Below are positions 1 through 64,000 of a stretch of DNA of 64,000 nt, one piece after another. The first letter of the stretch is position 1; each line of letters begins with the position of its first letter. This DNA is from Tribonema minus. Its lineage: Eukaryota; Sar; Xanthophyceae; Tribonematales; Tribonemataceae. Made by a program: the position numbers and the translations under genes. The notes below the pieces were generated by a model. It had not been told where the DNA came from, did not search any database, and saw only the letters and a program-made list of their open reading frames with translations. The stretch spans positions 868,001-932,000 of the forward strand of contig JAFCMP010000547.1 of assembly GCA_017506865.1 (NCBI GenBank), read 5' to 3'.

Positions 1-75
1 GAGCGTGCGACAAAGCTAGAATTGGTATCTGTATTGCAGGCCCTTGCAGACGCTATGGCTACTAATCGTCACTGA
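1..75 (+). CDS. Possible 3' end of a gene truncated by the window
   Basis: A reading frame is open from the first base to a TGA at 73-75 and would encode 24 residues with helix-like composition (ELVSVLQALADAMA). It could be the last exon of a gene lying to the left. A short open frame at a sequence edge can also arise by chance. No family can be named. Confidence 0.22.
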   Translation, partial: ERATKLELVSVLQALADAMATNRH

Positions 76-817
76 CTGGACAAAATCAGTTCAAAATGAG
101 AGTGACAGATGGCCGTGCTTCCGCGACAGCTTTGCAAATGTTAACAGACGGTCAATGACATTGTAGGCATTAATCAGCTGTGTACGATTGTCAGTGAAGG
201 ACCAATAAACCGCTGAGCTAGTTGCCCTGTCGAAACGGAGCACTGCCTAACAACCGCCATGCGCTTGCTTCGCCCTTACTGGGTCAGACTCAATCCAGAT
301 CATCATGCATGCCAAACACAGACAACTGAAGTGTCTCGTACAGGCTGGCGCGTGCAGATGCCCTTGAAACCATTTGCATCGAATATGCAAGCTGCAGGCA
401 GGCGTTCAGAAGGCTAACAAATCGATACAGTAGTTCAAGTGTTCAACAATTGAGAGCCCTCCTGAATCGTGCTGGCATCACCTTAGATTCTCTCGCACTG
501 GACATGTTGTGCATGAGAGCGCCTGGCGCGCAATGAGTGTGCGAGACTGCACGACAATCGCCGGCGATTTGGGATTGACTTCGGTTTGTCAACAAGGTTT
601 GTTTGGCATCTGGCACCTATTTGGCACCCAAGAAGCACGGACACTCGGCCAGACCAGCGCATCCAGCGGCATGTATCAAACTGCTAACAATGGCACATAG
701 AAGCTGAGGCGACGCACTATCACACAACATGGTGCTTACGACGATGGCCGAATCTAGAATGCTGGTTTGCAACGCGCATTGACGTCTTGTCAGCCTCGCG
801 CTGTTCCATGCACTTGC

Positions 818-994
818 CTTCATTGCGAAGCACTGATGCCGCCGTTGTTGAGAGACAGCCACACCCCTCCGTAGCGCCACGCCAACATGCTGCAAGCGAG
901 CTCTAGGCACCAGCGCTGCTCCACTTGAGGGCACAAAAGCTGAGCATGGTACGGCAGCCAGCGCTGCGGCCAGGGCCGTCACTTTAATCTGCAT
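818..994 (-). CDS. First exon of a plastid-targeted protein (partial)
   Basis: The ATG at 994-992 opens a hydrophobic signal peptide of about 20 residues rich in Ala and Leu, followed by CSAFVPSSG and a basic, Ser/Arg-rich stretch. A Phe directly after the signal-peptide cleavage site is the known import motif for plastids of secondary red origin. The exon fits 59 whole codons to 818, where the coding strand reads AAG|GCAAGT, a good GC-type donor. The rest of the gene would lie to the left and I could not find its next exon in 1-817. The frame stays open past the proposed donor to about 617, so the exon end is uncertain. The mature protein cannot be identified from this piece. Confidence 0.48.
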
Positions 995-2525
995 GTTCAC
1001 TGAGCTGCTCCACTGCTGCTGCGCCTTGAGTGTGTGTGTGTGTGATCAAGGCGCGTGTGACATGTTGCACCGTCAGACAACGCTGAGGCACTCGCGACAA
1101 TTGTCGTGATTCTGTAAATGGCGTATGGGACAGACCCTGGACTCTCCAGCTACCCATGCGCACAAGGCCCTACGTTGTACGCTAACTTACATAGTGCACT
1201 TTGCACACCTTGCACGTTAACATTGCTTACAAGCAAACTAAGCCCAACATGCTGCTGGATGATTTCACTGGCGTCATGGCAAATCGACAAGCTCATTCCC
1301 AACAGCTCATTCTTGCTGCTGAATGATTGCATTGGCAATCTGGCACAGTGAAAGCGAACTCTGAGATATGCCGCAATGTGTGGATGCTGCCAGCTCAAGT
1401 ACCTTGATCATCATGAATTCCACACATCAATGGCGGGGCCACCAGCGTGTTGTGTCACCTGCAACGCCACATGAGTCCACTCGATTACTGCCTAACACGA
1501 CACGCACACACCAATACGCATTCAAGGCGAGCGCTGTAGGGGGCAGTAATCAATTGGTGCCGCACCATTCACCATTGAGAGTCACGCCCTTGTGCAGAGT
1601 TGACTGAGCATCAATAGGCACAATGACGACAAACTGCAACGGAAACACCATGTAGATCAGATCATGCGCATGGTTCACATATTACTATTTGCGGCACCTT
1701 GTCCTGCCCCTATTGCAACATGCTGTCCGCTACAGGCGCTGGTGGCTGCAGCATGTACGTGCACGCACCGCATTCAGAGCAGGATGCTTTACAGTACATG
1801 TATGAAATACCACGGCAATGTCTGCTGCTGCTCGCTGCACTTGCTCTCAGTTCCGCAGCCCCCATCAAAGCCCCTTGCCGCTATGGAGTCACCCCTCAAA
1901 ACCCTGGTGGCTCATGCCGAGTATCTAGAGTCCTGCCTGCGCCGCCGCGGTGACCACCACCGGAGCTGCTGCCTTTTGTCGCTGCTCCGTAAGCCAACTG
2001 TGCGTGGCGCGCCGCCGCAGCGACTGCGAGGGGCGCCGCCACCCGTCGAGCAAGTCAGCGTTCTTCTTGAATCCTCTTACAAATCTGTGCCGACTCGCCT
2101 GTGCAAGCCGTGCTCGCAAACCGCGAAGCGCGATGCATGCCTACACCAGGACCATCACTGCAGAGCCCCGACACCCTGCTCCGCTGCCCTGCTCTCGCGG
2201 CCGCTGTCCCGCGTGGGCTCGGCCGCAACAGGCAGCGTCTCCGCCGCAGCATGAACCGGCGCTGCTGCTGGCGCATGCGCCGACGAGGCTTCTGCCCCTG
2301 CGCGATCGCTGCCGCATCGGCCAACACTGCCGTCGGTGCCGTGTCTCTCGGGCGAGCTGTCTGAGGCTCGCCGCATATGGTACTGAAAGCCTAGGAGGTA
2401 ACCACGGCGAACCTGCCGCCTTCCAAGAGATCTCAAAGTGAACTCATCTGTCCAGCCCAATCGCCGCCGCAAGTGTGTCGCCACACAGAGCGTTGGCTGC
2501 ACGCCTGGGGGGACAGTCAGCGTGC
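995..2525. other. Intergenic; no gene recognised
   Basis: Short overlapping frames occur on both strands, and a GC-rich block at about 1900-2400 is open in several frames without a family motif, a plausible start or clear splice sites. A (GT)n run lies at about 1031-1044. It separates the plastid-presequence exon (minus, upstream side) from the 3' end of the bZIP-like gene. Confidence 0.4.
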
Positions 2526-4103
2526 TCAGCCCTCCAGTTCGATCGCCTTGGCTAGCAGCCACTTGAGCCTGTCCTTGGCGCAGCGCAGGTGCTCCGCCTC
2601 GTCTTCCAGTATCTGCGCAGCGCGCCAGCGAGCGCGCAAGGGGGTAGATGGTCTCCTAGTGAGGGTGACTTCGATCAATGTCCTTAGCGAACAGTGACTG
2701 GAACATGCTAGTCCAATTATATACTTCGTATTACTTGCAATGAAGTATATCGAAGCCCAGCATCTGCGCCGTGCGTCGGTGAGCGCGCGAGGGGACGAGC
2801 GCCCTGCGAGTGAGTGCGACTTCGATCGATGTGCTTGGTGAGTCGTGACTGGAAAATCATTTCCAATTGCATACTGTAGCGTTCACGCAATCATTGGAGG
2901 TATGTGATCTGCCTCAAGAACAGACACGCCAGCGTGCACAGTACACATTGTGCCGCACAGACGGCTTATGAGTCAAGGTTATGAAGCCAGAACTGTGTAC
3001 CTGACCGACTCTGTGCACGAGATATGGCCATTGCTGATGACGACAAGTGCAGCTGCAGTGCCAGCAGATTTGCGGCGCACTCTGTGGTGTTGGGATGAGT
3101 GACATGAAGTCCATCGCTGCTATCAACAGGTGCTGCACCACAGTGTGGCCAGTGGCCCCGATGGACAGCAAGTGAAATGGACATCAACTGGTGCAGGCCA
3201 CCTCCCGCATACCAACAATGACCGATTCCGCAGACGAGCAGTGGAGCTACCAAGAGCGGTGGACGCATAACATCAAATACTTGCTGCTGCATGACTGCAG
3301 CAAGCGCACGAACGCCACCGGCTCACTCAGACGTCTCCTCTTGACCTTTCAATCTGTGAACCATTTCGTTTTGAGCATCATACAAATGCATCAAGTGTAG
3401 CATCAGATGCAAATGATCTGCGCGTACGAGCGTATACATACCTTTGTCTCCTCCGCCAGCTTGAGCTTGTGCCGAGCAGCTGCTGCAGCAGCGCGCTTTG
3501 CCGCCGCAGACTTGCTGCGCGCTGAGGCATTGTCTCTTGTTCCAGGCTCACTGTGTGTCATTGATAATGTAAAGGCAGCGGGGAGTCAGCTAAACGTGCT
3601 GCAATTCTCATGTTGATAGAGGAGAAATAAAAAATCGCATCAAAGAGCAAAAGGCGAAAACGAATATTGGCAAGACTCACGACAATGACGGTCAGGTGTT
3701 CAACATCAGTTTTGCCACTGCCGCGGTCCGAAGCTATGGTGCTTCCTGTGCCTGTGCTGCTTGTGTAGACAACCTCGCCTCTGCAGCTGGTTGACACGAA
3801 CAGAACAAGTAACCAGCGCAGAAACAAGCACGACCCGGGACACTGTGCCACAGCTTACCTATCCAGCAAAGATGGGTCTCCAGCAGCGGCTGCCCGCGCC
3901 GCAGCCTGCTGCTCCGCCACCTTACGCGCTAAAATGGCCCTCGTCATCAGAGCGCGCTTGCGGGGGCTCATGGCCAGATCAGGCAACACGAACTGGCGAG
4001 GAGGGGGCTTGGCGCTCCTCCTATGCTTCATTTTCAGGTGATGCCCATTGCTGTAGGCAGCTGCGCCGCCTGAGGCTGCTCCACCGCTTGACGCCGCCAC
4101 CAT
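2526..4103 (-). CDS. bZIP-like small nuclear protein, three exons
   Basis: Predicted exons are 4103-3859, 3550-3442 and 2612-2526 (TGA at 2528-2526), joined in frame with GTAAGC and GTATGT donors to give about 146 residues. Residues about 20-80 hold basic stretches (KMKHRRSAKPPPR, SPRKRALMTR). The C-terminal half has KR-Ala6-RHK followed by ILEDEAEHLRCAKDRL, with leucines seven residues apart, and the first zipper leucine lies 12 residues after the conserved-type Arg, the spacing seen in ATF/CREB bZIP proteins. The normally invariant Asn of the basic region is replaced by Ala, so DNA binding is uncertain; a plain basic coiled coil is the alternative. The start is the first in-frame ATG; the frame stays open upstream to about 4139. 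It is divergent from the ZUP1-like gene. Confidence 0.5.
2606..2865 (-). repeat. Duplicated acceptor edge of the bZIP-like last exon
   Basis: The block 2606-2715, which holds the acceptor of the last exon and adjoining intron, recurs in diverged form at 2755-2865. Shared landmarks in order are CAG(T/C)ATCTGCG, GAGCGCGC, GACTTCGATC and GTGACTGGAA. It is one more case of the exon-edge duplication seen throughout the window. Confidence 0.65.
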
Positions 4104-4459
4104 ACTTTGCCCCTGATGAAGTTTTGCGGGGTGACACACCAGACCGCTGATAAGTACTTGATGCTCACAAGCAGCCCGACGATGTCAGTGCCTATCCCAA
4201 AGTAGAGCGAGAGCCCCCTAAGGAGCAAAAAGATTTGAAAATCCTTCAACCTTCGCCACTGCTTGAAGTTCAGGGGTGTGCAGTTTTCAGGGTGAGGTGA
4301 AGTTCAGTGAACTGATAGGCGCGGAGCCAAATGGTGAGGCACTTGCTAAGATTGCTTGCCGGTTCGAAGAAGAAGTGGAGCTCTTGCACCGGCTGCAGGC
4401 GCTGAGAGTGTGCATCAGCGGAGGGAACAGCAGCTAATGCAAAGATCGGCACTGCTGCC
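4104..4459. promoter_or_regulatory. Likely shared upstream region of two divergent genes
   Basis: About 355 bases separate the start codons of the bZIP-like gene (minus) and the ZUP1-like gene (plus). A promoter for both should lie here. No TATA box or other clear element was found. The ZUP1-like start is in good context (GCCATGGCG). Confidence 0.35.
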
Positions 4460-7400
4460 ATGGCGGACGAGCTTTGGCTTTGCGCTGCCTGTGGCAAGTC
4501 CATGTCGGTCCTGGCGAAGACATGTCATGCAACGTGGTGCACGCCCACTCTGAACCGGGACCTGCCCTTGCCACCGGACACACAAGCTGACGAGGACGTT
4601 GATGCGGCGGCAGCACCGCCGTCAGACGATGCATCCGTGGCCCAACCTGCAGACGTCATCGACCTTCAAGACTCACAGCCCGATCCGATATCCCCTCAGC
4701 ATGCCAGCGGGAGACCGGCAGCTGAGCCACCGGCAGCGCACCCGGCAGCACCCTCACCAGCGCCGGCAGCAGTTGCAGCAGCAGCAGCGGCAGCAGCAGC
4801 AGCGGCGGCCAGTGCAGCCGCTGCAGCTGACGCGCCGCTGCTTCCAGTACAGCCGCTGCAGCCACAGCCGCAAGCACTCCTCGGCGGGTGGAGCTGCCCC
4901 AGGTGCACCTTCTACAACGCCGACGGCGGTCATGCAGCGGCGTGCGCGATGTGCGAAGCGCCGCGGCCGCAGCCCCGCAGCAGCAGTGCAGGCGCTGCAG
5001 CTCCGGCTCCACCACCTTCCGCGCCGGTTGCCTTGGAGGAGCAGGCGCGGTTGTTGGCAGCGGCAACGGCTGCGGCAGTGGCGGCGGCGGCGGCGATGGA
5101 GGGGGATGCGCAGCACGGTGGCTGGACGTGCCAGGTGGGCACGCGCGCAAGACTCTTGTGCTCAGCGCTGTGCATTCATGAATTCATGGTGTCCTGCGTT
5201 GAGCTCTGGCGGTGGGTGATCAGCCGCAGTGCGACACTTGAGTTTGGAGGCCAGCAGGCAAGGCTCAAGGGCTAGGATGGTGATTTTGAATGCGGTGAGG
5301 GAGTGCTGCTTTGAATGCTGCTTTATGGCGGCTTCGCTCATCACTCAGCGGTGGGCCACTGGCCTTGCAGTGAGCCTGCCATTGCTCGTCGCTTTGCAGT
5401 GCGCCATCAATCCTGCAGTGGTGCTTTGATCATGCCTGCTGTAGCTAACGCGCAAAGGCGTCATCACTGACGTCACTGCCGCATCAGTGCTGCTGTCTTT
5501 GCCACAGTAGTGCGCACCCGGCAACTGCATTGACGTCAAGCAAGTCAGTTGTGTCTGGCCACCGGCGCTGACGCTGCACATAACATCATGAAGTCGGCCG
5601 CTCTTGCCTGCACAGCCGGTTTCTACAGATGGCATCAACACATGTGCACGGACGACAGCAGAGGTAGCAGACAACGCTGATATTCATTGCCACACCAGGA
5701 GAGCTGGTCGCTCGAGACTGGGGCGAACTGAAGAACGTAGAGCCATCACGCAGTAGGCGGCAACTGTCACAACAACGCATGACTCCTTGCAGCACGTCCG
5801 ATGCGAGTTTTGAAACTGGTCTGCTGCGCCTGATACCCACATACCTACAGCATGAAGCGCCAGGAGCCGCCAACGTCCGACAGACAGCCTCAACGCCTGC
5901 GCCTGCACCTGCCGGCCCTAACCCTAACCCTAACCCTGATAAATCACGTGCCATGCCCCCCAGGTGTGCACGTTCATCAATTGCAACGGCATGCGCTGCC
6001 TGACCCTAACCCCAATCCTAATAGACACGCGCCCCCCCCCCCCAAGGTGCTGCCTGACCCTAATCCTAACCCCAATAAACGCGCGCCGCGCCCCCCACCA
6101 GGTGTGCACGTGCGTCAACCGCAAGCGCGCGCGCTGCCTTTCCCTAACCCTGTCCCTAACCCTAATCAAACACTCGCCGCGCCCCCCCCCCCAGGTGTGC
6201 ACGTTCGTCAACCGCAAGGGCGCGCGCTGCGCCGCGTGCGACGCCTTCCGCGGCGGCGACAGCAGCCCCTTCTCGGGCGTGATGGTGTGCCCCACGTGCA
6301 CGGCCATCAACCACGGCGCCGAGGAGGGGAGCGTGTGCGAGGCGTGCGGGGAGCTGCTGGGGGCGTTGGAGATCACGGGGGGGGCCAGGGGCAGGGGCAC
6401 AGGTGAGGGAGCAGATGGGACAAGGGGGTTGTGGATCTGGTATGTAGTTTTTTTAGAGTTATTTTTTGCTGAGGGCGTGAAAAAGCTCAGATGGTTGATG
6501 TCCAGGTCGCTACCAGAACCTGTGCAATGTGTCGTGTGCGAACTCATTGGTGTTTTGATGCACATTGACTGTAACTTCTGCACGACATTGCCAAATGTAC
6601 TACAGAAAGATGTATTTGTAACAAAACTGTGTTCAGTAGTCAACGGATACTCGAGCAGTTGTGTGTGTGGGTTGCGCGGCAAGCTGATGGAGGTGGTGGG
6701 GCTCACAGAGGCACAGGCACGGGCAGAGGTCTGGGGGCGGAGGGGGGAGGGGGGGGGGGGGGGGTGTCTGGTCATCGCACCAGCATATACGCATGTGGTA
6801 TGGACGCGTTGAAGCGAGCTGGCAGTACAGTCTGCAGATGCGGTTTGTGGCTCGTACCCACACGACATCCTCATGCCCCTTTGCCTCTCACACACCAGGC
6901 GGCGGCGGCAGAAGCAATGGTACCGGCAACGGCGGCGGCGGCGGCGGCGGGCGCAGCGGCGGCGGCGGCGGCAGCGGTGGCGGCGGCAGCAGCGTCGGCG
7001 GCGGCGGGCGCGCGTTAGGGGACCTCGGCGCGCTGGTGGAGCACACTGCGCGCGAGGGCGGCGACGCGAAGGCGCGCACCAACGACGTGATGCGGCTGCT
7101 GCGCGACAGGTGAGGCAGCGCTCCGCAGGGCAGGCAGTGTGCAGTCCTCGGCGCGCCGCCGCCGTCGCCGCCGTGCTCAGCGATGTGCGTCGCGAGGCGC
7201 GGACCGGTGGCGCGGCGCAGCTGCCGCATCGTGACAGGTGGGGGTCTCCGCGGTGCGCAGCGCTCGGTTTGGCGGTGTCAGGCGCCGAGCGTCGAACATG
7301 TGCCACGACGGCGACAGCGGCGACGCGCAGGCGCCAACTGGCGGCACGGTAATGCAGCAGCTGCTGCAGCACTTGAGTGTGACGTCGCTGCACATGGCGC

Positions 7401-10400
7401 TTTTGCCGGGTCAGGCCAGGGCTCGATCAATGAGGGCACGGCGCACGTGCCAGCAGAGCAGTGCGCCTCCTGCGAGTGTCTGGCGTCAGATGCGCGCGCC
7501 GCGTTCGTGAGGAAAAGGGTAAGATGTCCTGGGTGAACAACCCCAGGGGCCGAGCCTTTTTTCTCGTGGACATGTGGTCAGGCCCTGAAAAAAAACTCAC
7601 TTATCTCACACCTGAAGCAGACCCTGAGGGCGCACGTCAGCGGCGTGGCGCATCTCCTTCCGGTGGCGGGTATCGCATGTACGCTGCATACATACATATC
7701 CCGGGGCGCTTGCAGACGTCGCGCCCTCAAACGCGGCTGCGGCACTGCGCGTTGTCCCCACCATATGACTCCCGCATGCGACCGATAGCGCCACCGAGCT
7801 ACCTTGCGCGCGCGGCTGCAGGCGCTGCTCGAGCTGAGCGGTGCGGTAAGTGATATGCGCATACTGTACTGACGCGAGATCGGGCCGGCCACGCTGTTCG
7901 CAACCTGGCCGAGGCGGCGCAACTCACTGACTCGAGGACTCAACGACTCGCTGCGCTTCGCGCCGCGCAGGCAGCTCGCCCCGCGCTGTCAGGAGCGGCC
8001 CGAATACTGCGACTGCGACTCACTGACTTGATGACTCAATGACTCGCCGATGTGCAGGCTGCTCGCTGCGCGCCGCCAGGTGCGGCCCGCGTACGCATTG
8101 GCTGCGACTGCGACTGCGACTGTGACTAGGACTGCGACTCACCGACTCAATGACTCACTGATGCAATGACTCGCCGTAACGCAGGCTGCTCGCCGCGCGC
8201 CGCCAGGAGGGGCCCGCGTACGCGTTCGCGCTGTGCGAGCTGAGCACTGCGCACTACACGCAGTGCAGCGACGCCGGCAGCCGGTGGTTCGCGTGCGGCT
8301 ACCGCAACATACAGATGATGTGCGCAACGCTCATGACAATACCCGCGTACCGGCGCGTCCTGTTTGGCGGCACAGGGGTACGTGGTACACATTTATTTGT
8401 TTCATTCATAGGACATACAGAAACGTGTATCCAGACAAATAGGTAGTACTACTTCTACAAGCATACTTGAAATAGTATAGGTATACTTGAAGTACTTCGT
8501 AGTAGATGATGCGCGCGATGCTCATGACGATACCCGCGTACCAGCACGTCCTGTGTGGCGGCACGGGGGTGCGTGGTATATATTTATTTGTTACATACAC
8601 GAACGTATATCCAGAAGTATGGTATAGGTAGTGCATCATCGCGTATACTGAAGTAGTATAAGTAAACTTGAAGTATGTGAAGGTCATGACCCTCGTGATG
8701 ATACGCGCCTGCCGCCACGCCCTGTTCGGCGGCGCGGGGGTAGGTGGTCAGCACGGTCTATGCTTTTGAATTTGATGATTGGTGTCGCGCTTGCTGCCAA
8801 AATCAACATGCCTCTCGTGACAACTTGAGGGTGTCTCAATGCGCATTGGCGCTTCAGAGGCATGTACGTACACTTTCAAACACATGCATACATGAAGTGA
8901 TCTGTAGAGATTTACATTCATGCACTTCTGTACATGTGACGCTTAACCCTAACCCTAACCCTAACCCTGACGGTTAACTTCCTGGCGCATCCTGTCAGGC
9001 GGCACGCGGTGCGCAACTGATGCAGATGTGATGATGCGCGCGATGCTCGTGACGATACATACACAAATGCCCATGAATATGCCCTCTTTGCTGGGGTGTG
9101 TAGTCGACAGCGCTCAGCACAATGTACGTCACCTATTCTGTTGAAGTGGTAGCCTGGTGCTACACATAAGCACATATATGTATGTGCGGTATCGCTCTCT
9201 TGCCGCTGTTGCTAGGAGAGCGTGTCCAAGTACTACTTCCAAGTATCACCGTTAAACTCGTTTGGCGCAACCTCCGCAACAAGCCGATAGCGGGCAATGC
9301 GCTCGTAGCGACGCCTATAGACTGACTGAGCCTGTTGGCTCAGCCCAGTTTCTCCAGCTGGCACTACTGCCAGCACCATGGGCAGTTCAGCACTTGGCAC
9401 TTGAAGTACGGTAGTACTCTGAGCGCTGCCACGCTCATGACGTGATCACCGCAGGTGGTGCCAGCGCTCGCACTGCTGCCAGCACGTGTAGTTCAACACT
9501 AGCACTTGACGTAAATAGTGTCATATGAGCGCTGCCTTCCACACTCTGTGGGTGGGTGCCACAGTAACACTTGAAGTGCAGCAGTGTCCTGAGCGCTGCC
9601 ATCGCCGTGCTCGCCTTACCACGCAGGTGGTGTCAGGGGCCGCGCTGCTGCAGGTGTGCACACCGCAGCAAAAGCACTTGAAGTTTGATAGTGTCATACG
9701 AGCGCTGCCATCGCCCCTCGCCTCACCGCAGGTGGTGCCGGGGGTCGCGCTGCTGCAGGCTTGGACCGAGCGCGCCTGGGAGGCGGGCTTCGATACGGCT
9801 GGTCAGGAGCAGGTGAGCAGCTCTTTTATGGTAATATTGAAGTTGGTGATAAGCGGCCCACGTGACACGACCGCGCCTATTGGACTGCTGGTCTTGAGTG
9901 TCACTGCAACTCAATTTTTTCAGCGAAGCTTGAAGTTAATTCAAAAGCACGGCGGGTCAGGAGCAGGCGAGCAGCGCTTCCCTGAATCACTTGAAGTTAT
10001 TGGTAAGCGGCTCATTGGTGTTCTTCAGTGTCACTTCAACAAGTGGGCTTCGACACAGTCGGTCAGGAGCAGGTGCGCAGCGCTTTTTGGTTAGTTTTGA
10101 ACTTCATTCAGAAGCAGTCCGGTAGGCTGGTAGTCCTTCGCAACGAGTGGCACTTTGACAAATGGGCTCCCAGTGCTGAAACGGCAAACCTTGAAGTTTT
10201 CTCAACACGGTCAAGTAGGCAGCCTGTAGGCTGGTAGTCGTTTGTGATGAATGGCACTTCAACAAGTGGGCTTCGACAAACGTGCAGGCGTGCAGTTGAG
10301 CAGCGCTGCACGAGCAGCACTTCAAGTCCTTGGAGAGCCGTTTCGCTCTCTGGGCTGCTGGGTATGTTCGTGCTGATCGGAACTTCAACAAGTCATAGCT

Positions 10401-12789
10401 TCGTGCGGACTGGCAGGGTCTGGAGAGGAGCACTTTCAGGTCGTACTTCATTTGTGCGTCGCTTGACTCATCTTCATACTTGAACACGTCAAGTTATTTT
10501 TCCGATGCATCGCTCGCGCACCGGAGGCGCAGACGCCCGTTCTGTTGCAGAGCGCGCCACGTGGCACACTGAGAGCGCGCACTTACGCGAGGCGACGCGC
10601 ATCCCTTACTTCAAGTAGACTCAAAATAAGTATACTGTACAGTACTGCGTTTGTGAGTTGGGCGCCGCGTGCTCTCCGTTGCACGCCCGCGCGCCCAGAC
10701 CGCCTTGCTGCAGGGGCGCACGTGCAAGTCTCTTTGCTACTTCGACGCATGCAGAATCCCACGCGCACTCCGTTTCAAGTTTGGTGCACACCCAAAAAGC
10801 GACGCGCGCGCGCTGCGTGTGCGCAGGTCGGCCCGCTGCAGGGCGCGTCCAAGTCTCTTTGCTACTTTGGCGTGCTTCAAAGCACGTGAAATCCCACGCA
10901 AACTCCGTTTCAAGTGTGGCACTTGTCCAACAAGCAACGCGCGCGCGCGCTGCGTGCCCAAATGTCAATATAAAGGTGATGAGCATTCCGTAAAAGTTGA
11001 AGGTTGTACATTAGACGAGCGGCGAGCGCTCGGAGTAAGGCGGCACTGATCTACCCATATCGTTGATCGTTTTATCCAGGAAGTCAAACAGCTCACGGGC
11101 TAACGAGCACGTATAGTCCTTTCTGAGCGTACCAATGATGAAGGCCCACTCCTCTAGTCCATCGCCGCCTGCGTATCGATGACAGTCTGGCGCATGTGCG
11201 CCGCGCGCGTGCAGGTGGGCCCGCTGCAGGGCACGTCCAAGTGGATTGGCGCCACGGAGTGCGCGGCGCTGCTGCGCTACTTTGGCGTGCGCGCGGAAGT
11301 CGTGGACTTTGCGCCGCGCGACGCCGCGGCGATCGGCGATGCGACCGGCGCCGGCCGCCGCCGCCGCCGCCGCGGCAATGACAACGGCGGCGGCGGCGGC
11401 AGCAGCGGCGGCGGCGGCAACGGCGGCCGGCAGCGCTCCATGCTGGAGTTCACGTTGCAGTCGTCGGGTGAGGCACGAGTTGAAGTGTGTGTGTCAACTT
11501 GAAGTATACTTCTATTGTGCTCTTGCATTGTTCAGTGCAGAGTGCGCGCTGGCGTGTTGAATATTTGTCATACATTCAAATCGCGTTTCTATAAGTCACA
11601 TGGCGTGGGCGCGGGTGTTGCGCCTGTCTGTGTGTTTTGCGTGTGTGCATCATGTGTGCACGGACGAGAGAGCTCGTTGCGCTCTGCCTTGAAGCACACT
11701 ATTCATGCATCATTGTGGGTGTGTGCGTGGGTGTGTACATGGGTGTGTGTGCCTGCGCACGACGCGTGTGTGCGTGCAGTGTCTGTGTATGCACGTAGTC
11801 GCCTGGGCTGCCGTGCCAACGGCTCGGCCCCCCCCTCACTTTGTACACTTGAAGTTAATCACATCATGCCCACTGCGCAGTAGTTCCTGCAGGCCACTGA
11901 CTCGCTGCCACACCCACTCGCGCGACGCAGATGCGGATGCGGCAGCGGACGCAGCGGCAGAGGCGGTGGTGGAGGCGGCGGCGGAAGGCAACGGCGCTCC
12001 GCAGCAGCAGCCGCAGCAGCAGCAGCAGTGCCACCCAACCGCCCCCCCCTGCGACATCAGCCCCATGCTGGACTACATCTGGAGCTACTTCCACAGCCCG
12101 TGGGGGGACCAGCCCGACCCCCCCCCCTCCCCCGGCGCAGCAGGCAAGCGGGGGGGGGGGAGGTCTCTCGTAGTGGTCGGTTGCGCGCGCGCACGGCTGT
12201 GTTGCTGTCCGTCCGTACACCACCGCTGAGTGTTTTGCAAGTACTCAGGGCACTCAAGCGGCAGTGCGGCTGTCCGTTGGTACACCGCCGCTGAGTGTTT
12301 TGCAAGTGCTGACACGGCGTCAACGCGCTCGCTGTTCGACGTATGTGTGCATGTCTGTATGTATGTGCGCCCATCGACGATGCCAAGGCGCACACCGGCG
12401 TCGCTCCCGTTGCGCTCTGTTCCCGCTGCAGGCCAGCAGCGCACGGCGACCCACTGGCGCGCTTTCACGCCCCGTTACCTACGCACTTCCCTTCCGCCCG
12501 CAAGTCAGGCGGGCTCCGACCTGATTTGAACTTATGCATTGAAGTTGTTGCGGTTCGCCGCCGCTCACCGCGGACGCTCGTCGCTCACGCGCAGGCGAAG
12601 GGGGCGGGCACGCACGCAAGCGCCCCCGCGCGCCCCCCGAGTGGCCCCCCGACTTCCGCCCCCCCCTCTACTTCCAGCACGACGGCCACTCGCGCACCAT
12701 CGTCGGCGTAGAGCGAAGGCCGCAAGCCGCCGGCTGGCGCGGCGGCGGCGGCGGCGGCAGTGGCGGCAGGCGGGGACGTGGACGGGGAC

Positions 12790-12824
<35 letters not shown>

Positions 12825-12873
12825 AGTTGCCGCGGCGGCGACGGCGGCGGCGGTCGCGGCGGCGGGCGGCGGC

Positions 12874-12907
<34 letters not shown>

Positions 12908-13511
12908 CGGTGGCGGCGGCAGGGGCAGCGGTGTCTGGGGCGGCGGCAACATTGTCGGCTGGCACAATGGCGGTGGCGGCAGTCAGAATAACGGCGGCAA
13001 CTACGTTCGCGGTGGCGTCAGCGGCGGATCTGTCGTAGGCGAGGGGCTCCGACTGGGGGGCGGCCGCGGCGATTGCAGCTTCGATGACGGCGGCGGTGGC
13101 GGCGGCAGCTTTGGCAGCAGCGGCGGCGGTGACGGCAGCGTTAGCAATGGCGGCATCTGCAACGGCAGCGGCGGCGGCAAGTCACCCGAGGACGGTGGCG
13201 GCCACGGCGGCAGCAGCGCCGTGGCTGCCGGCAGCGCCGCCGCCGCCGCTGCCGCCGACGCGGCAACGACGTCGCTGCTGGTGTTTGACCCCTCGCAGCC
13301 CGGCGCGCAGCTGCGGCGCGCGCTAGAGGGCGGCGAGGGCTGGCAGCAGATGGTGCGGCGCGGCCGCGCGGCGCTGGCGCGCAAGCGCGCGTACCAGCTC
13401 GTGCGCATCCGGCCGGGGCTGCTGCCGCCGCCGGGCAGCGCGGCCGCCGAGGAGTGGAAGGAGCTGCGGTCGACACGCATCGAGCTGCGCCCGCTCGGCG
13501 AGCGCGCTTGA
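4460..13511 (+). CDS. ZUP1/ZUFSP-like deubiquitinase (peptidase C78), eight exons
   Basis: Exons 4460-5134, 6195-6402, 6899-7109, 8185-8377, 9732-9812, 11215-11467, 11931-12143 and 12595-13511 join in frame to 916 residues. Order: a UBZ-like CxxC...HxxxC finger (about 8-28), Ala/Pro-rich linker, a RanBP2-type finger (about 144-172), a second one formed across the exon 1-2 junction, a further CxxC pair, a Gly-rich linker, then the C78 domain. The catalytic Cys is C402 in WFACGYRNIQMM, His is H643 in GHSRT and Asp is D843 in LLVFDP; PLQGTSKWIGATE and LRYFGVRAEVVDF also match the family. Human ZUP1 cleaves K63-linked ubiquitin chains in genome maintenance, which suggests the same role here. About 200 mostly Gly residues separate His and Asp, against about 20 in the human protein. 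The intron at 12144 starts with GC. Confidence 0.88.
5916..6192 (+). repeat. Decoy copies of ZUP1-like exon 2 with telomere-like repeats
   Basis: The acceptor edge of exon 2 (CCCCAG then GTGTGCACGTTCGT, true copy at 6190) occurs twice more at about 5961-6003 and 6100-6140, with a remnant near 6040. Each copy carries the acceptor and about 40 exon bases, then runs into CCCTAA-type repeats (5916-5937, 6002-6020, 6056-6072, 6140-6165). Exon-edge copies and telomere-like units alternate. Confidence 0.8.
7918..8184 (+). repeat. Tandem copies of the ZUP1-like exon 4 acceptor edge
   Basis: Before the true acceptor at 8184 two diverged copies of CAGGCTGCTCGC..CGCGC occur at about 7965-8010 and 8055-8100. 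Each is preceded by a run of short GACTC/TGACT units, which also precede the true exon. The unit repeated is therefore intron end plus exon start. Confidence 0.75.
8504..9060 (+). repeat. Copies of the ZUP1-like exon 4 donor edge
   Basis: The end of exon 4 (GATGATGTGCGCAACG ... GGCGGCACAGGGGTACGTGG, true copy about 8313-8384) recurs at 8504-8575 and 8685-8746 and as a broken copy at about 8983-9060. The first two keep a GGGGT donor-like end and the AT-rich intron that follows. A telomere-like tract at 8944-8968 lies next to the third. Confidence 0.78.
8944..8968 (+). repeat. Interstitial telomere-type repeat
   Basis: Four perfect TAACCC units inside intron 4 of the ZUP1-like gene. Together with similar tracts elsewhere they indicate a TTAGGG-type telomere in this organism. 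Confidence 0.9.
9440..10090 (+). repeat. Copies flanking ZUP1-like exon 5 on both sides
   Basis: Acceptor-edge copies (GCAGGTGGTG(C/T)CAG followed by GCGCTGCTGC) lie at about 9451-9480 and 9622-9660 before the true exon at 9732. Donor-edge copies (GGTCAGGAGCAGG(T/C)G) lie at about 9955-9975 and 10058-10078 after it. The short exon is bracketed by its own remnants. Confidence 0.75.
10690..10890 (+). repeat. Two copies of the ZUP1-like exon 6 acceptor edge
   Basis: At about 10692-10760 and 10822-10888 the start of exon 6 (GGCCCGCTGCAGGGC, CGTCCAAG) recurs, followed by CTCTTTGCTACTT. Both lack the same internal stretch of the true exon at 11215, so one was probably copied from the other. The intervening sequence is also repeated. 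Confidence 0.78.
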
Positions 13512-16382
13512 AGTAGCGGGTGTGTACTTGAAGTGGGCGGCTCCGCCGCGGCGGGGACAGCCGACAGCGGCAGCGGCAGCAGCAGCAGCAGCAGCGCATT
13601 CCCGTTGAGAGCGGAGTACAGCAGAGCCTGCATGCCGGCGGCGGCGGCGGCGTAGGCAGCGCTGCGGGTTTGCGCGTACAGACTCGTGCGGCAATCGCGT
13701 GCAGGCGAAAATCTGGTGTCACTCGCGCAGTGGGGGGCCTGCCGCGGCGCACCGTTGACCGTTGCGACAAACTGCACGCAGCGTCGTGCAATGCGCCGTC
13801 GGCCGCAGTGAGACAGTCCCGTCCGTCAGCCTGCGCCGCACACGGCTCCCAAATACAAGTGCAAGTGCACCTTCCACGCAAGCGAGGATCCTGTGCCGCT
13901 GGCGCCAGAGGCCGGAGGCACCGCCGCCGTCGAGCGCATCAGTAGCGGGACACTGCCGCTGCTGCTGAGCTGTGCGTGTGCGGGGCAGGGGGGGGGGGGT
14001 TGTGCACTTGGAACGCAGAGCGTGGCGAGCCGGCAGTGATGCCTCCGCACGCTCTGCAGCACTGCTGCTGACTTGTGCCACATGTGAGCGCTGTCATCTG
14101 ATTGCAGCACGCCTCTGACATGTGCACGCGCCCTGCGACCGTTGCCACACATGAGCAGCGGAGAGGCGCGGGTGCCGCCGCCGCCGCCGACGTGGCGAGT
14201 GTGCGATGTTCCGCGCCATCGTAGCGAATCAAACGTGGGCGCAGCACAGCTACGGCTATTGCAGGCAACGCCTTGCACGCCGCTGCCGCTTAGCTGCCCC
14301 TGGCGCTACAGTAGCAGCCAATGCACACTGCAGTAGGGCCAGAACTAGAGCTCTTTCCGTCTGGTGAACACCCTGGTGATGAGTGAGGGAGACACACAAT
14401 TGCGTTGCCGGCAGCACCGCTGCAAGTGCACAAGTTTAGGTTGCGCTCTTGGTTGACGCACGTAAAAACTTGCCCGCTGTTGCGCTGAGCACCGCCACTG
14501 TGCAGCCTCGAGGGGAGTGCGTGGGATACTTGCGAGGATGTTATCTCATCATCGATGTCTGTTGTGGTTAGCGACGCGTAGCGCTTGTCAAGGCATGCGC
14601 ACCATATCATTGTGCGCCCCTGCATTCAGCAACTGGGCCGTACACGGCAGCAATCAGCAGCTGGTTCTGCACGTGATACTTGAATCTTACTGCATCATGT
14701 GATGATCGAAGAGGGATCACGTGTGTTGGCTTACAATGCGCTTGTGCCAGCGTTTGAATCTCCTTGTTGCTGCAGGTTGCCAATGTGAACAATTCGAAGA
14801 CAACATACATGCATAAATGAGCACAGATATTGAGTCCAAGTACTTCAGAGGGGGGGGGGGCACATGGAGGATGACGTAGGGGAGGATCCCGAGATGCCAT
14901 GTGGCGGCGGCGGCGTTTGACTGTTTGTCGTTGAGCCGCTTTCAGACTGTCACACGACATGTAGATTCCGTACAGCAAGCTTCAAATTAGATGCCATTCA
15001 TCTGGGCTTTTTCGCGCCCTGAGCGAGAATTAATAAAAGTACTTCAGAGTGCATGTTGTTGTGAAATGTAAATGACTTGATGTGCATGCGCATGCACATG
15101 CTGTTCTCGCGCCGAGGAGTCGATGTGCGTTGAAGAGCCAGCATGACATCACTACATCCAGCACATGACGTGCGTCAACATCTTTCCCAGACTCCATACA
15201 ACACCACAACTTGGCGCCGCGCGTCTGTTCACGTCTCTCCAGGAAAGACAACAGCACCATGTTGTATGTAGCAGATTCATACGACACAATGTGAATTGGT
15301 GACAACGCATACTTCGAAGTACATGTTTGTCGTTGCGACACTTTCAGACTGTCATACGACATGTAGATTCCTTACAGCTAGATGCCAATCATCTGGGCTT
15401 TTTCGCGCCCTGAGCGAGAATTAATAAAAAGTACATGTTTTTGTCCTTTTGCAGACCTGACGGGGTGTTTAGAGGGGAACTCCAGGTGACGCATCTTGTT
15501 TTTAAATGATGTGAATGCTGAGCACTTGAGTTGGTAAACTTCGGGTACACACGATGCTTGCCTGTTAGTGCATTGAAACAGAGTCCATGCGCCTCGACGA
15601 CTCAGCATAACATTCCTGCGCACGACGTGCGTCAGCATATGTTTCCCAGACCGCACATTGGGCAAACGTACAATTTCAAGTGGGACAACATTAGGACTGT
15701 GTACGTCTGTCCAAAAACGACAACAGCGTGAAAGCCCATTCATGCAACACAAGGCGAGAAACTGTGACCTGTTGAAAAATCGGCTGCATGCTTATGCACA
15801 ATACCTGGTCTCTCTCGTGGGCCACCATAATCCATGCATGTACACATTGTCTGTCTCCTCATACTGTGCACCATTCTTTGTGCCTCTACACTCATCTGCA
15901 GCCCGCTGGAAGACAGCAGCTTCTGCCATCTCACTGACACTAGTAGACGTTCCGCTAATGATGAAAGTCACTCTTGCCCTGCTTGGCTTTCAAAGCAGAC
16001 CTTCAGGTTGCATAATGCGACATCAGCGAATCAGCATATGTAATACCTGCAAGAATGTGCCCCTTGTAAGGCGGTATGAGATCAAGCTCACTCCACGCCT
16101 GATGGATCATGCCAAGTACTACTAGTAGCTCTCGCGCCTGCCGTCGCTACGGCGCTGCGTGCCTCCGCCCTGCGGCTCGCTCGCTGCCAGTGCAGTTCCA
16201 GTGAACCTTGATCCCCAACATCAAAAACAAACATTGTTTACAACAATGCTCCATCAAGCAAAACGAGACCACTCACCATTGCTGAGGCAAAAGTGTGAAA
16301 TCTGAGTAGACCTTTCTTATGCCGTGCGCTCATACCGGCGCAATGCGACCCCGCTCTAGCGCTTCAACTCCAGGAGTGTACT
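13512..16382. other. Intergenic region with repeats, no gene recognised
   Basis: The ZUP1-like 3' region contains two ACTTGAAGT-type words (about 13508 and 13526) and a GC-rich block to about 14000. The remainder has only short frames on both strands. It includes the direct repeats at 14920-15435 and, at about 15870-16110, one arm of the segmental duplication matched at 19240-19600. Confidence 0.45.
14920..15435 (+). repeat. Pair of ~110-bp direct repeats
   Basis: A block of about 110 bases at 14925-15045 recurs at 15325-15437 with few differences. It contains GACATGTAGATTCC, ATCTGGGC and GGGCTTTTTCGCGCCC followed by TGAGCGAGAATTAATAAAAGTAC-like sequence. The last part belongs to a dispersed family with more copies near 49080, 49160 and 54090. 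Confidence 0.8.
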
Positions 16383-18424
16383 CTACGGGCGCGGACAGCC
16401 GCAGGGGCAGCCGAGGTCGTGCAGCGCAAGCTTGACGGCAGCTGCCTCTGCCGAGCGCTCGCTCAACACCTCGCACACCTCGCTGGTCCACAGGTCAAAA
16501 GGGCAGCCCTGCTGCACCGCCCAGAGCAAGGTGCGCGGTTCCACCGGGCCGGGCTTGGTCATCACGACCTCCGCCAGGTCCGTCGGCCAGCGAGCGCCTT
16601 CCGCGCGCAGCCAGCGGGCGAGAGCGGGAGAGCTGTGCGTCAACGCCTCCACCAGCATGTCCGTCATCCCCTGCGCGCTCCAGTCGCCTCCGCCGCAGCT
16701 CCTGACCCACTCCATTTTTGGCGGCGTTGCTGCGCCTTGGCGCATCTGCAGCAGGGTCTTGGCGACCTCGTTGATGTCGTGAGAGCACCCCTGTGCACGC
16801 AGCCACTTCATCGTGGGCAGCCCTCCGCACCCAGCCGCCAACGTCATGGTAATGCGGGTGAATTGAAGGGGTGGGTGCCGCGCATGCAGCCAGCGGAGCA
16901 CGCTGGCGTCGTCGGCCATGGCCGCTGCATCCACCAGAGTCAAGGCGTGGTCGGTGCCATGTGCGTCTGTGAACACGATCGCCCCCTTGTACCCCCACGT
17001 GCTCGCGTCATCCGGGGTTGGAAGGCGAAGGCGTTGATCGCTGAACAGCTGCCGGCCATGCTCCAGTAGGAAGTTGAGGGTGCCAATATGGCCGAACATG
17101 GCAGCCGCGTTGCAGAGCACGTAGAAGTAGTGGGGTGGCCATGACTCGGCTAGGGGAAAATGCGGCGCAACCCACGACAGCACTGTGCCATCGTCGCCGA
17201 AATTGGCAGTCTCCAGCCCAATCGCGTAGAGGAGAGAATTATTTGGGGCAATCCCTGGATACTAAAAGGCACCACAGGACATTAATGCAATGATCAAGTT
17301 GAAGATTGCACAACCATTTGACCGAACATCAACAGTTCGCTTCAGCTCGCTCTGCGGATGATGGTGCAATCTTCAAACTTCAAATTGGACAAACTTGACT
17401 CGAGACGCTACTGTAATTGAAGTACAACTTCAAGTTGAAGTTTAACATCAACTGTCACGCTCAGTATTGACCATCATCTTCAATTTGAAGTTTGACGGTT
17501 GCATCACCGTCCGTACAGCATCCTGAAGCGAACTGTTGCTGTTCAGTCAAATGATTGTGCGATCTTCAACTCGATCATTGCATTGATGTCCTGTGGTGCC
17601 TTTTAGTATCCGGGGATTGCTCCAAAAAATTCTCTCCTGTAGCACACACTACTGGACAGCTGAGGCTTGCCGAGCGGACCTGCCGAGATTGAACGCAGGT
17701 GGCCGATGTTGCACTTGATTGCCGCGCCTATGAGCACCTCGCTGCAAACATGCATCCCTGCGAGCTGCATGCTCTCAACCGCCTGCAGGGACTCCAGCTT
17801 TCCGAGGCTTCCGCAGGGGCACGGCAACCTTGTCTCATTACTGCTGAGCAGCTGAACGAGATCGGTAAACCCGGTGCTGACCAGCGCGAGCGCGAGCCTC
17901 GAAGCGGACGACAGCGCAGCATCGATTCCCGTCACGCACACCGAGCCGGCTCCATGGACGGACGCGACTTGCATGGCTACGGCCCCCACCCTCCTGCTGA
18001 CCGTGGCGACGAACAGGAAAGCACCCGGGGCCGCAAATGACATAATGGTGCCGAGCAGGTGCGTGCTGCTGAATACCTCCGACGTCGCTGTGGCATTTGC
18101 ATGCTGCGCCAGGCTGTCAAAATTGTGGCAGTCGTTTGCAGCTTTCAAGGCGGTGAGGCGCTGCTGAAGCATCGCCATCGCAGTATTCAAGGTGGCCACA
18201 CCTGGGACAGGCGCCGTGTCAGCAGCATCGCACGCCAGCTGCCGCAGAATGGCCTTGATGCAGTCCTGTTCGACCTCCAGGAGGGGCAGCTCTGCCGCAG
18301 CATCGGTCAGATCTGCAGGCAGAGCGCAGGGCGAGGCATTGAGTGCCGGGTGGCTTGCCAGGCTCAAGTGCATTGAACTTGGCAGCTGTGAATGCAAAAC
18401 GCGAGGTGGAACGAGCCTCGACAT
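16383..18424 (-). CDS. F-box-like/ankyrin-like repeat protein with element in the middle
   Basis: The ATG at 18424 opens a frame running to 17639; a second frame runs from 17254 or 17225 to a TAG at 16385. Joined they give about 542-548 residues. An F-box-like stretch (LGTIMSFAAPGAFLFVATVSRR, given here by ends at residues about 123-147) precedes Leu-rich units such as LNFLLEHG, VLRWLHARHP, MKWLRAQGCSHD and LARWLRAEGARW, the degenerate ankyrin type common in algal families of unknown function. The halves are separated by an inverted-repeat element at 17230-17638. Removing the element and one 4-bp target copy restores SSSVCYAIGLE in frame. Splicing with A|GTGTGT (17650/17649) and CCAG|GG (17255/17254) also keeps the frame. 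A decayed paralogue lies at 19755-20245. Confidence 0.72.
17230..17638. mobile_element. 409-bp inverted-repeat element (MITE or introner-like)
   Basis: The ends are AGGAGAGAATT and its complement, and the arms remain complementary for roughly 110 bases with scattered mismatches. The element is flanked by the direct repeat GTAG (17226-17229 and 17639-17642), a 4-bp target-site duplication. The interior is rich in TTCAA/TTGAA palindromes. There is no coding capacity. It sits inside the reading frame of the F-box/ankyrin-like gene. It may act as a newly formed intron or may be a recent disrupting insertion. Confidence 0.82.
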
Positions 18425-19239
18425 GACTGAACCACACTCATCTAGGGCAGCTGTGTGATCTCTGAGTGAGGCGCCCCCATTGCATTGCCTATGATCTGAA
18501 GCAGCCGGTCATGTTGCGAGCACATACCTTGTGGCGACGCATTGGCTGGATCAAACTTGGAAGTCAACCATCGCCTGCTGATGAGCCTGTCAAAGCGCAT
18601 CAACGCCGATGACAGCACATGCTGACGATGCTCCACACCTTCTGCCATGCTGCCGAACTCAAAAACTCCACACTTCTTCTTCTGCTTCGTCAACACTTCA
18701 ACAGGTGAAGTCAAGTGGAAGTTGGTCGGCTGTACAGGACTGTAGTAGCAGAATTGTTGACGGCGCATGTCCACCAACACATAGTCAAGCTTGATCACTT
18801 TAATCAGTTAAGGCACGAGTTGCCAAAACCCTCACAGGATCAGGCACAATGATTCGTGGATGATAAACAGTGCACGATTGAAGTATCACTTGAAACACAA
18901 GGAGCCTACACAGCAGCTGATGGGGCACTTGTGGTTGCTTTCTGAACAACCATCTAATGTATATGGGTCTTCTCGCGCTCACCTCCAGAATTCTGGGGGG
19001 GTGGCGTCTTGGGGGGGGCTTTAGTGAGCATGGAGGGTGTGCAGTACGTGTACAGCATGATGTTGTCGCCACCCAGTTTTTCTGGCCCCAGCTGACTGAC
19101 CAGTTCAACGACATGCATATGATCATTCAATCACCATGAATTGAAGTGATTTTTTTCATTCACATGCATGAACTGCCCGCATTTCAATTTTCGACCCGCG
19201 CCAAAACCAGTCTTTCTGGCCCCAGCTGCACAAAGTACC
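18425..19239. other. Intergenic; nothing recognised
   Basis: Upstream of the F-box/ankyrin-like gene. Only short frames are seen on both strands, without a family motif or convincing splice sites. Confidence 0.35.
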
Positions 19240-19600
19240 GAATGATGCACCATCATTCAGCCCTCCATGCATTCATCCGTATAGTTGAAATACCAGAAGT
19301 TCACATAGTGGGTCACCTCATTGTGTGCATGCATCATTATTGTGCGTCTACACTCATCTGCCCTGCCAGAAGAACACAAGAAAAAAATCTCATCTCACTC
19401 GAACCACTGTTGTGCAGAGAAGTAGAAACTCAACCTTGCCGTGGTTCACGTCATTTGCCTCTGGCTGGTGAAGCAGACCTTGAGGTTGCAACATCGATCA
19501 GTCAGCATTTGTAAAGCTCGCAAGAGCGGGCCCCTGTCAGGAGGCGGGTTGAGATCAAGCTCACTCCGCACCAGGAATCTGATGAATCATGACAACAGCA
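19240..19600. repeat. Arm of a segmental duplication
   Basis: Diverged match to 15870-16110 in the same order. Shared landmarks include TCTACACTCATCTGC, AGACCTT(G/C)AGGTTGCA, and GAGATCAAGCTCACTCC. Together with 19755-20245 matching 16400-16930 it shows that a block of about 1 kb was duplicated in direct orientation, spaced about 3.4 kb. Confidence 0.7.
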
Positions 19601-19754
19601 GTGCAGCGCCAGTGAACCCTGATTCAGCATGAAAAAAAAGGATCAACAGTGCTCATTCAGGAACTGAGACGACATGGCCATAGTTGAGGCAGTTGTGAAC
19701 AAGGACGACATTTGTATGCATTTCAGTGCAGTGCAAACTTCAACTTTGGGAGTG

Positions 19755-20245
19755 CACTAGGGGCGCAGAGTGGCACAGCTAGATGCGCAGGGACAGCCAA
19801 TGTCGTGCAGCGCAAGCTTGACGGCAGCTGGCTCCACCGAGCGTTCCCCTACCACCTCACAAAACTCAGTGGTCCACAGGCTAAAACGGGGAGCCCTGCT
19901 GCAACGCTCGCAGCAACGTGCGCGGTGCCACTGCCTTGGCCATCACAACCTCCGCCAAGTGTGATGGCCGACAAACGCCTTCCGGACGCGGCCAGCGAGC
20001 AAGAGCAGGAGAGCTGTGCGCCAACGCGTTACTGTGCGTCCAAGGCTCTGCATTAAATCTCGGCAACTGAGGCTGATTTATGTTGTGCGGGCACCCCTGT
20101 GCGCGCAGCCACTTCAACGTGGCCAAACCCCCGCGCGTCCCGCCACCGCCGTGGCGATGCGGGTAAATCAAAGGGGCGGCCGCCGCGCATGCAGTCAGCG
20201 GAAAACCCTGACGCTCACGTCCATGCTGCTGCAGCGCTGGCCGTA
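19755..20245 (-). pseudogene. Decayed partial copy of the ankyrin-like gene
   Basis: The minus strand encodes fragments such as TLKWLRAQGCPH, ALAHSSPALARWPRPEG, LAEVVMAK and LLRALQQGSPF. These match the C-terminal part of the intact gene (MKWLRAQGCSHD, LTHSSPALARWLRAEG, LAEVVMTK, LLWAVQQGCPF). A stretch between the WLRAQGC and THSSPAL units is shortened, frames shift, and the N-terminal part is missing. It is a pseudogene from the segmental duplication. Confidence 0.72.
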
Positions 20246-20497
20246 ACGCACCAGCACAGGACTACTACACCAAGTTGAACATCACTGTCACAGCCAGTGC
20301 ACCTTGGGCTATGCTGTGCCAGCCAGCGGCAGCTCCACACAGCAAGCCAGTGCATTATGCTTCTGGCAAAAGTAATACTTCCAGAGCATCATGCTTCTAG
20401 CAAAAGTAATACTTCCGAAGTATTATGATGCTGTTAGTAGTAGTACCCCCCCCCCCCCCCCGCAGCAGCGCATGCAAACGCAGCATTGGGACGCGCC

Positions 20498-20850
20498 TCA
20501 GGAGTTGAACTTGAGGCCGTTGCCATCTTCCCGTGGGGTGATGAAGCTGAAAATGTCCTTCTTGCAGGCCGCCTTGGCCTTCGTGAACTCGTCCATGCCT
20601 TGCGCCGCAAGAACCATGATGACGCGGATGTGGTTCCACGCCTAGGGCCCGGCAGCTTTCGCAGCGCTTCTGCAGTCAGATACAACTGCAAGTCGGCGTA
20701 CGTCTCAGCTTCACCTAGCAGCTGCTTGGCCTTGCCCAAATCCGAGTCGGCAGTACAGGCAGCTGGGACACTGTGCCTGGTGATGTCGCACACTAGTTGC
20801 TTTGCCTTGGTCAGGTCTTGAGCCCACCGATCCAGCTCCACAGTAGTGTG
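20498..20850 (-). CDS. Unrecognised Lys-rich helical protein, last exon(s), with a frame break
   Basis: After an acceptor (CATGCAG|CAC at 20851/20850) the frame encodes HTTVELDRWAQDLTKAKQ, then DLGKAKQLLGEAETYADLQL and ALRKLPGP. Just downstream, in another frame and directly after a TAG, comes AWNHIRVIMVLAAQG, then FTKAKAACKKDIFSFITP and LKFNS with a TGA at 20500-20498. Both halves look coding and share a KAK-containing helical style. The join may be a frameshift. A 41-bp GT-AG intron could also restore the frame but would remove good-looking protein. The 5' exons were not found. No family is recognised. Confidence 0.42.
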
Positions 20851-21613
20851 CTGCATGTGGCACATCGAACAGAATGCATGCATGACAACTGCGCACATGA
20901 GTCAACATTGATAAAGTTGCATGTATGAATGTTGGTTGAACACACACTTTTCTAAAGATCGCACAGAGTCCAGGTAAACTGTTGATGCTGGTCCTACATT
21001 TGAAAAATGTGTACAGCTTTTGACGTATTCAGCGTTCGCCAGAAGACCAACATGCAAAGAATAGGTTTTGGGTTTCTTGTTGAAAATAGAGCAATTAACG
21101 TTGCAAGAAATCCTAACTTGGGGATAAGAAGTATCCCCCAGATTCAAAGAGGAAAGTACAGCTACCCGCAAACTGAAACCTTGACCTTGTGTACAAGCAA
21201 AAAGACGTGCACCATGACGCAGGCAATGAAATGAAACCATCGATGAATGTCTCACGGCAACATGTGAAAGATGACAGAAGTATCTCCCCTGAAAAGCTGA
21301 GGCCAAAAAAAAACTCCCCCCTGGAAAAGTGGTACATGCATGAGGATGCTGAGGTCGTGAACCAGCCTGGGAGTTGATCGAAACGTGCATATACTAACCA
21401 CAGTGACTCTATCTGGTGGTAGCAAACCTTGCAATCATTGCCAGACTAGTGTACATGGAAGGTACAGCTAACTGATGTTGAAAGCAGCAGTAAATTGAGG
21501 TAGCTTTGAAAACAAAGAATGATCACTAGTGCATCATCAGAACCTCTATTGTCTGTAAATTGTTCCTGTTGTGCGCACCTTGTCAGAAAGCTGCAGTGTC
21601 CCAGACTTGCACT
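20851..21613. other. No gene recognised
   Basis: This may be the 5' part or an intron of the gene at 20498-20850, or the 3' flank of the gene ending at 21614. No family motif is visible. Words of the TTCAA/TTGAA type are scarcer here than elsewhere. Confidence 0.3.
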
Positions 21614-23190
21614 TCAGTATGCAAACGGTATGGTTGTCAACGTCAACGTACACACATCCATTCCAGGCCTTGGATCCAGTGTAGACCCGAGTGCCAGCTG
21701 TACAAGGGTCACACCCTCCTCAGCAAAGAGGGGGATGACACCTTGGACGACCTGAAATCGCAGCAGGCAGTGGGCAGCGGCACAGGTCAGCTGTGCAGGA
21801 GCGCAACAGCATAGCAAATACTTCGAAGTACTTAAGTTTGACAACAGGCAACTCAGTAGATGGCACCATCAACAACTCCCTTAGCGAGACGAGTTGCAAG
21901 GTTGGCTTGCGTCAAAGGCAGGCACAAAACGCCGTTATTGCTGGTGGTAGTGCAACAGCCGTGCAAACTGGATACGTTTCCAACATTTACGAACCTTGTC
22001 TTTCCAGCAGACCGTAGGATTTCTGCTGTGGCACTCGCTTGCCTCAGGCTCCGCCTTCAAATTGTAGAGCTGACTCCACTTCCTGAATGACGGCCAATAC
22101 TCCTCACCATCAGTCAACTGATCGATTGTAAGAGCCAAACGAGACGGCTCTGTCTTTGGGATCAGACCGTATGCGCCTAGATTCTGGAACAGTTCTTTCA
22201 GAACAGCAGCGTCGCCAATCGTTACAAGCCTGGCGGGTGACGTTGTGTCATCACCGGCATCGATGGCATGGTCGTGCAGGCGAAACGTCACGGGTCCTGC
22301 AAAAGCAGCAAGTGAATTACATGACCCGCAAGTTAGATATGCCCGCAGTTGGCATCACACAACTACACAGGGGCACCCGTAGTGTAACATGCTATTACGT
22401 AGCAGTGATTGCTGTAGCAAACTGAGTACAGCATATGTGAATGCCTTTCTTTGCTTAATTGCAAAGCTTTCCCAGACGTACACCATTGTAGCAAAACATT
22501 GAATGCTCAACACAGTACGTGAAGAGCACCTGAATGTGTTAGCCCTGATTGTTAATTTCTTACTCGCAATTTCTGAACCTATAGCCATGTGAGTACAGAG
22601 ATCGAACAGACACCAATCCGTTGATGCTAACGATCCATTGCTGGCGCTTCGGTGATGCTGCGAATCAGCGGCAGATGTCCTCGCGTGCGCTTAAAAACAA
22701 GTGCACATTAATATCTATGGGAAACATGTGCATACGGATGGCTGCCAATTCAGCAGAGAATATCGTGCTTGACGTGCTTCCACGTCGACAAAAGTCCAAC
22801 TCAATAGCGCTTTGATACGTAAGCTTCAGAGCAGGGGAGCGTTTCGATCCAAAACAAGACGGCCGCCGCATCTTGTGGTTGTCCGTTCCATTAGGCGAGA
22901 AAAGCATCATCACGAAATGTGTAGTGCAGGCTACCGTCATCACAAGCAACTGCCAGGGAAAGCGGGACTCACCGACTTTGCCCAGCAACAGCTGGATTTG
23001 ATGATGCAGCTTCACACCAATACTCTGCTCTTTTGTTTCACGCAACAGAGAGAAGATGTCCCTCCGCTTTAGCGCCAGCAGTTCTTGGTCATCCCAGGTT
23101 TCAAAGGCATACTTGATCGACGCAAATGGATCCTTGTTTAGCAGGCCCCGGACTGCATGCCAGTATGGGCACGGCACAGTTTGAAGACAG
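21614..23190 (-). CDS. Unrecognised soluble protein, at least three exons
   Basis: Three exons join in frame: about 23190-22973 (YWHAVRGLLNKDPFASIKYA, FSLLRETKEQSIGVKLHH), 22296-21995 (FRLHDHAIDAGDD, KELFQNLGAYGLIPKTE, GEEYWPSFRKWSQLYNL) and 21751-21614 (VVQGVIPLFAEEGVTLVQ, ending TTIPFAY and TGA). The donors are GTCG|GTGAGT and AAG|GTTCGT and the acceptors are TGCAG|GA and TTCAG|GT; phases agree at both joins. No transmembrane segment or targeting signal is seen in this part. The 5' end is not resolved: the first exon is open upstream to about 23234, but no ATG or acceptor is convincing. I do not recognise the family. Confidence 0.55.
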
Positions 23191-24569
23191 AGATGCAGGT
23201 GTGAGCACAAGCATGCCATTGACTGCTTGTCCACTCACAGTGTAACCAATTTACACGCACACGCACTGCGGCCATATGTGAAAGGACAAGTACATCCTTG
23301 CAGCAGATCGGAGTAAGCGTACCATGTGGCGTTTCCCCTAGCACCTTCAGCGCCCTCCTGCCGCTTCGGCCGGTCGGACCTGGCTGACCACGAACTGCGC
23401 TGCCGACCGTGGTGCTTGTCCTGCAGCAGGAGCGAGCCCACTGGACCCCCACCCGGCGATGCTGAGTTATACCCTTGGCTGCCAGTAGGCCTCTCATCTT
23501 TTCATGTTCCGATCCGTGCCAGTTACTGAGCCTGCAGTTCAGAGAACTGAATTTGCACCCCTTAGACGACAAGTCGCGACGGCGTCGTCGACAGTGCACA
23601 CCTGTCTGTCGCGACGGTGTCGTCTAACGCACGCGCCAGTCTGGCGCGGCAGTTGCGTCTAGACGACAGCAATGGCCCAGTCCGTCGCTCGCAAAGAGAA
23701 AGCAGATGCTCAAAGTTCAAGTGATTTATTCTCTGAGTTAGTAGTTGAAGTGCAAGTTTATTCTCGGCGGCGCACGTCTTGCTCCCCCCCTAGCCGCCGC
23801 CTAGCTTTGTGCCTCTGCGCCCTTGCCCTCTGCGCTACCGCCTTTGCTTTCATGACCACTGCTAGCTTCAGCCTCCAAAACTGAGTCTCAGTGTCGGCCG
23901 GCACTGGAAGAACGAATCGAAGTGAACGTCACTTCACGGCACCTCTTCGATATCTAGCGAGTACTCAAACCACGTTGCAATGACCAACATTTATGCACTG
24001 GCACGGTGGTGCTGCCACATGGTTGCATCGGTCCCGCTTTCTTCATCAACTGTCATGATGCAAAGTGCCTCACACCAACCACAGCTTGCAAGCGGCAGTA
24101 GCAGCAGTCACGACAAGAGCCACAGATCATAAAATGATGCTGGGTGCGCTAGCTTGGTAGCCTCGCGCCAAGTGGTACATGCAGCCGCACAGGCTCGTGA
24201 TGTTCTCATTGCTCAGGCCCGTTTCTTGGTGACAGGGGCGCTTTGACGCTATTTGTCAAGTCCAGTGACACCAGGCGCCCCTCCCTGCCACCTTAAGCGC
24301 AAGCGCACTGCATGCGTGCAGTCAGCACTCAAAAGAGGCCATTGTTCTCGAGCACGCAGTGAGCATGCGTGTCAGAGGCACAGGGGAGAGGCCATGGCAA
24401 CTGGTGCGCATGCACCTCGCGCACCCCTATAGTGCAGTCACTGTGACGGTTTGCTAGCGCCCAGACCAGTACGCAGCAGCTCTCATGCAAGGGCGACGCC
24501 GCACGGCGGGCGTGCGCACATCGGCAGAGCCGTCTCCGCACGCGCGCCACTCGCGCCACCGCCGGGATC
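23191..24569. other. Mostly intergenic; nothing firm recognised
   Basis: A GC-rich stretch at about 23300-23500 may hold an upstream exon of the preceding minus-strand gene. A near-repeat of AGACGACA(A/C)GTCGCGAC / TCGCGACG(G)TGTCGTCTA type at about 23565-23625 forms a local inverted arrangement. The rest has short frames only. Confidence 0.3.
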
Positions 24570-25440
24570 AATGAGCGCTGCCACCAGAGCAGAGGCAGTG
24601 CTCAGGCAAGTTCGCATCTGCCTGGGAGCCATACACTCGTGCAGCCTGTCGGCGGGTGCCCTTGTGACTGCACACCGACACAGGCGGCTCCTAACGCAGC
24701 AGTGGCACACAGACGGTCAGCACTCGGGTGAGTTCGTGTCTATGCGGTGCTGTACGTACGGGCGCAGTCCGTACGAGCGCGTCTCGCGGCGAAGGCACGC
24801 ACACCACCGCTAAATCGCGCACACGCAGACGCAGCAGCGGCGCCCTAATGCAGCTGCGGCGCAGCGTCGCGGTAGCGGCTTGCGCTGCACGGCAGCCCCC
24901 CCATCGCACGCAGCCCCCCCCCAAGTGCATCAGGCCGGCGCAGGCGGCACGTGCGACCGCGGAAGTGCTGGTGTCATGGCGGGCGATCGCCGGTACGCAT
25001 CTGGACGAGCGCTGCCGCCACATAAGCATCTGTCAGTGCTCAGCGGGCGTTGCCCGTTTTGCGCGTCGCAGTTCAGCGCGGGCGCGCGCGGCGGCGTTGC
25101 GGTGCGGCGGGGCAGCGGCGGCCGTCGAAGCGCACCTGGTGAGGAGCGCTGCTGCCAAAGTGTCACTTCTCAGAAGGGATCGCCGTTCTCCGCAACGAAA
25201 CTGCGCCGCAGCGGCTGCGCGGGGCGGTCGCGCATGGCGGCATTGCGGTGCACTGGGGGGGGTGCGCCCTTAATGAGGAGCGCTGCTTTCGTAGTAGCAG
25301 AGGCGACGCTCGGATGGGGCCGCCATTGCGCGCCGCGGGACTTCGCGCAGTAGCACAAGGCGGTGGTGCGGTGCCGGAGAGGGCGGCAGCCACCAATGCT
25401 CGCGTCAGGCGAGGAGCGCTGCTGCCACAGCACCAGCGGC
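24570..25440. repeat. Degenerate tandem array, period about 135 bases
   Basis: The word GAGCGCTGC with a following CAC/CAGTGCTCAG-like segment recurs at about 24572, 24700, 25010, 25142, 25277 and 25411, the last four spaced 130-135 bases. GCATTGCGGTGC-like words recur between them. The array abuts the stop codon of the PC-esterase gene (25446), so it may be an exon-edge array of its last exon extended into the 3' flank. Confidence 0.5.
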
Positions 25441-25445
25441 AGCGC

Positions 25446-28400
25446 TCAGACGGGGTCGCCGCCCGCGTCGCGCGGCAGGATCCACGAGTACAGCGCGTGC
25501 GTGAGCGCGTCGGGCGGACCGGGGAGGCAGTAGTGCACGGGGTCGCGCGCGGGGTGGCCGTCGATGCGCGGCACCATGAGCCCCTCCAGCTCCATCATCT
25601 CCAGGCCGGAGCCGCTGCACAATGTCATGCAAACACCGAGAGAAGATGAAAGTCAGAACGCAAAGAGAAGGCCAGGGTTGACTGCCAGCAGTGCGGCGAT
25701 TCTGCAACTGTTGCAAGTTTGACTAAGTTTGACTGGTGTAAGGTTCATGTTCGGCACCGTGAGGCCCTCGAGCTCCATCATCTCCAGGCCGAACCTGCTG
25801 CACATGCGAACACTGAGAAAACAGATAAGTCAGACATGCGAACACCGAGAAAAAACAGAAAAAATAGACGCGAAGACAAGGCCAGTCTGCAACTGTTGTA
25901 AGTTTAACCGGTGGCTGTCGATGCGCGGCACCATGAGCCCCGTCCAGCTCCATCATCTCTAGGGCGCGGCCGCTGCGATGCCAATACATATGCAGTCTGA
26001 AACGCTGGAGATTTCAGAGCGCCACTTGCAATTCTCAGAGTGTGAGAAAGCTTGAGTGAGTGACCGTGCAATGATGCCTCACTGCGAGTGCCCGTACTAG
26101 CAAACAATGCTGCAAATAGAAGTGCGGCCTACGCCTTCGCAGGTGCGATGCTTGACACTGCTCGAGTACCCACGCAAAAACCTGAATGCGAGGAGGCAGT
26201 CGCTGTGAAGTCGCCGCCGTGGCGTTGCGATGACAATGTTGAGCTTGTGTGCATTAGGCGGGGCATGGCAGCGGAGCGCTCGCACAGCCAAGATACGACA
26301 TCCCCCTGGACTGTGCCTGATAACTCGCGACTCGTCACATGAGTCATGTTTCATCTTGGCGAGGCTTGGCACGTCGTACGCGCTATCTATTTGTGGAAAC
26401 GCATGCGGTTGTGCATGCTGATGGAGCATCATGGCAGGTACATGCTCGTTGCTGTTGCGCACTATCGGTTACAGCAGTTACATGTGCCGGTGCGCAGACT
26501 ACAGTGCTCTCACTTCCAGCAGCACGCGACTGGCGTCAGCCTGCTGTTGCTTTGGTCATCTTCATGTTCGCCTCTGCCAGAGTACAGCAGCAGGCCAATG
26601 GGCAACAGCTCACCACGTCGCCTCGCACACCCACTTGGCATTGGTGAATCATTGTGCACTGGGCTGCACTGTCAACAACCCACAAACAGGTAATTTGAGT
26701 GCACGTCAAGTCAGTTACAAAACTGTCATCACAGCGGCGCGCGCGGGCTCACATAACACTGCCTGAAGGCAAGGTCATGTGCGTACGCGCAGAAACGGTT
26801 ACAAGATTGACGGATAAGAGTGGCGCGCGTGCACTGACGTGAACGCGTCTCGCGCGACGTACTACAACAATACCTCCCGCTACTAGGCTGCTATTATAAA
26901 AATTACATACAGAGGCCTGAAGTCATTTGGTGCTTATGTATCACTTCAGTATACTAGATGCATATGGTGGAATGACATATGCGCGCGTGCTCACCTGTTT
27001 GAAAAAAATTGGTAGAGATGAAGTCATTTGTTACTTCTATATTTGTTAAGGATTTGCTTCTATTATACAGTACCTCGAAGTACCATGTGATTTGACTCAC
27101 GTGAAGGCGTCTCGCGCGATCTCGTTGAAGATGCGGTAGTACTGGTGCCCGTAGGAGAACAGCTGCGCGTCGACCTGGTCCACAGGCATTGGGCCATCCG
27201 CCTTGACCTTCAGGGGGCGCCCCGGCACAGCCGTCCTTTGTAGCGAAAAACAGGGGGGGGGGGGGGCGCACACAGTGTACTTCAATCACTTGTTGAAGTG
27301 CATGATGCCAGCATACATGAGTTCTGGCAGTGAGGTGGTGATGGGTGGGTGGCCTTCAGGGGGCGCCCCACCACAGCCGTCCTGCACAGCGATAAACAGG
27401 AAATGAAGCGCCAGAGTGTAATTCAGTCACTCGAAGTGCATCATGCCCGCGAGAAAAAGCAAAAACGCATCAGAGTACTTCAGTCAGTTGCATGATGAGT
27501 TCTGGCAGTGAGGTCATGATTGGTGGTCTTCAAGGGGCGCCTTGGCGCAGCCGTCCTGCACAGCATCACAACAGAAAAATAATAACATGGTGACATTGGA
27601 TTATGCATCAGCTGGTACAGTACCTGTACTTCTGGTCCAGGAGCCTCTGAGGATGCTTTTCATTAAGTACGGTAACCAAATGGTTACGAAATACTGTTAC
27701 AGAAAGTGACAGTGTAACGATTGTACAAAACAATTGATGACATCACGAAGACGTCAACCAGCGGCCAGCAGCAGAGTGTACTTAATTGACATGAAGTGCA
27801 TGATTGCCAGCATAACTTCGAAGTACATAAAATCTGGCAGTGAAACTGTGATTGGCGGTCTTGGGGGGCGCCCCGGCGCAGCCGTCCTGCACAGCGACGG
27901 GGCGATGGCGCGCAAGAGTGCACTTCAATCACTTGAAGTGCAAGTGCAAACATACTTGAGAATAAGGCAGGCTGCAAGATGCACTGGCATTGCCAACAGT
28001 CATCATGCGCTGAGGTCTAAATTTTGGGCAGTAAGGTCGTGATTGGTAATCTTCAGGGGGCGCCCTGGCGCAGCCGTCCTGCGCAGCGACACAATCGTGT
28101 ACTCCAATCACTTGTAGTGCATGATGCCAAAGTACATGATCACATTTTTTTGAGTGGAACAAATGCAACAGGTCTGGCTGCAGTTCTGATCGCGTCTGCC
28201 GTAGATCGAACACTCTGAAACAACTCGGTGTAGGCAGCGCTCGGCAGTGTACTGCCTCTGATGGCGCGCCATCCGCAGCAGATCACTCTTCTCGCGTTCG
28301 ACTTCAACCACATGCTGGTCAACGTTCTTCCCATACACATTCCTGTGTCACCATGAATACGCCACTTACCATTCGCTCACGCCACTTGTGGAACCAATGC

Positions 28401-31400
28401 ACACACGATCTTGCCTCTGATCGCGCGCCTGCCGCCGCAGATCAACCTGCTCGCGTTCGACTCGCTGGCTTAAGCTTGCTAAGTGCTGACAACCCCAGTG
28501 CCTTTCATCCCTTTGCCGCACCTCTACCTTGTGTGAGTTTTTGCTCTGAGCTGTCGCATGGAGCTTCAGTGATGGCAGCGCTCAGCATATACTCTTTTGA
28601 TCCTGCACGCCCGCCACAGATCAACCTGCTCGTGTTCAACGTCGACCAGCCCCTGGTCGAAGTGTACACGACCCAGTGAAAGCAATGCGTGTCGCCCCAA
28701 TCGCGTTCGCCGTACATCGAATACTGTGACAACCCAGTGGAGGCAGCGCTCAACATGTATCGCCTCTGCTCGCGCGCGTGCCGCCGCAGCCGCCGCAGAT
28801 CAATCCGTTCGCATTCGACTTCGACCAGACCCTGGTTGACGTGCACACGTTCTTGCCATACATACCTGTGTGTCACCATGAACCACCATTTACCATGAGT
28901 GCGCAACTCCTGTCGCAGATCAACCTGCTCGCATTCGACTTCGACCAGACATTGGTCGATGTGCACACATTTGGGCGATCCAGGCGTTGCCAACGGTCGT
29001 CACGCCGTCAGGTCTGATTTCTGGCAGTTACATCATAATTGGTGGTCTTCAATAGACACCGGCGCAGCCGTCCTGCGCAGCGACTGGGCGATGGCGCGCA
29101 AGAGTGCACTTCAAACACTTGTTGAAGTGCATGATGCCAGCATACATGAATTCTGGCAGTGAGGTCGTGATTGGCGGTCTTCAGGGAGTGCCCCGGCGCA
29201 GCCGTCCTGCTCAGCAACAGGGCATTCACGCACAAGAGTGTACTTCAATCATTTTTAAGTGCACGATGCGGCATCACAGAAAATGTTCGGGTTGCGGTGA
29301 TGTGCTGGCGTTGTCAGTGGTCGCTGCCACCTTGACATCTGCATTCTGGCAGTAGGTCATGATTGGTGGCAACGTCTCGTAACGACCCCTCTTAACTTCA
29401 TCCTGAGCTCCAAGCAAGTTACCTCGTGTTTTCCAGTACGGATCATTCTTTGGTACAGAACATTCTCTGATTGCTAGCAAAAAAACAAAAACAACAAATC
29501 ATCACCTGTAAAAGACTGGCGTCGCAGTGTCCTGCAGCGCCTCCGCCTTGGCCCACGTCTGGTTGCGGTAGAGGTTGAGCACTGCCGTGAAGGCCAGGTC
29601 GATGGCCTCATCGGCGTTCGCCACGTGCGGCAGCAGGCAGTTGCGCAGCGCGGGGACGGCCCTGTTGCAGGCAATCCACACATCGGCAACAACAACAATT
29701 CAAGTGACCCCTTTCTTTTCGCTCCAGAAACCAAAACCAAAAAAAAAACTACAACTCCCCTCTAGCTGAATGCACCTCTCACTCAAAAAACTTCACCTCT
29801 CTCAATTCAGAGGACTTCAGCTTCAGGTGGCGCAGAAAGCAGTTGCGCAGCGCAGCGACAGCCCTGGTGCAACGGGTTTGTTTACATCAAGGGGAGGATC
29901 AGCAACACTGATAAACACGCACGGTCAAGCCGAGGTAGAAATGCCTCGGTTTGCAAACGACTCGTCATTTGCTGCCGCGTGCGGCAGCAGGCAGTTGCGC
30001 AGCGCAGGGACGGCCCTGTTGCACAGCATTCACACAAAAGGCGGCATTAGCGACAACAGCAGCATGTGAGGACTGATCTCTCTTCTTTTCCATTTCAGCA
30101 ACCAAAACAAAGAGGAAACATTAACCTCAACCTCCCCCCACTGTAGAGCAAACCTCAGGTGGCGCAAGGCAGTTGCACAGCGCTGGGACCGCCCTGGTGC
30201 ATGGGTTTGCATCAAGTGGAGGATCAGCAACGCTAAGAGACATGGCTGTCGCATACACAGTCAGACTGGGGCCATCAGTACCAAATAGAGAAATACCTTG
30301 TTGAGACGTTTTTGCAAGAGACTCGTTGTTGCTGCCACGTGCGGCAGCAGGGCAGGGTTAGGGTTAGGGTAAGTGCAGTGCGGCCACGACCCTGTTGCGT
30401 ACCATTTCACAGAAAGGGCGATATTGGCAAGAACAACAACAACTCCTGAGTAATGGTCTCTCTCTGTTTAATCCCGCACCCACAACAACGAAGAAATATT
30501 ACACCTCTCTCACTTCAGAGAAGAGGGCTGAAGCGGATGCACACGCTTCAAACGGCACTTGCGTCAAGCAGCACCGCTCTGGCTGCGAGCGCAATTTGAT
30601 GACATGCACGAGGGACTACAGTACCGACTGGCCTATTAGGGTTAGGGGGCTAGGGTTAGAATTGGGTTAAGTGCCATGAGGAGCGTCACTCACCCCGCCC
30701 ACCACGCGAACTCGTTGATGATGACCTGCTCAGTGACAGGACGGCGGAGTACACGCGCATGAGAGCAACAGGCACCGTGAGCATCGAAGAAAAGAGGACT
30801 GCTCCACCATCAAGCACCACAAGCAGGGACCGAGACAAGATTCTCAGGGTGGGCATGGAGAAGCATAGAGGAAACACCGGTGCAATATTCCGCTTTTGGC
30901 TATCAAGCTGCGCGCTGCAAGAGCGGTACATCGCCGTGACGGTGCTTGTGCACGACACGCAACAACATGATGCCCAGAGTTCGCAGGCGCCGCAGTCTCC
31001 AAATAGGTGCGTCGTGTCTTTCGGTTGCTGTTGTCGTTGCTGAGCACTGTTGCGGGTAAACTGCCCCGCGCCTGGCAACAGCGTGTTCCTCTGGCGCACG
31101 CTGCAGCGGCAGTTAGGGTTAGGTCTACGATTTGCGCTGCCAACCACGCTCGCAATAGGCCCTTCTTTGAGGATCACCGATGCTCGCAAGGGCGGCTTTT
31201 ATGGCAATCAAATCGGGCTATTCAACTCAGGGCCCAAACGCCCCTTTTCAGTCCACGCCAGCGTCGAAGACAACTGACCTGGACTTTTGAGCGGAAATGA
31301 GGCACACAGAACGGCCACGCAAATCGGGCTCGGACTCTTCGAGACGAACAGGCGCAGAACTGCTGACGTTTGCGTGGCGCAGGCTCAATGCGGCGACGCC

Positions 31401-32309
31401 CAATCCGTTTTGAATGGGACTTTTGTGTCCCATAAAAGACGGCCTCAGTCCACGCTTTGCTTTGCCTCTGCTGCTGAGCGCTGCCTCAGAGGGCACCTTG
31501 ACGAGAACGACTGCGGCTGCAAATCTCAACCCAAAAAGAGCCACTCTCTACAAGCAGTTCGCGCCACTTTACAGGTGTCAACAGAGTGTGAGCGCTGCCA
31601 CACGAGCGCGCGCTCGCCCGCAGGCAGGCGTCACATATACATACATAACCACCCACACACTTGCACACAGGCATGGGTGTTGTTTAACACAGCAGCTTAC
31701 AGCATCATCTGCATCCAGCGCTCATGCTTGCTTTCTGTGCTACCGCTTTTGCTGACATTCAATGGAGAGTGACAGGCACCTCAGGCGCCTCCACAATTTT
31801 CAGCCGTGATTTGAGAGCTCTTTGCCTTCCAGTGGTGCCGGAGCTGAGCACTGTTGTGTGTACAGCGCCCGATCTTGACGCAACCACTGTTGGGTCGACT
31901 ATGTTGACGCAGTGACGTCACGCAGCGCACCCAGGTGCACGCCTGCGACCTGAGCCTCGGTGTCGCTGCTGCCACCGCTGTGCTGCTCCGTTGCCGCTGC
32001 CGCTGTTGCTACTGCCGCCGCCGCCGCCGCCGCCACTGCTGCTACCGCCGCCGCTGCTGCCGCCGCCGCCGCTGCTGCCGCCGCCGCCGCTGCTGCCGCC
32101 GCCGCCGCTGCTGCCGCCGCCGCCGCTGCTGCCGCCGCCGCCGCTGCTGCCGCCGCCGCCGCCGCCAACATGCCAATTTCATTCAACTTCAACATCAACA
32201 TCAAGTGTACGCATCAGCGCTCACCAAATCTGCGGCGTCCGCGTGCGCCCTGAGCTGCGCGGGCGTGACCAGCTGCCAGAACTTGCTCCCGCCGCCGAAT
32301 CCCCCGCCG

Positions 32310-32340
<31 letters not shown>

Positions 32341-33564
32341 GCCGCCGCGGCGGCGGAAACGCGCAGCCGCCCGGCAGCGGTGCCTGCGTGTACGGCCCGA
32401 CAACCATCTTGGTGGCGTAGAGGCGGCAGAGCTCGGTGGTGAGGGTTGAGCGCTGGCGCGTGGCGGCGTCGGTTACGGAGCAGCTGAGCGTTGCGCAGCC
32501 CTCGGCGCCGCGCGTCAGCTTGTCGGGCACGTCGCCGGCGCCAAGCAGCTTAACGATGGAGATGATGTGCTGCGCGCGCGCGGGAAGGGGGAGGGGGGGA
32601 GACATGGGCATCGGGGGGGAAGGGGGGGCTGCTGCAGTGAGGGGGGGGTCTACTGCGCAGCTGCAGCGGACTAGCGCGGACGTAGGATTGGGAAAGGGCG
32701 GGCGCGTGAGGCATGGGTATCTGGTGGGCGGCACGCGGGGGGGCGGGCGTGAACCACAGTGCTGCGGTGAGAACGTATGTCTATGGCTCAGCTGCGGGGG
32801 GGGGCGGGGTGGGGGGGGGGGGGGGGGGGATGAAAAATCACAACCCAGACAAAGCACACCTGCAAGCGCAGGGGCGTGCGTGCTTCAGCTGTGAGCTGGT
32901 GCAAACCGGACGTTTGTGACTTGATGGTCCGCACACAGGTGCTGCTTGGGGGGAATTGTTACCAGCGATCATGGCAAGTGGCAAGGGCAGATGTATGTAT
33001 GTATGGTGCATTTGCAGTTCGCAGAGGTGAATTTGCAAAACGTCATTACAGCCTTGGTGCACTGTCACATACTTGTGAAACCAGTTTTACGACTCTTTGA
33101 CCCCACCAACTTGAACCAATAGTATCACGTGCAATGGTGTGCAATGCCTCGCTGTACCTGCATGGTGAGGCTGTCGCCAATAAGCAGCAGCCGTTTGCCC
33201 GCCAGCGCCGCGCACAGCTGCTCCGAAGAGGGCCTCACCAGCTCACACAGGTCCCCCTGTCCCTTCCCGCCTTCCCACCGCCACTCCCATGAGCGATCGT
33301 CCTGGCTTGAGCACAGCGATCTGCGCTCTTTCTCCTTGTCCGGTTTGTGGGTCGTGTGTACGGTATGGTAATGGTGGGATCGCGGACCCAGCGTCCACCC
33401 TCGAACTGGCCCATGCAGTGCGTCCTGTCCACCTCCGCCGCTGCAACAGCAGCAGTAAGTTCCACCAGATTCCGCCTGCGCTGCGTGTTGGTTGTTGAGG
33501 GTTCGGCCCCGTCAGCCAAAGCCGCCGCTAACGCCAGCAGCAATGATGCGACCAGGAAATGCAT
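25446..33564 (-). CDS. Secreted PC-esterase/TBL-like protein, seven exons
   Basis: Exons 33564-33362, 33320-33158, 32569-32225, 30725-30694, 29661-29506, 27235-27101 and 25614-25446 join in frame to 400 residues. A signal peptide (FLVASLLLALAAALADG) is followed by CMGQFEGGRWVRDP and WEWRWEGG, then the GDS motif LLLIGDSLTMQ (Ser118), VIINEFAWWAG, FYRTAVPGRPLKV, and near the C-terminus RIDGHPARDPVHYCLPGPPD with DPVH (369-372) as the DxxH motif. This order is that of trichome-birefringence-like/PC-esterase proteins, which in plants O-acetylate cell-wall polysaccharides in the Golgi; the algal substrate is unknown. A Gly-rich loop lies at about 165-180. The first intron would be only 41 bp, while the others are about 0.6-2 kb; a frameshift there is the alternative. 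Introns hold many exon-edge copies. Confidence 0.78.
25740..25990 (-). repeat. Two copies of the PC-esterase last-exon acceptor edge
   Basis: On the plus strand GGCACC(A/G)TGAG..CCCTC..GCTCCATCATCTC(C/T)A, the complement of the start of the last exon, recurs at about 25752-25812 and 25920-25985 after the true copy at 25570-25620. Each copy carries the acceptor region and adjoining intron. Confidence 0.75.
27350..29220 (-). repeat. Array of copies of the PC-esterase exon 6 acceptor edge
   Basis: The plus-strand segment GG(G)GGCGCCC(C/T)GGCGCAGCCGTCCTGC, complement of the exon 6 start (true copy at 27212-27240), recurs at about 27355-27385, 27534-27560, 27865-27895, 28058-28085, 29055-29080 and 29188-29215. 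Each is followed by GCGA and then by CACTTGAAGTGCATGATGCCAGCATAC-like intron sequence; only partial matches are quoted. Confidence 0.82.
28262..28985 (+). repeat. Five tandem copies of a HAD-phosphatase exon edge
   Basis: On the plus strand, at about 28275, 28440, 28618, 28798 and 28916, an acceptor-like CGCAG|ATCAA is followed by sequence encoding NLLAFDFDQTLVDVHTF. DFDQT is motif I (DxDxT) of HAD phosphatases. Copies 4 and 5 are best preserved; the others are mutated. No further HAD exon is seen in the window. The array lies inside an intron of the opposite-strand PC-esterase gene. It may be an orphan exon-edge array or part of a nested gene. Confidence 0.6.
29821..30410 (-). repeat. Copies of the PC-esterase exon 5 acceptor edge
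   Basis: The plus-strand segment GCAGGCAGTTGCGCAGCGC..GGACGGCCCTGTTGCA, complement of the exon 5 start (true copy 29635-29670), recurs in diverged form at about 29826-29875, 29975-30028, 30160-30203 and 30340-30405. The last copy is interrupted by a telomere-type tract at 30354-30370. Confidence 0.8.
30354..30370 (+). repeat. Interstitial telomere-type repeat
   Basis: About three GGGTTA units inside a decoy exon edge in an intron of the PC-esterase gene. Related units lie at about 30638-30660 and 31112-31124. Confidence 0.8.
32015..32166. repeat. GCC/GCTGCT microsatellite-like tract
   Basis: An 18-base unit made of four CCG and two CTG-type triplets is repeated about six times. It lies in the PC-esterase intron just past the donor at 32225. 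Long open frames over it (poly-Ala, poly-Pro or poly-Arg) are by-products of the triplet repeat. Confidence 0.85.
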
Positions 33565-33974
33565 TCTCACCCCGCGCGGAGGAAGCCGCAATGACGCTGC
33601 GCACTGTGTCGCTCTTGCGATTGTCGTGCCTTGTGATGGCAGACTTTTCATTGTAAGCTGGCACAGCTGGAGCCTGGCGCTCTGTCCCCCCATGCACTTC
33701 AGTGTAGTAAAATGCTGATGACCATTCTGGACTGTCTCTGCTCGGGCAACATGGGCAGCTGACACCGCTGGCTCTCGCTGACTTCTACAATGAACTCTTT
33801 GAAGTTGAAGTTTGTCGTCATGTGGTTGCTCACGTTCTCTTACATAGCACCAGTAGCAACGGCAACGGCAGCAGCAGCAGCAGCTCACGCTTGCACCAAC
33901 ACAAAGCAAATCTTGCTGGCTAATGCCGCATCAGCCAAACGGAAGCGGGCAATCACAGCTGCACCAATAGAGCG
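33565..33974. promoter_or_regulatory. Likely bidirectional promoter region
   Basis: About 410 bases separate the divergent start codons of the PC-esterase gene (33564, minus) and the RNA methyltransferase gene (33975, plus). TTGAAGTTGAAGTTTG at about 33798 contains the window's over-represented word. No clear TATA box was found. Confidence 0.4.
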
Positions 33975-36900
33975 ATGAGAGCGAGGTTGCTGGTGCTGCT
34001 GACAGCGAGCTCCGCGCATTCCTTGTCGATGCTTACGGCACGGTCTGCTTGCAGCCAGTCGCGCCATGTCTTCAGCAGCCGAGCTTTCGCAGCTGCAGCG
34101 CACAGGCGGTATCAACATCATCGCTTGCGCAGCCAAGCAGTCGACGGCACAGCTGCTGTGAAGGCTCAGGCTGCTGCCACGCCTCACAAACAGGGGAAGC
34201 TGCTCAGCCCCAACCCTCTCTTTGTGGCGAAGCCCTTCGAGTATCTGCAGGAGCTAGAACTGAGGATAGAGAGCCTGACCAACCTGGGAGATGGCGTCGC
34301 TAGGGTCACCGTGGATGGCGTTGCGGGGTGGGTGGTGATGGTGGGCAGAGTGGTGCCAGGGGAGCTGGTCAAGGCAAAAGTCTACCGCAATCACAACGTA
34401 AGTTACAACATGCTGCGTGAACACATTCCTGTGTGCCCTACTTCAACTTCTTGGGAGCACATGTGTCCTACTTCAACTGCTGAGAGCATGGGCATACCGT
34501 GATGCTGCTGCGTTGCCTCACCACAGTCTGCCTGACAGACAGCTGGTGCCTGCACAGCGGGGACAAAGTGCGCAGCGATGGCATGCAATGCCATGCAGAA
34601 ATCGGCAGGTGTGAAGGCCTCTCGAGAAGCACAGTGCGCACGCGTGCTGCATTCAGTAAATACATGGGTATCAGGACAATGGCGGGGTCATCCATTGCAT
34701 CTACGTAGAAAGCATACAACAAACACAGCATAATGCAGACATCACAAGTTAAAGATCTTGCTGCGAGTCAGGAGCGTGTGAGGAGCCAAAAGCGTTTACG
34801 GTGCCAATCACCGGCAATCACCTAGGCTGCAAACAGCGACATACGGCCTGTGCGCTAGCAGCCAAGGAGTTGAACTAAGTGTAATGGCGGCCTCTTTGCT
34901 GGAATCGAATGCATGGCCCTGTCTGCAACACAGATAGCTGCTGTCGCAGGAAAGCTCACCAAAGCAAGGCGTTCAGTTGCGGGTAGTGATGTTGCACTCA
35001 ACCATGATTGGCCAGCGAAGCCAGCATCAACTCGCGGCCAGGGCGCTGAGCATTGTGTCATGACTTAAAACCAAGCACTTCACACGATCAATGGCGGCGC
35101 TCCATGACTCAGAGGCACCTTCAGTGTAGCCTACTGCTGGGAGCGCTTGCGTTCTTCAAAGTTCGCATTGCCTGTTCCATCGCATTGCCTGTTCCATCGC
35201 GGTGGGCCCAAGCAACTGTCGTGCACACCTGGCTGTCATGCATCACTGCTGTCACTCTATCTCAGTGAAACACTCGCTTGAATGCTGCTGCTGTCTGATG
35301 ATGTGCATGCATCCGCAGACGTGTACGGTATTGGACACACTGTACGCCATGAGTGCACCGACATCAACGACGCCGCCTCACAGCTGCCAACACGCGCATG
35401 CCATCAAAACGCGCCTCAATGCCCGTTGATCCTTGTGTGTCATCCACCCCTTGTTTTTGGCCCTTAGAACTACTCCGAGGCCACGCTGACGGAGGTGCTG
35501 GAGCCGAGCCCCGACCGCGTCACGCCGCAGTGCGCGCTGTTTGGCATGTGCGGTACGTACATACCTTACACACTACACATACCTACCACATGCTGAGCAC
35601 TGACCGCGTCACGCCGCAGCGCGCGCTGTTTGGCATGTGCGGTACGCACATACCCACCATAGTACGCATACATGAGCGCTGCCCAGTCCAGCGCCACAGT
35701 GCGCGCTGTTCAGCATGTGCGGTGCGTACATGTTTACCACAAAACGCATACGTACCACACATGCTGAGCGCTGCCCAACCCAGCCGCGCCGCAGTGCGCG
35801 CTGTTTTTTGGCATGTGCGGCAAGTACATAATTACAGTGGACCACTGTACATATACATATATACTTCGAAGTGAAGTATATTTATATGAAAACGAATCAA
35901 AAGATCGTAGAGCTCTAGGTGATGATGGTCAGCCGCAGGTGCCTTCCACCAATACCCGTGGTCGCCGTTGTTGCAGCAATTGGCCACGAGTCAAACAGTA
36001 CCACTGTATCCGCAGTAGTCGAAAGACTTAGCTTTTAGCGTTGTTCGATACATATGCATCATACCTACCACATGCTGAGCGCTGCTGGGCTGGGCTGGGC
36101 TGGGCTGGGCTTTTTCCATTACAAACATGTACATGAACGTGCATTGTCAATCGTTGTCTTCGGACGCTTGCCTGACAGTGTCCTGTGTGTACTTGCTGAT
36201 GGACATTCATAAGGCTCAGGGACGGCACTCCTTTTCGTGCTGCTCGTGGCGTGGACACGTATGCGTATTGCATGCGTGCCGCCGGCGGCTGCCAGTACCA
36301 GCACATGACTGTAGGCGCGCAGCGCGAGTGGACAAGACCAACGCCAGTCCTGTGCTGCTAGAAGCGAACGTATTGCGGTCTGTCTACCGGCAAGTGTAAC
36401 TGCCGTAACCGTCAGGCATGCGAGCATAAAACTGCCATATGCTTCAACAGGTATCACACGGTATGATCTGCGCGCCGCAGGCGGCTGCCAGTACCAGCAC
36501 ATGGCGGTGGGCGCGCAGCGCGAGTGGAAGCGGCAGCAGGTGGTGGACGTGCTGGAGAGGATAGGGGGGCTCAGGGGGGTGGCCGTAAACGCGGCTGTCG
36601 GCAGCGAGCACGCTTACGGCTACCGCAGCAAGATTACGCCGCACTACGAGGCGCCGCTCAGGTATGTGTCGCATAGCAGTGCTCATGAAGTAGGAACGGC
36701 TGCAGCGAATGGCAGCGACCACGCGTACGGCTACCGCAGCAAGATCACGCCGCACTACGAGGCGCCACTCAGGTGCGTGCAGCAGCGCTCCGCCCACTTT
36801 AGCAAATTTGAAAATATGAAAACCTCTTTTTCTTCTCCGTCCCTCGTCCAGAAAGTCCAATCGTTCTCTTTGTGGCGGCAGTTGTACCGATGAATGTGTC

Positions 36901-39900
36901 GAGCACTGCTGCGCGCGCACGAACAGCTACCGCAGCAAGATCACGCCGCACCATGAGGCGCCGCTCAGGTGCGTGCAGCGCAGCAGCGCTCAGTCAGGAC
37001 ACCACGAGTCGTAACGGCTGCACCTGCGTGACACGCTGGCTCGGCGTAGTGTGGGCGGCATTTACAGGGCATCGTTGTACAGGAGCTGCTGATGAAGTGG
37101 TCAAGATGACGGCGAATGGCAGCGCGCCTGTGTACGGCTACCGCAGCAAGGCCACGGCGCACTACAAGGCGCCGATGATGTGTACCGGGCAGTGCTCAGT
37201 TGAAGTGCTTGTTGAGGTCAGCATCACCGGCAGGGCTAGGGTTGGGACTAGCGTCACATTATCGACATTGGAGCTTCAGTGCGTTCACTCGTGTGCATTC
37301 ACGCATGGCATCTCAAGGCTTACATGTCTTGAATTGCTGCTTGAAGTGCATGCGGTGACTCTCCTATGCACCTTGCGTGCTGTCTGCGGTTCTCAGCATC
37401 GCAGGAAGCCGCAGTGTCAAGTGCATCGGCCTCACACGTGAAGTTCTTTCTGGACTGCATGCAGTGACTCTCACGCGCCTTGTGTGCCATCTTCAATTCG
37501 CGGTGCCAGGAGAGGTTGGCTCCACGAGGCTCACACATGTTGAAGTTTGGGGTGGGGCGCATGCAGACACTCACGCGCCATGCTGTCACATGTTGATGTT
37601 GCTTCTAGTGCATGCAGTGACTCTCATGTGGAGCCAATCTCAAAAGATCGTAGAGCCCCAGGTGACAAGGTGTGGTCAGCCGCCAGTTTCTTCAACCAAT
37701 AACCGTGGTCGCCGCTGCTGCAATGGCCTTTTTTCTTCTAATGCAAGCAGTGACTCTCACGCGTCATACACACCATCTTGATCTGCGGCGCTGCAGGAAA
37801 GCGCCGGGCGACGTGCGGTCCATCGGCTTTCAGCGCCTGCCATTCCCGACCCTGTTCCACGACATTGACATAGAGACGGTGGATACGCAGAAGATCCTGG
37901 ACGTGCCGCAGTGCCCCATTGCGGTGGCTCCGATCAACGAAGGCGAGTAGTACTTCTACATGAGGTATGATTCACGTTATATGATTCGTACCCGCAGTGC
38001 CCCGTTGCAGTGGCTTTGATCAATGAAGGCGAGTACATGAGTTATGACTCACGTAATATGATTCGTACTCGCAGTGTCCCATCGCGGTGGCTCCGATCAA
38101 CGAAGGCGAGTACATGAGTTATGACTCACGCAACATGATGGGTATGTATTCGCAGCACCCTATTGCGGTGGCTTTGATCAATGAAGGCAAGTAGTACGCC
38201 AGTATGACTGACGTTGCCTGACTCATACGACGTGAGGAGAGCTATCTTCATTGCACGCCTACTGCCGATACAAAGCAACTCAAGGCTTACGCATTTGCGG
38301 TGTCTCCAATCAACGAAGGCAAGTAGTGCGTGTCGGTGCTCCGAGGCACCGATGCCTGCTTGTGCTGCGAGCCGGCGTTGCCACCTAGGGTGAGGGTTGG
38401 TGTGGTTATAGCTCCTGCTGCATGAGAGCGGGGATCTCACTGGAGGTGTGCTCCATCATGATGATGTCGTCGCATTTGGCTGATTCTGCCGTGTAGCTGA
38501 TGGCGACGATGCGCTAGGGGCAAGGTTAGGGTTAGAGTTAGGGTTAGACAGTGACGTCAATGATGTTCAAACATCGTGACGTCGCCCATTGTTGTGCCTG
38601 CCTACTGTACGCGCGCGCGCAGCGCTGCCGGCGGCGCGCGAGGCGGCGCGCTTGCGCTCTCGCAGGCGTGCCTGTGCCGCCGGCGCTGCCCCGTTGCGCA
38701 CAGCGTTACCGCGCACGCGCAGCCTCCTGAAACATCTTCAAGCATTTCGACGCCGCTCTCCTGTTGTGCCTGCCTGCCTACCTGCTGCATGCGCGCGCGC
38801 GCAGCGCTGCTGCCGTCGCCGACAGCGTCAGCGCTCGCGCACAGTCTCTCGATGACCATCCTGACGCCCACCCTCTTCTTGTGCATGCCTACCGTACGCG
38901 CGCGCACGGCGCTACCGGCGGCGCACTCCGAAGCGCTTGAACGCAGCCTTCAAGTGCAAGCGCGGCGGCCTCTTTTCGTGATGGAGGAGCTTGGCGCTCT
39001 CGCAGGCGCGCTGGTGCCGCTATCGCTGCCATTGCGCACAGCGTCACTGCTCGCGCCTAGCCTCTTTGTCACCATCCCGACACCGCCCTGTTATCAACAA
39101 AAACATATGTGCCTACCTACTGTATATGCGCGCGCGCAGCGCTGCCGGCGGCTGTATGTGCGCGCCCAGCGCTGCCGGCGCTGCTGCCGTTGCCAACAGC
39201 GTCAGCGCTCGCGCATAGTCTCTCAATTACCATCCTGACGCCGCCGGCGCGTAGCTCCCAACGCCGCCTGTAGACTCTTTAAACACCCTCAAACATCCTG
39301 ACGCCGCCCTGTTGTTACGCCTGTTGTGCATGCCTACTGTACGCGCGCGGCGCGCTCCGAAGCACTTGCACTCAGCCTTACAAGCACAGCGGCACTGTCT
39401 CCTTGCCGCTCTCGCAGGCGCACCTGTGCCGCCGGCGCTGCCATTGCGCACAGCGCCACCGCCCGCGCGCAGCCTCTTCAAACTCTTCAAACATCCTGAC
39501 GCCGCCCTATTATACTAGAGCTCAACGATCTTTTGATTCGTTTTTCATTACGCCTGCGTACTGTACATTCGTGCGCGCAGCGCTGCCGGCGGCGCGCGAG
39601 GCGGCACGCGCGCGCGTGCGCGACGCGGCGGCGGCGGCGTTCGCGGCCGGCAGGGCGCGCTTCAAGTCCAAGGGTGCGACGCTCCTGCTGCGCCACGTCA
39701 AGGAGGGTGTGGTCTATGACAATAAGGAGCTCGTCACGGAGGAGGTGTCCGGCCTGACGTTCAAGTTTACAGGTGCAGTTGAGCTGATTCTCACTCTTGG
39801 CTAAGGTTGAGCGTTGTCAGAGGAGGGCGTCGTCTTCAACAAACAGGCGCTGTCACGGAGGAGGTGTCCTACCTGACGTTCAAGTTCACAGGTACAGTCG

Positions 39901-42900
39901 AAGTTTGACGCTTCTTCCAACTGCTTTTAGATTAGTGATAAGTTTCAAGTTCAATCGGCTGGGTTGAGACAAGTGAAGGAGGGCGTTGTTGATGATAACA
40001 AGGCGCTCGTCACGGAGGAGGTGTCCGGGCTGACGTTCAAGTTCACAGGTGCAGTTGAAGTTGAAGTTGTTTGGTTGAGGTTGGCATTTTTGTAAGCCGC
40101 GTCAAGGAGGACGTCGTCTGCGACAATAAGGTGCTCGTCACGGAGGCGGTGTCCGGCCTGACATTCAAGTTCACAGGTGAAGTTGAAGCTGATTTGATCA
40201 TCGGGTTGACCATTTCTTTTTCCTAAAAAATGACAAACTAAAGTTTGTTAGGCTGAGCGTTTTCAGATCGGGCGTCGTTTTCGGCACCAGCTCTTCATGC
40301 AGGACGGCACCAGCTTGTCATGGAGGACGTGTGCAGCCTCACATGGAAGTTCACATGCGCAGTGCAAGCACCTCCTGATGAACAACTGTTGCATTATTCA
40401 GTCGTGACCTACTATCTTTGTTCATGCGCTACGTAGACGTGTTTGCCCTTCAAGGTGACTGAGCAATGCTGCCTCAAACCGCTTGTGCGCGCAGCCGGCG
40501 AGTTCTTTCAGAACAACCCCTAAGGTCACCACTTTGTATTTGGCGCAAGCACGGCCAGAAGAACAGCTGCTGCACTGTTGTATCGTGACCTACCATGTTT
40601 GTTCGTGCCTTATATAATCGTTCCCGCCCTTCGACGTGACTGAGCGCTGCAGCCTCGCACCGCTTGCGCGCACAGCCGGCGAGTTGTTCCAGAACAGTTC
40701 CTACGTGCTGCCATCGAAGCTGTACACGGAAGGTCTTCGCCATGTGTGTGTGGCGCAAGCACAGCCTGAAGAGCAGCTATTGCATTGTTGTATCATGATC
40801 TACCATATGTGATCATGCCTTGTACAGACATGTCCGCCTGTAAGGTGACTGAGCAATGCAGCCTCGCATTGCTTGCGCGCGCAGCCGGCGAGTTCTTCCA
40901 GAACAATCCCTACGTGCTGCCGTCGATGGTGGAGCACGTGCTGGCGCGCGCGCGCGGCGACGGCGACGTCAAGTTCCTCATCGACGCCTACTGTAAGTGC
41001 TTATGCAACTTTCATTCATGAATGATTCATTCGCTGTTCACACGAGTAGCCCATGTCCGAAGCGCGATCGACGCCTGCTGCAAGTTGCTGATGAAACTGA
41101 ATCATGTACAGTTAGGCTTGTGCCAATCCGTACATTTGGATGTCAAATGTACTGTATATACACGTATATACGGTATATACATGTATTTAACCGTACATTC
41201 CGTATGTTGACAAACAGAAAAAGGGCCCATAGACACCTTAACTTCAACTTGAAGTTGCAGTTGGGTAATCTGTCATGCTATTAAAAGTGTGTAAGGTGCT
41301 GTAAGGCAGTCATTGCATGTAGAGTTGCTGCCGCTAAGCTCACAAAACACTGACCGCGCACTGCAGCACTTAAAGTGCCGCGCCCTCAAGGATATTGAGC
41401 ATGATCTCCTCATCCGGCGCCACAGCAGAGACGCCGTCGTTACCCGCAATGTACACCAGCTTCCCTCCCCGCTCTAGGGCCAGCCTGCTGCGGCACTTGG
41501 GATACATCCTGCCCCACAGTGACCAGTTGCGTTCACTTGAGCAAGCAGTGACTTGCCAGCTGTACACTCGCTGCAGCTTGGCAGTTCCTGCTCTTAAGAT
41601 GGTCACTTGCTGTGCGGCTGGCGTTGGAGCCGGTAAGCCTGGCCGAGCACCGCTTGCACACCAGCTTCGCAGCTAGCACGTCACCAGTGTCATCGAGGAG
41701 CACCTCGAATGACGACCACCAAGAGGCTCTGCCGCCCTTCTTCTGCTTGACTAGCTGCTCATACAGCTGCCTGGCTTGCCGGGCTGCATCCTCAGCCTCG
41801 GCTGCCGTCAGAGAGGGTTTGTGTGGCTCAAAAAAGCATAAATACGGTGTATACGGCCCGCCACGTCATATCTACTGTATATACTACGTATATACGTATT
41901 TGCCGTATATATACGGTCTACGTATGGCACAACCCTATGTACAGTCAGTACGAGTAGTTATGGCGCGCGCGCGGCGATGGCGACGTGAAGTTTCTCATCG
42001 ACGCCTACTGTAAGTTTCTGATCCAAAATTCATTCATGAAATGAATGATTTCACAGTTTACACGAGTTGCCCATGCCGTGGCCATCTTAGCGGGATCAAT
42101 GTCCCAACAGCTCACAGCTCGCTGGTATGCAAACTGCCAATACCTTAGGAGTACTACCGTGTATGCCTTCCCCGATGCATCGTTTACATAAAGGCAAGGT
42201 AGATGCGGTGGCCCAGAGGCCAAGCATCACAAATGCTGGTATCCTGGTGCAGTTCATACAGGAAAGCCTCCGCAATGTGTAGTGTTCCCGGTGTCATTGC
42301 AGCAGCTTGTGCGCAAGCAGTCATTTGACCGTTCAAAACTCGATGTGTATGGAGGTCGGAATCTCATCACACTTTGGAAGTCATGTAAAGTCTGCTTCTG
42401 TTGACCGACCGCCTTACGCGTCAACCCGACCGCAGGCGGCGGCGGGCTCTTTGCGCCGCGCGCGTCGCGCCACTTTGCGGCGTGCGCCGACGTTGAGCAA
42501 TGCTTTGAGTACAGTATCACTCTTTTGAGTTGTGGAGTTCTAAGCAGGGTGCTCGAAACCTCTGATCTTGATGCACCACCTCCCCTGTGCTGAGCGCTGC
42601 TGACTGCAGGCGGCGGCGGGCTGTTTGCGCTGTGCGCGTCGCGCCACTTCGACGCGTGCGCCGGCGTTGAGGTCTCCCCCGCCGCCGTGGAGTGCGCCAC
42701 GCGCAACGCTCAGCTCAACGGCATTGAGAACTGCACGTTCCTGCAGGGCACGGCGAGCGCCATCTTCGACAGCGCTCAGCAGCTGTTTGACGCGTTGAGC
42801 ACTGCCGTCATTGTCGACCCGCCGCGCAAGGGCTGCGACGAGGTGTTTTTGGCGCAGCTCTTTGCGTTCGCGCCGCGCCGCGTCGTCTACGTGTCGTGCG

Positions 42901-44722
42901 ACCCCGCCACGCAGGTGCGATTTGAAGTTTGTTTTTTTTTTCGCATTTGCAAGGGGGTTATCTCCAGTGTGAGTCGTTGGAGCCTAGGTTCGTGTCCGCC
43001 GCTGTGTCTATTTTGAAATTGTGTATAGACAGCTGTTCGCGTTTGCGCCGCGCCGCGTCGTCTACGTGTCGTGCGACCCCGCCGCGCAGGTGCGGCTTGA
43101 GGTTTTCGCCTTTGGGAAGGGGGGTACTGCAAGTATGCATCGCTTGAGGACGGTCGCGCCTCAGCAAAGCTTGAACATCTGGCCGTTGTGTACATTCAAA
43201 GTTCTTCAGACAGCTATTCGCATGAGCGCCGCTCCGCGTCGTGTACGTGTCGTGCGACCCCGCCACGCAGGTGAGGTCTAGAGCTTCAGCATTGCAAGGG
43301 GGGTACTTCACATACCCTAAGAAGTATGAATCATCGGAGACTGGTCGTGCCTCAGCCAAGTCAGTGCATCTGCCATCGTGCTCAAGTATAATCAAAGTAC
43401 CCCTGGCGGTGCAGCTGTTAGCGTTGGCGCCGCATCACGTCGTCTACGTGTCGTGCAATCCCGTCACGCACGTGAAGTTTGAAGTGAAGTTGGAGGTTTG
43501 TAACGCGATAGGGAACCGGCAGGCAGGCAGAGTGTCGCACAAGACTCAGGGGTGGACACGTGGCAATGATGTACTGTCGTTGCGCAGGTATGGGAGGGGG
43601 GAATGGTGGGCGCCGCTGACAGAACGCATGTGACATTTGAAGCGTTTGCAGTGCGCAGAGGGTCTTACTTCAGGTATGAGTCACTCGGGGACGGTGATGG
43701 CTCAGCGAAGCTGTACATGTGGCCGTTGTGTTGCAGTCTTCAAGACCAGGCAGCCGTTCGTGTGTGCGCCACATCGCGATGTGTCATTGGACCCAGCTGC
43801 GCGGGTGAAGAGTCCGCAGCGCAGCGAGATTAACATGCTTTGAATGACCCTCTGCCATGCTACGCACCTGCAATCGTGTCCTGCTTGGCTGATGGGCGCA
43901 ATTGTGTAACGAAGTAGAATCACCGTAAACTACAACAATTTCAGCTGTCGCATTTGCGCCGCGTGAGGGTTCGAAAAACCCTAACCCCAACCACGTGTTT
44001 CGCAACCCCGCCACGCATGCGAGGCAGCTTCCAGGGCACAGGCAACATCGCAGTATCTGACGGCATCAGTGCGTGGCACAGGCGCGGGACTGTCGCTGCT
44101 CCATATTGTAGCAACACCTCGCAGCCCCCCCCCCCCCCCCCCCCCCCTTGCCGCTTTGCTGCCCGTCACTCATCATGTCAGTGCTCAACTCCCGTGTGCA
44201 GGCGCGCGGCTCCAAGGGCATTATATTACATTATTGTCGCCGTGCCGTGTTTTTAAAAACCACCTGGCGAGCCACCTCATGCACAACCTCCCCCACCCTT
44301 GTTGGCCGGCACTGATCATGTCAGCGCTCAACTCGCGTGCGCCGCGCGGCGCCGGCCCGCACACAGAACCCCCTTGTTGACCATCGATCGCTGGTGCTGT
44401 TGACATCAGTGCTAGACTCCTGTGTGTGCAGCGCAGGCGCAGCGTTGTCGCTGCGCCATATACGTATACTTTGAAGTACGTTACCTCGGTTTAACGCCTT
44501 GCAAGCCCCCCCCCCCACCCACCCACCCACCCACCCACTTACCTGTCACTAATCATGTCAGCGCTCAACTTGTGTACGCAGGCGCGCGACGCCAAGGACA
44601 TTGTCGCCGCGGGCTACGAGATCACGGACGTCACGCCCTTCGACCTCTTCCCGCAGACACGTCATATCGAAAATGTGATCACATTCGAGAGGCGCAGCGG
44701 TGGCGACGCTGAGCCATTATAG
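33975..44722 (+). CDS. TrmA/RlmD-type uracil-C5 RNA methyltransferase, eight exons
   Basis: Exons 33975-34397, 35468-35552, 36481-36661, 37797-37942, 39581-39772, 40885-40992, 42610-42914 and 44582-44722 join in frame to 526 residues. A hydrophobic then Ser/Arg-rich N-terminus suggests organelle targeting. A TRAM domain (GDGVARVTVDG, VVPGELVKAKV) is followed by QCALFGMCGGCQYQHM with cysteines 163, 169 and 172, and C269 in PQCPIA, the four [4Fe-4S] ligands of RlmD-like enzymes. Then come INEALP, GEFFQNNPY, the SAM site YCGGGLFAL, VIVDPPRKG (448-453), YVSCDPATQ with the nucleophile C475, and FPQTRHIENV. It should make 5-methyluridine in rRNA or tRNA, perhaps in the plastid or mitochondrion. The intron at 37943 starts with GC (GAAG|GCGAGT), which yields the family-typical PINEALP. 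Confidence 0.9.
35880..36030 (+). mobile_element. SINE-like dispersed element, copy 1
   Basis: About 140 bases beginning ACGAATCAAAAGATCGTAGA, with GGTCAGCCGC, CGTGGTCGCCG and CAGTAGTC further on. Related copies lie at 37629-37727 and 47233-47385 on the same strand and a 5' fragment at 39516-39550 on the other. There is no coding capacity. No clear pol III boxes or target duplications were seen. Confidence 0.65.
36084..36112 (+). repeat. GGGCT minisatellite
   Basis: Five consecutive GGGCT units in intron 2 of the methyltransferase gene. Confidence 0.9.
36711..37190 (+). repeat. Three copies of the methyltransferase exon 3 donor edge
   Basis: The end of exon 3 (ACGGCTACCGCAGCAAGAT ... GAGGCGCCGCTCAG|GT) recurs at about 36711-36780, 36924-36975 and 37117-37185. 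The first two keep the CTCAGGTGCGTGCAG donor region; the third is more diverged. The first copy is near identical to the true exon and could be spliced as an alternative. Confidence 0.85.
37629..37727 (+). mobile_element. SINE-like dispersed element, copy 2
   Basis: Starts AATCTCAAAAGATCGTAGA and shares GGTCAGCCGC and CCGTGGTCGCCG with the copy at 35880. It is 3'-truncated. Confidence 0.6.
37980..38330 (+). repeat. Four copies of the methyltransferase exon 4 donor edge with its GC donor
   Basis: The exon 4 end (CAGTGCCCCATTGCGGTGGC, then GATCAACGAAG|GCGAGT) recurs at about 37996-38037, 38072-38112, 38152-38190 and 38288-38325. All copies keep GAAGGC(G/A)AGTA, so the unusual GC donor was duplicated with the exon edge. 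GAGTTATGACTCACG-like intron sequence follows the first two. Confidence 0.85.
38525..38547 (+). repeat. Interstitial telomere-type repeat
   Basis: About four GTTAGG(G/-)-type units, one imperfect, in intron 4 of the methyltransferase gene. Confidence 0.8.
38600..39580 (+). repeat. Array of copies of the methyltransferase exon 5 acceptor edge
   Basis: The exon 5 start (GCGCGCAG|CGCTGCCGGCGG) recurs at about 38612, 38798, 38897, 39131, 39158 and, in weaker form, 39340, before the true copy at 39573-39592. The intervals share GCCTAC(C)TGTACGCGCG, CGCAGGCG(C/T)(G/A)C and CATCCTGACGCC. Several copies retain the acceptor CGCGCAG. The last interval contains the inverted SINE-like fragment. Confidence 0.82.
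39516..39550 (-). mobile_element. SINE-like element fragment, inverted
   Basis: Reads on the minus strand as AAACGAATCAAAAGATCG followed by a near match to the element's next bases. Only the 5' end is present; it lies 30 bases before a true exon acceptor. Confidence 0.6.
39815..40370 (+). repeat. Copies of the methyltransferase exon 5 donor edge
   Basis: The exon 5 end (GAGGAGGTGTCCGGCCTGAC, then TTCAAGTT(T/C)ACAG|GT) recurs at about 39855-39895, 40010-40055, 40140-40180 and, more diverged, 40318-40360. Upstream parts (CGTCAAGGAGG, CAATAAGG) are included in some copies. Three keep the donor ACAGGT. Confidence 0.85.
40440..40705 (+). repeat. Two copies of the methyltransferase exon 6 acceptor edge
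   Basis: GACTGAGC(A/G)(A/C)TGCAGCCTC..GCGCGCAG|CCGGCGAGTT recurs at about 40459-40520 and 40637-40710 before the true exon at 40885. The preceding intron (TGTT..CGTG(C/A)CTTA, CGTGAC(C)TACCAT) is repeated as well. Confidence 0.82.
41950..42505 (+). repeat. Copies of exon 6 donor edge and exon 7 acceptor edge (methyltransferase)
   Basis: At 41962-42020 the exon 6 end recurs (GCGGCGATGGCGACGTGAAG, then GACGCCTACT|GTAAGT). A weaker copy lies at about 41068-41090. At 42432-42500 the exon 7 start (GCAG|GCGGCGGCGGGCT) recurs with the following GCGTCGCGCCACTT and GCGTGCGCCG. Confidence 0.82.
43025..43815 (+). repeat. Copies of the methyltransferase exon 7 donor edge
   Basis: The exon 7 end (GCCGCGTCGTCTACGTGTCG, then TGCGACCCCGCCACGCAG|GT) recurs at about 43028-43092, 43220-43272, 43410-43475 and 43755-43808. 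The coding sense of the catalytic YVSCDP motif is kept in the first two copies. Each is followed by a similar intron strip. Confidence 0.85.
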
Positions 44723-45092
44723 ACAGAAATATGGTGGTGGTGGTGATGATCAGTGGGGGGGTGTCGCCCCCGGCCGCGCGCGCACACGGTGTGCGCGAAC
44801 TCATTGCGTCAAATGAGATGGAAGTATGCGGTTGTTTTTTTCCTCGCCTCTCTGTTATGTTTTTCTGAGCGTCCCTCGTTTGTCGATGTACATGGCGCAA
44901 ACTGTTCACCTTGCAGGCTTTGCTGACAATCTTCACACGACTCATGTGTGAGGCATAGCCTCGGAATAGGAGTTCCTTCCAAAAACGCTCTATTTACCAT
45001 GCCAGCCGTTGTTGATTCACATCGTCAGCTTTTGGCACGTGTTTGCTGGTGGCCTTGAAGCGCGTGCCGCACAAGACAGCCGGGGCGCGAGC
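44723..45092. other. Intergenic gap between two same-strand genes
   Basis: About 370 bases between the methyltransferase stop and the TerC start. Nothing specific was recognised. No canonical AATAAA is obvious; the polyadenylation site cannot be placed. Confidence 0.4.
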
Positions 45093-48000
45093 ATGAGGTT
45101 AGCAGCAGCAGCGCTGCTGACACTGTGCCTGGCGTCAAGGCACGTCCAGGCGTTCGCACCATCGCCATGCCAGCAGCGACACTTGATCAGCTCGCCAGCT
45201 CGAGCAGCTTCACCTTATGCAAGGCCGGCAAGCATCGCCGCGCAGCCGCTGGAGCAGGCGTGCAGACGAGGGGAGTGCAGCAGGCTCTGGAACTCGAAGC
45301 TAAACATGCCCAGAGATGAAACACCCGATCCGGATCGCTACAAAGTTGCAGTCCGCAACTCGTTGATCAGCATCGGTGAGAGCGCAGTGCATGTTTGGTC
45401 TCTGGCTGCTGCTTTGCAGATTTCTTCCACCCCCAGAGATAAAACGAACTATTGTGTTTGGCCATGGCGATGCTCACTGTTCCCTATGCCAGTGGCTGAC
45501 AGTGCCTGCGTATGGCGATCTGAGTTTATTCACTACACGACTCTCTGGGGTGGGCTAGGTACAAAAGTTGCCCACCTATGACTACTGCTACAACAAATCT
45601 AGATTTATCTGCCTCACAGGCAGCTTTCGTCACCTGCATCCTGGCGCCTTCGTGTACCCACGTCGATACTTCATCAGAGCAGTACAAAACATGAACACTG
45701 TGTTTGAGCAGTACCATCGACCCTGCCAAGTGACTGTTTGCACGCGCCAGTCTGGCTCTTGCTAGTGAAGAACACTGCTTGTAGACTATGCATTGGCTGC
45801 CAACTAGCTTGTGGCATGCCTTGCCATGGACACAACACCCTTTTATTCAGCGGGTGCTGGACCTGCAATCAGATTGTCATCAAATGTATATTACTCTTCG
45901 AGAAGAGATATGCAAGCTCATGTACGTATAACAGATTGGTTGGCTGCTTGCCATAAATGACCTGGCAACAATGACCTCAGAGCTTTTGCGCGCAAGTTGA
46001 AGTATCCACTGGCGCTCAGGTCTGCTCGTGCGCTGATCTCCACGCACATCTGGCGCCTTTAGTGCATCCAGTTGTCGCAGAAAGTTCTATTGAAAATCTG
46101 CCAGAAAGCAGTAGTACTAGTGTGTGAGAGGCTGCTGAGCACTGGTCACTCTACTGCAGCGAGCAAACGCGGTCATGCACTGTGCCACATTGCTCAGGCG
46201 GCAGACTGCGCGCAGCACAGCGACTGTTCTCGGATGCCTGTACGCCTCGCTGCATCAGCGCATGGTTGCTCAGTATATCACCTTGGAGACGGTCATTCAT
46301 TCGCTTTATTCCGAAGGTGCGCATGTATGCCTTGCTGCAACAGCACATGGTTGCTCAGTACATCACCTTCTTCAGAAGTTGCGCTTGTAACCATCCTGCA
46401 CGGCATCGCCTTGAAGAAGGTCATACTCATTGCTTTAACAGTTACGCATGTAACCGACGTGTTCCTCGCGCGCCGCAGCCGCGGCGGCCGCATTTGGCGC
46501 TGGCATCAGCGTCGTGCAGGGGAGCGAGGCGGCGGTGGGCTACTTTGCGGGCTACGTGGTGGAGCAGAGCCTGAGCGTTGACAACCTCTTCGTCTTCCTG
46601 CTGCTCTTTGAGTACTTCAACGTGCCCATCAGCTACCAGCAGCGCGTGCTGCGGTGGGGCATCGTCGGTGAGTCGCGAGTCTGAGTCTGTAGCTTTTGCC
46701 GTGATGGAATATGTCCATGGCATGTGTGAACTGGTACTCCTGGTGTGCTCGCGTCCGAGCGACGCTTTTGGTCACGTATTCAATTTATGTTGGGTGGTGT
46801 AGGCTGGGAGGCGTAAGAACTTCAATCTGAGCCCGGGAGTGTACTTTACTGTCATCCAATGATGACAACGTCACAGTGACCACAGGTTGAGGTGGCCGTA
46901 GATTACGTTTTGATCTGTTAACTTCACCAATATTACACAGTGATGCACTTGAAGTTTGGCATGTCGTGGATGACTCCAATTGCGTTGCTGCAGCCCTGTA
47001 GATACCTCGCCTATACCTTTCCTGGTCGCTGGTTTTCATTGCGCTGGTGGAGGCTGCGCTGGATACCTTCCAGCATGTGGTGTACAATATTGAAGTGCTC
47101 AATCAGGGGTCAGTCGCCCTTGTGGCGTTGCTGTTGACATTCTGCGTAATGCGGGGCGTGTTCATCCTGCGGGGTAACCCTAACCCTAACCCTAAGGGGA
47201 GGCCACGCTGAACACATTTTCCCAGCCATCAGTTCAATGAAACGAATCAAAAGATTGTAGAGCTTTAGGTGACAAGGGATGGTCAGCCGCAAGGAAGTGC
47301 CTTGCACCAACAGCCTTGGTCGCTGCTACTGCAGTCATTGGCTACAAGGCAAACAGTGCCATCATATCCACAGTAGTCAATAATTCAATGTTGAAGTTGC
47401 ACAATCAGCGGAACGTCGCCCCCGCATCCTTGCTGTTGACGCTCCTTCAATGCTGTTGTTGGTGACGCTCCTGCATGCGCGGTGATACTGCGGAGGGTAT
47501 TCATCGCACTCGGGGAGGCGGCGCGGAGAGCTTACCAGCTGATATATTATTCAAGTAGCACAATCAGCGGAGAGTCACCCCCGCATCATTGTTGATGCTC
47601 CTCCATCGATGCTGACGCTCTTGCAGGCGCGGTGATACTGCGGGGGTGTTCATCGCGCTGGGGGAGGCGGCGCTGGACAAACTCCCAGCTCTTTGTTCAC
47701 TATTGAAGTAACACAATCAGCGGAGAGTCACCCTGACATTGTCGCTGTTGATGCTCCTGCAGGCGCGGTGATACTGCGGGGGGTGTTTATCGCGCTGGGG
47801 GAGGCGGCGCTGGAGAGCTTCCAGCCGGTGCTGCTGGGGTTTGCAGCCATCCTCATGGTGTCAGCGTACAAGCTGTTCACGGAGGAGGAGGGGGGGGAGG
47901 CGGACCTGACGGACAACCAGGTGGTGCAGTTTAGCAGCAAGATCTTAAAGGCGACGGACCAGTACGACGGTGACAAGTTCTTCACGATGGTGAGTGGCGT

Positions 48001-51000
48001 GTGATGGCGTTGTGTGCACGCGCGAAGCGATGGCGCTGACTATATTGCGCTGTGATTAACGTGTATAAGCAGCCAGGTGGTGCAGTTCAGCAGCAAACTG
48101 CTGAAGGTGACGGACCAGTATGACGGTGACAAGTTCTTAAAGATGGTGAGTGACACGCGACGGCGTTGTGTGACACGCGACGGCGTTGTGTGAAGGCGCG
48201 TAGCGATGGTGCCGACTGTCAATATTGCGCTGTGCTTAGCCTGTATACGCAGCCAGGCGGTGCAGTTCAGCAGCAGACTGCTTAAGGCGACGGACTGGTT
48301 AGATGGGGACAAGTTCTTCGATGGTGAGTGGCGTGTGTGAAGGCGTGTACGCTGTGTAGCGATGGCGCTGACTATTACAATTGCGCTTGTGCTCAAGCTG
48401 TGTAAGCAAGCTCTGCATGGTACCGTACCGTGTTGGGTGCCACCTTGGTGATCAGAGCTGTGCAAGATTCTGATGCACGCGTGCGTGTCGTTGCTGGGGC
48501 GACGGGTATGCGCTGGGACAATCGAAAGGGGAGGTCAGCAGCGCATGCTGTGACACTTCTTCGCTGTAGCGCATTATGTCTGTGCATCAAGCAAACTCAG
48601 TTCAGACAAGTTCTTCACGGTGGTGAGTAAGGGTGAGACGGGATGCCGTCATGTAGCGCCGGGGGTGGCTCTCCACTGGTGTGCGGGGTGCTACTCTCGC
48701 AACTGGTGTCCGAAGGGTGCGTATACGCCTGGGCCCATGTGCATGGACGTCTGTGCGGCAATTTACTACTGGCGATGGAGCTTTGAGCGCCGGAATGCGG
48801 TGTTGCGTAGGAAGAGGTATTGGTTTATGAAAGCTTCGGTGTGGCTGCGCAAATGACGTCCATGACAGGCGCCACATTGTTGGCGCTGTTGAGCGCTGCT
48901 CACGATGAGCTGAGCACTGTCGCACGTGCGCTTTCCGACACTGGCTGCTGGCTGTCGATCTGCAGTCCCTCAGCAGCTACAAACTGCACACACCTAGGCT
49001 AGGGTAAGGGTCAGGGTTACGTGTGCGGCGCTCAGCCGTGGATACATTAAAGTACAACGGACATTCACCATATGGGTTTTTCCGCGCTCTGAGCAAGAAT
49101 CAAAGAAACGCACAACGGTATACATGTAGGTTCTGGTACGCAGCTGGACGTTCACGATCTGGGCTTTCTTTGCGCCCTAAAGCGATAATGATGAAAGATA
49201 CAGTGGTACTTGAGTGGGCGCACGAGCCTACGGTGTTAGCGCATGCATAGGGCGCACGGGGTGAGGGTTGAAGTTGGGGCTTAGGGTTAGGGTTAGGGCT
49301 GTCGGCCAGCCGCGCTTTGCGGGGCAGTCAGTGGGAGGCGCACCGCGCCACTGCGTGCACCGACGTCCGATCCCACTGGTATTATGATGGTCAGTACACG
49401 CCGTGCCGCTGCGTCCTGGCCAGACCAACCAACTTCAAGCGGCGGCAGCGAGAGAGGGTGCAGAGCAAGTGCTCGCCGCACGGTCGGCTGCTCATTGAGT
49501 ATGTGTCAGGGGCAGACACGCATTGAGCTCAGTAGTGACATCTTTGTCGCCGCGCACCTGCCCTCGCCAACTTCAGACCCGCGCTTTTTCCGCTCTGCTC
49601 GCAGCCGTCAGTCTCGACACCGCAACTCAAAATCTTGGTGAATGTGTGCATGCGCCAGGTGTGGACGGTACGCGGCGCGCGACGCCGCTGCTGCTGGCCC
49701 TGGTCTGCGCGACCTTCAAATTCCATACTTCAATAAGTATATCCTTTGGCTGGGTGTACTACAGACGCTTTAGTGCCTTGATTCCTCGAAGCTTCATATA
49801 CACAAGACACTACCCAGAAACCGGTTCGCCAACCGCCTTTGACAACATGCTGCTTGCCTTTTGGCAGGTGGACGGCGTGCGGCGCGTGATGCCGCTGCTT
49901 CTCGTCCTGCGTTGAGCTCAGCGACCTCGCTTCGCACCTGCCGTCACCAAATTAACCGATACAGTCTCGATTGTAACTCAGTGCCTTCCTGCGCACCAAC
50001 AGGTGGACGGCGTGCGGCGCGCGACGCCGCTGCTGCTTGTCCTGGTCTGCGTCGTTTCCTCACATTCCTGAATACTTATCATCTCCAACCTATATCTATC
50101 CCGCTGCTGTGTAGATGCTCTGGTGCCTTGATCCCTCGGGGAAAACAGGACGCGATGCACTGACCGACTGCAACAACATGCTGCTCTCCCTTGCGCAGGT
50201 GGACGGCGTGCGGCGCGCGACGCCGCTGCTGCTGGTCCTCGTCTGCGTCGAGCTCAGCGACCTCGTCTTTGTATCTGCCCTCACCAAATATCAGATGCAA
50301 TCTCGACATTAGCCAAACATCTCAGTGCATTCCTGTGCACTAACAGGTGGACGGCGTGCGGCGCGCGGCGCCGCTGCTGCTTGTCCTCGTCTGCGTCGTC
50401 CTTCAATTTACACACATCATCATGCTGTGTGTACCTAATGCTTAAAAACTTCGGTTTCTGCGTAGTGTTTCTAATGCGCCAACCGACTGCAACAACTCCC
50501 TTCGCCAGGTGGACGGCGTGCGGCGCGCGACACCGCTGCTGCTTGTCTTGGTCTGCGTCGAGCTCAGCGACCTCGTCTTCGCACCTGCCCCCTCACTAAA
50601 TATCAGATGCAATCTCGACTTGAGCTAAAAATCTCAGTGCATTCCTGCGCACTCACAGGTGGACGGCGTGCGGCGCGCGACGCCGCTGCTGCTTGTCCTC
50701 GTCTGCGTCGAGCTCAGCGACCTCGTCTTCGCGGTGGACTCCATCCCCGCGGTCTTCGGCTGCACGCGCGATCCCTTCCTCGTCTACACGTCCAACATCT
50801 TTGCGATTGTCAACCTGCGGTCTCTGTACACGGTCCTGTCCAACGCGGTTGGGGATCTTGAGTACCTGCGGCCGGCGGTGGCGGGGGTCCTCGCGTTCGT
50901 GGGCGCGAAGCTCGCAGCGGAGTACTTTGGCTACGAAGTCGACACGCTGCTAAGCTTGGGGGTGATCTCGACGCTGCTGGGGGGGGGAGTGGCGCTCAGC

Positions 51001-51048
51001 CTGCTCAAGGGGGACGAGGAGGGGGAGGAGGGGAAGCAGGAGGCGTAG
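45093..51048 (+). CDS. Plastid TerC-family membrane protein, four exons
   Basis: Exons 45093-45375, 46479-46667, 47763-47989 and 50659-51048 join in frame to 362 residues. A signal peptide (LAAAALLTLCLASRHVQAFA) ends at the AFAP motif for import into secondary plastids and is followed by a Ser/Arg-rich transit region. The TerC domain follows: VVEQSLSVDNLFVFLLLFEY, RVLRWGIVG, RGVFIALGEAAL, SAYKLFTEE, and LVCVELSDLVFAVDSIPAVF, DPFLVYTSNIFAIVNLRSLY, GAKLAAEYFG, ending in an acidic Glu/Lys tail. The ...DN and ELSDLVFAVDS segments carry the acidic residues thought to bind metal ions. In Arabidopsis, plastid TerC is needed for thylakoid membrane protein insertion; a metal-transport role is also proposed for the family. 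The long third intron is filled with decoy exon edges. Confidence 0.91.
47175..47195 (+). repeat. Interstitial telomere-type repeat
   Basis: Three TAACCC units follow directly on a remnant of the exon 3 edge in intron 2 of the TerC gene. Confidence 0.85.
47233..47385 (+). mobile_element. SINE-like dispersed element, copy 3
   Basis: Begins AAACGAATCAAAAGATTGTA and is the longest match to the copy at 35880, sharing GGTCAGCCGCA, the CCTTGGTCGC block and the 3' end CCACAGTAGTC. It lies in intron 2 of the TerC gene. Confidence 0.68.
48069..48632 (+). repeat. Copies of the TerC exon 3 donor edge
   Basis: The exon 3 end (CCAGGTGGTGCAGTTTAGCA ... GACAAGTTCTTCACGATG|GTGAGT) recurs at about 48069-48152 and 48250-48332 and as a short copy at 48594-48630. 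All keep ATGGTGAGT- or GTGGTGAGT-like donors. The intron word GCGCTGACTAT(A/T) follows the copies. Confidence 0.85.
49281..49299 (+). repeat. Interstitial telomere-type repeat
   Basis: Three TTAGGG units in intron 3 of the TerC gene, upstream of the exon 4 array. Confidence 0.85.
49655..50658 (+). repeat. Six decoy copies of the TerC exon 4 acceptor edge
   Basis: CAGGTGGACGGCGTGCGGCG plus 40-80 further exon bases recurs at about 49657, 49867, 50003, 50200, 50347 and 50508, before the true exon at 50659. Each copy keeps the CAG acceptor except the first, which reads CAGGTGTGGACGGT. Two acceptor contexts alternate: a GACAAC/GCAACAAC-type interval ending in TTGGCAG, TGCGCAG or TCGCCAG (49867, 50200, 50508), and an ATCTCAGTGCATTCCTG(C/T)-type interval ending in AACAG or CACAG (50003, 50347, 50659). 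The repeat is therefore a dimer of about 310-345 bases. Confidence 0.92.
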
Positions 51049-51464
51049 ACGCCAACTATTTCTCCCCCCTTTCTCACTGTTGGCTGAATATACATGTAGA
51101 CTGCTGAACAGAGCTGCAGATGACTTGTTGAGAAGGGGGGGGCACGTGGTGAGTTCCCCCCCCCCTCTCTCTCCCCCCCCCCTCTCTCTCCCCCCCCCCG
51201 CCTCTCTGTCGCGCACAAAAAGATCTCTACATAGAGCTGCAGGTGACTAGTGAGGGGGAGGGGAGGAGGGGGCAGGTGGTGGCGGCTGATTCTGAAAGCA
51301 CGCTTCGAGTGTGCGCTTGGCGGCATAAACAGCTTTCTCAAGGGAAGGCGAAAGTTTTCAATGCTGCTTTCAGGTGCCACCGGGAGGGAGGGCGCTTTTT
51401 GCTGCGGTCCCTTGCCTGTCAGGCTGTTCATCTATGAGGGGGAGGGCTGAAAGCGAGCTGATAC
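51049..51464. other. TerC 3' flank with C/T-rich tract
   Basis: Contains a CCCC/CTCTCT tract at about 51150-51210 and its G-rich echoes at about 51250-51275. No gene is recognised. Confidence 0.45.
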
Positions 51465-51580
51465 TGTGCGTCCAGGTGTTGTCGACACTTGTGCCATGCA
51501 CGTGTCTCGGTACCTGTACGACATCGTACAGGTACCGAGACACGTGCATGGCACAAGTGTCGACAACACCTGGACGCACA
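51465..51580. repeat. Perfect 116-bp palindrome
   Basis: Two 57-base arms (51465-51521 and 51524-51580) are perfect reverse complements, separated by only CA. The arm begins TGTGCGTCCAGG and ends CTGTACGA. The next bases outward do not pair. It lies in the region downstream of TerC and encodes no recognised protein. Confidence 0.95.
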
Positions 51581-52085
51581 ATACACAGTTGTTGCTCTGT
51601 GCAACAGCAAGTGTTGGTGCACCAACAGGAGGCTACACTCTACCTCTATGACTCAAATGTGAAGTTGCGGCGTGCAGTCAGAGGTGACGTGCACGGTGCA
51701 GCACGGCTCCGTCGGCTCCGCGTCGGCCGCGGCCGCCGTCACGTGTCTAACCGTTTTCAGTTGCCCATTACACAGCATGCTCACTACACACACTCATGTA
51801 GATGGTATCACAATGGTCACGATCACATGTCCTTTGGCTCACTACATGTCCATTGGCTCACTTTGAAGTTTGTGATGTTCTGCTGTCATTGTGTGCATGC
51901 GGGGAGTGGCCAAACAGACCGACAGCAAGCTCACGCAAACCTGCATTTTGGTTTGCGACCGCGACGCCTGCTCTCAGACATTCAGCTCTGGGGAATGTGT
52001 ATGGCACAAATATCATATGAGTAGTAGCAATTAGGCATCATGCAATCATTTGATGTGGCATGCACTGTGTTGAGACATGTGAAAG
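51581..52085. other. Region between palindrome and retroelement-like frame
   Basis: No gene recognised. CCTTTGGCTCACTACATGTC-like words repeat locally at about 51830-51860. Confidence 0.35.
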
Positions 52086-53528
52086 ATGGAGGCCGTGCGA
52101 CGCTCTACGCGAGCGCTGACAGCTGATGGCGGCGAAAAATCACGCACAGCTGTGGCCGAGCAGCTCCCAGCATCGTTGCTACGGTGGGCAGCAGATACGA
52201 CGGCCGCAGCGTCGACGCTCCCCACTGCGGTGCAAGCGATCTACGCCGCAACTGCCGTCACGGAGACGGGGACCACTGAGCCAGCCCCACACACCCACGG
52301 CATTGTGCCTGGCGCAGAGGCGGCCGCTGCGGCGGCTACCGTACCTGGCCCTCAAGCCGCTGCCGCGGCTGCCTCTTCCACGCCCGCTAAAACACAAACT
52401 AGCGCGGAAGAAAGCAGCTGCAGCGGCGGGCAGGAGGACGACGACGACGACTGGGAGGCCTATGCTGACGAGATCTGCAGGAAGGTAGTGCCCCGCCGCC
52501 GGCGCGGTCACTTCACGCACGGACTACAAGCCGGCCTTTCAAATGTTCTTCGACGTCAATACGAGGACTGCCTGGTGGAGGACCTAGAGGCTGCCTCGGC
52601 TGGTGCCGTGGGCAAGCCGACGCAGGCTACACTTATTGGTGACTCGCGTGACACCAGCCGCCGCCGCCAACAGGCTAGCGCGCGGGTCCTGGCGCAGCTG
52701 CGCAGCCAGCGTGCGTCCGGGGCAATGGCGTGGATGAGCGTGCCGCCCGCTGCCAATGACCGCCCGGGTGCGACGCCCATGTCCAGTATGGCAGCAGCCA
52801 CGATGATTTTGGTTGCGATCTTTATAGACGGGTGGGGCATACAGGGCGAGGTGTGCCCATGGCGGTGCAGTGACGTGAGCCCCACCTCCACGCATGCGAT
52901 CAGCTGCCCCAGCCAGCACATACGGGGGCACAACGCGACACACACTGCCCAAAAGCGGTGCCTACAGCGCATCTTGAGACAGCACCATGTCTCTATTGTC
53001 CGCAATGAGGACGCTAGCGTCTTCAAGGTACCGGGGTATCGGGCGGACACAGTCATTGACCCAGGGTGTCTGCACTTTAGCAGTGCATACCGTAACAAGG
53101 GAATAGTGCTAGACACAAGTGTGCGCGCGCCCACAGCGAGCTCGTACCTGACAGGCAAAACAAATGCCTCGAACACGGACGGCTATGCTGCTGGGGTGGG
53201 GGAGGACGCGAAGGTCAAGCACCACACCGGCACCTTGACGTCATCTTGGGCTTTTGTGCCATTCGTGCAGGAGTCGTACGGACGGCTGGGCAAGCAGACA
53301 AGCCTTTTTGTTAAGGAGTTGGCAATGCACTCAGCACTGTGCTCAGGGGGGGGGAAGGCAGATGTGTTACACAAGGCCGGGTTAGCTAAGCGTCAGATCC
53401 ACATTGAGCTGAGCATATCGCTGGCGCGGGAGTTGGCGGAGCGCGTCATGGCATACACACGTGGAGCGCGAATGCTGGGCTGTGTTGCGGCGCCGGTATC
53501 CAAACTCCTAGGGCACAGCGCAGACTAG
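52086..53528 (+). CDS. Intronless retroelement-like protein (C-terminal half)
   Basis: A single uninterrupted frame of 480 codons starts at ATG 52086 and ends at TAG 53526-53528. The N-terminal part is Ala/Thr-rich with an acidic patch (EDDDDDWE, about residue 120). A CxxxC...HxxxxC knuckle (CPWRC, HAISC) at about 257-274 is followed by RILRQHHVSIV, YRADTVIDPG, GIVLDTSV and AKVKHHTGTL, then WAFVPFVQESYGRLG and a helical end. This order resembles the segment after the reverse transcriptase in algal non-LTR retroelements, with an RxD...LDxxV...K pattern suggestive of a PD-(D/E)xK nuclease fold. No reverse transcriptase is present, so it is a fragment or a domesticated domain. The frame stays open past the TAG to about 53762. 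Confidence 0.55.
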   Translation: MEAVRRSTRALTADGGEKSRTAVAEQLPASLLRWAADTTAAASTLPTAVQAIYAATAVTETGTTEPAPHTHGIVPGAEAAAAAATVPGPQAAAAAASSTPAKTQTSAEESSCSGGQEDDDDDWEAYADEICRKVVPRRRRGHFTHGLQAGLSNVLRRQYEDCLVEDLEAASAGAVGKPTQATLIGDSRDTSRRRQQASARVLAQLRSQRASGAMAWMSVPPAANDRPGATPMSSMAAATMILVAIFIDGWGIQGEVCPWRCSDVSPTSTHAISCPSQHIRGHNATHTAQKRCLQRILRQHHVSIVRNEDASVFKVPGYRADTVIDPGCLHFSSAYRNKGIVLDTSVRAPTASSYLTGKTNASNTDGYAAGVGEDAKVKHHTGTLTSSWAFVPFVQESYGRLGKQTSLFVKELAMHSALCSGGGKADVLHKAGLAKRQIHIELSISLARELAERVMAYTRGARMLGCVAAPVSKLLGHSAD

Positions 53529-54278
53529 GCTGCTGCGTTGACGCAAGCTTTTCGATTGCATAGGCAACCCGGCCTCCCTTGGGCCTTTATAAATACAAGT
53601 CCATACGTGAAAGATTTCAACTGCGCAGGTAAGTCACGCTTGTGCAATGCATGCAGCGAGCAGGATGCAAATATTCGCATAATGTCAATGCGCACCAGTG
53701 CATCGCACTTGTGTTGGTACGTATGGACTTGTGTTGGTACCATTGTGTGGCGGTGCACCTAAGAGGAAATGAGGTATTTGAATGCGATATTAATTCAGAG
53801 CAATCACATTTCTGCCGAGTCCATCCATCGTACTGTATCCCTGGTGTGAGAAAACATGGTGGCACACACCTGGGAGATGGTCATGATATGAACTGTGCAG
53901 AAGCATGTATCCGAGATTGTGAGACTGAGATGTCATATTTGGGGTATGACCTCACATTTGGACACAGCCACTGACATAATAGCTGGTGCTGCGAGAGCAA
54001 CTGGATGCGATCATGCTGTGCTGAGTAGGTCAATTTCCGAAAACAGAGTGAAGTGCCGGCGCCTACACATGGCACACTTGAGATGAGCAAAGAGAGGGCT
54101 TTTCGCGCCCCTTGCGAAGCGAAATTAATACAAGTACATGCCTGAGCGGTAAGGATGCTCAAAGCATGTTGAGTGCAGCTCCAAAGGCACGCAGCAGAAG
54201 AAACGTATTGTGAAATGCAGTTTGTAATGCGGAATGCCTCAAATGCCATTTTTTTAATCTGCTCACAAAGGGATTGTC
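53529..54278. other. Convergent intergenic region
   Basis: Between the 3' ends of the retroelement-like frame (plus) and the membrane-protein gene (minus). A copy of the GGGCTTTTCGCGCCCC family with GAAATTAATACAAGTAC lies at 54088-54137. Confidence 0.4.
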
Positions 54279-55004
54279 TCAATTGCCCTTGGGCCCTTCA
54301 TAGGGCGCAATCTTGAATATGCATATGCCCAATGTCCCGACTGCTAGAGCCACATTAATGTAGATGATAGCGCTAGCGACGCTGCTGTAGCTGCACGTAT
54401 ACTGAAGGGACACAGCGGCTGTGATCTTGTAAGCCCCAAAACCCTGCGCCTGCCCCTCCACCCAACGCACCACGCTCCCGTGACCATTGGGATTCTCGTT
54501 CTGCACGCTGATGTCATCGATCATCTCCAGCGCAGCGGGCGTGATTATGCTGAATGCGAAAACGGTTGCTGTGAGTAGCTTCGCGAGCGCCTTGGAGTCC
54601 ACCTCGGCAACCGGCCCTGTGTACTTGTTGAGCAGGAAGACGCGCTGGAAGAAGTCGACAATGTCGCCCACGCCAACGCAGGTAGCGATCAGTGCGGCGG
54701 CGGTCATGGCCAGGCTCACTATAGCGCCCGTCACTGTGGGAGAGAAGTCTGAAGAAGACAGCTCCGTCTGAGTGGTCTGGGCCAGAAGTGTGGCGGCGCT
54801 CAGCTTCACGGTCTGAATTCCTGCAAGGAGAGCCCCCGGAATTGGGTACTCAGTGTTCACATGCCCTCGATGTTGGAAGTCTAAAGAGGGGCACAGGGAG
54901 GGACAGTATTAGAGAGGGGCACAGGGAGGGACAGTGTGGGTCAGCTGGGCGTGCTGGAAATACAGCAGCAAAAGAATGCGTGCGCTTTGAAGTATTCAAG
55001 GTAT

Positions 55005-55042
<38 letters not shown>

Positions 55043-58000
55043 CAACAAGCACAAAGGTCAACAATGGCGTCAGAGTCAGTCGGGGGTTGATGGGAACTCT
55101 AAATCGGGAAAGACCACAAATTAGGGATGTTACAATTTGCAAACTAAAATTGAATTGCTGCTACAAACCAAGTGTATATTATGATAATGTTGCGGATCAT
55201 TGAAGGTGCTTATATGTGTCTCTGTTCACAATATCGAAACAAAATTTTAACCTTTGGATGCAGTCGTTGTCTTAATTGCACCAGCAATGTCAGTTATGAT
55301 GCGCGAGATTACGGCAAAGGTGATGGCTTGCTGTCCAACAATTCGATTTTGCCTGTGGAAAGGGTGACATATCATAATGATCATTAAAGTCATGCATTTG
55401 CAACTGATGCAATTGTTGAATGCATCAGCCATGACGACGTGCCTAGTGCATCAGCCAGAGCCTACGCGGCATTGCTCAGGTCAACAGCAGCCACACACCA
55501 GCATCAATATACTGCATGAGTCAAAGTCAAGCCGCACATATTTGCAATGAGCACGCAGCTTTGGTTACCATAGCTGCTACATGCTTGGTGCGGTGACGAC
55601 TTTGACAGCAACCTTGACGGTTAAACTCTGTTATGCAGCAGCATGCCTTGTCGTACCTTCCAGTAGTCCCTGTCCATGCGTTGCGTAGTCGGGTGCTGAT
55701 ATGACACGTTCACCCAGCTGATTCGGAGCGCTTCCGACATGCCCTGGGCAGGAACGCTGGCGCTGGTGTCGGTGTCGACAGGCCCCCATCCAAGCTCTCC
55801 CCATCTGTCGCAATCCCTCCAGTCAATCACCTCCCCGCTGGCCAGCGTGATGTGGGCAAATTAATGCGATTCGCTGAACCGCTCTGGCCGGCGGTTGCAC
55901 CACGGCAGGTCCTGCTGTTCATTGCGCAGTGCATACATGCCGAGTTTGAATATGGGGTTGCCTGTGTCCAAGTAACCCCTGAAGCGCTTGAAGACAGGGT
56001 TTGCCACATTATCGATGCCGTTCCACCAGTCTCCCCCTTCCAGCATACGCTCGCGGCCGCCATCCGTGCCCGCTGTTGCTGGCTGCAGCTGCGGATCTGT
56101 TATGTTCTAAGCCAAGATGCTGGCCCTGCCGATGACAAGGTGGGTCATCTTGTCATCGCCCACGTACATATTGTCGGCATACTTGTGGCTGGCCGAGCTG
56201 CAGGTGTCGTTGCCAGGATCAACAGACTGACTGTTCATGAAGTTTGACCTGGCAACAGAGAAGGGGTGCATTGCACATACTACATCAGCCTGAGACCTGC
56301 GCATGACGCGTGTGCCCCGGCAATGCACCACTTGATATATGGTGATGACATTGTGCTCGCATCGGCATTGTATTTGCGCCAAATCAAGTACAACAGCTCA
56401 CCAACAGCAATGGGAGGCCTTGTACACACATTGTACATACAAGTCATACTACTGTGATCAAAACAGAGGCCATGATGATAGACTCACCAACGCTCAGCTA
56501 TACTGCTCATCGGCACGTCTAAGGCAACACGTGACACTGGATTTCACGTAGGCGCATGCTTGCATGTTCGTAAAAGACAGCACATGCCCACTTGAGCACA
56601 GTCAAAGCCTGCATTCCATGGTGGCGATCGTCACAAGGCCCCTGCTGCATGCACAGGCAAATCACAAGCTCACCTACCATTCACAGTGCAGGGTGCGCCC
56701 GTACTCGTACACATGGAACCCGTTGGCGGCATTATCTTTGTCTTTGTCATCATCTGCATTGCCGTTGTAGTTGTTGTCGTCGTTGTCGTTGAGCTTGTCC
56801 TCCCATGCATGCCAAGATAGTCCGCTGACGCTTGAGGCAAGGTTAGAATGATAGACAATGTTGTCTTCATTCGCTGCAACTGGGCCGTCAAGTGGCCAGT
56901 CTGAGAGTAGGCTCGACTCGGTAAAATAGGAGTCGAACGCGTAGACTTCTGTGGCACTGTCGCAGTTCGATGCGTCGCCCCACCCACCCCTGCGCATCCA
57001 TCCATGGGTGCACAAACATGAGGATGGTGACGCAGCGCGGCTGCTCTGAGTCAACTGCAGTAGCAAGGTAGTTGCCGATGCGGATGGTGTTGAGGTCCCA
57101 ATTGTGCCCACTGTGCAGGCCCAGCAGCCTCACGGTAGCGCCAGCACAACGAGAGCCACGTGTACCGCCTGACTCAGTCAATGCCGCGCACTGCAGATGC
57201 ATCTTCATCAGTGAATGAAACGCGCTGAGGGGAGGTTGGAGCACGTTGTAGGGGCACAAGAAATGCTGAGCACTGTCCAGCTATGGCAGAATAAAATCTC
57301 GAGTGCACAGAATACAGACGCACCTATGAGATGGGAACACTAGCAGACGTCCGTGGCTCCACAACGCACTCTGTATATGCTCTTCAGGATGACAGAGGCT
57401 ATCTTGCAGTTGTAGACCACACCAGCATAAGCTGCTTGCAAAATTTAATGTATAGTGTGTGACAGTATGAAGATGCTTATGCTGGTCAAGAGCAGCCGAA
57501 GCCTGCACGTATGCCGCCGATGCTAGGCTGCTAGGCTGAAGTGAGTGAGAATGGAGCAGGGCGTGTGAAAACGGCATCAAATTTATGTACAGACGCCGCG
57601 CGTCAGGCGAAAACCAAGTACTTCAACGTATCAAACCACGTCAACCCAAAGCACTAGTGTAGCTGGATCTGCACCATGTACTTCGAAGTATGCAGCTGCA
57701 CTATCACCACACGGCATTACAACATGATATGCTGTGGGCTGGCAGTTAGGTACTGGCAAATTTGTCGCAAAGAACGTGGATAGAAAAAACTCCTGCGAAA
57801 GTGAGCATATTTGGATGCTCACATTCTTGAACTTGATACCTTGGCTACTGTGAGGTGCACCTGGTTACAGCTGCACACCCAGCACATGTGCACACGAGCG
57901 ATCCTCACCACGCACCGAATGACATCATGAATTGGCGTCGCGTTCACCCACTCAAAATCTTCAATAGTCCACGACAAGGTGCCGCCCCGAGCCGTGCCTG

Positions 58001-60450
58001 CTATGAGTTCCCCGTCCTCTCTGTACGTGGCAATGAGGGCATCCCTTTCCGTGATGTGCTTTACGGGCATGCCCAACAGTGTTTCTTGAAGCCGCGAGTA
58101 GCCATAGGCCAGCGTTGCGTTGGCGTTCGGGTCGCTGGCAGGTGTGATGTACATGAGATCCGCAATGACATTGCAGTCGGGGTCGGAACACAGGAACAGG
58201 TCCACCTGCGTTTTATTGGTCAGGGCGCATGGAAGCTGTCAGGGGTTTGGGGATAAAGTAAGAAGCATATGCCCAATACATAGCGCCACGCCTCTGCACT
58301 TGCTCAAGGCACTCCGGCTAGGGCCAAGAACCGGCCTGGCGGCACTCACCGATCTATTGAGCAGGTGAGACAACATGGTGCCTCCACCTGGTGCACTGCA
58401 GGTATGTTGCTGCTGTGGAATCAAGATGGCTAGCTGGGCCAACTCTCAGATATTTGGAAGGCTGACGCGTTGAAAAGCCTGTGTGCTACAAAGGTCATGT
58501 ATGCTGCGTCTGCATTGGCATGAGACTTCGTCTGTAGAAGCCGGCAACCACCAAGAGCATGCTGTGTTAGAGCCACCAGCCGTTGTCACCAATGCTGGCA
58601 TGTTGGTCTATTAGATATCCATGGCCAGCTGGCATGTTGGTCTACTAGATATCCATGGCCAGCTCTGCACATTGTTCACATGTATGTATATGTATACACA
58701 AGTTGATGCAGGGCGCACTGTACTTCCACAATTCTCAGCCTTGGGAAAGGTACTTCCTGTTTGCTCTGTTCTTTGCCGAGCTGAATGTTTTTTGCGGTAC
58801 TGCTCTGAAAGGCCTTGTAGAGCTGACCAGTCTTTGTGCAAACGCATGCATGGGACATTGCATGGTTCACCAAGCCTTCCCCCAAGCCTTCCTGGATCTA
58901 CTATCAGTGTACTTCACAAACAAGTGCTCGAGCTGGTGACTGTTGCCGACTGTGTAGCTTGACAGCATAACTTAGTGGCATATGGTGGCATTGCATGTAC
59001 TTGAACGTGTCTACTTCAAGGTTTGCATGAAGGTTTCCTTGATAGCACGTGCATATTGGCACAGAGGACTTAGTCTACAGAACAGGTTCATGCCGCACCT
59101 CAGATGAATGAAAAATGACCACTAGTCATCACATTGCTTTGCTCTTTACACAACCAATATTACACTATATATTTGATATTTGTTGCATGCCTAGTATGCC
59201 TGGTCGCCCTGTGTGCATGGTAGCATTTAAATGCTCAAGTAATATATGGGTGTGATTAGGGTTGCCAAAATGGTATTATTGAAAAAATATGGTCGACGGC
59301 ATTTGTAGCGTAAACGGCATTTGTAGCGTAAACCATGCTGATCTTGACGACAGCTGCGGGTGCCCTGAGGTGTATCTTCGGGCTTACTGTACATGCCAGA
59401 CGCAAAAGTGGTATCGAAGTTCTCCAAAACCTCAATAGGCAGGAGTTTACGGTCAAATTACGGTACGATTCACGGAGTATATTTGCAAAAAAGGTACGGT
59501 TTTGGCAACCCTAGGTGTGATTCATGTCCAATGATTACATACACATGCCTAAAAAAATACGACTGTGAGAAGCGATGGCAGTTAAAGTATTTGTTGCATG
59601 CCTAGTATGCCTGGTCGCCCTGTGTGCATGGTAGCATTTAAATGCTCAAGTAATACATGGGTGTGATTCATGTCCAATCATTACATACACATGCCTCAAA
59701 AGATACGACTGTGAGAAGCGATGGCAGTTAAAGTTCGCAATTGTTGTCAAAAATCTGATCCAATCTTTCCAAGGCATTGCCAGGCCGCGCGTACAGGCTT
59801 GCAATTGCGAAATGGTCAATCAACCATTGTGAAGTACGTATGCTTGTTTGGTACCCAGGCAAAGCCATTTGTTGGCCTGTTATCTGATGAATGCCTTGTC
59901 GTCAGCTGTGCCCCCACAAGCATTGGCTATGCCCACCTGTGCCACGCCCGTCAGTTTTTTGACCTCGTTGAGCCGGGACGTGGTCTGTGTGAGCTGCAGC
60001 TTGTAGTCGGCAAGCAGGCCTCTGACATACTGGTCGGTGCTGGGCGCCTTGATGGGCTCGGAGCTGTTCGCTGGCACTTGCACGTCTCTGAAGCGTGCGA
60101 GCGTGAAAACGTCCGTGCTGCTGCGCAGGAAGTGGCCATCCCCTGCCATGGAACACATGCCCACGGTCTGCCCCGAGGTGATGCTGTCGCCACAGAAGTA
60201 GGCCTGTGACTGCATGGTGTACATGTGGTCTGCGAGTGACGGCATCGACCCCGCCTGTGCGCAGCCGCGAGTCACGAGTAAATGAGCACATTAGATGGAC
60301 TGAAGTCCAGTGCCTACTGATAGTATGTGCTTTTCTGACGGCATTGAAGCGGTTGGGGCTCTGCATGCATGCAATTTCAAATTGTCCCAGCACTACAATT
60401 ACTGCTGGTGCCAGAAGTATGATACTACAAACAAGTGATGCAACACACAT
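54279..60450 (-). CDS. Unrecognised multi-exon membrane glycoprotein-like gene
   Basis: Supported exons: possibly 60450 onward (ATG, VCSIILLAPAVIVVLG helix), 60254-59937, 58235-57909, about 57210-56690, about 56250-55657 and about 54881-54279 (TGA at 54281-54279). Recognisable pieces are YFCGDSITSGQTVGMCSM, LFLCSDPDCNVIADLMYITP, LHSGHNWDLNTIRIG, EGGDWWNGIDNVANPVFKRF, and a C-terminal part with three or more hydrophobic helices (GAIVSLAMTAAALIATCVGV, LTATVFAFSIITPA, ALAVGTLGICIF). NxS/T sites (NSS, NKT, NAT, NVS) are frequent, so the large middle part is probably extracytoplasmic. Phases agree at the 59937/58235 join. A TAG (about 56110) and a TAA (55863-55861) lie in the frame, and the frame shifts in a G-rich run near 56985. 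The gene may be decaying or may have very short introns. Confidence 0.5.
55008..55039. repeat. (AT)n microsatellite
   Basis: About 16 AT units in a non-coding part of the membrane-protein gene. Confidence 0.95.
58595..58662 (+). repeat. 34-bp tandem duplication
   Basis: Two adjacent copies of a 34-base unit starting CTGGCATGTTGG and ending CCATGGCCAG differ at one base. It lies in an intron of the minus-strand membrane-protein gene. Confidence 0.95.
59177..59735. repeat. Tandem duplication of a ~147-bp unit, one copy split by a MITE
   Basis: Copy 1 is 59177-59256 plus 59522-59587; copy 2 is 59588 to about 59735. Both start TATTTGTTGCATGCC and end GCGATGGCAGTTAAAGT. Copy 1 is interrupted by the element at 59257-59513. 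Confidence 0.92.
59257..59513. mobile_element. hAT-like MITE, 257 bp
   Basis: Terminal inverted repeats TAGGGTTGCCAAAA are perfect over 14 bases. The element is flanked by the 8-bp direct repeat GGTGTGAT (59249-59256 and 59514-59521), the target-site length of hAT transposons. The interior has a short tandem CGGCATTTGTAGCGTAAA repeat and no coding capacity. The neighbouring tandem copy shows the empty site. Confidence 0.92.
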
Positions 60451-62883
60451 TCATTTGGAACACAAGGCAGTCTTGGTGACACTGGCAGTGCGGCAAGCCA
60501 GTGCGGCTACCGCTCACGTCTGTGATCGTGCAGCATGCCAGTGAGTCTGGTATGTACACATGCATGAGCACAGTACTGCCAGTGGACCAAGTCAGACATT
60601 CAATCAGTTACTGTACGCGTTAAAAGCATTCCGTGACCGCGGTGAGGGCAACCCCAGGGTTGACTGCACCGCAAGACTGCTACCTGGACATATTCTTGGA
60701 TTTTGTGTTGCGTCCGCGGGGCCAGCAACCATTTTTGGAGTTGAGGGTCCCTGCCATGCAAACTTGTAAACTTGATGCATGATGATCATCGATTTTTAGT
60801 CAATGCAGTCACGCACTGCAGTATCACGGCAACAACTTCCTCAGTGGATCACATGTGTAGTTCTACTACCAGTAGTTATTGTAGTACTGTAGTAACAGTC
60901 CGTAACTTCAAAGTAGTAGTGCTAAGCTTTGCGACGTGACTGAAACAATTGTGTAGATATCATATGATGATCAAGACCTGGTGCCAATGACACGTGTACA
61001 GTCTATGAAGGTCGCTCGGCAAATTGCTTGTGAATTTCCGACCTCAGGCAAACCAGGCTGAGCGACAGTTGCGACACTGGCAGCTTCAAATTGAAGGCGG
61101 GCTGTGAAGCATTTAGTAGGGCTTCTGAGTCTCTCAGGCTGCCTGGCGCAAGCTGAGCCTTGTGTAGTGAGGCTACCTAGGGCCGAAATGCGTCGCATTG
61201 ACCACCTGGGCGCACACTTGTCGTGCTGCGAGCTAAGCGCTGCCAGTGCCAGACTCAGTATGCGACTCTGCGACTGCAGCATTCACCACTGGTGGCACTG
61301 CGGCACAACCTTGATAATGGACCAGGTAATACTATGCCTGGCACAAAATTTTATTTCAAATGTATTTAGTTTTACAGTTTTGGTATGCACCTTGTTTAGC
61401 AACGGTGCATACCACCAGCCTGAGGGAGTTCTGAGTACTGGGGGTGCCAGTCACAGTGACTGCTTATGATTTCACAACTTGGGGTACTAGTACTAAAGCC
61501 TTGGGGGATTGTCAAACCCTTCGGAGCTTCTACTAGACTAAGTACCAGACGGTCGCTCAGGTTCACTTGACAATGTCTACCTGGCTGGAAAGCAAATTGA
61601 ATTAAGACTGAGAGCATCCCCCACCCCACACCCTCCGAGTCAGGCTGGGGCGTTTACATACTATAGTAGGCTGGCTAGTAGGGTCACCAACAGCAGGTAC
61701 CGTAGTGACTACTCAGCAGAGGCCCGGCGCTATGCAGTGCATGACAGTCTGTGTGACTTTCATCATGAGGCATATGCGACATTGTATATCTTAACATTTT
61801 ATTGTGCCATTTTCTGTCTCACGCTGTTCCAAGACCATTCACTCCTACTCGTACTACATAGTATATGATTCATCCCCATCCCCCTCACATATAATCAGCG
61901 TGCTACTAGTAGCTTCAAGCCTTGTTGTACTATTGTATGTAATAGAAGTTGTACACTTCAAGACGTCCGCACTGCACTACTAGTACACTTCCAGAAGTCC
62001 GCAATGCATCATAATTTATAATTTATGATGCTGAGCCTTGCCATCAGTGATTTTACATTCAAGAAGTTACATTTAATTCTAAATTAGAGGACGGCATGAA
62101 ATTCTGAATTTTCTGGCATTTGCTTAGTAAGTAAGACACTGTGACTGCAGTAATACTAGTAACTCATATTTACTCCTGACTGGCAGGTCTGATCAATTGA
62201 ATACTCAGGCTGTCATAGTTGAAGTTTGTTTACAGCAGTTTTTTTTCAATTGTGTAGCCACTAGTATCTCAAAATTTCATAAATGGACCTCCAAGTCAGG
62301 CTGTGGTGAGAGGGTTGTGAGAATCCCAAAGGACGCCGTCACCGTGATGGTTCAAAGGAGCAAGTTGAACTTCAAGTTGTAGAACACACTGCAGCACATT
62401 CTGGTGGAAGTAGTACTGTGAGTCTCAGAGTGGGAATGAGGTTACATCAGAAGGAGATTCTGAAGATACCAATGACATTGGACTACTTCGAAGTCGTCAC
62501 GGTTGCTTATTGATGTTACAGTTACTGTAGCTGCCCAGGTCAAAACACCCTCAGGCTGTTCAACAAATTCAACAGCTGTCAAACTTTGAAGCAGATTGTA
62601 TCACTGACTATCATGATGAGTCACTGACAGACTGTGAGGCCACTTCAAGAACTTCTTGAAGTACTGGAAAAGTATATAGTATTACCACAATGTCATATAC
62701 TTTCAAAGTTATTATAGTTTTGTCACACTGTCGGGCCATTTTCAAAAATCATACGTATCTGAAGTTGAAATACCAGTGGCCTCGCTGACAGGCTCAGCGT
62801 GGCGGGTCACAACACACGTAGCAGTACTACTAGTAGAAGCGTTCAACGTATTACTAAGTTACCCTCGGGCCCCGATGATTGGA
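60451..62883. other. AT-richer intergenic region, no gene recognised
   Basis: Only short frames occur. Words of the CTACTAGTA and TTCAAGAAGT type are frequent from about 61850 on. The base composition is more AT-rich than in the gene-bearing part of the window. Confidence 0.45.
61381..61414. repeat. Hairpin with 11-bp perfect stem
   Basis: TGGTATGCACC and its reverse complement are separated by 12 bases. There is no T-run or gene end nearby to suggest a function. Confidence 0.7.
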
Positions 62884-63302
62884 TTGCGAAAAACGGGACC
62901 TGAATTGGAAAACGGGACTCAGCATCAAACCACTTTGGCGAAGTCTGGTTGAACCCTGCCAGCGTTCGCTGCTGAATTTCAACATGATGTTGAAGTTACT
63001 AGGTGGAGGGACCATTGTTGTTGAAGTTGGTAAGGATACCATGATGAGCACTGAGCACATTTCAAACTTCAACACGGAGTTGAACTTCTGTACTTAGCCA
63101 AACTTCATAGTTGAAGTTAAAGTTCAAGTCCAAGTTCAACATGGTCTATCTCAAGATCCTGACCGCAAAATAAAAAAATCTTTCTTCCATTATTTAATTC
63201 TAGGCATGACTATTACACCCACGTCATCACAATTGAGAGAAGTCCATTTGCAGAGTTCACCCCTGTGGGTCCCGTTTTGAAATCAGGTCCCGTTTTTCGC
63301 AA
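62884..63302. mobile_element. Fold-back element with ~20-bp terminal inverted repeats
   Basis: TTGCGAAAAACGGGACCTGA at 62884-62903 is perfectly complementary to 63283-63302, and the similarity continues inward through a second AAAACGGGAC. The 419-base interior is rich in TTCAAC/GTTGAA palindromes like the element at 17230. No target-site duplication is clear, so the true ends may differ. Confidence 0.62.
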
Positions 63303-63760
63303 CTCAAACCTCCCGGCCTGATGTGCACTCCGGCACTCTTGGACCAGCTCAGCCTGCCAGTCACGGTGGTCACTGTTCAGCAAGTTGGCAATTTCAGATT
63401 CAATTTGCCCACGAATTCACTTGCGTCATGGCAGCGTGCATATTACTAGCTTCCACTCTGGCAGAGATTGTCAGACTGTCAGGACATCATGTGGTGGCTC
63501 CAAATAATACTCTGATAGAAAACTTCAGTAACTTTCAACAGACTCTCGGAAATTCAATGGGATATTGGCAAGTACTACAAAAAGCATGACAATGTAAATA
63601 TGTTTCACGGTGTTACACCCTACTGAGTACAGTTACTGTAACTGTTTGACACCTGTGCATGGGTCTTGGCGCTGGCTGTCGCCATTGAGTAGAGAAAGAG
63701 TCCCATCACCACTGGCAGGAGCAGCTGCTCCGTTGCAGATAATATCTGATTGAGGAGCGC
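63303..63760. other. No gene recognised
   Basis: Contains only short frames; one open stretch on the plus strand at about 63323-63589 has no family motif. It may be the 5' flank or an intron of the partial frame that follows. Confidence 0.3.
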
Positions 63761-64000
63761 ATGCTGATTCCGAAGCATGAGTTGCATCTTCAGCTTGAAT
63801 TTGATTTGCCAGGACCTGCCAGCCAGTGCCGGACTCAGCCTGGTGCAGCTGCTGCCAGTGGCAGCAGTCGCCGTGGGGCAGCGTCAGATGCTATAACCGT
63901 TGACCTGAAGCTGCAGCCGCCAATGGAGTCCAGTCGTTGTGTGGATCGCGCCGCCATTGTGCGGGGGCTTATGCTCTTCTGTCCGGAGCTGCTCCCGCAC
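63761..64000 (+). CDS. Possible exon truncated by the window end
   Basis: From ATG 63761 the frame is open for 80 codons to the last base. It encodes HELHLQLEFDLPGPASQC, an Ala/Ser/Arg-rich linker, then DAITVDLKLQPPMESSRC and VRGLMLFCPELLPH. The alternation of hydrophobic and charged residues looks coding. An acceptor-like GTTGCAG lies at 63732-63738, so the exon could start earlier in another phase. No family is recognised. Confidence 0.35.
   Translation, partial: MLIPKHELHLQLEFDLPGPASQCRTQPGAAAASGSSRRGAASDAITVDLKLQPPMESSRCVDRAAIVRGLMLFCPELLPH

Follow-up and report, generated by a model that had tools for sequence, protein, structure and literature searches.

Diverged tandem copies of exon edges in introns of Tribonema minus

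The TerC Locus and Its Neighborhood Carry Arrays of Exon-Edge Copies

The window, which is the whole stretch of DNA analyzed here, comprises 64,000 nucleotides at C544:868001-932000 of the Tribonema minus genome (158.18 Mb in 554 contigs). It harbors a TerC gene on the plus strand, whose identity was confirmed by Pfam, and a methyltransferase gene, which reached 23.6 bits with PF05958 against a cut-off of 23, whereby the Pfam check of the window genes covered part of the plus strand. Both are among the five genes named in a first-pass annotation, which further described same-strand copies of exon edges beside the true exon, at donors as well as at acceptors. Such copies, referred to as decoys in the following, are indeed present at the places named. 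The features of the TerC gene are:

46544-46667, plus strand: TerC exon (Pfam part), with donor 46668 at its end (Pfam, sequence)
47391-47825, plus strand: acceptor decoys and true start (47763) of the second TerC exon
47763-47989, plus strand: second TerC exon, donor at 47990
47914-48408, plus strand: true end of the second TerC exon and two donor decoys
49653-50732, plus strand: six acceptor decoys and true start (50659) of the last TerC exon (self-comparison, by eye)
50659-51048, plus strand: last TerC exon (Pfam)

The two donor decoys of the second exon lie at about 48070-48146 and 48250-48325, and both are full copies that extend from exon sequence through the same GTGAG into the beginning of the intron. 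An AG precedes the last exon, whose first base is 50659, and six upstream sites, starting by eye at about 49659, 49868, 50003, 50199, 50347, and 50509, repeat the AG together with the first ~50-77 exon bases. These six decoys are of two alternating types, with an exon strip of about 55 or about 77 bases and different sequence thereafter. The presence of two exon endpoints at one junction suggests at least two founding events, the products of which were then amplified as a dimer. Short interstitial telomere-like tracts (TAACCC/TTAGGG) were seen inside the TerC introns at about 47175-47197 and 49280-49300, as well as at 8944-8968.

Outside of Pfam-matched genes, coding segments were predicted with a model of coding potential, for which kinesin and TerC exons had served as the training set. 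The further arrays of the window that were assigned to coding segments are:

2606-2875, minus strand: repeat pair overlapping coding segment 2529-2618 (weak coding score), outside the section 4460-51048
5916-6230, plus strand: acceptor-side array whose 3'-terminal, true copy lies in coding segment 6200-6399
7919-8229, plus strand: acceptor-side array, coding segment 8181-8372
8313-9058, plus strand: donor-side array, coding segment 8181-8372
10707-11242, plus strand: acceptor-side array, coding segment 11159-11467
25553-25976, minus strand: acceptor-side array, coding segment 25449-25617
27204-29269, minus strand: 24-pair repeat field upstream of coding segment 27100-27212, overlapping it by only 9 bases
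29620-30507, minus strand: acceptor-side array, coding segment 29520-29667
35897-37722, plus strand: 8-pair repeat field, copies flanking both sides of coding segment 36468-36764
37906-38327, plus strand: donor-side array, coding segment 37806-37947
38567-39593, plus strand: acceptor-side array, coding segment 39569-39765
39692-40194, plus strand: donor-side array, coding segment 39569-39765
40364-42075, plus strand: arrays on both edges of coding segment 40875-40991
42428-42671, plus strand: acceptor-side copy, methyltransferase (PF05958) coding segment 42594-42917
42851-43731, plus strand: donor-side array, methyltransferase (PF05958) coding segment 42594-42917
44113-44602, plus strand: acceptor-side array, coding segment 44577-44708

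Seven of the 25 window arrays overlap no coding segment by 12 bases, and one of these, 27204-29269, abuts an exon. The arrays at 9397-10307, 35503-35835, and 59177-59734 have no predicted coding edge and may represent missed exons or truly internal duplications. In the window and the random loci (see below) taken together, nine arrays were found in the 56.9 kb that are more than 1 kb away from coding segments and 50 in the other 127 kb. The measured exon strip in a copy (median 57, IQR 44-68, range 25-159, n = 55 exon sides) comes close to the roughly 30-85 bases that had been proposed.

The Arrays Are Real and Recur in Independent Kinesin Genes

Self-comparison of the window yielded 113 near same-strand repeat pairs (<3 kb apart), one separated inverted pair, and two self-palindromes. 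The latter are a near-perfect palindrome of 122 bases just downstream of the TerC gene (51462-51583, 96.7% self-complementary) and a second one at 17227-17641 (80% self-complementary). Other loci were alike one-sided, with three separated inverted pairs in total and palindromes in five loci; for the 14 kinesin loci the numbers were one and zero, respectively. This same-strand excess excludes a chance origin of the exon-edge arrays. Independently of the self-comparison, TRF reported diverged arrays in the window with periods of 54, 77, 89, 150, 180, and 209. Many array copies are 10-30% diverged, and for these assembly error is an unlikely source.

Kinesin genes were chosen as an independent sample. 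The Pfam profile PF00225 gave 132 kinesin exon matches genome-wide; 14 gene stretches were fetched and their exons taken from the Pfam matches. Antenna proteins gave 92 matches in the genome, some of which have identical scores on the contig pairs C296/C490 and C70/C489, perhaps due to uncollapsed haplotypes. The kinesin and antenna matches taken together are those of a photosynthetic eukaryote. One exon, L032, matches antenna chains, with 9vfj on top (long chains, no single stretch over the cut), followed by ACP and CAC chains, which we take to be cryptophyte chains. Kinesin splice sites were set by profile continuity and site consensus, apart from L021 intron 3 and L030 intron 1, which were set by hand, whereby the hand-set acceptor of L021 intron 3 reads CG and is one base off. 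The splice choice in true exons was deduced from the protein frame at the DNA level. Introns with a splice score <9 or a profile gap >12 residues were dropped. In the first kinesin set, 27 of 31 called introns were used; left out were, among others, two L024 introns, L026 intron 1 (which carries a likely acceptor decoy), and the L029 array. The second set provided seven introns, after one low-scoring intron (L035, with a large array at the acceptor) had been dropped and four profile gaps skipped. Loci L016, L017, L018, and L020 were left out of the codon-position, edge-anchoring, and spacing analyses.

The 27 introns of the first set contained 35 decoys, spread over 12 introns. No decoys were found in the same 27 introns when these were reverse-complemented, and the introns of other kinesin loci gave 0.19 matches in total, scaled to one foreign intron per template, a figure that is slightly too low as its divisor takes in all 26 other introns. 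Kinesin and TerC introns together (34 and 2, respectively) carried 50 decoys in 18 of 36 introns at the chosen threshold, and 26 of their junctions (12 donors and 14 acceptors) were decoy-bearing. At kinesin locus L024, which has four exons, near repeats are absent. Thus, the arrays described in the first-pass annotation are real, but its statement that they occupy most introns of every confidently annotated gene is too strong outside the window.

The Copies Are Arranged Head-to-Tail

Among 213 repeat pairs spaced <400 bp, the alignment covers at least 0.8 of the spacing in 55 and the full spacing or more in 34. The spacing of the 55 head-to-tail pairs has a median of 136 (range 60-354), and no preference for frame-keeping unit lengths was found among them (remainders 0, 1, and 2 of the spacing modulo 3 in 19, 16, and 20 pairs). 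Exon starts have their copies upstream of the true exon, whereas exon ends have theirs downstream of it. Accordingly, 81 of 86 decoys were anchored at the expected exon edge and five within the exon, while none was anchored at the wrong end. Copies on the correct side together with alignments that extend past the full period indicate head-to-tail duplication, since a scattered re-insertion would not give such patterns. The copies are direct, head-to-tail, and located beside their source, as is the case for local tandem duplication arrays. Together with the multi-copy and dimeric arrays and the two exon endpoints in TerC, this supports the earlier proposal that recurrent local duplication lengthens introns. 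An age gradient with distance from the true edge was not observed (in 20 cases, divergence was lower for the nearest copy 11 times and higher 9 times), and the true edge itself is thus no more than a candidate starting point of the duplication.

Arrays Span Exon-Intron Junctions More Often Than Expected

Of the 25 arrays in the window, 16 include one and only one edge of a coding segment compared to 4.5 in circular shifts, where 0 of 2000 shifts reached 16; with a stricter coding score there were 13 of 25 arrays compared to 4.1 expected (p = 0.001). Twelve random 10-kb loci gave 13 of 34 arrays with one coding edge compared to 6.1 (p = 0.004), or 9 of 34 compared to 4.5 with the stricter score (p = 0.02). 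The stricter score thus weakens the shift test in both samples. Three random loci hold repeat fields of ~1.7-2.9 kb (L007 2761-5636, L010 1238-2987, and L012 7106-10000), which exceed in size all arrays that were listed for the ten kinesin loci fetched first.

Junction-spanning arrays make up 18 of the 24 arrays in the first kinesin set, whereas 5.2 would be expected for the present intron lengths and 8.3 for array-stripped introns. For the second set, the forecast noted before its sequence was viewed was a junction share near 0.75 with an exon strip of 40-60 bp, and five of its six arrays span a junction. In total, 23 junction-spanning and 7 internal arrays were found in 34 kinesin introns, a share of 75-77%, whereby 13 of the 23 junction arrays come from two loci, L021 and L023. 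The 18 junction arrays of the first set comprise 50 repeat pairs, its six internal arrays comprise six. Donors and acceptors are about equally represented in the kinesin junction arrays (11 and 12, respectively), which suggests a cause at the DNA level rather than at a step of the spliceosome.

The exon strip in the 23 kinesin junction arrays has a median of 56 bp and reaches at least 90 bp in only two of them. It measures 20-75 bp in 20 of the 23, an interval that was picked after the data had been seen, and it does not correlate with unit length (rho 0.14). Random breakpoints, when simulated, yielded strip medians of 83-98 with 44-55% of the strips being at least 90 bp long, which differs from the observed distribution (KS p 3e-5 and 5e-5). 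The short strip would fit either breaks near the junction or a removal of longer exon copies, perhaps as these were taken for exons. It could also be that small indels in old copies, which are absent from the simulation, shortened some of the alignments.

A Model for the Origin of the Arrays

Taken as a full explanation, we propose, with a probability of roughly 60%, that tandem duplications arise around exon edges, are favored at the junctions, and leave copies that decay as intron sequence. Local head-to-tail duplications with a unit of mostly about 90-240 bp would arise around exon edges, whereby the exon-side breakpoint would in most cases be 20-75 bp away from the junction, as judged statistically from the kinesin sample. 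With a unit that spans a donor, splicing would keep using the first copy, and with one that spans an acceptor, it would keep using the last. Edge-crossing duplications would be tolerated because one true site still works and the extra copy turns into intron. The dead copy would then drift, while selection on the protein holds the true exon edge, and further duplication within the array would add copies and make the intron longer. The underlying cause might be that staggered breaks or nicks occur more often close to exon edges and are repaired in an error-prone manner, and subsequent array growth may be helped by the selected exon edge, which retains homology to the decoys.

Survivorship Probably Accounts for Only Part of the Junction Bias

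It might be that there is no junction preference at all and that duplications land anywhere, with exonic ones being harmful and junction-crossing and intronic ones surviving. Part of the junction bias is indeed survivorship, given the harm done by duplications within exons, and if introns grew from short ones, most of the surviving units had to cross a junction. These possibilities were simulated for a few parameter sets with selection, decay, and the same detection as used for the data. Uniform growth from introns of 200 bp gave junction shares of 0.80-0.86; from 150 and 300 bp the shares were 0.61 (repeat coverage 0.50) and 0.56, respectively. Furthermore, a uniform founder junction share of 0.23-0.26 rose to 0.38-0.44 among detected arrays, as the true exon edge is conserved and junction copies therefore stay detectable for longer. 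However, the high-share runs had coverages of 0.66-0.81 where measured and introns near 550 bp, compared to 0.25 and 921 bp in the data, and all uniform-growth runs ended at mean introns of 531-657 bp. At steady state and with array densities of 1.05-1.21 per kb (0.97 in the data), uniform duplication produced a share of only 0.36-0.38, which does not fit the kinesin sample, for which reason this candidate was rejected. The exon strip is also too short and too uniform for random breakpoints. We thus regard duplication without any junction preference as rather unlikely.

In contrast to these runs, a six-fold junction rate gave a share of 0.75, a mean intron of 922 bp, and a coverage of 0.31. 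This run yielded 1.5 pairs per junction array and 1.1 per internal array, so that the observed junction amplification is higher. A three-fold rate resulted in a share of 0.58 and a ten-fold rate in 0.86, which makes the figure of six a loose one. Within this model, the junction excess beyond survivorship and detection would be about six-fold, and survivorship probably accounts for part of the junction bias but not for all of it. Thus, the earlier claim of duplication at exon-intron junctions holds insofar as the junction preference exceeds the random expectation in the kinesins and, more weakly, at segments from the coding model, whereas a "junction-directed" mechanism is a hypothesis. That the process is physically focused on junctions, with breaks or template switches that repeatedly fall no more than about 75 bp from the exon edge and at a more variable distance in the intron, with donors equal to acceptors, and as a main route of intron growth genome-wide, is a tentative suggestion.

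Decoys Decay Like Unconstrained DNA

If a neutral copy lies beside a selected exon, mismatches of t, t, and nearly 2t are expected at the three codon positions and 2t in the intron part. A comparison of true exons and decoys (86 pairs from 40 exons, most of them predicted by the coding model) yielded 8.1%, 8.9%, and 17.0% at codon positions 1, 2, and 3, and 19.9% in the intron part, with a ratio of intron to positions 1 and 2 of 2.33 (1.98-2.82). Thus, the mismatches look like those of a dead copy that drifts as unconstrained DNA. The splice dinucleotide is intact in 33 of 42 decoys and in 1603 of 1991 exon control dinucleotides (p = 0.70). Decoy splice sites are neither kept nor purged, and selection that destroys them was not found in these 42 decoys compared to the exon control.

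These data bear on the idea that decoys are selected elements, such as splicing buffers or alternative or mutually exclusive exons. The best hint against strict neutrality is the excess at the third position between decoys: mismatches at codon positions 1, 2, and 3 were 0.115, 0.115, and 0.202 (47 pairs, 19 exons), giving a ratio of 1.74 (CI 1.25-2.17). In addition, some TerC decoys score as coding (50162-50271 and 50484-50581). However, copying of the decoys at various times from an exon that undergoes only silent changes would likewise produce a third-position excess, frame-breaking changes were seen by eye in two TerC decoys, and the splice dinucleotides decay like their surroundings. Since the true-decoy data match neutral decay, decoys as conserved elements were rejected, and a selected role appears improbable. 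No clear sign of a function was found, as both the codon positions and the splice-site decay look neutral. For some pairs, the exon strips are far more alike than half of the intron divergence allows, which suggests exchange between copies; at L023 exon 3881-4081, for instance, the exon strip shows 1 mismatch in 70 positions compared to 51 in 210 for the intron.

Comparison to Known Systems and Implications

In some algae, introners or introner-like elements are a source of intron sequence, whereby one family is spread across many genes. Decoys differ from introners in that they match almost only their own gene: among the kinesin introns compared, the 35 own-intron decoys stand against the 0.19 foreign matches mentioned above, so that similar copies in many unrelated genes were not observed. 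To our knowledge, intron lengthening that is free of transposons is poorly documented. Small tandem duplications reportedly result from the repair of staggered breaks or nearby nicks (PMC8355091, which cites Schiml 2016 and Vaughn and Bennetzen 2014).

According to the same study, break or nick repair makes direct tandem duplications without mobile elements, the cases studied being <100 bp and from induced breaks (PMC8355091). The arrays described here are likewise direct, tandem, and without mobile elements, and the accessible part of that work makes no link to splice junctions (PMC8355091). Tandem exon duplication and mutually exclusive exons are also related, as exon-sequence copies lie in the neighboring intron, sometimes with adjacent intron, and have been tied to alternative splicing, in several cases backed by conservation or RNA evidence (PMC9013439, PMC6071210). 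In T. minus, by contrast, only one edge is copied and then decays; instead of whole-exon copies with both splice sites, we found a median of 57 bases from one edge, located on the expected edge in 81 of 86 cases.

Intron gain by tandem duplication is likewise local, occurs in genes, and is spliced such that a usable message is kept; in the potato RdRp gene, a local tandem duplication copied an upstream intron-exon structure (PMC4974935; review PMC3443670). Here, in contrast, the process seems to lengthen introns that were already present, duplicates one junction again and again, leaves copies that look unused, and recurs in many genes. That the arrays are remnants of the origin of these introns through tandem duplication of an AGGT-carrying exon segment (Rogers model) is very improbable: both scenarios have tandem duplication in genes in common and the last TerC exon is preceded by CAG and opens with GT, but intron interiors did not consist of a duplicated exon carrying AGGT, the alignment of 42 of 50 decoys continues for at least 5-6 bases beyond the splice site into the intron copy, and 22 of 35 decoys of the first kinesin set extend at least 24 bases into the intron.

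Local duplication is a known kind of event, and its build-up at splice junctions has no description among the matches listed from the open-licence literature, in whose titles and abstract openings no exon-edge copy arrays inside introns were mentioned. Many introns of T. minus hold a record of their own lengthening, as a copy starts identical to the selected exon and decays like neutral DNA, and relative rates are thus readable within one genome from the decay of decoys compared to exons. If the junction focus applies genome-wide, DNA breakage or replication trouble would be tied to exon boundaries, and these genes would provide a natural test of how the spliceosome chooses among several near-identical sites.
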